Origin: Macrotis lagotis
Taxonomy: Eukaryota > Chordata > Mammalia > Peramelemorphia > Peramelidae
Assembly: GCF_037893015.1 (NCBI RefSeq)
Contig: NC_133666.1
Location: 623,330,104 to 623,394,103 of the forward strand
Length of the DNA: 64,000 nt
Direction of reading: 5' to 3'
In this document: positions 1 to 64,000 of the stretch, in pieces
Layout of the letters: every line of letters starts with the position of its first letter
Position numbering within the stretch: the first letter of the stretch is position 1
Translations under genes and position numbers: made by a program
The notes under the pieces: generated by a model
What the model was told of the DNA's origin: nothing
The model's input: only the letters and a program-made list of their open reading frames with translations
The model's database searches: none

Positions 1-1040
1 AGCTCCCTCTAGGATAAAAATAAAAATTCCTCTTTGAAGTTTAAAGTTCTTCACAATCTTTCCAGAATGATTGATGATGTAATAATTTTTCTATGTTCCA
101 ACCAAATTATCCTCCTTGTTCCTTTACATACATAATGTTTCATTTCTCCTAACTCTGTTCCTTATTGAGGATGGTAAGCCTTTAGGTTTCTTATCTTGAA
201 CAGAATGAAGCGAAGAGAGCCCAGAAAAGAGTTTATATAAATATGTACTAACATCAAAGTAGTGTAAACTTTGAAGGAATTCAGAGCTTCAATGTAGCAT
301 CCAATCATGACTCTAAAAGACTGAAATGAATTCACCCTCTTTTGTGGCATAGAAAAAATGAACTACAAAAATGTAAAGAAGGATATATTTGAAGATAGTG
401 AATATGTTGATTTGTTTTATTTACCATATTTATTGATTATAAGGAAAGACTTCTATTTGGGGAAAGGTTGGTGGCCAATGAGAATAATGCAAAAGGGGGG
501 GGAGAGTAATAGAAGAAAATACCATCAATAAAAGTTTAAAACAATACATAAAAGAGACTTTTTTCTGGAAAGGGAGGAAACCTTTTTTTCTTTATTTTTC
601 ATTGTTTCTGACCTCAGTTTCTCTCCTATATAGTTTTCATTCCACCTTATTTGAAGTAACCTATAATAGTAGAAATGATTCCCTATCATTTCAATATGCC
701 ACAAAGAGATCAATATCCTATGATACTGATGCATGATGATAATAGTGCATTCCTGGATTGGAAGGGAACTCTGCAAAAGTGAGGCATTGAGACAAAATAT
801 TCAGTTTGGGAAGAACACAACTATTTTTCCAGGTGCTTTGTGAATATATTATCTGTTATGTCAAGATGTTACAGTGTTTAGATGAGCATCCTCTCATTAA
901 GTACCTTGATGTCAGATTGTTCCTTCTGTTGCTAATGAAAATGAAGGAAATAACGTATGTAAGCTAAGAAAAAAGGAAAAAAAATTCCAATAAGTCATCA
1001 GGAAAATCTCCTTTAAATATAAAAGAAAAGTCATTTGAAT
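1..1040. other. AT-rich DNA, nothing recognised
   Basis: I see no gene, RNA gene or clear repeat boundary here. The short open frames on the minus strand (60-80 residues) show no domain or codon pattern. Confidence 0.5.
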
Positions 1041-1044
1041 AATA

Positions 1045-1175
1045 CTAGACCCAGAGCAGCTGGTGGCCCTATGGAAAGGATCCTAAGCCTGAAATAAGGA
1101 AGACTCCCCTTCCTCAATTGAAATCTGGTCTCAGAAACTTAATAACTATGTGAACTCTAGGCAATACAAAATAAA
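1045..1175 (+). repeat. Degenerate tRNA-derived SINE
   Basis: The order of landmarks matches the better SINEs of this window: CAGCTGGTGGCCC near the start, a damaged GTTCAAATC equivalent (AATTGAAATCTGGTCTCAG), then ACTTAATAACTATGTGA. It is more diverged than the copies with target-site duplications, so it is older. No A-tail boundary is clear. Confidence 0.5.
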
Positions 1176-1949
1176 AGGGAGGAGATTGGAAAAAATTACT
1201 ATACATCTAATGAATCCAAAAAAAAAAAAAGCAGGATTTGCCATCATGGTACCAAAACAAAAAAACATTCAAAAAATAAAAAAGAATAAACAAGAAATTA
1301 TACTATGCTTAAAGGAGCATAAAATAAATATCAATAATAAACTTATATTAACTCCAAATGCCTTAGCATCCACACTCACAAAGGAAATATTATTTGAACT
1401 TCAAGAAAACATATATAATAGTACAATAATATTCCTCTATCGATTTTGGATTCATCTAACAAAAAGAAGCAAAAAGGAAAAGAGAATTAAACAATTTTCT
1501 GAAGAAACTAGAGTTAAAAGACTTACAATGTCTTTTAAATAGAGTTAACCATAATTTTCCTTGGGTTAAAATGAAACAATACAGTTAGTTTTATAAATGA
1601 AGTTTATTTATCTAGGGTCTTAACAAAATCCATGGGTGAACAGCATCCTTTCCAATGCCAACATTAACACAACATTTTGGAGTCATTTTATACAAATTGA
1701 ACAAAGAAAAATAAAATTCTTGGTGGCCAACCAGTGAGATTTCACATAGATGACATGGCTTTACAATATAAGTCTCTCAAATATTATAAGATTTACTCAA
1801 AATTTCTTTTGACAAGAATTCCAATGTTTACAAATAACAATAGGATTATTTCTCTGCTCATCCAGGATGTTTCTCTTCTCTTAAAGTTTGTTGATCAGCT
1901 ACTAACATTGAAGGTAATCAGATAGTATTGTAACAAGTGAGGCCAACAT

Positions 1950-3085
1950 TGTAAGAGACAGGCCTTACATAGCAAACTGATATTTTATAACCATTAGTTA
2001 AAAATTAAGAGACTAAATTCTGATCAGAAATACATAGATCAAGAAACCTTAATTCTATCTTAAAGAATGTCAGATTAGACAATAAGAAAGCAAAATAATA
2101 GATAGATTTCTCTGCACCACCTGTAACTTTTACAAAAATTGACCATGTATTAGGGTACAGAAATTTTGAAAATGAGTGTAAAAGTTGAGAAATAATCCAT
2201 ACATGATTCCAGATATGATGCAATTAAAATAGGAATTTGTTCAAGGACCACAAAGTTATAGACCCAAATGGAAACTTAACAATAAAATCTTAAATAATGA
2301 GTAGGTTAAAGAACAAATGATAGAAACAAAGATAACTAATAGTTAAATAAAAGAGAATTATAATGTAGACACAAAATATCAAGATTTTGGGAATGTAGCT
2401 AGAACTATCCTCAAGGAAAAATCTTACATTAACAAAATAGAAAAATAAATGACTAATAAACTGTATATAAATTTTAAAGACTAAAATCCAACAAATAAGT
2501 AACACTCAAAATAAGCACAAAAGAAAAGATATGAGAGGGGGGAATAAATAAATTGGAAACAAAACTCACATAGAAATAAAAACTAAAAGCGGGTTCTTTG
2601 AAAAGACAAAATGAATAAATTTTTAGTTAATCAGACTTAAAGGAAAAAAATCAAATCAATAAAATAGCAAATGAGTGAGGGGAGATCACAGCAAAGTCAG
2701 AAGAAATAAGAGAAATAATCAGAATATACTAGGCACCATTATCTGCAAATAAAACTGAGAACATAAAAATTATAAATAATGTCATAAATATTAAGTACTC
2801 AAATTATCCGAAGACTAGATAGAGATATTAAATAAAACAATCTCAAAAAAATGAAACAAATGTAGCTACAAAGGAATTACTGAAGAAAAATATTTTGATC
2901 CTAATGGAGACACAAGAAAAGTTTATCAATTTCTGAAATAATTGTTAATATCCATACCTCACAAATTATTCTCAAAATTTGAAAAAAGAAAACACATTAC
3001 CAGAACTCTGTTATGAAACAAATATAGTCTAATACCTAAATCAGGGAACAATAAAAACATGGAAGCATACTCTTCAACCCCAGGA
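1950..3085 (+). mobile_element. Old L1 fragment, ORF2-derived
   Basis: No long frame survives, but scattered plus-strand words fit the region before and into L1 reverse transcriptase. Near 3,000-3,050 a frame gives a peptide close to the L1 '[17 protein letters not shown]' stretch. A-rich plus-strand composition also fits L1 sense. The fragment is heavily decayed; both ends are estimates. Confidence 0.45.
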
Positions 3086-3089
3086 TCAA

Positions 3090-5055
3090 CCATGAGCACT
3101 GGAATTACCTAGATTCTTCCACCAATCTTCAACTTTCCCATCATCCTGTTTACTTCATATGCTTCATTCTTCCCTACATCAAGAGCCCTTATATGTTGGT
3201 AGATCCTGAGGTTGGTATCTGGAAGTACATAGAAGTCCAAAGATGGTTGGCATATAGAGGGAGTCATAAAATGAACACCCTCTTTCCTAGAAAGAATCAT
3301 GAATGGATTCCCCCTCTTTACTCTTTATCCATCCCACCTCCTTGTTCAGAGATAATTAGAAGAATCAGGGGAAGTTCCACATCTAGTCAACACAATTTCA
3401 GATTCCACACCTGAGCAAAGCTGTTTTTTGAACATGTTGAGATGGATGTGGGATACTGAAAAAAAAGATGTCCAACTAATGATGTGGAACTATGGTTTGA
3501 GAAAACTCTGTGTCTGTGAAACCTCCCAGAATTAGAAATATAGTTGAAATAACTCTAATATCTCCATTTTTTTAGTTCAAGTTTGATATTAAGATGAAGT
3601 GAGATGCTTATAAAATACTACATAATTGACAAAAGGCCTGAATTGAAGGCATTAATTGTCCTTCATTTTCAAATGAATGATATCTTGACTTATATATGAA
3701 TTGGATTTCAGTGAGACAGAGTTGCATAAACTAGTCTCACATGCTTCCAGAATCATCAAAGTCCAGTGGCAAGATAAAAGTCTGGATGATTGGTGATAAC
3801 CTGGGATGGCGTGGATGACCTTGGCAACTTCAATGTATAGCCACATTTTAACTGTTCCATAGTACCTACTTCAACCACCTTCATGGCTATTGGAACAAAT
3901 TATTCTCAACTCATGGGATTGAGGTCATTCAGTTAGCCTCAACCTGGTTTATACCTTTTGCAAAGACAAGTTGCTACAGTTTCTTGAAGCCTCCAGTGAC
4001 AGAAAGGTGACAGATGGAAACCAAAGGTGGATGAGTACCTTGAAAAACATTTGATAAACCCTCACCCAAAAGTGTTAGTATACCCCTGAACATCCCATGT
4101 ATCTCTTGAACTCAACAAATAGCTGTATGATTAGAGAGAAGGAAATAGGCATGAGAGATATTATGAAAGTAGAAAAGACAAGATTCCAAAAAAAAAATGA
4201 TAGCTTATAGGGGGTAAGGATGAGGAGTCCAATCAAACAATCAAATCCTTTTTATAAAACGTACAGTAAGTCATTCCCTGGGATTCTCTTAGCAGACCTC
4301 TAGCAATGCAGTGGATTGCCTACTCCTGAATATGAATTCTCAATCCACTGACTTGATTCTGAGTAAAACTCTTTCCTCCTTTCAAGTGATCAGAACCAGA
4401 GATTTGTTTTTTAAAAGATTTTCTTCATGGATAGAAAGAATGACCAAGTCAAGAACATTCAATTGAGTTTGTCCATGATCTTTCCTGAGCATTCTCAGGT
4501 ATAATCAGCAGTGGGGAAATCTCACCCTGAGCCTTCCTTAATGCCACCAATTCCAGTATGTGACACTGACCTTAACTTTTTCTAACCATTCTGGGTTCAA
4601 AGAATATGATCTGGTAGTCAGGAGGACCAGAAATCTTTGAATATTTTAGATGATCTGAAATAAAAGGGGGAAAATGCCTTTCAGTAGATGTAACGGATGA
4701 GGAAGCAGAAAGAGTCAAAGATAATCCCAAAGTAACCATCATTGTAAAGAATTAATGGTGATACCAGAGACAGATTAACAAAGTCAAAAGAAGTTGACTT
4801 GGGGGCAATGGAAGGGAGAGATAATGAATTTAGCTTTGGATAGAAGGATTATTAGTATGATGGAAAGAAGAGGATAGATCTGAGATGAGATCCATAAAAT
4901 AAGAGATCAGAAGCATGAAAATACATTGGGAGATGACTAGAATGATGCAGGCATTTAGCTTTGAGTGCCTGTGTTATAGGGTATAAATGAGACTGGAGAG
5001 GAAGGGATAGATGTCAGTAAGGTGTTAAAATTGAATTAATGAACTCGAAACTAAG
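3090..5055. other. Unclassified intergenic DNA
   Basis: I recognise no gene or repeat family with confidence. The 4,600-5,020 stretch (purine-rich, repeated GATGAG/GAGAG words) has the look of an old dispersed repeat, but I cannot name it. I searched it for J-segment or C-exon signals downstream of D-like segment 1 (minus strand) and saw none. Confidence 0.4.
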
Positions 5056-5059
5056 CAGA

Positions 5060-5310
5060 GGAATCTCTTTAACAACATTTGTCATTGAGTGGTCCTCCAG
5101 CCTTCACTTGGAGCTCTTCAGGGATAAAGAATCACTATTCCACAGGACAACTCATTCAATTTTGAGACATCTCTGATGCTTTAGACATTTTCCTTACAAT
5201 GAGCCAAAACATATCATCTGAAACTTCTATCCAGTTCTGCCTTCTGGAACCAAGAGCCCTAAATCTAATTCCTCTTCCTCATAACAATATTTCAGCTACT
5301 TAAAAGTTTT
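5060..5310 (+). repeat. Ancient dispersed repeat beside D-like segment 1
   Basis: Contains GTCCTCCAGCCT..., GAGACATCT and a CAGTTCTGCCTTCTGGAACC block followed by AATCTAATTCCTCTTCC. The same block in the same orientation recurs at 25,965-26,300, beside D-like segment 2. I recognise it as a common old mammalian repeat type but do not assign a family name. Confidence 0.45.
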
Positions 5311-5624
5311 TAATCTCCTCAAACAGTTGGAACTTGGAGTAGCTTGTCCAAAAGATGACTGGGAGAGGGAAAGAACTAGGAAACCTTCAATGAATTAGTC
5401 AAAGTAAGGCCTGATATTGGCTTGTTCTACTCTATGAGGTCTTTGTCTTACTGCAGACCTCCTTCAAGGTCCCCATTTCTCATCTGTAACACTGTTCTCT
5501 CCATTCTATCCTCAGTTGCTCTAGAGCCAAAGTCTGAGTCCAAGCCCAGGCAGGTTTCATGTCTACACAAATATAAGTCCCAAGTGTCCCTACCACTGTC
5601 CCCATCCCCTTCAACTGACTTGCT

Positions 5625-5663
5625 TGTTTTTGTCCCAGGTGTCTCTGAAGTCATATTACTGTG
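5625..5663 (-). promoter_or_regulatory. 23-spacer recombination signal (3' side of D-like segment 1)
   Basis: Read on the minus strand: heptamer CACAGTA (5,663-5,657, 6 of 7 to CACAGTG), a spacer of exactly 23 bases (5,656-5,634), nonamer ACAAAAACA (5,633-5,625, 8 of 9 to ACAAAAACC). It would pair with a 12-spacer signal of a J segment. Confidence 0.7.
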
Positions 5664-5679
5664 TGTTCCCCAGTAAATC
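5664..5679 (-). other. D-like gene segment 1 (TCR mu type, 12/23 signals)
   Basis: The 16-base core reads GATTTACTGGGGAACA on the minus strand and sits between two recombination signals with exact 12 and 23 spacers. Its GG-rich centre can be read in all three frames without a stop (DLLGN, IYWGT, FTGE), as is usual for D segments. A 12-spacer signal on the 5' side and a 23-spacer on the 3' side is the arrangement of TCR beta and delta D segments; IgH D segments have 12 on both sides. It lies on the same strand as the V segment at 56 kb and about 50 kb downstream. Assignment to TCR mu is inference from the V segment and the marsupial setting. No J or C was found nearer the window's left edge. 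Confidence 0.7.
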
Positions 5680-5707
5680 CACAGTGACTCAAGGCTCACC
5701 AAAAACT
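5680..5707 (-). promoter_or_regulatory. 12-spacer recombination signal (5' side of D-like segment 1)
   Basis: On the minus strand: nonamer AGTTTTTGG (5,707-5,699, 7 of 9 to GGTTTTTGT), spacer of exactly 12 bases, perfect heptamer CACTGTG (5,686-5,680). It is the proper partner for the V segment's 23-spacer signal. The spacer shares 9 of 12 bases with that of D-like segment 2. Confidence 0.7.
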
Positions 5708-5769
5708 CTGAGAGCAATGGAGCCCTGACAACACTATAAAGGATTCACAAACCTCACCAAATCATGCCA

Positions 5770-6340
5770 AAGCATTTAAAGAAGATGCACAGGTTCCCAC
5801 AGTTGAATACACAAGCCAAACATAGGAGATATGGAACTACAAAGAGAATACACAGATCCTGACCAAGGATACACAGATGTGTGCAAGAAATGCACAAGTT
5901 CTACATAAAAAATAGAGTGAGGTGCATGGATTCCTGATAAGGCAGAGCTCTTTACAATGTATGTAGTTTCCTCATAAAGGGAACAGTCAGATCCTGAAAA
6001 TGATGCCCAAGTCCTTGATAGAAAATATAGAAGACCCTTAAAGAGAGTGCCCAAATTCTGCTGAGAATGTGCCTGAAATTCAAGTGAATGCATGCCCCTG
6101 TCTAAAGAATGCCCAGGTTCCACAGAAGAGACAAATAAGATAATGCACTTAGAGAGGTTGCAAAGATTAATAAAGAATGTTTAAAAGATGTATTGCAGAG
6201 AATACACAGGTCCAGCAAAATGTGGTGCAATATGGAAGACTCACAGGACATTCAGGGTCTTTCAGAAAATGGATGAGCCTCTTACAAAGGTTGTATAAAT
6301 TCTTTCAAAGGATACAAAGGCTCAACAGATGAGTCACCTG
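5770..6340. repeat. Decayed tandem repeat, units about 20-35 bases
   Basis: A recurring word of the form AA(G)AGAATACACAGGTCCTG appears again and again with drift: GATGCACAGGTTCCC (near 5,785), GAATACACAGATCCTG (5,844), GGATACACAGATGTG (5,866), AAATGCACAAGTTC (5,885), GATGCCCAAGTCCTT (6,002), GAATGCCCAGGTTCC (6,107), GAATACACAGGTCC (6,200). Spacing is irregular. It starts about 65 bases from the 12-spacer signal of D-like segment 1. Confidence 0.55.
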
Positions 6341-6344
6341 TTCT

Positions 6345-7040
6345 TTCAGTGCAAGCACATTTGGTCCCCAAATTCCTTGTCATTGTCAAGAGTGTTATAA
6401 AGTAGCATAGTGATCAGTGATTTTATCTAAATCCGAATAGCTCCAGCTGAAAGCTAAGAGCAGGGATTATTTTCTTTATTTTTATCTCCTCTGAATTTTC
6501 AGATTACCTTAACCCCTCTACAAAAATAGCAAAAACAACTTAAAGTTGGAATACATGGCAGCAAGATGCATTCAGAGTGAGAGCAGAATTCGTTCCCCTC
6601 TCAGTCAGAGCTGCTTTCTTCTACCCTTTTTTCCTATAAACTTTTCTGAAAGTAGGGCAAAGACTGGCCATTGTAATAACAGACAATTTCTGTCTTGGGT
6701 TTATCTCATGAGTAATTTTGAGATTAGGAGTTCATAGAGTTCTAAGGTTTTCTGAATTCTAAGAGGTGGAAACCAATCACCCAAAGGGAGATTGCCTTAA
6801 AAACATACTTTTCAGAAAAGTACAAAGGGACATGCAAATTGATTACCCTGAAGGTCATAGATTAAAGCTATGTTACCAGGGGTCAGGAGTTTTGGACCTT
6901 GCCAATACTCTATGATTTCATGTCAGCTGCTAATTTGCTGTGGGTCTGAAATAAATAGGTACTATGAGATATTTGTAGATATTTACTTCAAGGAAAGAAT
7001 CTAATGGGCTATTTGAGTGTTTTTGTTTCCTGTACACTGA
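6345..7040. other. Unclassified DNA
   Basis: No open frame with coding character and no repeat that I can name. It lies between the decayed tandem repeat and a SINE. Confidence 0.4.
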
Positions 7041-7050
7041 GTCCTTTATA

Positions 7051-7188
7051 TCTTTTTTTTTTTGCTTTTTGCAAGGCAATTGAATTAAGTGACTTGCCCA
7101 AGATCACACAGTTAGGTAATTTTTAAGTGTCTGAGGCCGGATTTGTCCAGGGCCAATGCTCTATCCACTGTGCCACCTAGCTGCCCCA
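7051..7188 (-). repeat. tRNA-derived marsupial SINE with target-site duplication
   Basis: Minus-strand SINE: the plus strand shows GCAAGGCAATTGAATTAAGTG, CACACAGTTAGG and TATCCACTGTGCCACCTAG in reverse order. It is flanked by an exact 11-base duplication AGTCCTTTATA at 7,040-7,050 and 7,189-7,199. Confidence 0.85.
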
Positions 7189-7289
7189 AGTCCTTTATAA
7201 CTTAATAAAAAATTGTCCTTATAATCTGTAAAAGTTTAAAGGAAAAATATGAATAAACAAAACAATATGACTTTAGATTACAAATAATA

Positions 7290-8070
7290 AGAGAAATACA
7301 AATTAAGATAATCCTGAGACTTTACCTCAAACCCAACAAATTAGCAAAGATGATTAAAGAGTAAAATAATCGGCATTGGATGGGTTTAAGGAGGAATGGC
7401 ATTCTAAAATATTGCTGATGGAGCTGTGAATTTGTCTAACCATACTTAGAAAATATCCTGGAATTATGTAAGAAATATCATTAAACTCTTTAAATCTTTA
7501 ACTTGTAAGATATTCTTCTGTTGGGTCTATATCCTAAGAAAGGCCAAAATAGAAATGAAGATGCCATATTCATTAAAATATTTTTGCAGCATATTTTTGT
7601 AGCAAAATAAAAACTCCACAAAAAATTAGAAATAAAATGCATGCTGGTCAGCTGAGGAGTGGTTGCAAAAATTATGGTATATGTAATTATTGTGTCACTA
7701 AGAAAAAATATGAGGGATTCAGAGAAAAACGAAAAGACATGTATTTTAGGAATGAATTGCTTCAGCATGAAGTGAATGGAAATGAGAAAGCAATGTATAT
7801 ACAATAGCTACAATAATTTAAATGGAAAAATGCTAAAAATGAATTCAAATACTATACAATTATATTGACCAATCCTGGCTGTGGAGGACATATGTGGAAA
7901 TGTATCTCCATCCTCTCTGAATAGAAACGAATAATGTTGTCATTACTTTTGAATGTAGTCATCATGTCAGGTGGTTTTTGTTGTTGTTGTTGTTGTTATT
8001 GTTGTTGTTGTTGCAAAGGAAGGTTCCTAGTTTGAGGAGAAGCAGAGTGCAATTAGAAATTCTTATGATA
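7290..8070 (+). mobile_element. Old L1 3' end
   Basis: Sense-strand L1 3' landmarks are present in order, in decayed form: AGAGAAATACAAATTAAGA, GATGGAGCTGTGAA, a GGGTCTATATCCTAAG block, and an ATGAGGGATTCAGAGAAA stretch equivalent to the C-terminal ORF2/3' UTR junction. It matches, in reverse, the better-kept element at 42,300-42,900. A TTG microsatellite lies near its end. Confidence 0.55.
7978..8013 (+). repeat. (TTG)n microsatellite
   Basis: About a dozen TTG/TTGT units with one ATT interruption. Confidence 0.85.
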
Positions 8071-8259
8071 TAAGAATAAAATCATCAATAATACCTAGAT
8101 TGAGAGATAAATGCATACAAAATGATGGATGAGGATACTTCCTTGTTTCTTCTAGCAAATTGCTTCTACAATCATCCCTTCTTGTTCTAATCTTAAATCC
8201 CTACCAACTAACTCCTCTCTGAGACCCACAAACAAGCCCATATATATCATTATTCTTAA

Positions 8260-10960
8260 AAAAATTTTCCCTAGACTGCACTCATTTTGACATTTTCTTG
8301 GTGTATAATGTAGGTGTTATATTCCAATATTTTCCAGTTTTTCCATCAGTTTTTGTCAAATAGTAGTTTCTTATGCCAAAAGCTGGATATTTGGATTTAT
8401 CAAACATTTGATTACCTCCATCTTTTTGTCTTATGTAAATATTTTGTCTTATGTACATAATTTATTCTGCTGATCCATCACTCTATTTCTTAATCAGCAT
8501 CAGATAGTATTGATGATTACTACTTTATAATATAGTTTGAAAGCTGGTATTGCTAGGTCACTTTCCTTAGCATTTTTTCCATAAATTTCCTTGACATTCT
8601 TGACCTTTTTTATTCTTCCAGATAAATTAGTTATTTTAACTAGCTTTATCAAAAATTGATATAGCACTTAATAAGTAAATTAGATTAGGCAGAATTTTCA
8701 TTTTTATTACATTGGCTCAGCTTCCTCTTAAGCAATTAATATTTTCCCAATTGTTTATATATGACTTAATTTATATGAAAATTCTTGTTAATTTGTTTTC
8801 ATATAGTTCTTGAGTTGGTCTTGGCAGATAGACTTTTAAGTAGTTTATGCAGGAATTTTTTCTGTATCTTGCTGTTGGGCATTGTTGATCAAATCAAGAA
8901 ATGTCCATGTTTTATGTGGGTTTATCTTAAATTCTACAACTTTGCCAAAGTTGTTAATTATTTCAAGTCATTTTTTAGTTGATTCTCTAGAGTTTTCTAA
9001 GTAGACTATCATCATCTGCAGAATTATAGTTTTGTTTCCTCAATGCCTGTTCTAAATCTAATGAGTGTTTTCGTAATGTTGAACTATCCCAGCCTACCCC
9101 ATATAAATCCTACCTGAAAATAATGTATTATCCTAGTAATAACTTGTATTCTCTTTGTTAAAATTTTATTTAAGATTTTTGCATTAGGGAGATTTTTTTC
9201 TATAATGTTCTCTGTTTTAACTCTCCCTGGTTTAGGTATCAGTATCATATTGGCATCTTAAAAGGAAATTGGCAGAACTCCTTCTCCTATTTTTAAATAA
9301 GTTATGTAGAATTGGAATGAATTATTCTTTAAATGTTTGGTAGAATTCATTTGTAATCCATCTGGACCTGGAGACTTTTTCTTAGGGAGTTTATTGATGA
9401 TTTCTACAATTTCTTTTTCTGAAATGGGATTATTTAAATTTATTTCCTCTTCTGTTAATCTGGATAGCTTGTATTTTTGTAAATATTGATTTGTTTCACT
9501 CAGGTTATCAAATTTATTGACACACATGTCTTTAATTTCCTCCTCATTGGTGGTAAGTTCACCCTTTTCATTTCTGATACTGGTAATTTGGCATTCTTTT
9601 ATCTTTTTTTTAAATCAAATCAACCAAAGATTTATCTATTTTATTGGTCTTTTTTCATAAAATTAACTGTTTTATTTGTCAGATCAGTGATTTTCTTGCA
9701 TTCAGTTTTATTATTCTCTTTATTTTTCAGGATTTCTAATTTGGTACTCAGTTGGATATTTTTAATTTTTCCCTTTTTCTAGTTTTTTTTTAAATTTGCT
9801 TGCCTAATTCATTGTTCTATTTTTTCCCAGTTGTTGATGTAAGAATTTAAAGAAATAAATTTCCCCTAAAGCTGCTTTTATTGCATCCCATAATTTTTGG
9901 TATGTTGTCTCATTCCTTTCATTTGCTTTACTTAAATTATTGTTTCTTTGATTTGTTCTTTGGACCCACTTATTCCTTAGGATTAGACTATTTAGTTTCC
10001 AATTAGTTATAATCTATCTTTCCACTTTCCTTTGTTGAATGTAATTTTTATTGCATTGTAACCCAAAAAGAATATGTTTAATATTTCTACCTTTCTACAT
10101 TTCATTTTGAGGGGTTTTTTCTTGCCTTAGTACATCATCAATTTTTGTGTAGGTGCCATATACTACTGAGGAAAGATATATTCCTTTCTGTTGCCATTCA
10201 GTTTTCCCCAAATATCTAGTCATATCTAACTTTTCTAATATTCTACTTACTTCCTTAGTTTCTTTCTTGTTTATTTTCTAGTTGAATTTATTGCATTCTG
10301 AGAGGGGACAGTTGAGGTCCCTTATAGTTTTGTTGCTTATTTCTTATTGTAACTCACTTAACTTCTTTAAAAATGTGGATGATGTGACACTTGGAGCATA
10401 TATGTTTAGTATTGATATTGATTCATTGTCTATGGTACCTTTTAGCAAGATAGTTTTCTTCTTTAGCTGTACTTTTTAATTGGAACTACCCCTGGTTTCT
10501 TTTTTCACTTCTGCTGAAGCATAATATATTATGCTCCAACCCCTTACCTTGATCTCTGTATGTCTCTTTATTTCAAGTATGTTTTCCTGTAAAAAAACAT
10601 ATTGTAGGATAGTTAATCCATTCTTTTATCCATTTTCATTTTATGGGAGAGTTCATTCCATTCACATTCACTGTTAAAATTACTACCTATGTATTTCCCT
10701 CCATTCTATTTTGTCCTGCTTACCCTTCCTTTCTTTTCACCTTTTCCCTCCTCACCAGGATTTTACTTCTAGGTACCATGTCCCCTGACCTGCCCTCTTT
10801 TCTGTGAGTCCCCCCCAATTTATTTAATCTCCTCCTTTCCTACTTCCCTATTGGATCAAATAGATTTCTAAATTCAACTGATTGTGTTTATGATTCCCTC
10901 TTTGAGCCATTATTGGTGAGAGTTAGGTTCAAGCAATGCCCATTTCCCACACAACCAGCT
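8260..10960 (-). mobile_element. L1 fragment, antisense, ORF2 region
   Basis: The block runs parallel to 43,200-46,450 of the larger L1 in the same orientation. Shared landmarks include GATCCATCACTCTATTTCTTA, the reverse-transcriptase N-terminal part near 9,260-9,530 (minus-strand peptide with [16 protein letters not shown] and KSPGPDG), ATTGCATTGTAACCCAAAAAG and CCATTCACATTCACTGTTA. It covers the RT N-terminus, the linker and the upstream ORF1-ORF2 spacer, but lacks ORF1 and the ORF2 C-terminus. Stops and frameshifts break it throughout. Confidence 0.8.
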
Positions 10961-10999
10961 TCCCCTCCACTTTAATAGATCTTTTATATCACTTCATGT

Positions 11000-11185
11000 G
11001 AAATAATTTACTATGTGCTAGATACTGTATGTACCAAATGAATTACAATGATTGTCATTTGATCTTCATAGCAACCCTGGGAAGTATGTACTATTATTAT
11101 TATTATTCCCATATTACACTGGAGAAAACTAAGTTAAACAGAGATAAAGTGATTTGTTCCTTACTCCTAGTAAGTTTATGAGGTC
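11000..11185 (+). repeat. MIR/CORE-SINE-like relic
   Basis: MIR-type words in order: TTTACTATGTGCTAGATACTG, TCATTTGATCTTCATAGCAACCC, a TATTATTATTATTCCCATATTACA block, GAGAAAACTAAG and AAAGTGATTTG. Confidence 0.6.
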
Positions 11186-11189
11186 ACAT

Positions 11190-11984
11190 TTTTGAAATAA
11201 GGTATTCATGATTCCAAATATTAGTTTAAACTTTAGTTTAAAAAAGCCAAGGTCATCCACTACATTGTGGACCATAGTAATTCAAAACAAGTATTACTGC
11301 TAATTGCTGCCATTTTCTCCTTGTTCTTGTTCTCTTTCATTCTCTTTCATTTTTCTTCCCCTTCTTCCTCTTTTATCACATGTGATCTTTCTATCCACAT
11401 GGGGAGTCATACCCTTATGTGTGGGTGCTCTATCCAATATTCACTCACATTTTGTAAGATATCTTGTGTTTTGGGGTGTTAAGTAAAATAATTGTTATAA
11501 ATTTTTACAATTATTCCTGGTCAAAGGTCAACTTTTCTTACCTATTGTGAGGAATGGAATGTGTCCTCCTTAGATTTTGAAAGGAAGACTTGTCCTATCT
11601 TCCTATGTCCAGAGAAAAATTGTGTCCATTATAATTTTAAAGGAGTGCTTGCCTTGCTCTCCTGGTATTTAAAATTTTAAAAAGTTATTTCCCTCAGGCA
11701 CAATGACATTGTAGAAGGATGGTAAAATTTTGTCTAGTCTTTTTATGTATATTCTATTCCCCTTGCCTTGTTGCTTTCTAAGTTTTCTGATATCTTTCAG
11801 ATTGGGATAGTCATAACTAGAATGATCTCCACCTATAAATGATTAGTAAAGCCCATATAATAAAACTTCATGTCTAATCCAATTTTGTCATATCATTTTA
11901 ACCCTATGTTTTAAGGTTCTTATGATTTTAGGGTTCACATTAAATTTGCTGTGACTTGGAGCTGAACAAATGATTTGAAAGAAA
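11190..11984. other. Unclassified DNA
   Basis: Contains C/T-rich stretches (11,310-11,370) that give leucine-, serine- and phenylalanine-rich frames without coding character. No gene or named repeat is supported. Confidence 0.4.
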
Positions 11985-12407
11985 ACAGTCATCACACTAG
12001 GAAATAGTTCCTATGAGATTGCAGTCTGGCAACCACACCTGCAGGTGCTGCAGCCACAAGTCCTAGAGAAACAGAAATAAAAAAAAGGTTTTACCCTCAA
12101 AGTCCTTGTCAGATGGTTAAACATCAGAAACTGATATATCTTTGTCAGTGAAAATAATATTAAAAGATTGAGATGACCATCTTCTTTGCCACTTCACCTT
12201 AAGGACAGGGGACCTTTTCATCTGACTTGCACTTAAAATATTCCATGTGTGATTTTTTCCTCCATTAGAATGTGAGTTCCTTGATAATTGGAACTTTCTT
12301 ATCTATCTGCTTATATTTTCAGGGCTTTACTGAGTGCTTTGCATATAGTAAACATTTAATAAATATTTTTCATTCATTTTAATTTACATCACAGACAATT
12401 CAATCCA
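11985..12407 (+). repeat. Local duplicate A (includes an L2 3' end)
   Basis: Closely matches 19,846-20,257 along its whole length, starting at ACAGTCATCACACTAGG and ending at CAATTCAATCCA. The distal part (12,260-12,380) is an L2 3' end (GTGAGTTCCTTGATAATTGG ... TTTAATAAATATTTTT). The copy near 20 kb lacks about a dozen bases near 12,165. Unlike the distant copy, this one lies immediately beside duplicate B. Confidence 0.85.
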
Positions 12408-12422
12408 AATAGAGGGTTCTCC

Positions 12423-12745
12423 TAAGTAAAGACTGTGTGACCATTGTTTGGTATGTTACAGGCAGAATTCCCTTCTCAGAAACAGCACAGAGTAGATGAC
12501 CTCCAAGCATTCTTGATGCTGATTCCTTAAGGAGAACAAATAGGTTCTTATAATTGTTGTCATGGGTTCAGTATTCCTCTGTGAGGATCACTACTTGACC
12601 CAGGAATGCAGGTGTAAAAAGAAAATTAGAAATTTGTTAGAAAGAAAGTGATAGAGAAGTTAAGAAATTTAAAAAATGTGACTTGGATTGCTAATTCATC
12701 TTGGCAGGCCAGCTGCCAAGTCAAGCAGAAATCTAGAAGCTAGTA

Positions 12746-12781
<36 letters not shown>
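12423..12781 (-). repeat. Local duplicate B, LTR-like sequence
   Basis: Closely matches 17,532-17,926 and ends, like it, in a GA tract. Read on the minus strand it holds an AATAAA-like site followed by CTGCATTCCTGGGTCAAGTAG, resembling an LTR end also seen on the plus strand near 20,960-21,040. The homology runs about 150 bases past the presumed LTR edge in both copies, so this is a duplicated segment and not simply a pair of LTRs. It is a fossil with no coding capacity. Confidence 0.6.
12749..12781 (+). repeat. (GA)n microsatellite
   Basis: About 16 GA units at the end of duplicate B. The paralogous tract at 17,869-17,926 is nearly twice as long. Confidence 0.95.
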
Positions 12782-12782
<1 letters not shown>

Positions 12783-13136
12783 ACTGCAGCCAGGTTTTTT
12801 AGAACAAAGTTTAAGAATTGAATTGCCAGTTTAAAAACAAGACTATCCATGTAAATTGCTATTCTTCCTAAGTAAAAGCAAAAGGTATTGACTGGGATAA
12901 ACAGGAATGGAAGAGTAGACACTGCATAAATCAACCACAGTGCATAAGGTAGCAGAAGAGGGAATGAGAGATAACAGGGTGTGAGGGTTGGGTATCACAG
13001 GGCAGGACAGTAAGTATAAATGGTTCTGTTGAATAGTAATAGAAGAAATTTTCAAAGTTCATTTTGCTCTTGTTCCAAGGGGAATGAGATGTTTAAATAG
13101 ACTCTTATGATTAATGTATATTAACAATGTATGTTT

Positions 13137-13291
13137 GGGGCAGCTAGGTAGCATAGTGGATAAAGCACCAGCCTTGGAGTCAGGAGTACCTGGGTTCAAA
13201 TCCAGTCTCAGACACTTAATAATTACCTAGCTGTGTGGCCTTGGACAAGCCACTTAACCCCACTTGCCTTGCAAAAACCTAATAAAAAAAA
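13137..13291 (+). repeat. tRNA-derived SINE with target-site duplication
   Basis: Full-length copy from GGGGCAGCTAGGTAGC to the A-rich tail. Flanked by an exact 14-base duplication AACAATGTATGTTT (13,123-13,136 and 13,292-13,305). The related block near 38.3 kb has no SINE here, so this insertion came after the two blocks separated. Confidence 0.95.
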
Positions 13292-13751
13292 AACAATGTA
13301 TGTTTAATTATAAAGGAATCAATAATGTGGACTTGTCTCTTGGTGACTGCAGACTGCTGATGGGGGGCTCTGAATAAATGGCAATGGTGTGGGTCCCATT
13401 GTAAGGTAAGTTATTGATGAATAAGATGTTTTTATCAGTTATGTGATATTCTTTTGTATCTGCAAAGAGATTATATTTGAAATATTTAGTTATCTCTTGT
13501 GAATGTCATTTAAATACTGTATTGTTAAAGCCTGGGATTAATGACTGATTGCTTTGAAGGGCAATAAGGAAAATATGAAAAGTATGACCCTTTCTGGCAT
13601 AGATCTATGGGTTCATGAATAAAATATTAATGGAAGGATTGCCTTGTTCATTCTAGTAATTTGTGTTATTCTGCTACTCTTATTGCTGTTCTGTTATATT
13701 GAAATTAATAATACATGTTGGAAAGCTACCTAAGATGTTCTAATGTATGTT

Positions 13752-13896
13752 AGGGGCAGCTGGGTGGCTCAGTAGATAGAGTACAGGCCCTGAAGTCAGG
13801 AGACTTGAGTTCAAATCAGGTCTCACTTAATGATTATCTAGCTGTGTGACCTTGGGCAAATCACTTAACCCCAATTGCCTTGCCAAAACAAAAATA
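13752..13896 (+). repeat. tRNA-derived SINE shared with the inverted relative
   Basis: Runs from GGGGCAGCTGGGTGGC to CCTTGCCAAAACAAAAATAA. The inverted relative carries a SINE at the same site (37,745-37,889; both follow TGTATGTTA), so the insertion predates the divergence of the two blocks. Confidence 0.85.
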
Positions 13897-16254
13897 ACCA
13901 TTTGCATATTGAGGATGTCTAGAAGGTAAACACATTTATGTATAGAAGTTTCTATCGATATATGTGAATTGGGAATATTTTAGATCTATATGTACATTCC
14001 AAAGTGGTGATTGTTTGCTTTGAAGGAAAAGCATGTAATATGGGAAAGATAAACACAAGATAATTTGAGATTTCTCTATGGGATCTCCTGGACAAAGGAG
14101 GCATTTATTTGTTGTAAGATACAACAGGCTAGAAGGAGGTTTCTCTAGCCTAGGGGAATCTGATATGCCATCTTTATATAGAGATGAAGTAGATATGATT
14201 ACAGACCAAAGGATGTCTCTAGTAAGAAGTAGGAGATGAGGCCTGTAGGGCCAATCATAATTAGAAAGAAGCAGGAAGGATACTCAGAGCTTTAGGTAGG
14301 GGTTTCATTAATTGGGACCCCATTAAGATCATAATTGCAATTTAGTTAATTCTATTCCCTGGAAGTTCTAACTAGGTAAAACAATTATTTTAGACCAGGG
14401 GACTTTTAACCAATTTTCTCTCATGTCAGATACCAGGATGGTCAACAAAAGGAAATGCTACTGGCTAAATGTCCCATTATTGGAGCCAGGGAAGCCAGTG
14501 GGCTAAAGATGTCAGGTGACAGGGATGGACAGTCAAAGGGGCAGCTTCTCAGTAGGGCTGAGGTTGGACCCCTTTAACTTGATTTCCCCAAAATAATATT
14601 TGGATAATGTCTCACCTGGAAGAATAAATCTGGCCTAAGACATTTGACTTACCCATGTGACCTCTGCCTGGACACTGACATTCAATACTTATATCTGTAA
14701 AGGAATTTTCCTTTAACTTCCTGGACCTTTATAGTTAGTTATTAAGCAAACTAGAAAAAGAAGTTTTAGATGAATTGGATCTAATAGCCAGAGACAGGTT
14801 AGGTGTCTGGCTTTGACACCTGCTATCAGCTATGTGCTAAGATGGGAATTAAGTTTCCTTAGTTTTTATGTTAGGGGGGTATTTAGGTAAGAAGAAGAAT
14901 GAGAAATTCTTAGGATAATTGCAGTTTCGAGGTCTAGTTAGGAAAGGAATGTGAGTTAGATAAGTACACCAGGAAAAGGAAAATATGGGAATATTTGGGA
15001 AAAAATTCATTTTGGTTAAGGATGTTTGAGTCATTATTGTAATAAGAGCAAAGGATAAAATTGTTTTATTTTAAACCAGATGCCTGGTACTCTTAGAACA
15101 AAGATGACTGTTGAATATATATGTTACAAGCTTGAGTCAATCATTCTCATTGGGAGTTTGCTCATGTAGTAAAATACTAATGGAAGTTTCTGTTAAAAGT
15201 GAAATATGTGTGTCATTATGGCAATAAGGCAAAAATGTAAATTGTAATAAATTCCAGAATCTCATTGTTTTGTAATGGAAACATGTGTTTTGATCTGAGT
15301 AAGATGTTAAGCAGTTTCTTTACCAGAAGACAACTAGTCACCAGAGCTGGAGAGGACTTTTTGGAACAGAGGATGCTGAAGGACATTGGATGCCTCCAAG
15401 GGAGAAGAGAAGGAAAAGAGAGGAGAGACACTGGACCAGTTCATCTCCACCATCTCTCACCAATGTGTACATTGTTTATCTTTAACTTCCCCTTGACTCT
15501 GTGTGATGCCCCTACTTATGCCCTTCTTCTTATGGAAAGGAGGAGGGGAGGCAGGGTGAAAATGAATGTTCTCCATTGAGAGAAAAAGAGGGACATTATT
15601 GGGTGGCATAATTATATCTACAAGATTCTATACATCCTATCTATATGGAGAGTCCTATCTCTGATTTAGACAATGGGGTATTAGTAAAGGTGGGAGGAGA
15701 TTCTAGCTGACAGAAATCAATGGCCAATCTTTTGGTGTGGCTAACTGCTGGTAGTTCACAATAGTTTGAGAATTGGCCTTGGGTAGCAGTACCCCTGGAT
15801 CTGGCCTAGATTCTCTGTCCCTGGTCAGAGGTGCACTGTGGCACAGGATTCTGATCCAGAGGAGAGAAACACCAGTGCCATGTGACTGAGTCAGTTCAGG
15901 GTGACTATTGTTTATAGGTAACTGGCCAGTATATTTACCTGGGGAGTGTCAAATGTCTGGACATGTGCAGAAGCAGGGTACATATATTCAGGACTGTACA
16001 ATTTAGAGATAGGTGGCCTCAGTCTCATGTGAGATTAATTATGGCAACTGGAGGACTTGTTTAAGGGAAACTCTGATTATGAGTTAGTGTGGACTTGCAA
16101 GGAAAGTATGGAAATGGCCATTGCCAAGAAAAATATTTTAAGGAACATCACTAGGTATATTAGCAATTCTTGGGGTTGATCCAATGGCACAACATCAGGA
16201 ATTTAGTTTGATCAAATTTGGAGGCAGGAAGACCTTTCTAAAGACATTGTTATA

Positions 16255-16410
16255 GGGGCGGCAAGGTGGTGCAGTGGATAGAGCACTGGCCCTGGAGTAA
16301 GGAGTACCTGAGTTCAAATCCGGCCTCAGACACTTAACAATTGCCTAGTTGTGTGGCCTTGGGCAAGCCACTTAAACCCATTGCCTTTGCAAAACCTAAA
16401 AAATAAAAAA
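16255..16410 (+). repeat. tRNA-derived SINE with target-site duplication
   Basis: GGGGCGGCAAGGTGGTGCAG to an A-rich tail. Flanks carry AAGACATTGTTATA and a near-identical copy with one change (16,241-16,254 and about 16,409-16,422). Confidence 0.9.
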
Positions 16411-16593
16411 GACATTGGTATAAAAACTTGCAGTGGAAAGAGGTGCAGTAACTTGGGATACGTACCTATTATCATGGTGATTATAGGATTTATCTTCCCT
16501 TGGAAGTAAGGAGGTGATCAGGGGAGATGTTATTTAGCCTTAAGGGCCTACTCAGAAATTTGAAGCAATCTCATTAAAATAAAAGAGGAGGGA

Positions 16594-17027
16594 TTGAGTG
16601 GGATAAAGTCTGAGATTTCTTCAGTAGAATATTATAGATTGGAGAATAGTTAACTATGTGACCCTCCTCCCTTGACAAAGCAACTTCTGGGATATTGTGA
16701 AGAGTCAACTGACCCCATCTTATCTATTGAAATCTGGATGTCCATTCAGTTCCTGGGGCTGAAGAGATAAAGTGGTTTTGGTTTGAATTATATGCTCTTT
16801 TCCTTAGATTAATTTTCAGTCTAGATTGGGAAGACCACATTCCTCATTAACGAGGGTGGGTCAGTGTGGGGGGGGGTCAAGTTAGGATAAATATGATTCT
16901 TGGGTCTTTTGCTTTTGCCTCAATCTCTGTAATTGACTGGGGCCAGTTCCTTGAGAAAAGAATAAAGCTTTCTCTTCATAGCTTGAGAGATCTCTGAAAT
17001 TTATTTAAGTGGCAATTGTCCCACACA
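16594..17027 (+). repeat. LTR-like fossil end
   Basis: Follows a purine-rich tract (AAAAGAGGAGGGA), starts near TTGAGTGGG and ends ...CCCACACA. It contains a TATA-like AGGATAAATATG and a polyadenylation signal (AGAATAAAGC) about 75 bases before the end. This layout fits a retroviral LTR. No second copy of the same LTR was recognised in the window. Confidence 0.45.
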
Positions 17028-17029
17028 GA

Positions 17030-17530
17030 TTCAAATGGAGTTACTTGACTAACCAAACTTTTAAATCCAAACCATTCTAAATTTTATTAAATGGTCTACA
17101 GTAGGTCCCAGTCCAAGTCTCTCCATTCACTCTCTGAGTGAATGCAAATAGCAATTGTTTTCAGGTCTTTTCATCATAGTTGATTCTTTTGTAGTGAGAA
17201 ACTAGACCATCTTTTCTCTCATTTCTTACCTAGACCTTAATTATTTCATTGTTGTTGCTTTAGAAAAACTGAAACTTGTGAAAAGACCCTGATTTAAAAA
17301 GACCAAGGTCATCCCCAGTCATCTTGACTTTTTTCATGCTAAGTGAAGATATGAAGGAGGAAATGGCAATGGTTAGTCTGGAACAGGAAAGTCAAAGCTC
17401 ACAATTGAAAGCTATCTTCTAATATTTGCAGTAATTTTACATTGAAAGGGAAAATGCCCTGGTTCTGCTTGATGAAAGACTTCCAAAAACTGAAGCTTTC
17501 CAAGAGAAAGATGGGTCATATCAGGAAATA
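17030..17530. other. Unclassified DNA
   Basis: No gene or nameable repeat seen between the LTR-like end and duplicate B'. Confidence 0.4.
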
Positions 17531-17531
17531 G

Positions 17532-17865
17532 TAAGTAAAGACTAAGTAATGACTATGTGACCATTGTTTGGTATGTTACATGCAGCATTCCCTTCTCAGA
17601 AACAGCACAGAGTAGATGACCTCCAAGCATTCTTGATGCTGATTCCTTAAGGAGAACAAATAGGTTCTTATAATTGTTGTCATCGGTTCAGTATTCCTCT
17701 GTGAGGTTCACTACTTGACCCAGGAATGCAGGTGTAAATAGAAAAGTAGAGATTTATTAAAAAGAAAGTGATAGAGAAGTTAAGAAATTAAAGAAAAGCA
17801 ACTTGGATTGCTAATTCATCTTGGCAGGCCAGCTGCCAAGTCAAGCAGAAATCTAGAAGCTAGTA

Positions 17866-17926
<61 letters not shown>
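17532..17926 (-). repeat. Local duplicate B', LTR-like sequence
   Basis: Near-identical to 12,423-12,781 apart from scattered substitutions and a longer GA tract at 17,869-17,926. See duplicate B for the LTR-like reading on the minus strand. Fossil, non-coding. Confidence 0.6.
17869..17926 (+). repeat. (GA)n microsatellite
   Basis: About 29 GA units without interruption. Confidence 0.95.
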
Positions 17927-17928
<2 letters not shown>

Positions 17929-18215
17929 AAACTTGGGAATCACCCAAATGCAGCGTTAGAGAGTTTTTCTTTGGGGGAGGGATCAGGAATCTACAGATCT
18001 ACAGTTTCTGTTTCTGATCTGGGTGGTCTTGTGTAACCTAGCTAGCCTTACCAGGTTAGACTGGAGGTCAAGACAGAGTGTTTAAATAGAGTGAAATGTT
18101 TACAAAACTTTGTTTCCAATGAATTTCCATTTTCCCTATGCCCATGGTTCTCTGTATCATAAAGAGAGCACAAGCTCCTTAGTAAGAATACTAGGTATAC
18201 TACAGGGATTACTGG

Positions 18216-18254
18216 GTTTTTTATATTGAATCCATATGAGAACAGATCACAGTG
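18216..18254 (-). promoter_or_regulatory. Candidate 23-spacer recombination signal (3' side of D-like segment 3)
   Basis: On the minus strand: heptamer CACTGTG (18,254-18,248; differs from CACAGTG only at positions 4 and 5, CAC intact), 23-base spacer, nonamer ATAAAAAAC (18,224-18,216, 7 of 9). Confidence 0.4.
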
Positions 18255-18271
18255 TGATTCCCAACCACTGA
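18255..18271 (-). other. D-like gene segment 3 (candidate)
   Basis: The 17-base core reads TCAGTGGTTGGGAATCA on the minus strand, with a G-rich centre like a D segment. A perfect heptamer lies on its 5' side and an altered one on its 3' side. Spacer lengths are exactly 12 and 23, in the same polarity as segments 1 and 2. The 5' nonamer is poor, so this may be a decayed segment or a chance match. The 12-base spacer shares 8 of 12 bases with that of segment 1. Confidence 0.42.
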
Positions 18272-18299
18272 CACAGTGATTCATGGTTTACTCTAAACC
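18272..18299 (-). promoter_or_regulatory. Candidate 12-spacer recombination signal (5' side of D-like segment 3)
   Basis: On the minus strand: nonamer GGTTTAGAG (18,299-18,291, only 5 of 9), 12-base spacer, perfect heptamer CACTGTG (18,278-18,272). Confidence 0.4.
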
Positions 18300-19537
18300 A
18301 CCTCTTTCACCTCTTTCACCTCTTTCATCTCCCTAGGGACCCTAAAGAATTCTGTTTATCTAGATTTAAGATTGAAATCTACAGGTGTGTGTGTATCAAA
18401 CTTTAAGCCTTCCAGGAAGCTGTTGCATTTTCTGTTGATGATTTTATCACTTTCCAGAAAATTACTTAAAGTTTCTGGTGCTAAAGACACTAAGAGTGAT
18501 TCGGGGTAACCCAGTCATGATGACTGAAGGCCCTCCTATTGCACAGAATGTCTAATCCTTAAAAACTTCTCGGGTCTATAAGCAACTATCTGACACCTCC
18601 CCAGATTTCATCCCTAAAAGTATAATGTCAACAACCTCCTCCCTCAGCACATCAGATAAAAGACCATCAGAGACCAGAATCATTCTTCCTCTATCCCATC
18701 TGAGCAAAATATTTTTTTACCATTTCTCTAGAATAGAATACTCTTCTACCTTTCATTGGAGAGGTAACTCTCTTTTTCCAAAGAGTTAAAATCCTAAATT
18801 AGAGCTTTCTTAACTGGATGAACTTGGGAAGCCATAAAAATCTTAATAGAAGTGAATTTAAATACTGTCTAAGTCTGATACTCTTAAGTTCTGTATTTCT
18901 GTTCAAAAATTGATCTCTTCACATCAAACTAATAGTTATAAATCTGAATCTAATAGTTATAAATCTGTTTCAATGTGTAAAAATGTCAATCTACCATGTC
19001 AAGACCTGTCTCCTACATCTGAAATGTTGGTTTGGCCTATTTCAATACTACCTGTTCAGTTCAGTGATAGCACTAATAAATTCCTTCATCTGGAACAACA
19101 AACCACAAGATAAAGACATCTTCAATGAAGAGAGGGCAATTCTTTGGCTTTATGTAAACATTCCTCTTAGCCTAAGTAGGATTCTTATCAATAGGAATTT
19201 GAAGCAAATATTATAAGTTATGGGAGGATCATATTGTAGAACTATCATCCCATATGAAATCTCATTTATTACTGTTTATTTTATGAATCTTTGTTGTTTT
19301 TGTGTAAAATGCCCCCAAAATTTTGTATCATCTCTCCATGGGTTATTGGTAAGATCTTAGAGAATAAAACTTCATTTATAAAACTTAATTTTGTTATTTC
19401 ATTTTTTAGCCTAGATAGTTAACAGTATATAAGTTTTAAGATGCCTTCCACATCTAAATCTACAAACCTATGACCCACTGTGTGACAGGTGATTATTAGG
19501 AATTATGCCTTTATCTGAGACAAAATCTGCCCCTTAC
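18300..19537. other. Unclassified DNA
   Basis: I see no domain-bearing frame and no repeat boundary. A short CACCTCTTT direct repeat occurs near 18,300-18,330. Confidence 0.4.
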
Positions 19538-19620
19538 ATACACACAGAGACACACACAGAAACACAAACACATATGCACGCACACACACACACACACATA
19601 CACACACACACACACACACC
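19538..19620 (+). repeat. (AC)n-rich microsatellite
   Basis: Imperfect CA-rich lead-in followed by a nearly pure CA tract from 19,579. Confidence 0.9.
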
Positions 19621-19845
19621 ACATGGAGAAGAGGACAACTATCTTCATCAACTGCCACCAACTGTCATTCACAGGTCAAGCAACAAGCAAGCCAGCCTAA
19701 CAAACAAAGGTACTGTGAGAAAACAAAGGCAGAATAATATGTACAAGCAGCTAGAACCACCATCTTCTTTCATATCCAAATGGACACTGCCCCAAATCCT
19801 GAACTCTAAAGTGTTGGGAATAGCAATATTTCCAGTCCTTAGTCC

Positions 19846-20257
19846 ACAGTCATCACACTAGGAAATAGTTCCTATGAGATTGCAGTCTGGCAACCACACC
19901 TGCAGGTGCTGCAGCCACAAGTCCTAGAGAAACAGAAATTAAAAAAAAAAAGTCTTACCATCAAAGTCCTTGTCAGATGGTTAAACATCAGAAACTGATA
20001 TATCTTTGTCAGTGAAAATAATATGACCATCTTCTTTGCCACTTCACCTTAAGGACATGGGACCTTTCCATCTGACTTGCACTTAAAATCTTCCATGTGT
20101 GATTTTTTCCCCCATTAGAATGTGAGTTCCTTGATAATTGGAACTTTCTTATCTATCTGCTTATATTTTCAGGGTTTTACTGAGTGCTTTGCATATAGTA
20201 AACGTTTAATAAATATTTTTCATTCATTTTAATTTATATCACAGACAATTCAATCCA
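19846..20257 (+). repeat. Local duplicate A' (includes an L2 3' end)
   Basis: Paralogue of 11,985-12,407, same orientation, same end points, with few substitutions and one short deletion. It lies 1.9 kb from duplicate B', whereas A and B are adjacent. Confidence 0.85.
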
Positions 20258-20299
20258 CACATACGTACCCTGCTCTGTATTTTGTCCTATGAAATCAAT

Positions 20300-21060
20300 T
20301 GGAATGAGCTCAATCCCTCTTCAATTTAAAGATAGTTCAAGTTCCTACCATTCCCAGTGAAAACTGAAACATACTTTGACTGCTTCCCCCTGAAGTTGTA
20401 AGAAAGTCAATTTATGCTCAATAAAAGAAAGAACTTGCCCAGTGTTAATGTTTTCCAAATTCAGAAGAAATTCAATAAACTCAAACTCTCCCTAGGCCCT
20501 ACCTCCACTCATGTCTCCTTCTGTCTATCCTGAAAATACTTTTGATGCAGAGAACCCTGGGCATAGAGAATATTGAAATTAATTGGAACAAAATTTTGTA
20601 AATCTTTTGTTTGCACTTTTAATAATCTTCACTCTTCCTCTGTCTCTCTCTGTTAAAACACTCCATCTTGATCTCCAATCTGACCTTGGCCACCTTCTCA
20701 TTGATAAAGCAAGGTAGACTATGCAGGAACCAAAAACTCATCTTGAGACTACCCAGGCCAGAATCAGAGACCTTTAACTCCTCCCCAAAAGGCAAACTCT
20801 CCAATGAGGGATTTGGGAAACTCCAAAGTTACTATTTCTTCCCATGGACCCTGAGGACATACTTAAGGCTCTGTCTCTTTTTACTTTCAGATGTCTGTTT
20901 AGCAATTCATGCAGTTTTCTTTAATCTCTCTTTAACTTTTCCATCACTTCCTTTGTGTTGCAACTTCTTAATAAATCTCTATTTTCTTTTTCTCTCTGCA
21001 TTCCTGGGAGAAGTAGTGATTCTTAGCTGGAAAATGTTAAATCACTACAATACTATGAGA
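20300..21060 (+). repeat. Possible solitary LTR, fossil
   Basis: The right end carries CTTAATAAATCTCTATTTTC and then CTGCATTCCTGGGAGAAGTAG, matching in arrangement the minus-strand reading of duplicates B and B'. No internal region follows. The left edge is uncertain. Old and non-coding. Confidence 0.35.
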
Positions 21061-21080
21061 AAGATCCTAAAACCTAACTT

Positions 21081-21217
21081 AAGGGGCATCTAGCACTGAC
21101 CCTGGAGTCAGGAGGACCTGAGTTCAAATCCTTCCTCAGATACTTAATAATTACCTAGCTGTCTGACCTTGTACAAGTCACTTAACTCCATTGCCTTGAA
21201 AAAAAAGAAGAAAAAAG
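21081..21217 (+). repeat. tRNA-derived SINE, internally shortened
   Basis: GGGGCATCTAGCACTG joins the SINE head to its middle, with about 25 bases of the head missing. Flanked by AAAACCTAACTT at 21,069-21,080 and 21,218-21,229. Confidence 0.9.
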
Positions 21218-21234
21218 AAAACCTAACTTGAACA

Positions 21235-21345
21235 ACATTTCTCCCTTGCTCAATAAACCTCAGAGACTTCCCATTACTCAGAGGATAAAATCCAAATTAA
21301 CACACATCTCTAGCTTTGTATGATAGTACTCTTCTCCAGGAAATC
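21235..21345 (+). repeat. L2-like fragment
   Basis: CAGAGACTTCCCATTACTCAGAGGATAAAATCC matches in order the L2 3' region word set (CAGTGACTCCCTATTACC...AGGATAAAATCC). Short and old. Confidence 0.45.
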
Positions 21346-21544
21346 TATGTTATAGTTAAATTTAACTTCATCAAATATCTGGAAAATCTTAAAACCTCAG
21401 ATTCTCACCACCTGAAGGAAGCTCATGGGGCATCTATCTAAAGACTTGTCTAGGGGTGGGATGACCAGAGCCTTACTCCAAAGCAAGGAAGCCTGAGAAT
21501 ACAGAACTTTGAAAAGATGCTTTTATATGATTATTCATTTTAAA

Positions 21545-21700
21545 ATGTGTTACACTTTCATTTTATAAAGATCTTAGGATCACTGAGCAATCTAATACAA
21601 ACTCTTTGTTTTTTCAGATGAAGAAATAGATCCGAACTTTAAATTACTAAATTCACACAGCTGGTATCAGAGGCAGACTATTTTCACCCCTTTAACAGTA
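21545..21700 (+). repeat. MIR-like relic
   Basis: ATTTTATAAAGATCTTAGGA, CAGATGAAGAAATAGA and TTCACACAGCTGGTATCAGAG lie in MIR order, heavily diverged. Confidence 0.4.
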
Positions 21701-22920
21701 TAGAGATGAGTTAGTAATAATAATTAATTAATTTGGAAAGATTCTAGATGGTTTGCCTCCCAGTCTCCATAACCCAGACTAAGTCACTTCACTAAGTGAC
21801 AGCCTCCCCAACCCTGACAAATTGGGGCATACCCCTAAAATTGTACCCTTTGTGAAGTTGATTTCCAGTGTTTGCTCCCACCATTCTTGATTTGAGAGCA
21901 GATTTTTATCTGATAGAAAGATTCCTAGTTATACCTCTGCATCTAGTCCTTTTCAGGGCTGCTCATCCACTATTAGTGTCCATCTTTCACCCAGCTCTCA
22001 TCTGTGACTCCAAGAAGCTATAGCATGTACAGCAGCCATACCCTGATAAAAACATCTCATAAATCAGGCTAGCCAGGTTGAGGGAAACTGAGAGGACTTA
22101 AATCAGTTGGTGAGTTGGGAAAACGTCTACACCAAAATTGTGGAGATTTACCTGGGTGGAATGGGCAGTGAGAACAATTCATGCTAACTGACTATGAAGG
22201 TAGTTGAGCAGGCATTGTAGAGCACTTAGTGCTTAGTTAGACAACAAAGACACCAATTTCATTGTATTAGTATTGTAAAAACCCATATTGTCCTCACTAA
22301 GTGTTGTCCATTATCTGAACCTCAAACTGTGGAGATAAGCCCAAATCTGAATAAGTGGGTTGAAAAACGATTAAACTTTGGGAAAACTGGACATCCTCCC
22401 TAAGCAAAAACATTCTCTTGAGGTATTTTCCAGATGGCCAGTTCCTGGGATACTGAAAACACCATTTGAAGCACATCTTAGAACCTGACAGAGAACCCTT
22501 TTTGTTTGAAGGCTGATTTAAACTGTAAGTACAGGGGCTGTTCTTTGTAATCTCCTCTATGGTATGGACACATTAGTCTCGATGGGATTCTTGAAGGCTG
22601 CTCCTGGGACTGTTTGTGATCCAGATGTTGCTGATTTCCCCCTAAAGGTGATGACTGATTGCAGTAAGATAACTTTATCCTGACTTGTCATTTTACAGAG
22701 ACTATATTAATCTTATTGAGACAAAATGTCATAGAGACTTTTGACGTTACTAAGAAATCCATTTATTAAACTTAATTACTTTCATAATCTGAAGGTAAAT
22801 TATCTCTACAACTATTGATTGCTTTGCAACACAGTCACTCACTGTATCCCAGGGCAATGTCTGTCATCTTTTTCATTTGTCTTGCCTTTGGATTTCAATA
22901 TAATTAGGCACCATCTGTCT
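21701..22920. other. Unclassified, repeat-like DNA
   Basis: No coding frame. The 22,010-22,680 stretch is moderately GC-balanced and reads like middle-repetitive sequence, but I cannot name a family. Confidence 0.35.
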
Positions 22921-22937
22921 AGCCCAAGATTTCTTTG

Positions 22938-23925
22938 TTTTTTAAGAAAAATTTTATTTATTTTGAGTTTTACAATTTTTCCCCCATTCTTGCTTCCCTC
23001 ACCCCCCACAAAAGGCATTCTATTAGTCTTTACATTGTTTCCATGGTATACATTGATCTCAGTTGAATGTGATGAGAGAGAAATCATATCCTTAAAGAAG
23101 AAAAATAAAGTATAAGTGATAGCAAAATTATACAATAAGATAACAATTTTTTTCTAAATTGAATGTAATAGCCTTTGGTCTTTGTTCAACCTCCACAATT
23201 CTTTCCCTGGATACAGATGGTATTCTTCACTGCAGATATCCCAAAATTGTCCCTGGTTGTTGCACTGATAGAATGAGCAAGTCCATCAAGGTTAACCCCA
23301 TGTTGCTATTAGGATATACAATGCTTTTCTGGTTCTGCTCCTCTCAGCATCAGTTCATACAAATCCTTCCAGGCTTCCCTGAATTCCCATCCCTCTTGTT
23401 TTCTAATAGAACAATAGTGTTGCATGACATACATATACCACAGTTTGTTAAGCCATTCCCTAATTGAAGGACATTCACTTAATTCCAATTCTTTGTCACC
23501 ACAAACAGAGCTGCTATGAATATTTAGGCACAAGTGATGTTTTTACCCTTATTCATAATCTCTTCAGGGTATAGACCCAGTAGTGGTATTGCTGGATTAA
23601 GGGGTATGCACATTTATGTTGCCCTTTGGGCATAATTCCAAATTGCTCTCCAGAAAGGTTGTGTGAATTCACAGCTCCACCAACAATGCATTAGCATCCC
23701 AGATTTCCCACATCCCTTCCAACATTGATCATTGCCCTTTCTGGTCATATTGGCCAGTCTGAGAGATGTGAGGTTGTATCTCATAGATTCTTTAATTTGC
23801 ATTTCTCTAATAAGTAATGATTTGAGAAATTTTTCATATGACTATGGATCACTTTGATTTCCTCAGCTGTAAATTGATTTTGCATATCCTTTGACCATTT
23901 GTCAAATGGGGAATTAGCCCAAAGA
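22938..23925 (-). mobile_element. 5'-truncated L1 (3' end only)
   Basis: Parallels 41,880-42,870 of the large L1. Minus-strand peptides include the ORF2 C-terminus: NDQCWKGCGKSGMLMHCWW at 23,614-23,802 (zinc-knuckle-like CxxxC..H....C region) and IREWLNKLWYMYVMQHYCSI near 23,400. Flanks carry a diverged 13-14-base duplication (AGCCCAAGATTTC near 22,922 and AGCCCAAAGATTTC near 23,918), so it is a truncated insertion. A few in-frame breaks are present. Confidence 0.85.
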
Positions 23926-24014
23926 TTTCAAATAGAGCTCCATGAAGACCTTTCTATGGGGTTGATAGTCATACTATCTGGGGGTTATGATTTCTTAGTT
24001 GTTCAAGCTTGGTA

Positions 24015-24275
24015 CAAAGACTAGGTGGCACAGTGTATAGAGTGCCAAGCCTGGTATCAGGAAGACCTCAGTTCAAATCCTGCCTCTAGACACTTACTGT
24101 GTGACCCTTAGCAAATTACTTAACCTTTGTTTGCCTCTAATTCCCAGTTTATAAAATGGGAATAATACTATCTACCTCCCACAGCTGTTGTGACAATCAA
24201 ATAAGATAAAATTTGTAATGTGCTTAGCATAGTTCCTTGGCACAATATAATTTTTAGCTCTTATTAAATTAACAG
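24015..24275 (+). repeat. CORE-SINE (MIR/MAR1-like), nearly full length
   Basis: Order of landmarks: tRNA-like head (GGTGGCACAGTGTATAGAG), GTTCAAATCCTGCC, ACTTACTGTGTGACCCTTAGC, CORE block CAGTTTATAAAATGGGAATAA, then GTGCTTAGCATAGTTCCTTGGCAC and a short A/T tail. Confidence 0.8.
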
Positions 24276-24279
24276 TCTC

Positions 24280-25235
24280 TTTTTATTATAATACCCTTCT
24301 AGTTGACTGTCCCTCATACAGGCTGCTGGAGAGCTCTAAGTTCCTTACCTAATATTGAGTTCACTGGTTATTACAATCAAATATAGGGACCAGCTGGCAG
24401 TCTAGGGTAGGAGCAAGGCCCAGTGAATATAAATATAATCTCTTCAAGTGGTTGGAAGTTTATTATACCTTACTTGGGACACCTAGATCATGAACAGACT
24501 GTCAACAGTTCCTTCATCTAATATCCCATATCACACCACCTTCATCACTATTCCCTCTGGGAGTCCACACTCTCATACTGAGCCTAATATAGTTAAAGCT
24601 TTTTCCTTCCCCCTCTTGACATTATAATTTTCTATCCTACTTAAAAGAAATGAATTTGCCTCTGGAATACACTACCATCAGGTGGAAGTAGAGAGTTTCA
24701 GTATAATTTCCAGGAATAAAAGATCTGTGGGTGAGTGATTCCTGGAATCAGCCATAGGCATGACTAACTGGTCATAAATTTTCTTGCTTTTTTTCTTTTT
24801 TGTAAAAATACAACTTTTTCCCAAACTATTTATACTTAAATAAAATTGCAAATAATGAAATATGAAACTTCCTTAATTTGAATGCAAGATTTTTGATAAT
24901 AGAAATTTCTTATATTTATTTTTGTATCCGTAACACCTAACAGTGACTTTGACAAAATAAGCACTTAAATATTTCTTGATGGGAAGCCAAGTGAAGTGAA
25001 ACTCCATTGGTGGCATCCTCATCCATTACAGTCATAGGGTTCATAAGCTTTTATCATCTTTGACTTTCCTCTCTGCTCTCCTCTCCCCCAAATCTTCCAG
25101 GATGTTATAATTTCCTTAACAACAATTTTAACAACAATATATGGGGCACATGGAAAGAATCACATAACCTGGAGAGACTTGGAGGTTTTTCAGTCCACTA
25201 TCGCAGAAGAGATCACAGATCAGAACCATAAAACC
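24280..25235. other. Unclassified DNA
   Basis: No coding or repeat signature that I can support. An L2-like word set (CTAACAGTGACTTTGAC...) near 24,930 is too short to call. Confidence 0.35.
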
Positions 25236-25470
25236 ATAGTTCACATATGTATAGCTCTTTTAGGGTTACAAAATACTTTGCATACATCATCTTAATTAAT
25301 CTTTACAACTTGGTGATAAGTGCTGTTCTCATTTCCATTTTCCAGATGAGGAAATTGAGGTTGAGGGAAAAAAAATAAATGAATTTCCTGGGGTCACATA
25401 GCTAGTGACTATCTGAAGTAGGATTTCCTGATTTCAAGGTTGTTATGTCATCCAATTGCCTCTAATCATC
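25236..25470 (+). repeat. MIR-like relic
   Basis: ATAGCTCTTTTAGGGTTACAAAATAC, TTAATCTTTACAACTTGGTG, CCATTTTCCAGATGAGGAAA and GGGGTCACATAGCTAGTGAC occur in MIR order. Confidence 0.65.
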
Positions 25471-25964
25471 TGATTTATTCAAATATTCACTTTCTGATGA
25501 AAGAAAATGCAGATGTGATGGGAGTTGTAGAGATATCTCTAACATCAAAAGTAGGAGTGAGAAAGAGGCAGGAAAGGAAGAAGCTGTTTAATTATGTCTA
25601 AGCTGTTTTTCTCAAAAGCTGCTAGCACTCCAAGTCATGTTTATGAATGAATACTGGGTTCCTGATTAATCCATATAAGAAGCTAAATCCAGATAAGCCA
25701 AAGTTCTTGGTCACTGGATGAAGGTACTGTGGCATAATACTAACAATGACCAAATACCCAGGTAACTGTTTCCACTTCGCCTTTCAATGGCATTTCTGGT
25801 CTTGTCATTAGATTTTTGAAGTGTATACAATAAACACCAAAGACTAGGAATTCAAGGGTATTACAGTCATAAATAGGCATCCTTTCTTGTGTCACTCATG
25901 TCCCAGATGTGCTAATCCCAGTAATGATTAGATTCTTTACCCATAGAAGGAGTTTCAAAAGCCA

Positions 25965-26193
25965 CCTAGTCTAGTCCATGCCCTAACAGTGAATCCTGTT
26001 TGAAATGGTTGCAACAATGTTTATCCAGTTTCTAGCTTCTGCTGGAAGACCTCCACTGTAAAGAAGACATCCTGAAGCATTATACTTGGAGTGGTTAGAA
26101 GGGTTAAGAGTTTTTCTAGTTTTCACATCAAAATAGAATCTGTTTCTTTTGGTTCTGCCCATTTATTCCTAGTTCTGCCTTTTCAGGAATAGT

Positions 26194-26229
<36 letters not shown>

Positions 26230-26300
26230 TACAAACACAAACACACCTATTTATCTTCCATGTGGTCATCTTTCAAATACATGAAGGTTTTTCTTTTTTC
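25965..26300 (+). repeat. Ancient dispersed repeat beside D-like segment 2
   Basis: Contains CCACCTAGTCTAGTCCATGCC, GGAAGACCTCCACTG, CCTAGTTCTGCCTTTTCAGG and CATGTGGTCATCTTTCAAATA. The same repeat type sits in the same orientation beside D-like segment 1 (5,060-5,310). It is interrupted by an AC microsatellite. Confidence 0.5.
26197..26227 (+). repeat. (AC)n microsatellite
   Basis: About 15 AC units. Confidence 0.95.
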
Positions 26301-26579
26301 AGGTGGACAGAATCAGGAATGGTTTTTCCAAAGAACTTTCATCAGAGAAAAAGGAGGAAGAGACTCAGGGTCTAATCCTGGGTTAGCCTCAGGAATCAGA
26401 TTTGTGGTCTCTAGCATTGCCTCCTCTGTTGTTCTAGTCCATCTAGAGCCAGAAAGGATGATCCCAAAGTCATGGAGCTCCTTCCTAGGGACCCATCTTG
26501 TGACAAGAGGGACAGAAGTATGTTTGTGAATGAGTTAATAGTACCATTCTCCTAAAATACTCCCCCTCAACTGACTGTG

Positions 26580-26618
26580 GGGTTTTGCCCCATATGCTCA
26601 AGAGGTTGCATTATTGTG
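26580..26618 (-). promoter_or_regulatory. 23-spacer recombination signal (3' side of D-like segment 2)
   Basis: On the minus strand: heptamer CACAATA (26,618-26,612, 5 of 7, CACA intact), spacer of exactly 23 bases, nonamer GCAAAACCC (26,588-26,580, 7 of 9). Confidence 0.55.
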
Positions 26619-26633
26619 TCTGTAGACTAGTCA
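26619..26633 (-). other. D-like gene segment 2 (TCR mu type, 12/23 signals)
   Basis: The 15-base core reads TGACTAGTCTACAGA on the minus strand, between a 12-spacer and a 23-spacer signal of the same polarity as segment 1. The immediate downstream DNA resembles that of segment 1 (shared CAACTGACT beside the 3' nonamer; CTAGAGCCA near 26,445 and 5,520), and the same old repeat lies about 0.3 kb further on. I read the two as paralogues of a duplicated D region. One reading frame of the core contains stops and the 3' heptamer is weak, so it may be little used or decayed. Confidence 0.58.
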
Positions 26634-26661
26634 CACAGTGACAAATGGCTCAAGATAAACC
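26634..26661 (-). promoter_or_regulatory. 12-spacer recombination signal (5' side of D-like segment 2)
   Basis: On the minus strand: nonamer GGTTTATCT (26,661-26,653, 7 of 9), spacer of exactly 12 bases, perfect heptamer CACTGTG (26,640-26,634). Confidence 0.6.
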
Positions 26662-26669
26662 CTGGGAAT

Positions 26670-27995
26670 AGTTCCAACTGGCAAGACTACATAGAAATGT
26701 AAAAGAAGACACATAGATATCTGTAGAACTCAGAGAAGAGATTAAACCACAGTATTAGAATTTGAAGGGACCTCAGAGGCCATTTAATTCAATTCTCTTA
26801 CAATACATGTAACCTGAGTTTCAAGACTGCAATATTCTGCTTGATAGAGATAATGAGGAGTCAACACTGACTTCCTGCGAGAAGGTACAAATGGCATGAG
26901 AATTGTGGAAAGTAGAGAGACTCTTCATCCCCACTTTAATAGAGAAACACATAAGCAACTTGACTCTTAAAACTAATTCCAAGGAACCAAAATAGATAGA
27001 TTCTCCTGCTGGGAGAGGAGATAATGAATCCCCCCAAATGTTTGTGATTTCCACCTGACCTCCCTAGAGAGCTAAGGGAATTTTTCTTGTGTTCTTTCTT
27101 TCGGTTGACAGAGAGCTCAGCTCATTCCCATCTAGCACATATTTCTAGGTGTGTGCTACTATGTAGAATTTATATTTCTCTTTGTTATTCACTTAGTAAA
27201 ATACTCACCAATTGTGATGATCTTTTGTGTAACTAGGATCTGGTAGTTAGACCTGCATGTATAAGTTTTAGGTAGCCTTACCCTTCAAGGGCTAGTGAAC
27301 AGGGAAACTGGGGCATTGTTGCTTTTCAACCTTAAAAAAAGGTGCTTCTAGACAAACAATATCTGGTGAGATGGAGGGAGATTATCTTGGTCTAGTACCC
27401 CCTTTCTAAGAGGAGAATTGAGTGGTAGGTCTTCTTGACCCTTCTGCTCCCTTCCAAGCAGGAATCAAAGTTTCTCTTGTAGTGAAGTAGATAAAAATTC
27501 CAGAGATAGCTAACTCCATAGCTAAACCACACTTTTGGACATAAATATTTTTGTAGGCCATATTTGTCTCACATACTGCTGAGAAAATTGAAATCTGGAA
27601 TGGAGAAGTGACTTCTCCTGATCATACAAGTAGTAACTGTCAGATCTGAAGTCAGATCCCCTGGTGAGCAGTGATCTATAGTCCCTGCTATGCGACTAGG
27701 TTATTTTTTTTTCTAAGGCTCTATTTTCCTTAAAAGGGATTGAAAGTAACTTCAAGTCTTAAATTGGTCCTAGGAAATAAGGCTCAAACCACTTCTATAA
27801 CTTCCAGATAACAAAACTTTGCTCATAAGATACCAGGTCTGTCATACTAGTATGACCAAGCTGGTACCAATTGAAGCAATATAGTGTCGTGGCAGAATAT
27901 CATTCCCTTACAATGGTATAGTAAACTTCCTTTGACTAACTACCAGATGTCTTATAAATGTATCTCATTTCTTTTTGCTTGGTTGTTTGGGTGGT
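26670..27995. other. Mostly unclassified; MIR-like relic at 27,540-27,690
   Basis: The MIR-like part shows GAGAAAATTGAAATCTGG, GAAGTGACTTCTCCTGATCA and CAGATCTGAAGTCAGATCC. The rest has no coding frame or named repeat. I searched it for further D or J signals on the minus strand and saw none. Confidence 0.4.
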
Positions 27996-28540
27996 TCAAA
28001 CTCCATCATTATTGAAGACCAAAATGACATCTCTATGTTTGAGACAAATTACAATGTATCCTACTGTGGCTGATCAGATCAATATGAGCTTGGAATGCTC
28101 TACCACAGATTAGGCACAAATAGTCCATGTAAACAACTGGAGTGGGAGCTCTAAATTTATGAATGCCATATTTTCTTTGAAATGTTTCAATTCTGCCTTC
28201 TTCACAGAGTGCTACACCCTCACTGATGAGAGCACACCATGCTGGGCAGTCCTGTGCCAGTATCTCCCATGCTGTACAATCAGTTCTTAAGACTTTCAAT
28301 GAGATTTTCAGGATGTCACAGTATTGCTTCTTCTGACTCCAACCCCCCTTGTGAGCACTCATATTTTTTTTCTTTTTCTTTAATATTTATTCTCATTTTA
28401 TACAAATAATGTTTTTACATTAATAAAATATTCTTGTTTAAGAGTAAATGAAATACCCCCCCCATAAATATAGACTTGCTTGAGTGATAAAGTAAAGGAG
28501 AGAGAAAAAAATTAAAATAAAAAAATAGTAATAATTGTAG

Positions 28541-28675
28541 GTATGGCCAGGTGGTGCAATGGACAGAGTACCAGTCCTGGAGCCATGAGGACCTGAGCCC
28601 ACATCCAGCCCTGTACATCCAACCCAGCAGTATGACGCAAGCCACCCAAACCCCCCTGCCCTGCAAAAACCCCCC
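28541..28675 (+). repeat. SINE-derived module 1 inside the half-L1 (minus copy)
   Basis: GGCCAGGTGGTGCAATGGACAG ... CCTGGAGCC ... CCCTGCAAAAACCCC follows the tRNA-SINE layout, antisense to the half-L1. The same module occurs at the same place in the plus copy (36,450-36,605). Confidence 0.7.
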
Positions 28676-28715
28676 CAAAAGAAAAAAAGACCCAAAATAA
28701 AATAAAATAGTAATA

Positions 28716-28853
28716 ATAGTAGGGGTGGCTGGGTGGCAGACAGAGCATTGGCCCTTGAGCCAGGAGCACCTGGGTCCAAATCCAGCCTCAGATGATCACC
28801 CCACTATGCAGCCCCAGGCAGTCCACCCAGCCCAATTTGCCCTGAACCCCCCC
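28716..28853 (+). repeat. SINE-derived module 2 inside the half-L1 (minus copy)
   Basis: GGGGTGGCTGGGTGGCAGACAG, GTCCAAATCCAGCCTCAG and a CCCTGAACCCCCCC end. Counterpart at 36,262-36,415 in the plus copy. Confidence 0.7.
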
Positions 28854-29074
28854 AAATAATAATGATAAAAAATATGTGCTTGAGTCTTTGTTCCAACACC
28901 AACAACTCTGTTGTGGGTGGATCACATTCTTTATGCTAAGTCCATGGCAAAAGTTACTTCCATATTTTTCCACCATTGCCATTGCTGATCGCAACTCCCT
29001 CCTTTCGTATTTCTTCCCTCCTTTCATATTTCTCCACTATCATGTATTTATTTTCTCTCTCCTTTGACTCTGAT

Positions 29075-29219
29075 GTAGGGTAGCTGAGTGGCACAGCTGA
29101 CAGATCCCCTGCTCTAGGGCCAAGAGGCCCTGACCCCCCATACTACCCCTTAGGCCCAGCATCCACCTGGCCCTATGGTCCAGGACAGGCCATCCAATCC
29201 CAGCTCCTTGCAAGAAGTA
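29075..29219 (+). repeat. SINE-derived module 3 inside the half-L1 (minus copy)
   Basis: GGTAGCTGAGTGGCACAGCTGACAG ... CTCCTTGCAAG. The most diverged of the three. Counterpart at 35,960-36,070. Confidence 0.55.
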
Positions 29220-29749
29220 AAAAAGAAAATGTATTATATCTGACCACTCTCCCCCCATGGTCCATCCTCTCCTCATTCATTCACATCCCCACCCCTTCCC
29301 CTGGCCCCCCTCCTTCTTACTCCAGATGTCTATACCCCATTGAGTATATATGCTGTTTCCTCTCCTAACCACCTCTCATGAGAGCGAAGTTTCCCTCATT
29401 CCCCCTTGCCTTCCCCCCTTCCATATCATTGCAATAGCTCATTGTAATAAAGAAAAATCTTATTATATGAAATATCTTGGCCTATTCACCCTCTCTTTTT
29501 TCCTTTCTCCCATTAATTTATTTCCCTTTTTTCTATTGACTCCATTTTTACATCATATTTTATCTTCAAATTCAGCTTTCTCCTGTGCTTTGAGTATAAA
29601 AGCTCCCTCTACCTGCTCTATTAACTGAGAAGGTTCATATGAGTATTATCAGTGTCATTTTTCTATGCAGGAATAAATGCAGTTCATCATCATTAAGTCC
29701 CTCATATTTTCCCCTTCTCCTCCAATCTCTATGTTTCACCCAAGTCCTA

Positions 29750-30808
29750 TATCTGAAGATCAAACCTTCTGTGGAGCTCTGGCCATTCCAACAGGAACAT
29801 TTGAAATTCCCCTGGTTCATTGAAAGTCCATCTTTTTCCCTGGAAGAGGACATTCAGCCTTGCTGGGTAGTTGATTCTTGACTGCATTCTAAGCTCTTTT
29901 GCCTTCCGGTATATTATATTCCAAGCCCTACAAGCTTCCAATGTAGTTGCTGCTAAGTCCTATGTGATCCTGACTGCAGCTTCACGATATTTCAACTTCT
30001 GGCTGCTTGTAATATTTTCTCTTTGACTTGGGAGTTCTCGAACTTGGCTATAATATTCCTAGGGGTTGGTTTTTTGGGATCTCTTTCTCGGGGGAATTGG
30101 TGGATTCCCTCCATTTCTATTTTGTCCTCTGCTTCTAGAATATCAGGGAAATTTTCCTGTAGTAATTCTTTGAAAATGATGTCAAGGCTCTTTTCCTGAT
30201 CATGACTTTCAGGTATTCCAATAATTTTTAAATTATCTTTCCTAAGTCTGTTTTCCATATCAGTTGTTTTTTCAATGAGATATTTCACATTTTCTTCTAA
30301 TTTTTCATTTTTTTGGTTTTGAAGTATTGATTCCTGATTTCTGGTAAATTCATCAGTCTCCCTGAATTCTATTCTTTGTCTGAAGGATTTGTTCTCCTCA
30401 GAGAGTTTTCTTGTCTCTTTTTCCATCTGGCCAGTTTTTCTTTTTAAAGCATTCTTCTCCTCAATAACTTTTTGAACTGTTTTATCCATTTGACCTAAGC
30501 TGGTTTTTAGCATGCTATTTTCTTCAGAATTTTTTTGCATTTCCTTGAATAGGCTTCTGACTTCATTTCCATGTTTTTCCTGCATCTCTCTCATTTCTTT
30601 TCCCAGTTTTTCTTCTAACTCCCTCATTTGATTTTCAAAGTGTTTTTTGAGCTCTGTCATAGCCTGAGCCCAATTTCTGTTTTTCTTGGAGTCTTTAGAT
30701 GCAGGAGCTTGTGCTTCCTCTTCTTCAGACTGAGTATTTTGATCCTTCTTGGGCTCATATGCAAAATATTTCTCAATGGTGTTCCTCTTTTTTTCTCAGC
30801 TTGCTCAT
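29750..30808 (-). pseudogene. L1 ORF1-like gene of the minus half-L1
   Basis: The ATG at 30,808-30,806 (MSK) opens a frame that shifts after about seven codons. The main surviving frame (30,660-29,992) has a long heptad-rich coiled coil (MREMQEKHGNEVRSLFKEM, IEEKNALKRKTGQMEKETRK), then an RRM-like core with NLKIIGIPESHDQEKSLDII and a C-terminal stretch ending IIAKFENSQVKEKILQAAR. The last part (29,941-29,747; NVLFQGKRWTF, FLLEWPEL) is in another frame. L1 ORF1p is a trimeric RNA-binding protein; this copy is frameshifted and unlikely to make it. The 3' part carries the typical 'LFQGKRWTF' end of L1 ORF1. Confidence 0.8.
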
Positions 30809-32324
30809 TTTCCCAGCCTAAGCCTGTTTTGGGGGTGCTTCCTGAGCTCTTGGGACACTCCCACAAGGATCTCAGTGTGTGAGGCTCTGTCCTCCCTCCT
30901 GGTCTGTGAAAGACCATATGCACCCCCCTCTGCTATGGGGCTGAGATGGGGGGGGCTGTTGTTCTATGGAGAGACCTAGACTGTGATCAGGATCTGAATG
31001 TGGTCAGAGCCCCAGAGTCCTGTTCCAGGAGCAGAGCTCTGCAGTCTCTCTTCACTCCCCTCCCTGAGTTCAATAGGTTCATGCCCTGCGGGCTCCTACT
31101 TACCGGCTCCCTGCTTCTGTTCCTGGAACTTGGCTGTGCAGCTTGCTGTGTGTCCTGAGGGCTGGGCTCCACATGCTGGCTCTGGCAGAGGTCCCCCGCT
31201 GTTCCCCCAATCTGTGCCTGGTGATACCCAGGGCATAGCTCAGGAAACTCCCCTGCTGCTGTGAGCCATGGCTCCCAGCGCCCTGGGGCTGCCTCTGGGT
31301 GGCTGAAGTTCTTTCCCTCTGGCAGACCACCCCTCTGGTGGGCCACCCCTCCCACCCTGGATGCATAGCCTTTCTGCTCTTTTCCAGGTTACCTTGAGTA
31401 GGAAAACTGTCTCACTGGGTCCCTCTGTGGGTTCTGTGTCTTGAAATTTTAGTTAGAGTCTGTAGCTTATGAGTTTTATGAGAGAGCACCTAAGACATGA
31501 TCCTTTCTTGTCACCATCTTGGCTCCACCTAGTGATCACTCACATTTGTGAGTTCTCCATAAAATAGTTTTTTGAGCAAGTGTACCTCTGGCATTCTAAG
31601 AATGTGTTCAGCCCAATGCAGTTGCACTCTGTGTAGTAATGTTGGAATACTAGGCAGTATAGCTCGAGAAAGGACCTCAAATTCTGATAGCTTCTGCTGC
31701 CAGGTAATCTTCAGAATATTCCTAAGAAAATTTAAATGGAAGTGATTCAAGTTTCCTTACATGGTACTGGTAGACTGTCCAGGTTTCACAGATATATAGC
31801 AATGAGATAAGCACAACAGCTCTGTAGACCTTCAGTTTGATAGTCAGTCTAAACTTCTTCTCTCCCTCACTTTCTTTTGGAGCTTCCCAAATACTGAGTT
31901 AGCTCTGCTAATGAGAGTGTCAACCTCATTGTCAATGTGTACCTCCTTGGGAAGGACATTGCCAAGATAAGTGAACACAATACTCAGAATTTCTCCATTT
32001 GCCATAATAGATGGTTCCACATATGGATGGTGTAGTGCTGGCTGATGCATCATGTGTTTTCTTGGTGTTAATTGTTACATCAAAATTAGCCCAAGTATCA
32101 GAGAATCAATCCATACTTTATTAAATCTCAGCTTCAGAGGCTGCATTGAGTGCACAATAATTGGCAAACAAAAGATTATGCACCAACAATCCCTCCACTT
32201 TGGTATTGTCTTTTCAAGTTGAAGAATTTGACATCAGTGTGATAGCTCACCCTGAAGCCATGTTCATCCTCATTGAAAGTATTTGATAACATGCCTGAAA
32301 ATACACTAAAAAGTGTGGGAGCAG

Positions 32325-32901
<577 letters not shown>

Positions 32902-34365
32902 AAAAAGTATGAGACAAGATCCTTGTTTTACTCCATTGGAGACTGGGAAATCTCAAAAGCATCATCCACTATTCAGAACCCAGACATGCATGGCATCATG
33001 AAATTGACATACAATACTGATAAAATTCTCCAGACAACCAAAGTTTTAACATAATTTTCCATAAACCTTCATGACTGACACTATCAAAGGTCCTGGTCAG
33101 ATCTACAAATTTATATAGACTTCTCTTCTGTTCCTGGCATTTTTTCTGGAGTTGTCAGAGAGCAAACACCATATCAATTGTTCCTCTACCTTTCTGAAGT
33201 CATACTGACTTCTAGGTGAAGGATCAGTCTATTGAGAAGACTGGCAAAAATTTTAACAGCAATGACTAAAAGAGAAATACCTCTGTGATTGTCATTGGAC
33301 AATCTATTTCCTTTACCTTTATAAAGATTGATGATGGAAGCATCCTTGAATTCTTGGGGTATAACTTCTTCATGCCTTATAACCTGGAATATTTCAGTCA
33401 GTTTTTGGATGAACAATGAACTCCCTAACTTGTAGATCTCAGCTAGAATAGAGTCAACACTAGGTGCTTTGCCACTTGAAAGGAGTTTAATTGGCCTTCG
33501 AAACCTCTACTTCAGTTGAACTTCATTTGAGGCCTGATTGACTTCAACTTGAGGTAAATACTCAATGACTTCTGCATTGATTGATGATGGTCTGTTAAGA
33601 ATATTATGGGGGGTGAAGCCAAGATGGCGACAAAAGTGGATCTTCTCTTAAGTGCTCTCTCTTAAAACTTATAAACTAAGAACTCTAACTAAATTTTCGA
33701 GAGACAGAACCCACAGAGGGATCCAATGAGGCAGTTTTCCAACCCAAGGTAACTTGGAAAAGTGCAGAAAGGTTCTACTCCCCAGGGATGGAGGGGTAGC
33801 TTGCCAGAGTGAAGGAACTTCAGCCTCCCATAGCCCACCAGAGCGAAGGAACTTCAGCCTCCAGAGGCAGCCCCAGGGATCTGGGAGCCACAGCTCACAG
33901 CAGCAAGGGCAGTTTCCTGACTTACAACCCAGGGAGCACCAGGCACAATTTGGGGGACCAGTGGGAGGACCTCTGCCAGAGCAAGCACGTGAAGCCCAGC
34001 CCTCAGGAAAGACAGAGAGCAGTGTGGCCATGGCAGCCCAGATCCAGGAACTGGAAGCAGGCAGAGCTAAGTGCTGAGCCTAGGGAGGGGAGCAGAGAGA
34101 GACTGTTGAGTTCTGTCCTCTGTCCCTGGAATAGGACTCTGGGGTTCTGACAACATTCAGATCCTGATCACAGTATAGGGCCCCCACAGAACAGCAGGCT
34201 CCCCCCCACCTCAGCCCCATGGCAGAGGGGTATGCTTGTGGTCATTCACAGACCAGGAGGGAGGACAGAGTTTCCTTCATACACGGAGATCTTCATTGGG
34301 GGGGGGTGTCCCAATAATGCTCAAAATCTCAGGAAGCACCCCAAAACCAGGCTCAGGCTGGGAAA

Positions 34366-35445
34366 ATGAGTAAGCAGAGAAAAAAGAAGAACACCATTGA
34401 GAAATACTTTGCCTGTGATCCCAAGAAGGATCAAAACACTCAATCTGAAGATGAGCAAGTCCAAGCTCCTACATCTAAAGACTCCAAGAAAAACAGAAAT
34501 TGGGCTCAGGCTATGGCAAAGCTCAAAAAAAGCCTTTGAAAATCAAGTGAGGGAGGTAGAAGAAAAATTGGGAAAGGAAATGAGAGAGATGCAGGAAAAA
34601 CATGAAAAAGAGGTCAGTAGCTTAGTCAAGGAGATCCAAAAAAATTGCTGAAGAAAATAGTATGTTAAAAACCAGCTTAGGTCAAATGGATAAAATGGTT
34701 CAAAAAGTTATTGAGGAGAAGAATGCTTTAAAAAGCAGAATTGGCCAGATGGAAAAAGAGATAAAAAAGCTCTCTGAGGAAAACAAATCCTTCAGACAAA
34801 GAATGGAACTGAGGGAGTTTGCTGATTTTACAAGAAATCAGGACACAATACTTCAAAACCAAAAGCATGAAAAATTAGAAGAAAATGTGAAACATCTCAT
34901 TGAAAAAACAACTGATATGGAAAACAGATTTAGGAAAGATAATTTAAAAATTATTGGAATACCTGAAAGTCATGATCAGGAAAAGAGCCTTGACATCATT
35001 TTCAAAGAATTACTACAGGAAAATTGCCCAGATATCCTAGAAGCAGAGGGCAAAAATAGAAATTGAGAGAATCCACTGATCTCCCCAAGAAAGAGATCCA
35101 AAAAAAACCAATACCCAGGAATATAGCCAAGTTCCAGAACTCCCAAGTCAAAGAGAAAATATTACAAGCAGCCAGAAGGACACATTTCAAATACCATGGA
35201 GCTGCAATCAGGATAACACAGGACTTAGCAGCAACTACATTAAAAGTTCATAGGGCTTGGAATATAATATTCTGGAAAGCAAAAGAGCTTAGAATGCAAC
35301 CGAGAATCAACCACCCAGCAAAGCTGAATGTCTTCTTCCAGGGAAAAATATGGACTTTCAATGATCCAGGGAAATATTAAATGTTCCTGTTGGAATGATT
35401 AGAGCTGAACAGAAGGTTTGATCTTCAAATACAGGAGGACTCAGG
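34366..35445 (+). pseudogene. L1 ORF1-like gene of the plus half-L1
   Basis: ATG at 34,366 begins MSKQRKKKNTIEKYFACDPK. The frame then shifts near 34,530, and at least two more breaks separate the pieces seen at 34,397-34,651, 34,662-35,066 and 35,063-35,380. Coiled-coil heptads fill the first part (EEKLGKEMREMQEKHEKEV), followed by NLKIIGIPESHDQEKSLDII (RRM region) and an end with NVFFQGKIWTFNDPG. It parallels the minus copy along its whole length. No ORF2 follows. Function in the intact family is RNA binding and chaperoning during L1 retroposition; this copy is broken. Confidence 0.8.
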
Positions 35446-35959
35446 TGAAGCACAGAGAGTGGAGGAGAAGGGGAAAATATGAGGGACTTAATGATGATGA
35501 ACTACATGTATTCCTGTATAGAAAAATGGTACTGATAATACTCATATGAATCTTCTCATTTAAGAGAGCAGGTAGAAGGACCTTTTATAGATGAAGCATG
35601 GGAGAAAGCTGAATTTGAAGATATAATATATTGTAAAAATGGAGTCAATGACTAAAAGGGAAATGTAACGGGAGAAAGAAAAAGGAGAGGAGGAATAGGC
35701 TAAGATAGTTCATATAATAAGATTTGTCTTTATTACAATGAGCTATTGCAATGATATGGAGTGGGGAAGGCAAGGAGGAATGAGGGAATCTTCACTTTTA
35801 TGAGAGGTGGCTAGGAGAGGAAACAGCATATATACTCAATAGGGTATAGACAGCTAGAGTAAGAAGGAGAGCAGGGGGATGGGGGAAGGGGGGAATGTGA
35901 GTGATGGAGGAGAGGATGGACCATGGAGGGAGAATATTCAAATATAACACATTTTCTTT

Positions 35960-36605
35960 TTTACTTCTTGCAAGGGGCTGGGATTGGATGGCCTGTGTGT
36001 GACCATAGGGCTGAGTGGATGCAGGGGACCGGGGATCTGTCTGCTGTATCACTCAGCTACCCTACAGCAGAGACAGAGTGAAATGAGAGAGAAAATATAG
36101 TACATATTTGTGGAGAAGTAAAAATGAAGGGAGTTTCGTCAGCAATGGCAATGGTGGAAAAATATGGAAGTAATTTTTGCAATAGACTTATCATAAAGAA
36201 TGTGATCCACCCGCCACAGAGCAGGTTGTGTTGGAACACAGACTGAAGCACATTTTTTTATTATTATTTTGGGGGGAGGGTTGCTGGGCAAATGGGGCTG
36301 GGTAGCCCACCTAGGGCCACACAGCCGGGTGATTGCTGGGTGTGTGAGGCCAGATTTGGACCTGGGCGCTCCCGGCTCAAGGGCCAGTGCTCTGTCTGCC
36401 ACCCAGCCACCTCTACTATTATTATTACTATTTTATTTTATTTTGGGTCTTTTGGGGGGGAGGTTTGCAGGGCAATAGGGTTGGGGTGGCTTGTGTAGGG
36501 TCACACAACTGGGTGATTGTTGGGTACGTGGAGCCGGATTTGGGCTCGAATGCTCCTGGCTCCAGGGCCGGTGCTCCATCTGCTGTGCCACCTGGCCACA
36601 CCTAC
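35960..36605 (-). repeat. Three SINE-derived modules inside the half-L1 (plus copy)
   Basis: Modules at about 35,960-36,070, 36,262-36,415 and 36,450-36,605 read as tRNA-type SINEs on the minus strand (for example CCACACAGCCGGGTGATTGC and GTGCTCCATCTGCTGTGCC). They match modules 3, 2 and 1 of the minus copy in order, spacing and orientation relative to the half-L1, so they belonged to the source element. Confidence 0.65.
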
Positions 36606-36770
36606 AATGATTATTATTATTGTTTTTAAATTTAATTTTAATTTTTTTCTCTCCCCTTTACTTTATCACTTGTGCAGGTCTATATTTTGGGGGGAGGAGG
36701 GAGTATTATGTTTACTCTTAAACAAGAATATTTTAGTAATGTATAAAAAAACATTACTTGTACAAAATAA

Positions 36771-36810
36771 GAATAAATAAATAAATAAATAAATGAATGA
36801 ATAAATAAAT
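36771..36810 (+). repeat. (AAAT)n tail of the half-L1
   Basis: About nine AAAT/AATG units at the 3' end of the plus half-L1. Confidence 0.9.
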
Positions 36811-37744
36811 GGGGACAAAAGTGTAGCTGTTAGCAGGTGTCAGAGCCACACACTTAACACACCTAACCTATCTCTGGCTATTAGATCCAATTCACCTAAA
36901 ATTTCTTTTTTTCTAGTTTGCTTAGTAATTAACTTTAGAGATCCAGGACGTTAAAGGAAAATTCTGTTATAGATATAAGTTGCATGTCAGCGTACATGCA
37001 GAGGTCACGTGGGTAAGTGAAATGTCTTAGGCCAGATTTATTCTTCCAGGTGAGATATTATCCAATGTCATTTTGGGGAAATCAAGTCAAAGGGGTCCAA
37101 CCTCAGCCATACTGAGAAGTCGCCCCTTTGGCTGCCCAACCTAGTCACCTGACATCTTGGCTTCCTTGGCTGCAAGAACATGACATTTGCCCAGTGGCAT
37201 TTCCTTTTTTTGTTGACCATCCTGGTATCTGACATAAGAGAAAATTAAAAGTCCTGTGATCTAAAATGGTTGTTTTACCTGGTTAGAACTTCCAGTAAAT
37301 ACAATTCACTAAATTCCAATTATAATCTCAATGGAGTCCCAATTAATAAAACCCCCTACCTAAAGCTTGAATTATCCTTCCTGGGTCTTTGCCTAAAACC
37401 AGGTATTCTAACTATGACTGGCCCTACAGGCCTGTCTCCTACCGCTTACTAGAGACATCCCTTTGTCTGAAATCATATCTACTCTATCTGTATATAAAGA
37501 TGGTATATCAGATTCCCCTTGACTAGAGAAACATCCTTCCAGCTTGTTGTATCTTACCTCCTTTGTCCAGAAGATTGCACAGAGAAATATCAAATTATCT
37601 TGTGTTTATCTTTCCTATATTATATAGTGCTTTTACTTCAAAACAACCACTGCTTTGGAATATACATATATAGATCTAAAGTATTCCCAATTCACATGCA
37701 TAGTCTATACAGAAACTTGTTTACCTAATATCTATCTTCAACAT

Positions 37745-37889
37745 ACAAATGTTTCCCAAGGCAATTGGGTTAAGTGATTTGTCCAAGGTCACACAGCTAA
37801 GCAATCACTAAGTATATGAAGCCTGACCTGAACCCAGGTCTCCTGACTCTGGGGCTGGTGCTCTATCCACTGATCCACCTAGCCATCCC
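37745..37889 (-). repeat. tRNA-derived SINE shared with the inverted relative
   Basis: Minus-strand SINE (plus shows AAGGCAATTGGGTTAAGTGA, CACACAGCTAAG and TATCCACTGATCCACCTAGC). It sits at the same site as the SINE at 13,752-13,896. Confidence 0.85.
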
Positions 37890-40014
37890 CTAACATACAA
37901 TTTACTTTTCAGAATTCTTTAAAACCATTAAAACATCTTAGGTAGCCTTAAATTTCCAACATACATTATTAATTTCTGTGAGTAACAGGGCAACACACAA
38001 ATTACTAGGTTGTACAAAGCAATTCTTCCATTATTACATTATTCATGAACCCACAGATCTAACCCAGAAAGGGTCATACTTTTTCATATTTTCCTTATTG
38101 CTCTTCAAAGCAATCACATTAATCCCAGGTTTCAACAATACAGTATTTAAAAAAAACATATTCACAATAGATAGCTAAATATTGCAAATATTATCTCTTT
38201 ACGGTTACAAAAGAACATCACATAACTGATAAAAACATCTTATTCACCAATAAGTTACCTTACAACAGGGTCCACAATTGCAATTTGTTCAGATCCCCCC
38301 TATCAGCTGTCTGCAGTTACCAAAAGAGAAGTCCACATTCTTGACTTCTTTAAACATGCGTTGTTAATATATGTTAAACATTAAGATTCTTATTTAAACA
38401 TCTCATTTACCTTAGAACAAAAGCAAAATGAATATCCCATGTTCTTTACACTTTTGTCTCTACCCAAGTTCTCAGAATCCAATCTCATACATGATACATT
38501 TAAAACCCCAATGTAATTACAATTCAACTAACTTCCCAACAGCTTAGTTTGATAAAAACTTTAGAGTACCTTATAAAGAGAATCCAGCACTCACATTCAA
38601 AAGCTCTATCCAAAATAAAAATACAATTGTTAGCATTATTAAACAGCATTAAAACCAATTAGAGCTTTTCCCAAAAGAAACCAGTAAACATCCCTGATAA
38701 CCTAGGCATTTCTCTTCTTAGTAACCCAATACCACTTTTCTTTAACCCAAAGGTGTTACAATAGTTTAAAATCCCAAATCACATAACTCCTTGCAAAAGT
38801 TACAATAGTGTTAAAATAGTTTAATCCCAAACTAATTTAACAATCTAGGTTATTTAGTTCCTCCCATTCTGTACAAATTTCATCAGAATGTTACAACACT
38901 AGTATCCCTCTTTTAAAACCCTCAGCGCGTTTCCCAAAACTAGTTCAGAAACTTCAAAAACAATGAGAGAAATCACTCAGGCCATATGGCCAGCAGATAT
39001 TCATTAAACGTGATTTCCTTTCAATAAAGGAGTCAACCCCTGGATCTTAGATTTTTTTTTCTTTCCCAATCACACATCCCACCTGTGGAGGGGTCCTCTT
39101 TCCCTTTAAGGCTTACACACTTGAGTTCTCCTGTATCTCTTTCTATTGTTTTTGTGATAAGACTTTTTCTGCCAGTTCCCGACATCCTCCTGCTACTCTC
39201 TTCTCCCCTTTGGATTCAGCAAAGGAATCTTCTGAGAGGGGAGTAGACTGGTTCAGGGAGATGGGGAGACAGGTTTAGGAATGTTCATTACCTTCACTGC
39301 TCTTGTATTCCCTCCCTTTTGATCTAGGGAAGGAATCTTCCAAGGGGGAACAGATAGGACCTGGTGACAGGGGTGGGGGTATGGGGTTTGGAAATTCAGC
39401 GGCTGAGGGCTCTAAATTTAACAAAACAGTAATAAGTGTAACACATTAAGAACTAGATTTCACAAAATAATCTTTCCATTATTACATTTATACCTGGACC
39501 TACAGAGCAAGGTCCAACACATCATGTAAAATTTTCAGGGAACCCAGAGGGTCATGCAATGATAATTTCCCTCATTAACAATCATTAATTCCAACTTTAA
39601 CATCATTACAGTAAAATAATTTATATTTCCAAAAGCAGATCATGTTTGATAACACCCTTCATTCTTACTTACTGATAAGTCATCTAATTAGGGTTACATA
39701 ATTTTTCATTTCCTAATCATTTTCCAAAGCTCCTCACATTTATTCAATATCATTGAAAAGGGGTATCTTGCAGTTAAGATATAATGAAAACATGAAATTC
39801 TTAACCTACATGAAACATAATATGCTGACATCTCATTCTCTTAAAGCAACCTAAAACAACAGATTCTCTTAAAGTTAACCTTATAATTAAGTATCTTTTA
39901 CAAAAAAACCTCTTCTGAATTCTTCCTTTATAAGTTATTTTATCTTTTTCATATACACTTCTATTTTCAAAGAAAATAAGATCCTCTATCAATGTTAGTT
40001 TTACATTATAATTT

Positions 40015-40168
40015 CTCTTTTTTTAAATTTTTCAAGGCAATGGGGTTAAGTGAATTGCCCAAGGCCACACAGCTAGGTAATTATTAAGTTTCTGAGGTCG
40101 GATTTGAACCCAGGTACTCCTGACTCCAAGACCGATGCTCTACCCACTGCACCACCTAGCCGCCCCTA
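40015..40168 (-). repeat. tRNA-derived SINE
   Basis: Minus-strand SINE ending in CACCACCTAGCCGCCCC. Short ATTATA(A)TTTC duplicates flank it. Confidence 0.9.
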
Positions 40169-42244
40169 TATTATATTTCAAAAGCCCAATGTACACTTAT
40201 TACCTATGACAGTGTTATGGTTATATGTATAATTTCCTCTTTTTAACAATGCAGTAATATGTGTAACTTCCTCTTCAACAGATAATAAACTACACTTCTC
40301 ACATATCAATATTCCCTTTCACAACAATGAGGTGAAAAACAAAGCCTTTCACAAATTTTCTGGGCCAAAATGACATTGAGAACTATGACCCATTGGCAAG
40401 GTATTTTTTAGTTATTTTTTCATAACAAAATCTTTATAAATGTGGTAGGTGAAACTTCAATTCATTTGTTATTACAAAACAATTTTAAAATCTCAAAAAG
40501 TATAGTTTAAATTGTTCTTATACAGTTTACTAATTGTACACAGCATATTTCAATTGAATGTATGTTTTCTTTATTCCCTAAAACTTTAAAATACAAAGAA
40601 TTAAGACCAGAGTTGCTAAAAAGAATCCCTTTTTATGACTACAAGATTTTCTCCATATTTCTTTTAGATTCCAAAAGTCATATTCAAATTAGCCTTAAAT
40701 CATTTTCTTTTCAAAAGCTTAAAATGTTTGTAAAATCTTTTTATCTTTATCAGTGCAATTCTAACTTCTCAGTGCTCTCACCTATAAGAACTTTCTATCC
40801 TCACTGACAATATTTCTTAATATTAGAACATTCGATATTCTGGGAATTAGAGATTCCCCACAATTTGAGTTATCAAAGTGATATATACTAATTCTTTAAC
40901 TTTACTGTTTATCATTACTCACTCACTCCAGATTCTTCCCAAATACATGATTCGCATTCCAACCAGTGTAAAATATTAGTTATGTTTAGTTATTCTAAAG
41001 CTAACTTACAAGTCTGTCCTGACTCCCATGACTCTGGAGGGGCCATAAAACATCAGAATCTAAACTCAAACATATTCTTTACAAACCCCTTAATTCAATT
41101 TACATTTATCTTTAGATTAGGACATTACAGAATCAATAATAACATAATAAAATTAACATTTACCTAGCAATTGCTTTCATATCGAACTTTTCACTTTATG
41201 GGGTTTATTATTTTCCAATCAATTCATTGACAAACATTGCAAAAGGAACCAATTTAATGCAATTTTTAAATCACCCCAAACTCATATAAATACATATCTC
41301 CCTATAGACTTACAGTTCTAATACTTTCTTCTTTTTCTTATAATGATTTGTACACCATTTTCCAAAATTCCCAAAATCCATCTTTGGTGTAAAAAGTCAA
41401 TCCTGCTCAAACCTTCTGTCTACATACTTTTACCACTTTCCATACTTAACAAATGGTTCAAAAGAAACTTCAGTTGTCTCTACGTTTGGATTTTCTTTCC
41501 AGTACTTTCAGAATCTCTTACTCAAACTATACAACTCACATTTTTCCACCATTCCTTTTCATTAGCTCTTCTTGACTTTAATTCATACTATTCCAAACTA
41601 GAGTCACATACCTTATACAGCTATATAAACTACAGTTATGATTTCACATTTCACAATGCATTTTTCAGTCCAAGGTGTTGATACTTAACATTTCTTGATT
41701 ACAATTGCTAAAATCCTGGAGAAGGCAGTCATTCAAAAATCCCTTAGCCTAATTAGAATATTTCCTGCCTCCCTTCTTCAAATAGAGTAAACTGAATAGC
41801 TTTTATAGAGAGAGACCATTCTAGATTCTTTCTGGGGGGGTTGTTCTATTCTTTTGGGGGGGGGTTGGTTTTTTTTCATTTTTATTAAAGATATTATTTG
41901 AATTTTGCAATTTTCCCCCAATCTTACTTCCCTCCCCCCAACCCCCACCCCACAGATAGCACTCCGTCAGTCTTTACTTTGTTTCCATGTTGTACCTTGA
42001 TCCAAATTGGGTGTGATGAGAGAGAAATCATATCCTTAAAGAGAACAGAATTCTCAGGGGTAACCAGATCAAACAATAAGACATCTGGGTTTTTTTTTTC
42101 CGAATTAAAGGGAATAGTCCTTGTACTTTGTTCAAACTCCACAGCTCCTTATCTGGATACAGATGGTACTCTCCTTTGTAGACAGCCTAAAATTGTTCCC
42201 AATTGTTGCGCTGATGGAATGAGCAAGTCCTTCAAGGTTGAGCA

Positions 42245-45200
42245 TCACTCCCATGTTGCTGTTAGGGTGTACAGTGTTTTTCTGGTTCTGCTCATCTCAC
42301 TCAGCATCAGTTCATGCAAATCCCTCCAGGTTTCCCTGAAATCCCATCCCTCCTGGTTTTTAATAGAACAATAGTGTTCCATGACATACATATACCACAG
42401 TTTGCTAAACCATTCCCCAATTGAAGGACGTTTACTGGATTTCCAATTCTTTGCCACCACAAACAAGGCTGCTATAAATATTTTTGTACAAGTAATGTTT
42501 TTACTCTTTTTCCTCATCTCTTCAGGGTATAGACCCAGTAGTGGTATTGCTGGGTCAAAGGGTATGTACATTTTTGGTGCCCTTTAGGCATAGTTCCAAA
42601 TAGCTCTCCAGAAGGGTTGGATGAGTTCACAGCTCCACCAACAGTGTAATAGTGTCCCAGGTTTCCCACATCCCTTCCAACAATGATCATTATCCTTCCT
42701 GGTCATACTGGCCAATCTGAGAGGTGTGAAGTGGTACCTCAGCGAAGCTTTAATTTGCATTTCTCTAATAATTAATGATTTAGAGTATTTTGTCATATGG
42801 CTATGGATTGCTTTGATCTCCTCATCTGTAAATTACCTTTACATATCCTTTGACCATTTGTCAATTGGGGAATGCCTTTTTGTTTTAAAAATATGACTCA
42901 GTTCTCTGTATATTTTAGAAATGAGTCCTTTGTCAGAATTATTAGTTGTAAAGATTGTTTCCCAGTTTACTACTTTTCTTTTGATCTTGATTACATTGGT
43001 TTTATCTGTGCAAAAACTTTTTAATTTAATTTAATGTAATCGAAATCATCTAATTGGTTTTTAATGATGTTCTCCAACTCTTCATTAGTCATAAACAGTT
43101 CCCCTTTCCATAGATCTGACAGGTAGACTAGTCCTTGATCTTCTAATTTGCTTATAATATTGTTTTTTATGTCTATGCCCTGTAACCATTTGGATCTTAT
43201 CTTAGTAAAGGGTGTGAGGTGTTGGTCTAATCTAAGTTTCTTCCATATTAACTTCCAACTATCCCAGCAGTTTTTATCAAAGAGGGAGTTTTTATCCCAA
43301 TGGCTAGACTCTTTGGGTTTATCAAACAGCAGATTACTATAATCCTCTCCTGCTTTTACACCTAGTCTATTCCACTGGTCCACCACTCTATTTCTTAGCC
43401 AATACCAAACAGGTTTGATGACTGATGCTTTATAATATAATTTTAGATCGGGTAGTGCTAAGCCACCATCGTTTGCATTTTTTTTTCATTAAGCTCCTGG
43501 CAATTCTTGACTTTTTATTTCTCCATATGAATTTACTTACAATTTTTTCTCATTCATTAAAGTAATTTTTTGGAATTTTGATTGGTAGGGCACTAAACAG
43601 ATAGTTTAGTTTTGGTAGAATTGTCATTTTTATTATATTAGCTCTACCTATCAATGAGCAGTTGATATTTGCCCAGTTATTTAAATCTGATTTAATTTGT
43701 GTGAGAAGTGTTTTATAATTGTTTTCAAAGATTTTGAGTCTGTCTTGGCAAATAGACTCCCAAGTATTTTACACTGTCTGAGGTGGCTTTGAATGGGATT
43801 TCTCTTTCTAGCTCTTCCTGCTGTTTCTTGCTTGTCATATATAGGAACATTGAGGATTTATGGGGGTTTATTTTATAACCTTCAACTTTGCTAAAATTGG
43901 TAATTGTTTCCAGTAGTTTTTTAGATGATTTCTTGGGATTCTCTAGGTAGACCATCATGTCATCTGCAAAGAGTGAGAGTTTTGTCTCTTCCTTCCCAAT
44001 TCTAATTCCTTTAATTTCTTTTTCTTCTCTAATTGCTGATGCTAACATTTCTAATACAATATTGAATAGTAGTGGTGATAATGGGCACCCATGTTTAACC
44101 CCTGATCTTACTGGGAATGCCTCTAGCCTCTCCCCATTGAGTATAATGCTTGTTGATGGTTTCAGATAGATACTGCTAATTATTTTAAGGAACAGTCCAT
44201 TTATTCCTACACTCTCTAGTGTTTTTAATAGGAATGGATGCTGTATCTTGTCAAAAGCTTTTTCAGCATCTATTGATATGATCATATGGTTTCTGATAGG
44301 TTTGTTATGGATATAATTGAGTATACTAACAGTTTTCCTAATATTGAACGAACCCTGCATTCCTGGAATCAATCCTACTTGATCATAATGTATTATCCTA
44401 TTGATGACTTGTTGTAGTCGTTTTGCTAAGATTTTATTTAGGATTTTTGCATCTATATTCATCAGGGAAATAGGTCTATAATTTTCTTTCTCTGTTTCAA
44501 CTCTTCCTGGTTTAGGTAATAGTACCATATTGGTTTCATAGAAAGAGTTAGGCAGAGTTCCATCTTTCCCTATTTTTCCAAAGAGTTTATATAGGATTGG
44601 AACCAATTGTTCCTTAAATGTTTGGTAGAATTCACTTGTGAATCCTTCAGGCCCTGGAGATTTTTTTTACAGAGTTCAATAATGGCTTGTTGAGTTTCTT
44701 TTTCTGAGATAGGGTTGTTCAGGTATTTAATTTCTTCTTCATTTAACCTGGGCAACTTATATTTTTGTAAATATTCCTCCATTTCACTTAGATTATCAAA
44801 TTTATTGGCATAGAGATGGGCAAAACAATTTTGAATTATTACTTTAATTTCCTCCTCATTGGTGGTGAGTTCACCTTTTTCATTTATAATAGTAGCAATT
44901 TGGTTTTCTTCTTTCTTTTTTTTAATCAAATTGACCAGAGGTTTATCAATTTTATTGGTTTTTTCATAATACCAACTTTTGTTTTTATTTATTAATTCAA
45001 AAGTTTTTTGGCTTTCAATTTTATTAATTTCTAATTTGATTTTTAAAATTTCTAATTTGGTATTTGATTGGGGATTTTTGATTTGTTCTTTCTCTGATTT
45101 TTTTAGTTCCATGCTTAGTTCATTTATTTCCTCTTTCTCCAATTTATTCATATAAGCATTTAGAGCTATAATATATCCCCTGAGAGTTGCTTTGAAGGAA

Positions 45201-46112
45201 TCCCATGGGTTTTGGTATGTTGTTTCATTATTATCATTATCTAGGATAAAATGGTTAATTCTTTCTATAGTTTGTTTTTTGGTCCACTCATTTTTTTAAG
45301 ATGAGGTTATTTAGTTTTCAATTTGCTTTGGGTCTATATCTCCTTGGCCCAGTATTGCATATGAATTTTATTGCATTGTGATCTGAGAAAGAAGTATTCA
45401 CTATTTCTGCCTTTCTGCAGTTGATCATTAGGTTTTTACGTCCTAGTACATGGTCAATTTTTGTATAAGTTCCATATACTGCAAAGAAAAAGGTATATTC
45501 CTTCCTATCCCCATTCAGTTTCCTCCATAAGTCTACCATATCTAATTTTTCTAACAATCTATTCATCACCCTAATTTTTTTCTTGTTTTATGATTTGATT
45601 TATCTAGATCTGATAGTGGGAGGTTGAGGTCTCCTACTAGTAGAGTTTTGCTGTCTATGTCTTCCTGTAATTCTTTCAGCTTCTCCTCCAAGAATTTGGA
45701 TGCTGTCCCACTGGGTGCATATATATTCAATATTGAAATGACTTTATTGTCTATGGCACCTTTTAGGAGGATAAAGTTTCCTTCCTTATCTCTTTTAACG
45801 CTATCTATTTTTGCTGCTGCTTTGTCTGAGATAAGGATTGCTACCCCTGCTTTTTTTTACTTCAGCTGAAGCAAAATATATTTTGCTCCAACCTTTTACC
45901 TTTACTCTATATGTATGTCTCTGCTTCAAATGAGTTTCTTGTAAGCAGCATATTGTGGGATTCCGGTTTTTAATCCACTCTGCTATTTGCTTACATTTTA
46001 AGGGAGAGTTCATCCCATTCACATTCAAGGTTATGATTACTAATTCTTTATTGCCCTCTGTGCTATCTTCCCTCTGTTTGTATTTTTCCCCCTTCCCCCC
46101 CCTTTTATCCAT
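42245..46112 (-). pseudogene. L1 ORF2 (endonuclease-reverse transcriptase), frameshifted
   Basis: Order on the minus strand: endonuclease start at 46,112 (LNVNGMNSPLKCKQIAEWI, TICCLQETHL), endonuclease end with SDHNAIKF near 45,400, linker and RT lead-in at 45,151-44,570 ([23 protein letters not shown]), RT at 44,606-43,725 ([59 protein letters not shown]), then the C-terminal region (WKGCGKPGTLLHCWW) at 42,796-42,584 and IPFDPAIPLLGLYPEE at 42,571. The catalytic box is FADD. The frames are split into at least six pieces. The intact protein nicks the target and copies the RNA there. Confidence 0.9.
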
Positions 46113-46828
46113 ATTCCCCAGTATTTTGTTTTTGAATACTACCCCCTTCAGTGTGTTTGCCCTCCTATATCACACCCTCCCCTTTCTTTCCCTTTTCCCT
46201 GTTCCCTTCCCTTCCTTTTGTTATTTCCCCTTATTTCCTCCACTCCCCTTCCCTTTCTCTGTCCCCCCTCCCCTTTTCCCCTTTTAATTCTTGAAAGGTT
46301 AGATGTTTTATAAGTTAAATGCATATGTGTAGGTTGACTTTAAGCCAAGTCTGATGAGAAGAAGATTCAGGTGTTTCTCCTCTACTCCCTTCTTCCCCTC
46401 TACTACCATAGGTTTTTTGTACCTCTTAGTGTAATGAGATTTGTCCCATTCAATCCCCTCCCTCCTCCCGTCTCTTTCCTGTCCCCCTTTTTATTTGGGT
46501 AGTGTATTTTTTTGTTAGATCATTCTATCTAAGTCATAGAAAATTCTGAGTGTCTGTCACTTCTAGTTTAGTATATTCTGTTGAATAGAGTCAAAATTCC
46601 TGAGAGTTATTAGAGTCTTTCTCCCCAGTGGAGTTAAAGCCAGTTACATCCTATTAGATATCAGTCTCATGGATAGGTCATGGATGTCCATAATTTCTGG
46701 CTAGGTATATTCTCTCTGTTAGAGTTACATTTCTCAGGATTTATGAGAGTCTCTACCCTTCCCCCATGGTGGGATATAGCCAGTTTCAACTTGCTGGATT
46801 GCATTTTTTTCCTTTTACTGCCCCCTTT

Positions 46829-47960
46829 TCATGTGTCTCTTGAACCTCCTGTTTGATATCCACATTTTCTGTTTAGCTCTGGTCTTTTCATCAGAAATTT
46901 TTGGAATTCTTCCATTTCACTAAATGTCCATCTTTTTCCCTGGAAGAGAAGGCTCAGCTTTGCAGGAAAGTAGATTCTTGGCTGCATTCCAAGCTCCCGT
47001 GCTCTTTGAAATATCTCGTTCCAGGCCCTTCGATCCCTTAAAGTTGATGCAGCCAGGTCCTGCATGATCCTTACTGTGGCTCCTTGATATTTAAATTGTT
47101 TTTTTCCTGGATGCTTGCAGGATTTTCTCTTTTATCTGATAGTTCTGGAGTTTGGCCACAACATTCCTTGGTGTTTTCATTTTAGGATCTTTTTCTGGTG
47201 GGGATCGATGTACTCTTTCAATAACTACTTTGCCCTCTGATTCCATGACGTCAGGTCAGTTTTCCATCACTAGATCCTGTAATATTAAGTCCAGGCTTTT
47301 TTTCTCTTCAATGTTTTCAGGAAGTCCTATAATTTTTCAGGTTTCCCCTCCTCAATCTATTCTCGAGGTCAGTGGTTTTGTTGATGAGGTATTTCACATT
47401 TGCTTTTTTTTTCTATTTTTTTATTTTGTTTAACTGACTCTTGCTGTCTCATGGAGTCATTAGTTTCTGTAGACTCCATTATTTTGTGGGGGGAGGAGTT
47501 TTCTTCATTAACCTTTTCCAATTGGTCAATTCTACTTTTGAAAGAGCTTTCCATTTGACCAATTGAGGTTTTGAGAGAATTAATTTCTTTTTGCATTTGC
47601 TCATTTGAGGATCTGAGAGATTTATTCTCCTTTTGTGTTTGTCCAATTCTACTTTCTAAGGTTTTGTTTTCTTGTTGCAAGATATTAATTGTCTCCCCCA
47701 AATTTTTCCAGTTGATTTTTAAACTCCTTCCTTATTTCTTCAAGGAAGTCTTTCTGAGCTGGAGACCAGATTGTATTCTCCTCAGATGTTCCATATCTCT
47801 CTGGGTTGGGGTCTTTCCCTTCCAGGAATTTTTCTATAGATCCACCTTTCTGCTGACCCTTCTTCTTTATGCTAAGACCTTGAGTTGGCTGGGGCTGGTT
47901 CACCTGGGCTTGGGATCTCTAAAGGCTTTACTGAGTGCAGTTTCTCTGGCTGGCCAGTAG
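46829..47960 (-). pseudogene. L1 ORF1, frameshifted
   Basis: N-terminal piece near 47,903-47,685 (NQPQPTQGLSIKKKG), coiled-coil piece at 47,701-47,369 with regular IGQ/IDQ heptads, and a C-terminal piece at 47,065-46,829 (IYFPAKLSLLFQGKRWTF, FLMKRPELNRK). The middle RRM part between 47,370 and 47,070 is legible only in fragments. This ORF1 differs clearly from that of the half-L1 elements, so they come from another L1 lineage. Confidence 0.85.
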
Positions 47961-48639
47961 GAGCTGCTGGTTGCCCTCTCTGGGGTGTCTGTGACCTTGG
48001 TTGCAAGGCTTTCTCCCTTTGCTTGAGGGAGAGAATTGGAGCTATTGAATTCTTTTGCCTTTAATCAATGGTGGGCTTTACCCTGGCCTGAGGTGATTCC
48101 TCAGCTGGGCTGGTTCTTTTGCTCACACACCTGGGCCTGAGGCAGAATAATTTGCATTTGTTTGGGAGGAGGCCTTAGTGCAATGGAGGCATAGGCTCAG
48201 AGTTTCTCAGATAGGAGGAGCCCAGGGATGGTGTCTGCAGCTCTCCTGCACCAGACCTCTCCCCGCAGCCCCTTCCCCAAGTTCCAGGGGGACAGCACCA
48301 ACACCAGCACCTCTGCTTCCCCGCAGACCCAAGCCCCCTTCGTCCAGCCCCACTGCTGATCCAGCAGGTCCGGCTCTCAGGCCCTCATACTCCCAGTTCC
48401 GATTCAGCTGTTGATCTGGCTGATCCCGGGCTCAGGCTCACCTGCCAGTACTCAGCCAAGGCTGCTGCGGGAGACAAATCCTGAGGTAGATTTTCCTCTC
48501 CTGGCTTTTCTTTCTGGGTTTCCTGGTTCAGATTTCTTTTAAGAGGTTTGTTTCATGTGATAGATTGGGAAGAGATCAGGAGACTTTAGAGCTGTGCCTG
48601 TCTTCTCTCCGCCATCTTGGCCGCATGTTGTTCTTCTAT

Positions 48640-50448
48640 TCTTTAACCCTTATATGTCCCATAATTTTCTGTAATAACTAACGATATCTGAATCTGTATT
48701 GATAAACTCCTGAAGCTCTAATGATGCCATATCATTCTGGAAAAAGATTATTTTGTTTCCCCTATACAGGTATATCTTGGTAACCACGTTAGGATTAACC
48801 TGACTTTCTTGTCTTTCTGAAATTTATTTTCCCTATTTTCAAATTAAAATAGCATTTCTTTCTATGATTTCTTTGTTTAACATATTTGGTAATATTTGTT
48901 GCTTCTTTAACTTCAAAATAAGGTCCTTTTTAATACTTACTTTACTAATTCTTCTTGAAGTAGTTCTCCTGTAAGGGGGAGGGAGGGGGAAACACTCTGA
49001 CAGCACAGAATCAAGGAGAATGGGAAAGAGAAGGGAACATAAACAAGGACTGGGGGGCCCTTCTCATAACAGTAAAATAACAGGGTGAGTAGTTTGGCCT
49101 CAGTCAATTTAATACCAAAATCCATTCCTTTTTTTAAAAAATAAAAAAATCCCTCTTTGAAATGCAGGGGTGAGGAGGAAGAGATCATATTACCCACTGT
49201 AACACAGGCAGAAAGCAGGCTCAAGGGGAGAGTCAGCGAGGGCATTAAATGCCTAGAAATCTAGCTGCCCAAAATAACAAAGATCAGCAATTTAAATGAG
49301 GCAACCCAATGACAATTTTAGGGGAACTTTTGTCCCCATCTAACAAATCAATAGAAGAATCTGAACACACAAGTAAATAGACAATCTAAACACATAAAGA
49401 CAGATGAGGCACAAGCACAAATCACACAAATGCAACAGAATTTTCCAAACTGACAATTTCAACACATATCCACAAACACAGGTCAATGGCAAATTCCTGA
49501 CATCTCAGGAATGTCGTGAGGGGAGATTTCAGTGTTGGGTCTGACAATCTCGCCCTTGCAAAGGCCAACCAAATGTGTCCTCACTATCACAAAGAGCACC
49601 CAAAAGAGGGGACCCAGACATTGTCTGATACAGAATTCCCCTGTAACCAAATGTCTAGACCCAGAACCAGAACAAGCTTACCTCCGGAGGTGGAACAGGA
49701 TCTCCACTTAGGCCGAATGGGGGATAAGACTATGTCTACTCAGTCCTGGGGCCCCTGGAACATCATCAGGGCCTGGCTCCCCTAGGAAAGGGAGAGACAG
49801 TCTGTTCGAACCTAAACTCAAGGCTCCCATGGTCTCCTTTGGTGACACAAAACACCAAGATCTCACTAGGAACTCCAAATGTTGTACCCAAAGAGCGAGA
49901 CGGAGACCAGAATTTGATAAATTTGGAGATCTTTATTCTCAGGGACTATCTGGGGATTGAGTACCCAAATCAGACAGTACTTAAGTGTTCAGGGGATAGG
50001 GCTTTTATAGTGTTTTGGGGGTGGTACTAAGAGCAAACAAGATACAAAAAAAAAAAACAAAGACAGCAGTTAGATATATTATCTTGACATATACATATGT
50101 AAATATATGGTTCCATATAGATAGGGGTGAGAAGGGATCAGGGTCTTTGTGTAATGATTGAACATATTTTCTGAGATGGAGGGAGTCAGGAATTTACTAT
50201 CTTATGGTTCCAGCCGCATCTGGGGAAGGGGGAGGCAGTCCTGGAATTTAACAGATACAGCAAGACAATTAGGCTAGCAAGGATGCTTTGTAAATCTGTA
50301 GACAATTTTATGGTATATCCATGACCCCTTGGTCCTATCAGACTATTTTTCAGACCCATAGGTGCCTAGCCAAAGTTATATTTCTAAGGAATTTCTCCAG
50401 GTCCATAAGGATGTCAGGGACCCCTTTCTATACAGGAATTTCACAAAC
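48640..50448 (-). mobile_element. LTR-element (ERV) 5' part with LTR, fossil
   Basis: An LTR (about 50,448-49,877) is followed on the minus strand by a primer-site-like TGG... start, a leader with a splice-donor-like GGAGGTAAG near 49,680, and leader sequence down to the L1 insertion at 48,640. No protein is legible. The likely continuation is 41,840-36,822. No matching 3' LTR was found. Old fossil, broken. Confidence 0.6.
49877..50448 (-). repeat. LTR of the ERV fossil
   Basis: On the minus strand: start near TGTGAAATTCCTG, TATA box CTATAAAAGCCC, AATAAAGATCTCC, a TCTGGTCTCCGTCTCGCTC stretch and an end at ...GGGTACAACA, directly before the primer-site-like TGG. About 570 bases. Confidence 0.65.
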
Positions 50449-50499
50449 ATTGATATTGTACTTCAATAGAAGCTGCAGAGATAATAGTATTAATAATAG

Positions 50500-50705
50500 C
50501 TAGCATCACAATTACATCTTACACAGCATCTTACAAATATTTTCTTAGCTGACCCTCAAAACAATTCCTGGAGGGAAGTGTTGCTATGATCTCCATTAAG
50601 TGACTAGCCCCAGGGTCACACAGCTAATAAGTATCTATTAAATACAGAATTTAATTTGAGGTATTCTTGACTCCAAGTGCAGTACTCTATTCCTTGTGCT
50701 TCCTA
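50500..50705 (+). repeat. MIR-like relic
   Basis: TTACACAGCATCTTACAAATAT, CCTCAAAACAATTCCTGG, AAGTGACTAGCCCCAGGGTCAC and GACTCCAAGTGCAG occur in MIR order. Confidence 0.7.
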
Positions 50706-50879
50706 TCTGTCTCAGTCATTCTTGACCTTTCCTTTTCCCTCATCTCCCCACAGTGAACCTATGACTTTGTATTATTGAATCCACATCTACAACATCTCTC
50801 CTCTGGCTCTTTCTCTGCATGCAAGCAAACTGCCACCAACAACAATCATTACTATAGCTTCCTAATCTGTCTTTTTGTT

Positions 50880-51960
50880 TCTGATCTCCCTCACCAATCT
50901 AAACTCAGGCCAGCTGCCAGACTAATCCTCCTAAATCCCAGGGCTGACCAATTCACATCCTTAATCAAGTAACTTCAGTAACTCCTTATGACCTTTTTTG
51001 AAACTAGGTCTTATTTTTTGAAACCAGAGCTCCACATTTCGCACAAACTGGAAGTCAAATGGCCAATTTGAAGGTCTGAATTCACTACTAATTGACAGGG
51101 AAGTTTTGGCTAGCTCCATTTCTTATCTGGAATGGGTCACCCTTCTTAGGGTAGTCTAGTGTCCCTCCCTCTCTGGGACTCATCATATTGATGGCAGACT
51201 TAGTGTGATGGCATTTTATCAGCTTAGCACAGTGCAATTAATAAATTAATTAAGTCATCAGCCTCCTCAGTAGGAGGTAGTATAGGTACATTCTACAACA
51301 CCCAGCCTTCCCCATTGACTTTCAAATAAAATATAAATTCCTTACCTTGACATTTAAGTCTCTCCACTATATGACTCTATTTTACCTTTCTAGACTTGTC
51401 TTACATTGGTTCGCTTCATGCATTCTTCATCCTAATAAACTGTTCTACTTGCTGGTCTCTGAATTTGATGTTCTATTTATCACAACCATGGCTTTGCCCA
51501 AACTCTTAGCCATGCCTGTGATGGTCTTCATCCTCACCTCTACCTCAAAGGAACTGTAGCTTTCTTCAACAATCTTTTCTTTTCTTTTTTTTTTATGTTT
51601 TTGCAAGGCAAATGGGGTTAAGTGGCTTGCCCAAGGCCACACAGCTAGGTAATTATTAAGTGTCTGAGACTGGATTTGAACCCAGGTACTGCTGACTCCA
51701 GGGCCAGTGTTTTATCCACTGCACCACTTAGCTGCCCCTAACAATCTTTTCAACTCCTATGGGAAGTCTTTCTTGATCCTGCTAGTGGTAAAAACTCTCT
51801 CCTTCCTTTGTTTTTTTTATATACTGACTTTTATACATCAAGGTTGTACCCTTCATAGAATGGAAACTTCTTGGGGACAGTGTCTATTTTTAATTTGTTG
51901 CTTTTATGACTCTGCAATCTTGAACATGGGAGATATTCAATAAACACTTGCTTACTGAAC
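50880..51960 (+). repeat. L2 3' region, interrupted by a SINE
   Basis: L2 landmarks in order: CAGCTGCCAGACTAATCCTCC, TTCCTTACCTTGACATTTAAG, CTTCATCCTAATAAACTG, GGAAGTCTTTCTTGATCC, GGGACAGTGTCTA and the 3' end ATTCAATAAACACTTGCTTAC. A SINE splits it at 51,580. Confidence 0.7.
51580..51739 (-). repeat. tRNA-derived SINE with target-site duplication
   Basis: Minus-strand SINE with a clean T-run (tail) at its left. Exact duplication AACAATCTTTTC at 51,568-51,579 and 51,740-51,751. Confidence 0.95.
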
Positions 51961-52039
51961 TAAGATACAACAGGTGCACAAATAGTGAGGCAAAATTAAA
52001 TTGAGAAGGTAATGAAGGCCTCAGTTCTCAAATATATAA

Positions 52040-53095
52040 CAAACTATGTCAAATTTATAAAAATAAGAGCCATTCCTCAACTGAAAAATGATCAAACTAA
52101 CAGGCAATTTTCAGATGAAGTAATGAAAGCTCTCTATAGTCATAGGAAAAAATGCTCTGATTATAGAGAATTCAAATTAAAAAAATTCTGAGGTACCACC
52201 CCATACCTATAAGATTGGTTAATAAAACAGAAAAGGGAAATGACAAATGTTGGAGGCAATGTGGGAAAACTGAGATGCTAATTCATTATTAGTGAAGTTT
52301 TACATTGATTCAATTATTTTGAAGAGCAATTTGGCATTATTCTTTTAAAGGACATAAAATTCATGCATACCCTTTGACATAGCAATACCACTGGTAGACC
52401 TGTAGTTTTTTTTAAAAGATCTATATGTACAAAAATATTTATATACATTCTTTTTATGATGGTAAAGAATTGCAAATTGAGGGGATGTACATCAATCAGG
52501 GGATGGTTGAACAAGTGTGGTATATTATTGTGGTATACATGATTCTCATTACAATTGTACAATAAGAAATGATAAGCAAACTGATCTCAGAAATATCAAG
52601 ACTTAAATGAACTGATACAAAGTGAAATGAGCAGAACCAGGAGAACATTGTTTACAGTAATAGCAATATTGAACAATGATCAACTATGAATGACTTTGCT
52701 ATTCTCAGCAACACAATGATCTGAGACAACTAAAAAGGACTTGTGATGAAAAGTGCTCCCATGTCCAGGAAAAAAAATGGTTGGAGTCTGAATGTAGATT
52801 GAAGTATACTTTTTTAAACTTTACTTTTTCTTCTTGGGTGGCTTTTGATTTTGTTTTCTGCTTTTTGTTTTTGGTCTGTGTTTTCTTTTACAATACAACT
52901 AAGAAGGTGTGTTTTTCATGACTGAATGTATATAATCTATATCAAATGTTTGTCTTCCAAATGAGGAATGGAAATAATCTGGAACTCAAAAATTTTAAAA
53001 ACAATAATTTAAAAACAAATAATAAAGAAAATATTATCTTTTATATGTAACTGAAAATAAAATATTAAATATATTTTAAAACTTAAATTGAGAAG
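52040..53095 (+). mobile_element. L1 3' end, sense
   Basis: Typical L1 3' words in order: CATTCCTCAACTGAAAAATGATC, GAGGTACCACCCCATACC, GGAGCTGT-equivalent region, CCTTTGACATAGCAATACCACTG, GGTTGAACAAGTGTGGTATA, GCAGAACCAGGAGAACATTG and an A-rich end. Truncated at the 5' side and decayed. Confidence 0.85.
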
Positions 53096-53204
53096 ATGTA
53101 GAACATTGCCAAGAAGGTAGATCCAAAAATGAATCTCCCCATGACAGGTGATACCCATTCTCAGCCTTGAAGGGAGTCACAGAAATTGGGATCACATCAC
53201 TTCA

Positions 53205-53330
53205 CTATTCGGAACCTTTCATTTACAGCACATTGCCTAAAAGATAAACCCCAAACTCTTTAGCTTGGCATTCAAAGCCCTCTATATTATGAGCTTGTCT
53301 TAATTCTAAATTCAGTTTTTTTATTTCTAC
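53205..53330 (+). repeat. L2-like fragment
   Basis: CATTGCCTAAAAGATAAACCCC and GCTTGGCATTCAAAGCCCTC match the L2 3' region word set. Confidence 0.5.
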
Positions 53331-53836
53331 AAATACTGAGTATATTTTTAATATTTGCAAAGCCTCAAGTGTTGATACTGAAAGAAGATCCAGAAATGAA
53401 TTAGACATGGTCTCTGCCTTCCAGTAGCTCATTTGAGAGAATAAGACATGGGTTAAATAAAATTAAAATACAAGGCAGAAAGAGATAAGGGTCTTAAGAG
53501 AGCATGAATATTGAGGAAGGGGAAATAAGATGAGAGAAGGTCATGGTATATATTGAATGGATTGTCATGGAATAAATCTAAGTCAGAGAGACAGATAGTA
53601 GGACATTGTAACAATCCATGTGAATCATGGAAATCTGGATTAAGGTGAAGATCTTGGAAGTGGAGAGAATGTGGGAATGAAGTGTTAAATTATATTCCTT
53701 TGTACAAGGTCCTCATGGTTCACATAGACTGAGTCTCTGGTCATTATAAGAGAACATAAGAGTTCTCATAAGGAACTCATAAGAGTTCCGTGTTCAGTTT
53801 ACAGGAGATAATTCCTTCTTTAGAATGAAATGGGCA

Positions 53837-53988
53837 AGGGGAGGCTAGGTGGTGTAGTGGATAAAGCACTGGCCTTGTAGTGAAGAGTACCTGGGTTCAA
53901 ATCCGGTCTCAGACACTTAATAATTACCTAGCTGTGTGGCCTTGGGCAAGCCACTTAACCACATTTGCCTTGCAAAAACCTTAAAAAA
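53837..53988 (+). repeat. tRNA-derived SINE with target-site duplication
   Basis: GGGGAGGCTAGGTGGTGTAG to an A-rich tail. ATGAAATGGGCA (53,825-53,836) is repeated with one change at 53,989-54,000. Confidence 0.95.
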
Positions 53989-54539
53989 ATGAAACGGGCA
54001 CTAAGGGAGCACTACAGAATATACAGAGGAGAGCATCATAAGAAAGACAGTTATGAGTTTGGAGACTGGAACAGTCAGAATGGGCTAAAGTTGTCAATAA
54101 AGACCTGCCAGAGTAAATTAGATTTAAGCAAGACTTGAAAATGCAATGATAGATGGAGGAGGGAGGTAATAGATAGGAGGTCATACCAGATAGGATAAGA
54201 ACTGTGGGAACATTCACAAATGGTTTAGGGGGATAATGATCTATCACATTGAGCTGGAGCTGAGAGTCAAGAGAAGACCTATGAGTAAGAAGGTAAGAGA
54301 GAGAAAAACTTATAGATGGTTTTTCTAAATTAACCTATGGAGTTTTGTCATTATCCTAAAGGAGTTGCTACAGATTTGTGAGGCTTAAGTAAAATGAATA
54401 ATCTAGGTCTTAGAATTGTTGGTTTGGGGAACTGCCTTTAAGTTTTTTTGCTCCTTCAATTCCCATTTAAATCAATATTTATCCCTTTTTATTCTCTAAG
54501 AGTCAGAGGCAATGTCCCTTCCCCTTCCCTCCTATCACC

Positions 54540-54730
54540 CTAGGGGCTTCTTTGAAATTATTATGAAAATGTTTTGTATGACTGCACGTGTAAAGCCTAT
54601 ATTGAATTGCTTATCTTGTAAATGAGGGTTAAAGGAAGGGAGAAAATTTGGAACTCAACATTTTAAATGACATGAACATTTAAAAAATAATATTAAAAGT
54701 TGTTTTTACATGTTACTGGGGAAAAACAAA
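54540..54730 (+). mobile_element. L1 extreme 3' end
   Basis: TGTAAAGCCTATATTGAATTGC, GGAGAAAATTTGGAACTCAA and GTTTTTACATGTTACTGGGG match the 3' UTR end of L1 on the sense strand. Strongly truncated. Confidence 0.65.
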
Positions 54731-54734
54731 GCAA

Positions 54735-55965
54735 GAAAGTCTTGGTTCATAGGTGATAGGTAGTATAGAGGGGAACCAGAGCTGGGTTGTGGGATCAAGG
54801 GGGTCATAACTGTTGCCAGTAACCCTGAAGAGGGAACCAACCATTCTTCTACAATCTACACCACTGAATTCTGAAGCTACCAGAAAAGCTGCAAGGAGTT
54901 TTCACTGATGCTACTAAATAGTTGGCTCTAATCATATGGCATGTTTAGAATGTGACAGACATTGGCAGAGGGATAGAAGATAATTAGAAAAGACTTGGGG
55001 GATCTCGATGCCCTAGAGAAGCACATCTACAAGAGTCAAGTGGCTCTGGGAATCTTTCCTTGTACTCCTTGTTTCCAGGTCTTATATAGCATGCTGGACT
55101 GTAGAACTGTCCAAGGTCTGCATCACAGAATAGCAAAATTACAACACAAATTTTTAAAAGGCTATGTCCTTGACAGCATCGTTGGAGCCTTTCCCTATCC
55201 AGATTCAAATTAGAACTTAACAGAACTTGAAAAGGAGGATTCTTGAGATCTTACAAGCCAACAAATGATCAATGCATTCTCTAGACCTGGTCTAAGAGAC
55301 TCAGGTTATAAGGCCTACAGGTAGGAGATTCAGAAACAGATCTGAATTTCTACTGCCTAAGTTTGGTAACTCCAGTCAAATCTTTGTCATGTGTAAACCA
55401 GTTTTCTCATCTGTAAAATGGACATATACTTTATATTTATACCTCCTATATCAGGACAGTCTTCCTGAGGGCAGGAACAAAGCAACTATTTCTGTGTTTC
55501 TTAGAGTTAAGAATTTGAACTCCTCAGTGAGAAAGAGAATTATTTCTACTCTATACCAAGCTAAGAGTCCCCCAGAAGTGAGCTTGGACTCACTCCTCCT
55601 GCTTAGCTCCAAACTGAACCAATCCAGGATCAGGTACATAGCAGAAAGGTTGTGTTCTCATAGTATTTCAGGTGAATTCTTCCTGCTCCCAGTCATTGAT
55701 TGTTTTCCTAGGAGTCAGCCCTAGGGACCTGATTCCAGGAGGTGTGACCGCCTGGCACCTTAAGGAAGGATAGAGGAGGTCCTCAGCTGAGGGTGAAACA
55801 GTGGCTGGAGTCACAGGAGTGTGGAAGAACAGTGGAGACTAGGAGAAAAGCCCTCTCTTACTTTAGCACACACACATATAATCTGTTTTCCCATTTTCCC
55901 CTCCTGTTCCCCACCCACACACAGAAAATACAACACAGCCCAGTAGCAGCATCTGGGTCTCTAAT
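54735..55965. other. Unclassified DNA just downstream of the V segment
   Basis: No repeat recognised. I looked on the minus strand for D signals, a J FGxG motif with donor, or a further V exon and found none. Confidence 0.45.
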
Positions 55966-55969
55966 CCCA

Positions 55970-56008
55970 GGTTTTTGTCAAGGCCTCTGCCTGGACCCCA
56001 GCAGAGTG
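55970..56008 (-). promoter_or_regulatory. 23-spacer recombination signal of the V segment
   Basis: On the minus strand: heptamer CACTCTG (56,008-56,002; CAC and final TG match, positions 4 and 5 differ), spacer of exactly 23 bases (56,001-55,979), perfect nonamer ACAAAAACC (55,978-55,970). A 23-spacer V signal pairs with the 12-spacer 5' signals of the D-like segments. Confidence 0.9.
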
Positions 56009-56667
56009 AGTCTGGCACAATAGTATTTGCCAGAGTCCTCCTTTCGTAGCTGGTCCAGTTTCAGAGTGACAGTTTTGGCCCCATTGTCCCTGGTGATGGA
56101 AGCCCTGCCCTTAACCTGGGAGCTGTACTCTTTATTACTGCCAGTTTTGGAGCTGATGCTGGCCACTAGCTCCCTGCGCCTCCCAGTTGGATTCCAGTGC
56201 CAAGACATGGCAAACTCCTTGAAATTAAAGCTGGAAGCACTGCAGGTCAGGGTCACAGACTGGCCCTCGTGTGTCACCTTGCCTCCCGTTTCCTTGAGTA
56301 GAACCTGGGCCCAGGAACCTGTAAAGGACATACCAAGAAGTTGAAGCCCCATATAAAGCCTCCATGAGAAAGGGAGCTTAGGGACCCTGGCAGAGACATC
56401 TGGCTACTAATTAGAGATTCCAATCCCAACCCAGTTTATCAGGGAGAGGAGATCAAGAAGAAGCAAAGCTTCATGGCCCCTTACCTCCAGAGAAGAGAGA
56501 ACAGGTTGGAGATAGAGAAATCTGGAAGCTAATTAGAGTCTCAACCCCATTCAGAATATGAGGAAGAGGAAAGAAGCAGTATGGACAGGACAGATACCTG
56601 GGAGAATGGAGAGGAGCATCCCCAGGAGATAAATCCTGGCAACTGTGGTGAGGGTACTGGCAGACAT
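56009..56667 (-). CDS. Germline V gene segment, VH-like, probably TCR mu V
   Basis: Two exons on the minus strand. The leader exon is 56,667-56,598 (starts MSAST, hydrophobic IYLLGMLLSILP) with donor CAG|GTATCT; the intron is 279 bases; acceptor TTACAG opens the V exon 56,318-56,009. The mature chain begins near AQVLLKETGG. It has VTLTC (Cys23), AMSWHW (Trp36), VKGRASITRDN in framework 3, KEDSGKYYC (Cys104, IMGT) and ends AR before the recombination signal. No stop or frameshift. Framework 2 departs from antibody VH: by VH alignment V37H, R38W, Q39N, L45R and W47L, in the surface that normally meets VL. Such changes fit an unpaired V domain as known for the outer domain of marsupial TCR mu. 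With 12/23 D-like segments on the same strand I infer Vmu. An IgH V or delta-type VH is less likely. Confidence 0.82.
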
Positions 56668-56723
56668 GCTGCTAAAACTGCAGGACCTCGTCTGCAACTG
56701 TGGTCCAGGGCTGATAACCTAGG

Positions 56724-56731
56724 TATATATA
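56724..56731 (-). promoter_or_regulatory. TATA box of the V segment
   Basis: TATATATA, read CACCTATATATACCT on the minus strand, about 57 bases upstream of the leader ATG. I found no perfect octamer (ATGCAAAT) close upstream, unlike many antibody V promoters. Confidence 0.65.
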
Positions 56732-56739
56732 GGTGTTCT

Positions 56740-57074
56740 GCCCCAAGGGAAATGTTTTTAAGAAGTCAACTAAGAGCAGGGAGGTATGACCATCCCCCAT
56801 CCTGTGAAGGATGAGAGGGGGTGGAGCATGAAGCAGACAGATGCAGCCTGGGTTGGAAAAGGGATTTAGTACAGAATAATTGTGATTTTGGAGCTAATTT
56901 TTAGCCCTACTAACATTAAGTTTTAATACAGGGTCTGCATCAAGTGTCCTGAAGTATGGGGGCAGTCAGCATCTTGAGGTGAACACTGTAGCCATACAGT
57001 CCAACTCAGCACAGATTAGAAGGTAGGTCTGTCCTTTCTATTCTTAGATGTCTTTGCTTTACCCCCATACCAGT

Positions 57075-57075
<1 letters not shown>
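56740..57075. other. DNA upstream of the V segment
   Basis: Presumed promoter-distal region; no repeat or further signal recognised. Confidence 0.4.

Positions 57076-57078
<3 letters not shown>

Positions 57079-57144
<66 letters not shown>
57079..57144 (+). repeat. (TC)n microsatellite
   Basis: About 33 uninterrupted TC units, about 410 bases upstream of the V leader ATG (GA on the V coding strand). Confidence 0.95.
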
Positions 57145-57147
<3 letters not shown>

Positions 57148-57309
57148 CTCCCCATCCTGAGGAACCTGATTCTTTGCAACCTGAGGAAATCAGACTCTAG
57201 GGCACTAGCTCTTCAGGGAGAGGAGGAAAGAGATCATTGTCAGCAGGGGTGGTCATAGTGGAATAAGTGAAATGGAATGGTTCATAGAATTAGGCTCAGA
57301 AATTCAGAA

Positions 57310-57720
57310 AAATCAGCTAGTGCAGAGGATAGAATTTTAGTCTTATAATCAGGAAGAGCTGTATTCAAATCCAGTCTCAGGTACTTAGTAGCTTGTCACT
57401 ACAGAAAGGTATTTACCTTCTGTCTGCTTCAGTTTCCTCATCTGTCAAGCGAGGATAAAAATACCACTAACACTTACATAGAATTAAGGTTGTCAAACTC
57501 TTAATATACACATAATCTCAATTTGTCATAAAAAAACTTGAGTTGTAGGTACTATAATGATCCCCATTTTGCAGATAAGAAAACTGAGTTAGGAAGAGGT
57601 TAAGTGACTTACATGTCCAAGTTCACATAGCTAGAAAGAGTCTGAGAGTGGATTTGAATTCAGGTCTTCTCAACACTGACCTAACACTATTCACTGTACA
57701 CCTGTTTCAAGCCATAGTGG
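57310..57720 (+). repeat. CORE-SINE and MIR-like relics
   Basis: 57,310-57,480 has TTCAAATCCAGTCTCAGGTAC, GCTTCAGTTTCCTCATCTGTC (CORE-type). 57,500-57,720 has CCCCATTTTGCAGATAAGAAAAC, GTTAAGTGACTT and TCACATAGCTAG. Confidence 0.7.
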
Positions 57721-57724
57721 TGAG

Positions 57725-59475
57725 GGTGGAATAGAAAGAAATCTTTCTAATGACCCAAGTCATTTTGTTTTCAAAAATCTTTTATTGTGTGCCTACCACG
57801 GGGTTAGGCACTGAGGAAGATCTAAGATATAAATGAGACATGGAACCAATGGAACCAATTTCATGGAGTCTCCAACCCAATTCTATCAAGTTCACTTGGG
57901 AAAACTCCCATTGTTCCCAATCTACTCCTTCATTTCCTTGAGGAATTTTCCTTCCCTAGTTTCTCTTTTACTTTAGAGTTGCTGATTATCACTGGGAAAA
58001 GTCACCAAAAATCCAACTGATTTCACTGATTCCAAATGTATAGCACAAAACCTCACACCAGGGACAGTTTAACATAGTGGACAGAAAGGTGATTATTTGT
58101 CAGGTAGCTCCTTTTTTTTCTACTATCTTGATCTTTGATAATATTTTCTCCCCCTCCCTTCTCTCCTCCTACTCCCCCCCCCAGGTAAAATATGAGCCCT
58201 GAGAGGGTCAAACTGTTGGATTTTCATCTGCTCATCATGCAAATAGCAGACACTTTGTAATGTTTGTTTATTTGAATTAGCAGGAGAATGTAGATCCAGG
58301 ATCCACAGGTGGGCATTGCAAAGAGACAAATTTAAATTTTACTTAAAGGAAAAGTTGTTAACAAGCAAAGCTAAGGTTGGAAGAGAAAGGTAATGCTACC
58401 TAGTCACTGTCCTAAATCTCTCTTGGAAAAAACAACATTATTCCCAGCAAGTCACCTGTCACTTCCTAGGAGTACTCTCTAAATTACACAACTGGTGATT
58501 GTTGGAAGTCATATACATGGTGGGGAACTCAAAATAGTTCCCTCCACGCGAGGGAATTAGTTCTTAACAAAAAAGAAGTAAAAGCAAAAAATGAAAAACA
58601 AAACAAACTCAAATGAGCAAATCCCACACCTGGCAGTGTATAATCTACTTTAATCAACATTTGATCTCACTGATAACTGTACCAAGACTTTTTATCTCTC
58701 CTCATGCCCCAACCCTCATGCCCATCCCCCTCACTTTGAACAAATTATTTCCTACTACATGAAGAAGACTGAGACCACCTTCCAAAAAAATGAATTTGCT
58801 TTTAAGATATATTTATGGACAGTTGTAAATTCTGCTCCCTGCCCTATCCCGTAGAATTCAAAAGTGCAGGGACAGTTTGTCTTGGTGTGCCCAGTGTCTG
58901 AGGTGGTAGCTGGTACACAATAAAGATCTTAATAAATGTTTTTTCATCACTGATCTGAACAGGTTAGGCCTTATATTGTGAGTGCTGTTATACATACATG
59001 AGTAGTGATTATGACATAAAAAGCTCCAGTTCTTAAATGATCAATCATATTGAAATCATATTGAAGAGGTAGCTAAAAACTCCAGAAATTCTTATTTAGA
59101 AATAACTAGTTATTTAAGAATTGGTAGAATGAATGACTGAAGTGCCAATAATTCTTGTTTGTTGACATTTTTCAGAATCATCACTTGCTCTCTCCTTCTT
59201 CCTTCTAATGGCAAAAGAAGTAATGTTTCTACTTCTCAAATAAAACTAGTAATTCCTATAACTATGCCTTTGTATACATTCTTTCCAGACTCTTCTGGGA
59301 TCTTTTTTTCAGGAGTTATCTCTTTCCTCTTTTTTCATGTATCTTCAGTCTCTTCCTGTTGACTTTTTCATCTGTCCATATAAATGCTCAGGTCTCTCTA
59401 ATTCTCCCAAAATATTCCCTTGACTTGTCTACCCCAATTTATTATTGCTCCATCTCTCCTTCACTCCAAATTTCT
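57725..59475. other. Mostly unclassified; L2/MIR-like end at 58,860-58,960
   Basis: The short L2/MIR-like end shows GTGCAGGGACAGTTTGTCTTG and CTTAATAAATGTTTT. Otherwise no gene or nameable repeat. A stretch with many A/C-rich words at 58,560-58,620 is simple sequence. Confidence 0.4.
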
Positions 59476-59547
59476 TTTGAAAATATTTTTCTTTAATATT
59501 TTCCCCCAATTACATGCAAAAGTAGTTTTCAATATTCATCCATTAGA

Positions 59548-59695
59548 AACAACTAGGTGAAGCAAGGGATAGAGTACTAGCCCTGGAGTCAGGAAGTCCT
59601 GAGTTCAAATCCAACTTCAGACACTTAGTAATTGCCTAGCTGTGTGACTTTGGGCAAGTCACTTAACCCCATTTCATTAAATAAAATAATTTTAA
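59548..59695 (+). repeat. tRNA-derived SINE
   Basis: AACAACTAGGTGAAGCAAGGG to an A-rich tail, with GAGTTCAAATCC and CCTAGCTGTGTGACTTTGGGC. Confidence 0.85.
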
Positions 59696-60237
59696 AAAAT
59701 TTGTCCCTTAGCAAGTTACAAGTTTCACCTTTTTCTACCACCCTCTCTTTCCTTCCCATGACAGCTAACAATCTGATAGAAGTTGTACATGTAAAATTGT
59801 TTTTTAACATATTTCCTTATTAATCATGTTGTGAAAGTGAATTAGAGCTAAGGGGAAAATGAGAAATAAAGAAAAAGCACAAAAGAAATTTTTAAAAATT
59901 AATATACCATTTTGACTCCATGATTTGTATGTGTATGAATGTATTTTTCTGGATGTGGATATCATTTTCCATAACAGGCCCCTCAGAGTTGTCCTTGAGC
60001 ACTGAATTGTTGAGAGGCCTGCAGCTATCATAGTTGATCCAACTCACAATGTTGCCAATAAGTTTACAATGCTCTTTTGGAACTACTCATTTCACTTCAT
60101 ATCAGTTCATGCAAGTCTTTCCAGGCTTTTCTAAAGTCCAACTGCTCATGAATTCTTTTCTTTTTTTTTTTGGCTAGTGATGGATTTTTTTTAAAAAATA
60201 CTTTGTTCACTTATTTTTCCAACCCATGCAATGGTAG

Positions 60238-60398
60238 ACTTTGGGGGGTTTTTTTGTTTTTTTGTAAGGCAATGGGGCTAAGTGACTTGCCCAAGGTCAC
60301 ACAACCAAGTAAATACTTAGTGACTGAGCTCTAATTTGAACTCAGTTTTTCCTAATTCCAGGTCCAGTACTCTATCTATGGCACCACCTAACTGTCCC
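60238..60398 (-). repeat. tRNA-derived SINE
   Basis: Minus-strand copy with a T/G-rich left end (tail). Short ATGGTAG words flank it. Inserted in L1. Confidence 0.85.
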
Positions 60399-61844
60399 TA
60401 TGGTAGTTTTCAATGATAATTTTGAGCAAAGTTTTGAGTTTTACATTTTATTCTCCCCCTCCTTTCTCTCCTGCTTCCTTGGACAGAAAGAAATCTAATA
60501 TAGACTATATATAAAAAAATGAAAATAGTAAGCTTTGATCCATATTTAAACACCTTAGGGCCTTCTCTGGATATGGGTAGTATTTTCTATCACAAGTATT
60601 TTAGAATTGTTTTTGATTATTGTTCTGTTGAAATAAGTAAGAACATCATAGGTGATCATCACACAATGTTGCTGTTAATGTGGAATGTCCTGTTAAAAGT
60701 GATTCTGCTCACTTCACTCAGCATCTGTTCATGAAAGTCTTTTCCAAGCTATTCTGAAGTCCCATTCCTCATGATTTCTTATGGAATAATAGTATTCCAT
60801 CATATTCATATAGCACAATTTGTTCAGTCATTCAATTTCGAATTCTTTGCCACTACAAAAAGAACTGCTATAAATATTTTTGTACATGTGGGTTTTTTGC
60901 TCTTTATCATGATCCCTTCATGATATAGACCTAGTAGTGATTTTGCTGGATAAAGGGGTTTGCACAGTTTTATTATCTTTCAGGCATAGTTTCAAATTGC
61001 TCTCCAGAAAGAATGGATCAGTTCACAACTCCACCAACAGTGCATTAGTGTCCCAATTTTCCCACATCCTCTCCAACATTGATGTTTCCTTTTTTGTTAT
61101 TTAGACAACCTAATAGATGTGAGATGGTATTTCAGAGCTGTTTTAATTTTCATTTCTTTAATCAATAATGATTTTTAGTATTTTTTCATATGACTGTAGT
61201 TTTAATTTCTTCATCTGAAAGCTGTTTGTTCATATCCTTTGACCATTTATTGATAAGAAAATGCCTTGTGTTATTATAAATTTAAGCCAGTTCTCTATGT
61301 ATTTTAGAAACTAGTCTTTTATCAGAAACACTAGCTATGAAAATAGTTTCCCAGTTTTCCAAATTCCTTCTAACTTGGCTGCACTGATTTTATTTTGTGC
61401 AAAATTTTTTTAATTTAATCTAGTTATAAACTCCCAATGCAATAGATGTGAAAGATAGACTATTTCTTGTTCTCTTGAGTTTCCTGTAGTATCATCCTTT
61501 AAGACTAAAACCTGCAAACATTTTAACCTTATTTTGCTACAAAGTGTAAGATGTTGGTCTTAGACCAACATCTATGCCTACCTTTTGCCATAGTAATTTT
61601 CAATTTTCTCAGCAATTTTGATCTAATAGTGTCTTAGTTAAAGTGTGAGTTTATCAGATAGTTAATGACTATAATCATTTATTACTGGAGTTTTTTTTTA
61701 TTTAATCTATACCACTGATCCCCTTCTCTATTTTTTAGCCCATATGAAACATTTGATGACTGATACTTTTTTAATATAGTAAGAGATCTGGTTTTACTAA
61801 GTCATCTTCCTTTGCATTTTTCTTTATTAATTCCCTTGATATTC

Positions 61845-61998
61845 TTTTTTTTTAGGGTATTTTTTTGCAAGGCAAATGGGGTTAAGTGACTTGCCAAGGC
61901 CATACAGCTAAGTAATTATTGTGTCTGAGGCCGCATTTGAACTCAGGTATTCTGCCTCCAGGGCTGGTGCTCTATCCACTGCACCACCTAGCCACCCC
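61845..61998 (-). repeat. tRNA-derived SINE
   Basis: Minus-strand copy ending CACCACCTAGCCACCCC. CCTTGATATTCTT on the left and CCTTGATGCTCTT on the right look like a diverged target-site duplication. Inserted in L1. Confidence 0.88.
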
Positions 61999-62669
61999 TC
62001 CTCCTTGATGCTCTTGACTTTTATTTCTGCAGATTAGTTTTGTTACTATTTTTCCCAGCTCTAGTAGTTTTTTGCTAGTTTGTTTAGTATGGTGCTGAAT
62101 TAGTAGTTTATTTTAGATAGTATTCTCATTTTTATTATTTTAGCTTGGCCTACTCATAATCAATTGATATTTTTCCAGTTGTTTAGATCTGATTTTATTT
62201 GTGTGAAAAGTGTTTTGCAATTGTGTTCATAGAGTTTCTGGGTTTGTCTTAGCAGGTAGATTCCCAAGTATTTTGTGTTGTCTACAGCTACTTTAAATGA
62301 AATTTCTCTTTCTATCTCTTGCTGTTGGGCTTTGTTAGTCACATATAGAAATGTTGAGGAATTATGTGAATTTCTTTTATATACTGCAGCTTTACTAAAG
62401 CTACTAAAGCTACAAATTGTTTCAAGTATCTTTTTAGTTGATTATCTAGGGTTCTCTAAGTCTAGCACCATACCATCTGCAAAGAGTTAAAGTTTTGATT
62501 CCTCATTGCCTATTCTACTTTTTTGATTTCTTTTTCTTTTCACATTGCTAAAGCCAACATTTCTAATATAATATTAAATGATACTAGTGATAATGAGCAT
62601 CACTGCCTCATCCTGATCTTATTGGAAATGGGGCTAGTTATCCCCATTATATATAATGCTTGTTAATGT

Positions 62670-63630
62670 TTATTTACCCAAATTCCCTTGACTCTTCCAC
62701 TCTATTCTGCTATTGTCCCATCTCTCCTCTCCAAATTCTTGAAAAAGTTTTTACACTTCTTTTTCCAGTAGCTTTGCCAACAATTCTTTCTCATCAATTC
62801 CCAAAAATTTAGTTTCTCTGCCCATCACTCTGCAGAAACTTTTCTCTTTCCAAAGCCACCAAAACTTTCTAATTACCAAATTGAATGACCTTTTGTTCAA
62901 GACTCTCTGTCTTGAACAAGTGACTTTAGCCACTCATTGCTCACCCCTTGAGTACTTCTCTCTTTTGGATATTTTCTCTTCCTTTGGTTTCATGGAAATC
63001 ACATAGTTTTCCACCTACCACTCTAACCATTCTTTCTTCCTTCTTTGCAGACTCTTTCCTGATTCTATAAATGGGGTGATTCCAGAGGCTCTGTCTTTTG
63101 CTGTCTCCTCTCCCCCTTTAAGAATAAAAGTGTTTCACATTTCTGTAGTGCTTTATGGTTCACATGATCAATACCTGCCTATCCTCTTTGACTTTGCTAT
63201 TACTATAATATCCCTAGTGGTCTGTGGCACCACCATCCATCTTCTCTCTCATGTTTGATACTTTAGAGTTATCTTTGACCTTTTTGTCTGCTGTACTACT
63301 CATATCCTATCAATTGTGAAATTCTGTGAGTTCTATCTCTATAGTTCTGACCCTCATTTTCTATCCATCTCCATCAACCTACTACTAATTCAGTAAATTG
63401 AGACTTTTTTTTATCTAGGATAGGATTTTTTTCATCTTTTTTTTTGTCTGCCTATCACAGTGTATTGACAAAGTGAGTATTTAAGAAATTGCAGGTTCAA
63501 TACTCAAAAATGTGTTTAGTTCCTATCTGTTGAACTGAATTTAAATGAATCATCATTGCTATCTTCATAGATTATTGAAATAATCATTTCACAGATCTTC
63601 CCACCTCCACACCCACCCCTGTCCTTTCCA
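62670..63630. other. Unclassified, C/T-rich; L2-like words from 63,220
   Basis: No gene. The 63,220-63,380 part (TTAGAGTTATCTTTGACC, CTCATATCCTATCAATTG) resembles an old L2-type fragment. Confidence 0.4.
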
Positions 63631-63639
63631 TACTACATA

Positions 63640-64000
63640 CTAATACTTGAAATCTTCCTTATAACCAAAATTGAATCCTGTATCTTTCTACTTGAACCTA
63701 TTCATTTTAGCAGCATCATTTATTGATTGTAACCTTGGAGGTATCATTGACTCTACCCTTCATTCCTCATATTTAAGATCCTACCAGATCCATTTGCACA
63801 GTTTCTCTTATATCCCCCCCTTTTTTTTTTGTTCCATTCACTGTCAATATCCTAATTGAGGCCCTCATTACCAATGACTAAGACTATTACAATAGTCTAC
63901 TGTTCCTCTAATCCACCCTTCCTGTGACTAAGAGAATAGTCCTCTTTGGTCATATAATCCTTTCATTCAAAAATATTCAGTGACTTCCAATTTCCTGTTG
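63640..64000 (+). repeat. L2-like fragment, runs off the window
   Basis: GTATCATTGACTCTACC, GAGGCCCTCATTACC, TATTACAATAGTCTACTG and TCAGTGACTTCCAATTTCC follow L2 3' region order. Confidence 0.5.

Follow-up and report, generated by a model that had tools for sequence, protein, structure and literature searches.

To which antigen-receptor locus do a VH-like V segment and three D-like cores on the minus strand of the window belong, and do they form one cluster or the remnants of several? A preliminary description of the window (the whole stretch of 64,000 nucleotides that was analysed) had reported one V with a 23-spacer signal, followed in V-to-D order by three cores with 12-spacer signals on the 5' side and 23-spacer signals on the 3' side, and had proposed a TCR mu cluster or remnants of several.

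V and D segments in the window

All of these elements were located, on the strand and in the order described: an intact V with its 23-RSS at 56008-55970, and three D cores, each preceded by a 12-RSS and followed by a 23-RSS. The span given for the array, 5625 to 56731, also proved exact, its ends being the end of the D3 23-RSS and the start of a TATATA box. The features are as follows.

56726..56731, minus strand: TATATA box; the leader ATG follows 64 bp downstream
56598..56667, minus strand: TRMV leader exon MSASTLTTVARIYLLGMLLSILP, followed by a GT donor; 95.8% identity to the leader of the upstream cluster
56009..56318, minus strand: TRMV exon 2 with an open frame for a VH-like V domain, preceded by an AG acceptor; 156.7-158.0 bits to opossum TCR mu
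55970..56008, minus strand: V 23-RSS, CACTCTG - 23 - ACAAAAACC, with a perfect nonamer ACAAAAACC
26619..26633, minus strand: D1 core TGACTAGTCTACAGA, 12-RSS 26634-26661, 23-RSS 26580-26618; collinear D in the upstream cluster
18255..18271, minus strand: D2 core TCAGTGGTTGGGAATCA, 12-RSS 18272-18299, 23-RSS 18216-18254; collinear D in the upstream cluster
5664..5679, minus strand: D3 core GATTTACTGGGGAACA, 12-RSS 5680-5707, 23-RSS 5625-5663; collinear D in the upstream cluster

The leader exon (56667-56598) and the V exon (56318-56009) are separated by a GT..AG intron. The V is VH-like and unrearranged, with a leader intron and a 23-RSS, as expected of TRM (TCR mu), and a TATATA box is likewise present upstream of the V of a duplicate cluster. 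The PDB chains 7k0x, 7k0z and 7l15, named T cell receptor mu chain, are presumably those of opossum, which is consistent with PMC7615758. Against opossum TCR mu, the V exon scores 158.0 and 156.7 bits per domain, compared with about 63-90 for antibody VH domains, and its protein is identical to 7k0z at 73 of 102 residues, and likewise to 7k0x. When its own genome was searched with the V exon, four further V segments were found within 0.5 Mb (53-87% identity), while the IGH-like VHs lie on a different contig (C1, the window being on C9) and share at most 44% identity with it. Its domain is matched best by TCR mu and by further V segments of the TRM kind rather than by IGH V. In a tree, the V of the window clusters with opossum TCR mu V (96/93), separate from a VH of its own genome. 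The V heptamer CACTCTG departs from the consensus. As it is common to all three TRMV segments whose RSS was read (that of the window and two others of this genome), it looks like the normal form of the family and not a lesion.

The RSS pairs of the Ds were scored on both strands with an approximate matrix; on this scale the three window Ds reach 35.3, 31.1 and 44.3. In 20 random sequences drawn from the dinucleotide frequencies of the window and read on both strands (40 strands), the best 12/23 pair scored at most 19.1 in 39 strands and 34.6 in the remaining one, so that the D scoring 31.1 is not, on its own, beyond this random control. We also screened 332 kb of real DNA on both strands, for all four spacer combinations and with a cut-off of 22. 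All pairs scoring at least 22 fell at eight positions only, which are the four Ds of the window's cluster and four collinear Ds of the duplicate. These results support the claim that the RSS pairs exceed the background: for two Ds this is clear, and for the remaining one it follows from its position and from its counterpart in the duplicate. Chance matches as the source of the D calls were rejected on the basis of the random and 332-kb controls. One additional minus-strand 12/23 pair lies just below the cut-off (21.4), and some of the pairs scoring at least 22 at the eight positions also occur in a shifted register.

Downstream exons and the duplicate cluster

In DNA fetched downstream, a fourth D (D4) lies 445 bp past the window edge. 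As in TRM, 12/23 Ds are placed between V and J, three in the window and one outside it. The J (QWENFGPGTEVTVLP), 13 kb past the window edge, has the FGxG motif, the 12-RSS and the splice donor that characterise a TRM J; its RSS score is moderate (12.1) and its heptamer, CACGGTA when read outward from the J, is non-consensus. Further downstream, 19-20 kb past D3, come the Vj and C exons. In Vj, V and J (FGPGT motif) are germline-joined in a single open exon, as is typical of TRM, and Vj and C together match opossum TCR mu with 323.5 bits in one stretch. C is a C1-set domain (38.7 bits). A connecting-peptide exon carrying a cysteine and a TCR-type TM exon carrying R and K complete the constant part expected of TCR mu. 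From J to TM, a single open frame of 283 residues runs through to the final stop over all GT/AG splice sites, and the J-Vj joint reads P-L-E-K-T, which it shares with the opossum chain. On the strand opposite to Vj, this exon also contains a weak match (13.3) to a 23-RSS.

The cluster of the window, [V - D1 - D2 - D3 - D4 - J - Vj - C], thus occupies about 74 kb of the minus strand. A tandem duplicate lies 150-151 kb upstream, with V, four Ds, J, Vj and C all repeated, and is about 80-88% identical to the window cluster over most aligned pieces. Between the duplicates, dN/dS is 0.29 for V, 0.25 for Vj and 1.11 for C. The RSSs are not significantly more conserved between the duplicates than their flanks (118 of 128 vs. 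1815 of 2061 positions; Fisher P = 0.098). About 12 kb past the upper end of the window lie a Vj and a C that have decayed, and the locus as a whole holds five stop-free and two decayed C domains over 0.5 Mb in a single orientation. All TRM-type V and C matches fall on the minus strand of C9, between 623.31 and 623.84 Mb, and the IGH-type VHs on C1. This is the tandem array expected of TRM, which should be unlinked to IGH and to the other TCR loci; the separation from IGH seen here depends on a label given by similarity. Marsupial TRM is expected to be flanked 5' by zinc finger genes and 3' by MOG. A MOG-family V-set exon was found 1.0 Mb away on the 3' side; of two translated MOG/BTN-like exons, it is the one that was compared with the PDB (best match MOG with 111.2 bits, then CD276 100.9 and BTNL8 98.2). 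In opossum and devil, MOG flanks TRM on the 3' side, according to PMC7615758.

Identity of the locus

The TCR mu assignment is supported, and the defining Vj and C exons were found downstream. Judged from its sequence, the window very probably represents the 5' part of one complete marsupial TCR mu cluster, in which V, D and J would be joined by RAG in thymocytes and spliced to Vj and C. The cluster proposed in the preliminary description is therefore retained, and its alternative of several remnants is not, since the V and Ds of the window make up one cluster that is collinear with the duplicate. Under the 12/23 rule, RAG would join V, one to four Ds and J, each D being joinable to the next D, to V or to J, and direct V-J joining would also be possible. 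Such variable joining would diversify the outer domain. Splicing of the rearranged exon to the invariant Vj and then to C would give a chain composed of one C and two V domains. By analogy with opossum, from which both pairing and structure are described in PMC7615758, this mu chain may pair with TCR gamma on gamma-mu T cells.

A cluster of the right family might also be silent or recombination-incompetent and be retained only through recent duplication. The non-consensus V and J heptamers, the dN/dS of C, the lack of significant RSS conservation between the duplicates and the adjoining Vj and C with stops would all suit such a loss of function. However, every exon found is open with GT/AG splice sites, V and Vj have a dN/dS of 0.25-0.29, and CACTCTG recurs in all the TRMV segments with an RSS read; we consider loss of function unlikely. 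The VH-like V domain and the 12-bp signals on one side of the Ds would also suit IGH, either the locus itself or an orphon carrying D segments. IGH Ds are 12/12, and an IGH locus would have its V nearest to IGH V and IGH constant exons downstream. Here the Ds are 12/23, the V is nearest to TRM V, the exons that follow are Vj and C of TCR mu, and the IGH-like VHs are the distant ones on C1, which makes an IGH origin extremely improbable. A TCR delta locus of VH-delta type, as in monotremes, birds and frogs, is equally improbable. According to PMC7615758, such loci employ VH-like V segments and TCR mu C is nearest to TCR delta C, but a germline-joined Vj exon exists here and the 323.5 bits of Vj and C to TCR mu compare with about 107 for whole TCR delta chains. 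The analysis also shows that a cluster of this type is recognisable from raw sequence, even in a window with V and D only.

D number and comparison with known TRM loci

To our knowledge, TCR mu is lacking in placental mammals. The marsupial TRM cluster is itself of a known kind. In the accessible parts of PMC2275272 and PMC7615758, the TRM of opossum (Monodelphis domestica) has, like the present locus, tandem [V-D-J-Vj-C] clusters with a VH-like V and a germline-joined Vj, interspersed partial clusters and MOG on the 3' side, and the opossum chains 7k0x, 7k0z and 7l15 match the V, Vj and C found here. The same parts describe six complete and two partial opossum clusters, whereas here five clusters carry a V and two further, partial ones are decayed. 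They give opossum clusters two or three Ds, whereas the window cluster and its duplicate have four; no cluster with more than three Ds was found in these published descriptions. The chances seem to us about even that, in this lineage, the clusters from which the outer domain of TCR mu is built carry four separate Ds, each joinable to the next under the 12/23 rule. V-D-D-D-D-J joints, and CDR3s longer and more varied than in opossum, would then be possible, and the four-D layout would predate the duplication of the two clusters. D1 has stops in two of its three frames. With the whole locus in a chromosome-scale assembly and the positions of V, D, J, Vj and C known exactly for one cluster, repertoire work and the comparison of D segment numbers between lineages become possible.

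The Tasmanian devil TRM, according to PMC7615758, is also a row of clusters with partials and lineage-specific duplications, and has MOG at its 3' end. Its nine clusters, of which three are partial, span about 1 Mb; the seven of the present locus, two of them decayed, span about 0.5 Mb. The platypus TRM, from the same source, shares the V1-Dn-J1 outer domain, the second V domain and the C. In platypus, V2 and J2 are assembled to form the second V, whereas here the V and the FGPGT J motif lie in one exon. A monotreme-type TCR mu, with V2 and J2 apart in the germline, was accordingly rejected for this locus, where Vj is already joined.

The TCR mu cluster from V to C

The V-D-J-Vj-C array is a genuine TCR mu (TRM) cluster, in the established order V-23, 12-D-23 four times and 12-J, followed by in-frame exons for Vj (a second V exon, with V and J joined in the germline) and C. 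The preliminary description had placed in the window a VH-like V with a 23-spacer signal and three D cores with 12-spacer signals 5' and 23-spacer signals 3', all on the minus strand in V-to-D order; all of these were located, and D4, J and the remaining exons lie below the window.

Features of the cluster. Plain coordinates count within the window, which spans C9:623330104-623394103; C9 is contig NC_133666.1. RSS scores come from a matrix with approximate weights.
56667-56598, minus: V leader exon, then a GT...AG intron
56318-56009, minus: V exon, VH-like V domain
56008-55970, minus: V 23-RSS, perfect nonamer, heptamer CACTCTG
26619-26633, minus: D1 core, flanked by a 5' 12-RSS and a 3' 23-RSS, pair score 35.3
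18255-18271, minus: D2 core, flanked by a 5' 12-RSS and a 3' 23-RSS, pair score 31.1
5664-5679, minus: D3 core, flanked by a 5' 12-RSS and a 3' 23-RSS, pair score 44.3
C9:623329650-623329658: D4, core ATGGGGAAA; at 44.8, its pair outscores every other D pair
C9:623317094-623317146: J, QWENFGPGTEVTVLP, 12-RSS score 12.1
C9:623316222-623316575: Vj exon
C9:623315343-623315606: C exon
C9:623314903-623314971: connecting-peptide exon
C9:623312919-623313031: transmembrane exon, coding part

Whether V is closer to TCR mu or to IgH was assessed in the PDB and in the same genome. Among the PDB matches listed (60 of 8084), the best single-domain match was a TCR mu chain (7k0z, 158.0 bits; 7k0x, 156.7 bits; 73 of 102 residues identical to each), while single-domain nanobody chains reached about 90 bits; VH domains scored 62.7-74.7 bits in the 4 alignments inspected. 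The top whole-chain row among these matches was a nanobody chain whose 3 V domains sum to 202.9 bits. The genome search returned V itself and four further C9 segments (87, 72, 57 and 53% identity), all five on the minus strand at 623.386-623.839 Mb. The IGH-like VHs at 438.2-439.7 Mb of contig C1 shared at most 44% identity with V, and matches on C4 and other contigs were weaker still. In a maximum likelihood tree of 11 domains, the window V formed a group (support 96/93) with two opossum TCR mu Vs, the V of the upstream cluster and a third V from C9; a human VH, a nanobody and one VH from C1 fell outside it. The branches that separate Vj from V domains in this tree were flagged as long. The heptamer CACTCTG departs from the consensus, yet is uniform among the three TRMV read (window, upstream cluster and L038, the third C9 V, at C9:623743992); the one IGH-like VH read in this genome, on C1 (L039), has CACAGTG.

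Joined at GT/AG sites, the J, Vj, C, connecting-peptide and transmembrane exons translate without interruption into 283 residues, from J through to the stop, and the J-Vj joint reads P-L-E-K-T, as in the opossum chain. Vj and C together matched a TCR mu chain with 323.5 bits across 206 residues, and Pfam assigned V, Vj and C to V-set, V-set and C1-set, respectively. RSS-like matches in the surroundings of the Vj exon, up to about 300-400 bases away, were all weak (best 13.3, inside the exon). Under the 12/23 rule, RAG would join V, one to four Ds (D-D joining included) and J, and direct V-J joining would also be possible; the joined exon would then be spliced to the invariant Vj and on to C. 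By analogy with the opossum structure cited in PMC7615758, the mu chain may pair with TCR gamma.

D signals against background

In random strands with the dinucleotide frequencies of the window, the best 12/23 pair scored at most 19.1 in 39 of 40 strands and 34.6 in the remaining one. The pairs of D1 and D3 thus stand out from random background, whereas that of D2 (31.1) falls below this one strand and cannot be claimed by the random-strand test alone. In 332 kb of neighbouring DNA (both strands, every spacer combination), all RSS pairs scoring at least 22 lie on eight positions, of which this cluster and the next contain four each; some of the positions recur with the register shifted. One additional minus-strand 12/23 pair there scored 21.4. 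Full-length matches to the 351-bp D1 region occurred at two places in the genome, this cluster and the next; the nine matches at other places were short (36-53 bp).

An isolated 23-RSS-like site (63424-63462, minus; CACTGTG; score 16.6) is probably a chance match, since shuffled strands often score as high; V searches found no V exon before it.

Neighbouring clusters and constraint

A second cluster, 150-151 kb upstream, carries V, four Ds collinear with and in the same order as those of the window cluster, J, Vj and C; most aligned pieces of the two clusters show 80-88% identity. Comparison of the pair gave a dN/dS of 0.29 for V, where 92 of 103 residues are identical, 0.25 for Vj (106 of 119 residues) and 1.11 for C (64 of 89 residues). 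In the heptamers and nonamers of the four Ds, 118 of 128 positions agreed, compared with 1815 of 2061 flanking positions (p = 0.098); the D cores were less conserved (41 of 54). The dN/dS values and RSS conservation are compatible with cluster function, rather than proof of it.

Because only the best candidates were scored in the searches of the 3.66 Gb assembly, the counts are lower bounds. Genome-wide, a stop-free C domain was found on the C9 minus strand in at least five places (623.315, 623.465, 623.701, 623.761 and 623.801 Mb) and one with an internal stop in at least two (623.406 and 623.558 Mb); matches on C4 (32%) and C1 (31%) were weak. A Vj-like match at 623.802 Mb contains a stop. 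Two decayed Vj and C pairs, which share 43-58% identity with their live counterparts, may be remnants of an older class of TRM:
C9:623406422-623407690, minus: pair with stops, between the window cluster and the second cluster
C9:623557789-623559091, minus: pair with stops, above the second cluster
From the V, Vj and C searches, the locus comprises at least five V-bearing clusters and at least two relics across about 0.52 Mb.

Comparison with published loci and other elements

In kind, the cluster is ordinary for a marsupial, its sole unusual trait being its four Ds. The opossum has six complete and two partial TRM clusters, and the devil nine, three of them partial, over about 1 Mb (PMC7615758). 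According to the part of PMC2275272 available, there are three TRMD in opossum clusters 5 and 7, which group with cluster 3, and two in clusters 4, 6 and 8, which group with cluster 2, although clusters 6 and 8 are inconsistently also termed partial, without D. The opossum clusters for which this text gives a number, cluster 1 not among them, would thus have two or three Ds, in contrast to four in the window cluster and its duplicate. The platypus has several, in a text that gives no number (PMC7615758). TRMC genes are listed for the devil (PMC4662006, in part), and TCR loci including mu are covered for koala, woylie, wombat, antechinus, numbat and platypus (PMC9618407, in part). The available text on TRM in these four sources gives no count above three Ds per cluster. 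MOG lies at the 3' end of TRM in opossum and devil (PMC7615758); a MOG-family V-set exon 1.0 Mb on the 3' side of the window cluster appears consistent with this marsupial synteny.

Between V and the Ds lie two LINE-1 pieces (43725-44666 and 29992-30795, both minus) with reverse transcriptase and L1 RNA-binding domains in Pfam, and two that look likely by eye in the ORF list (44570-46169, minus; 34370-35380, plus). Between V and D1, an open 174-aa ORF (32342-32866, plus) with ubiquitin and ribosomal S27a domains (Pfam) is perhaps an RPS27A retrocopy.
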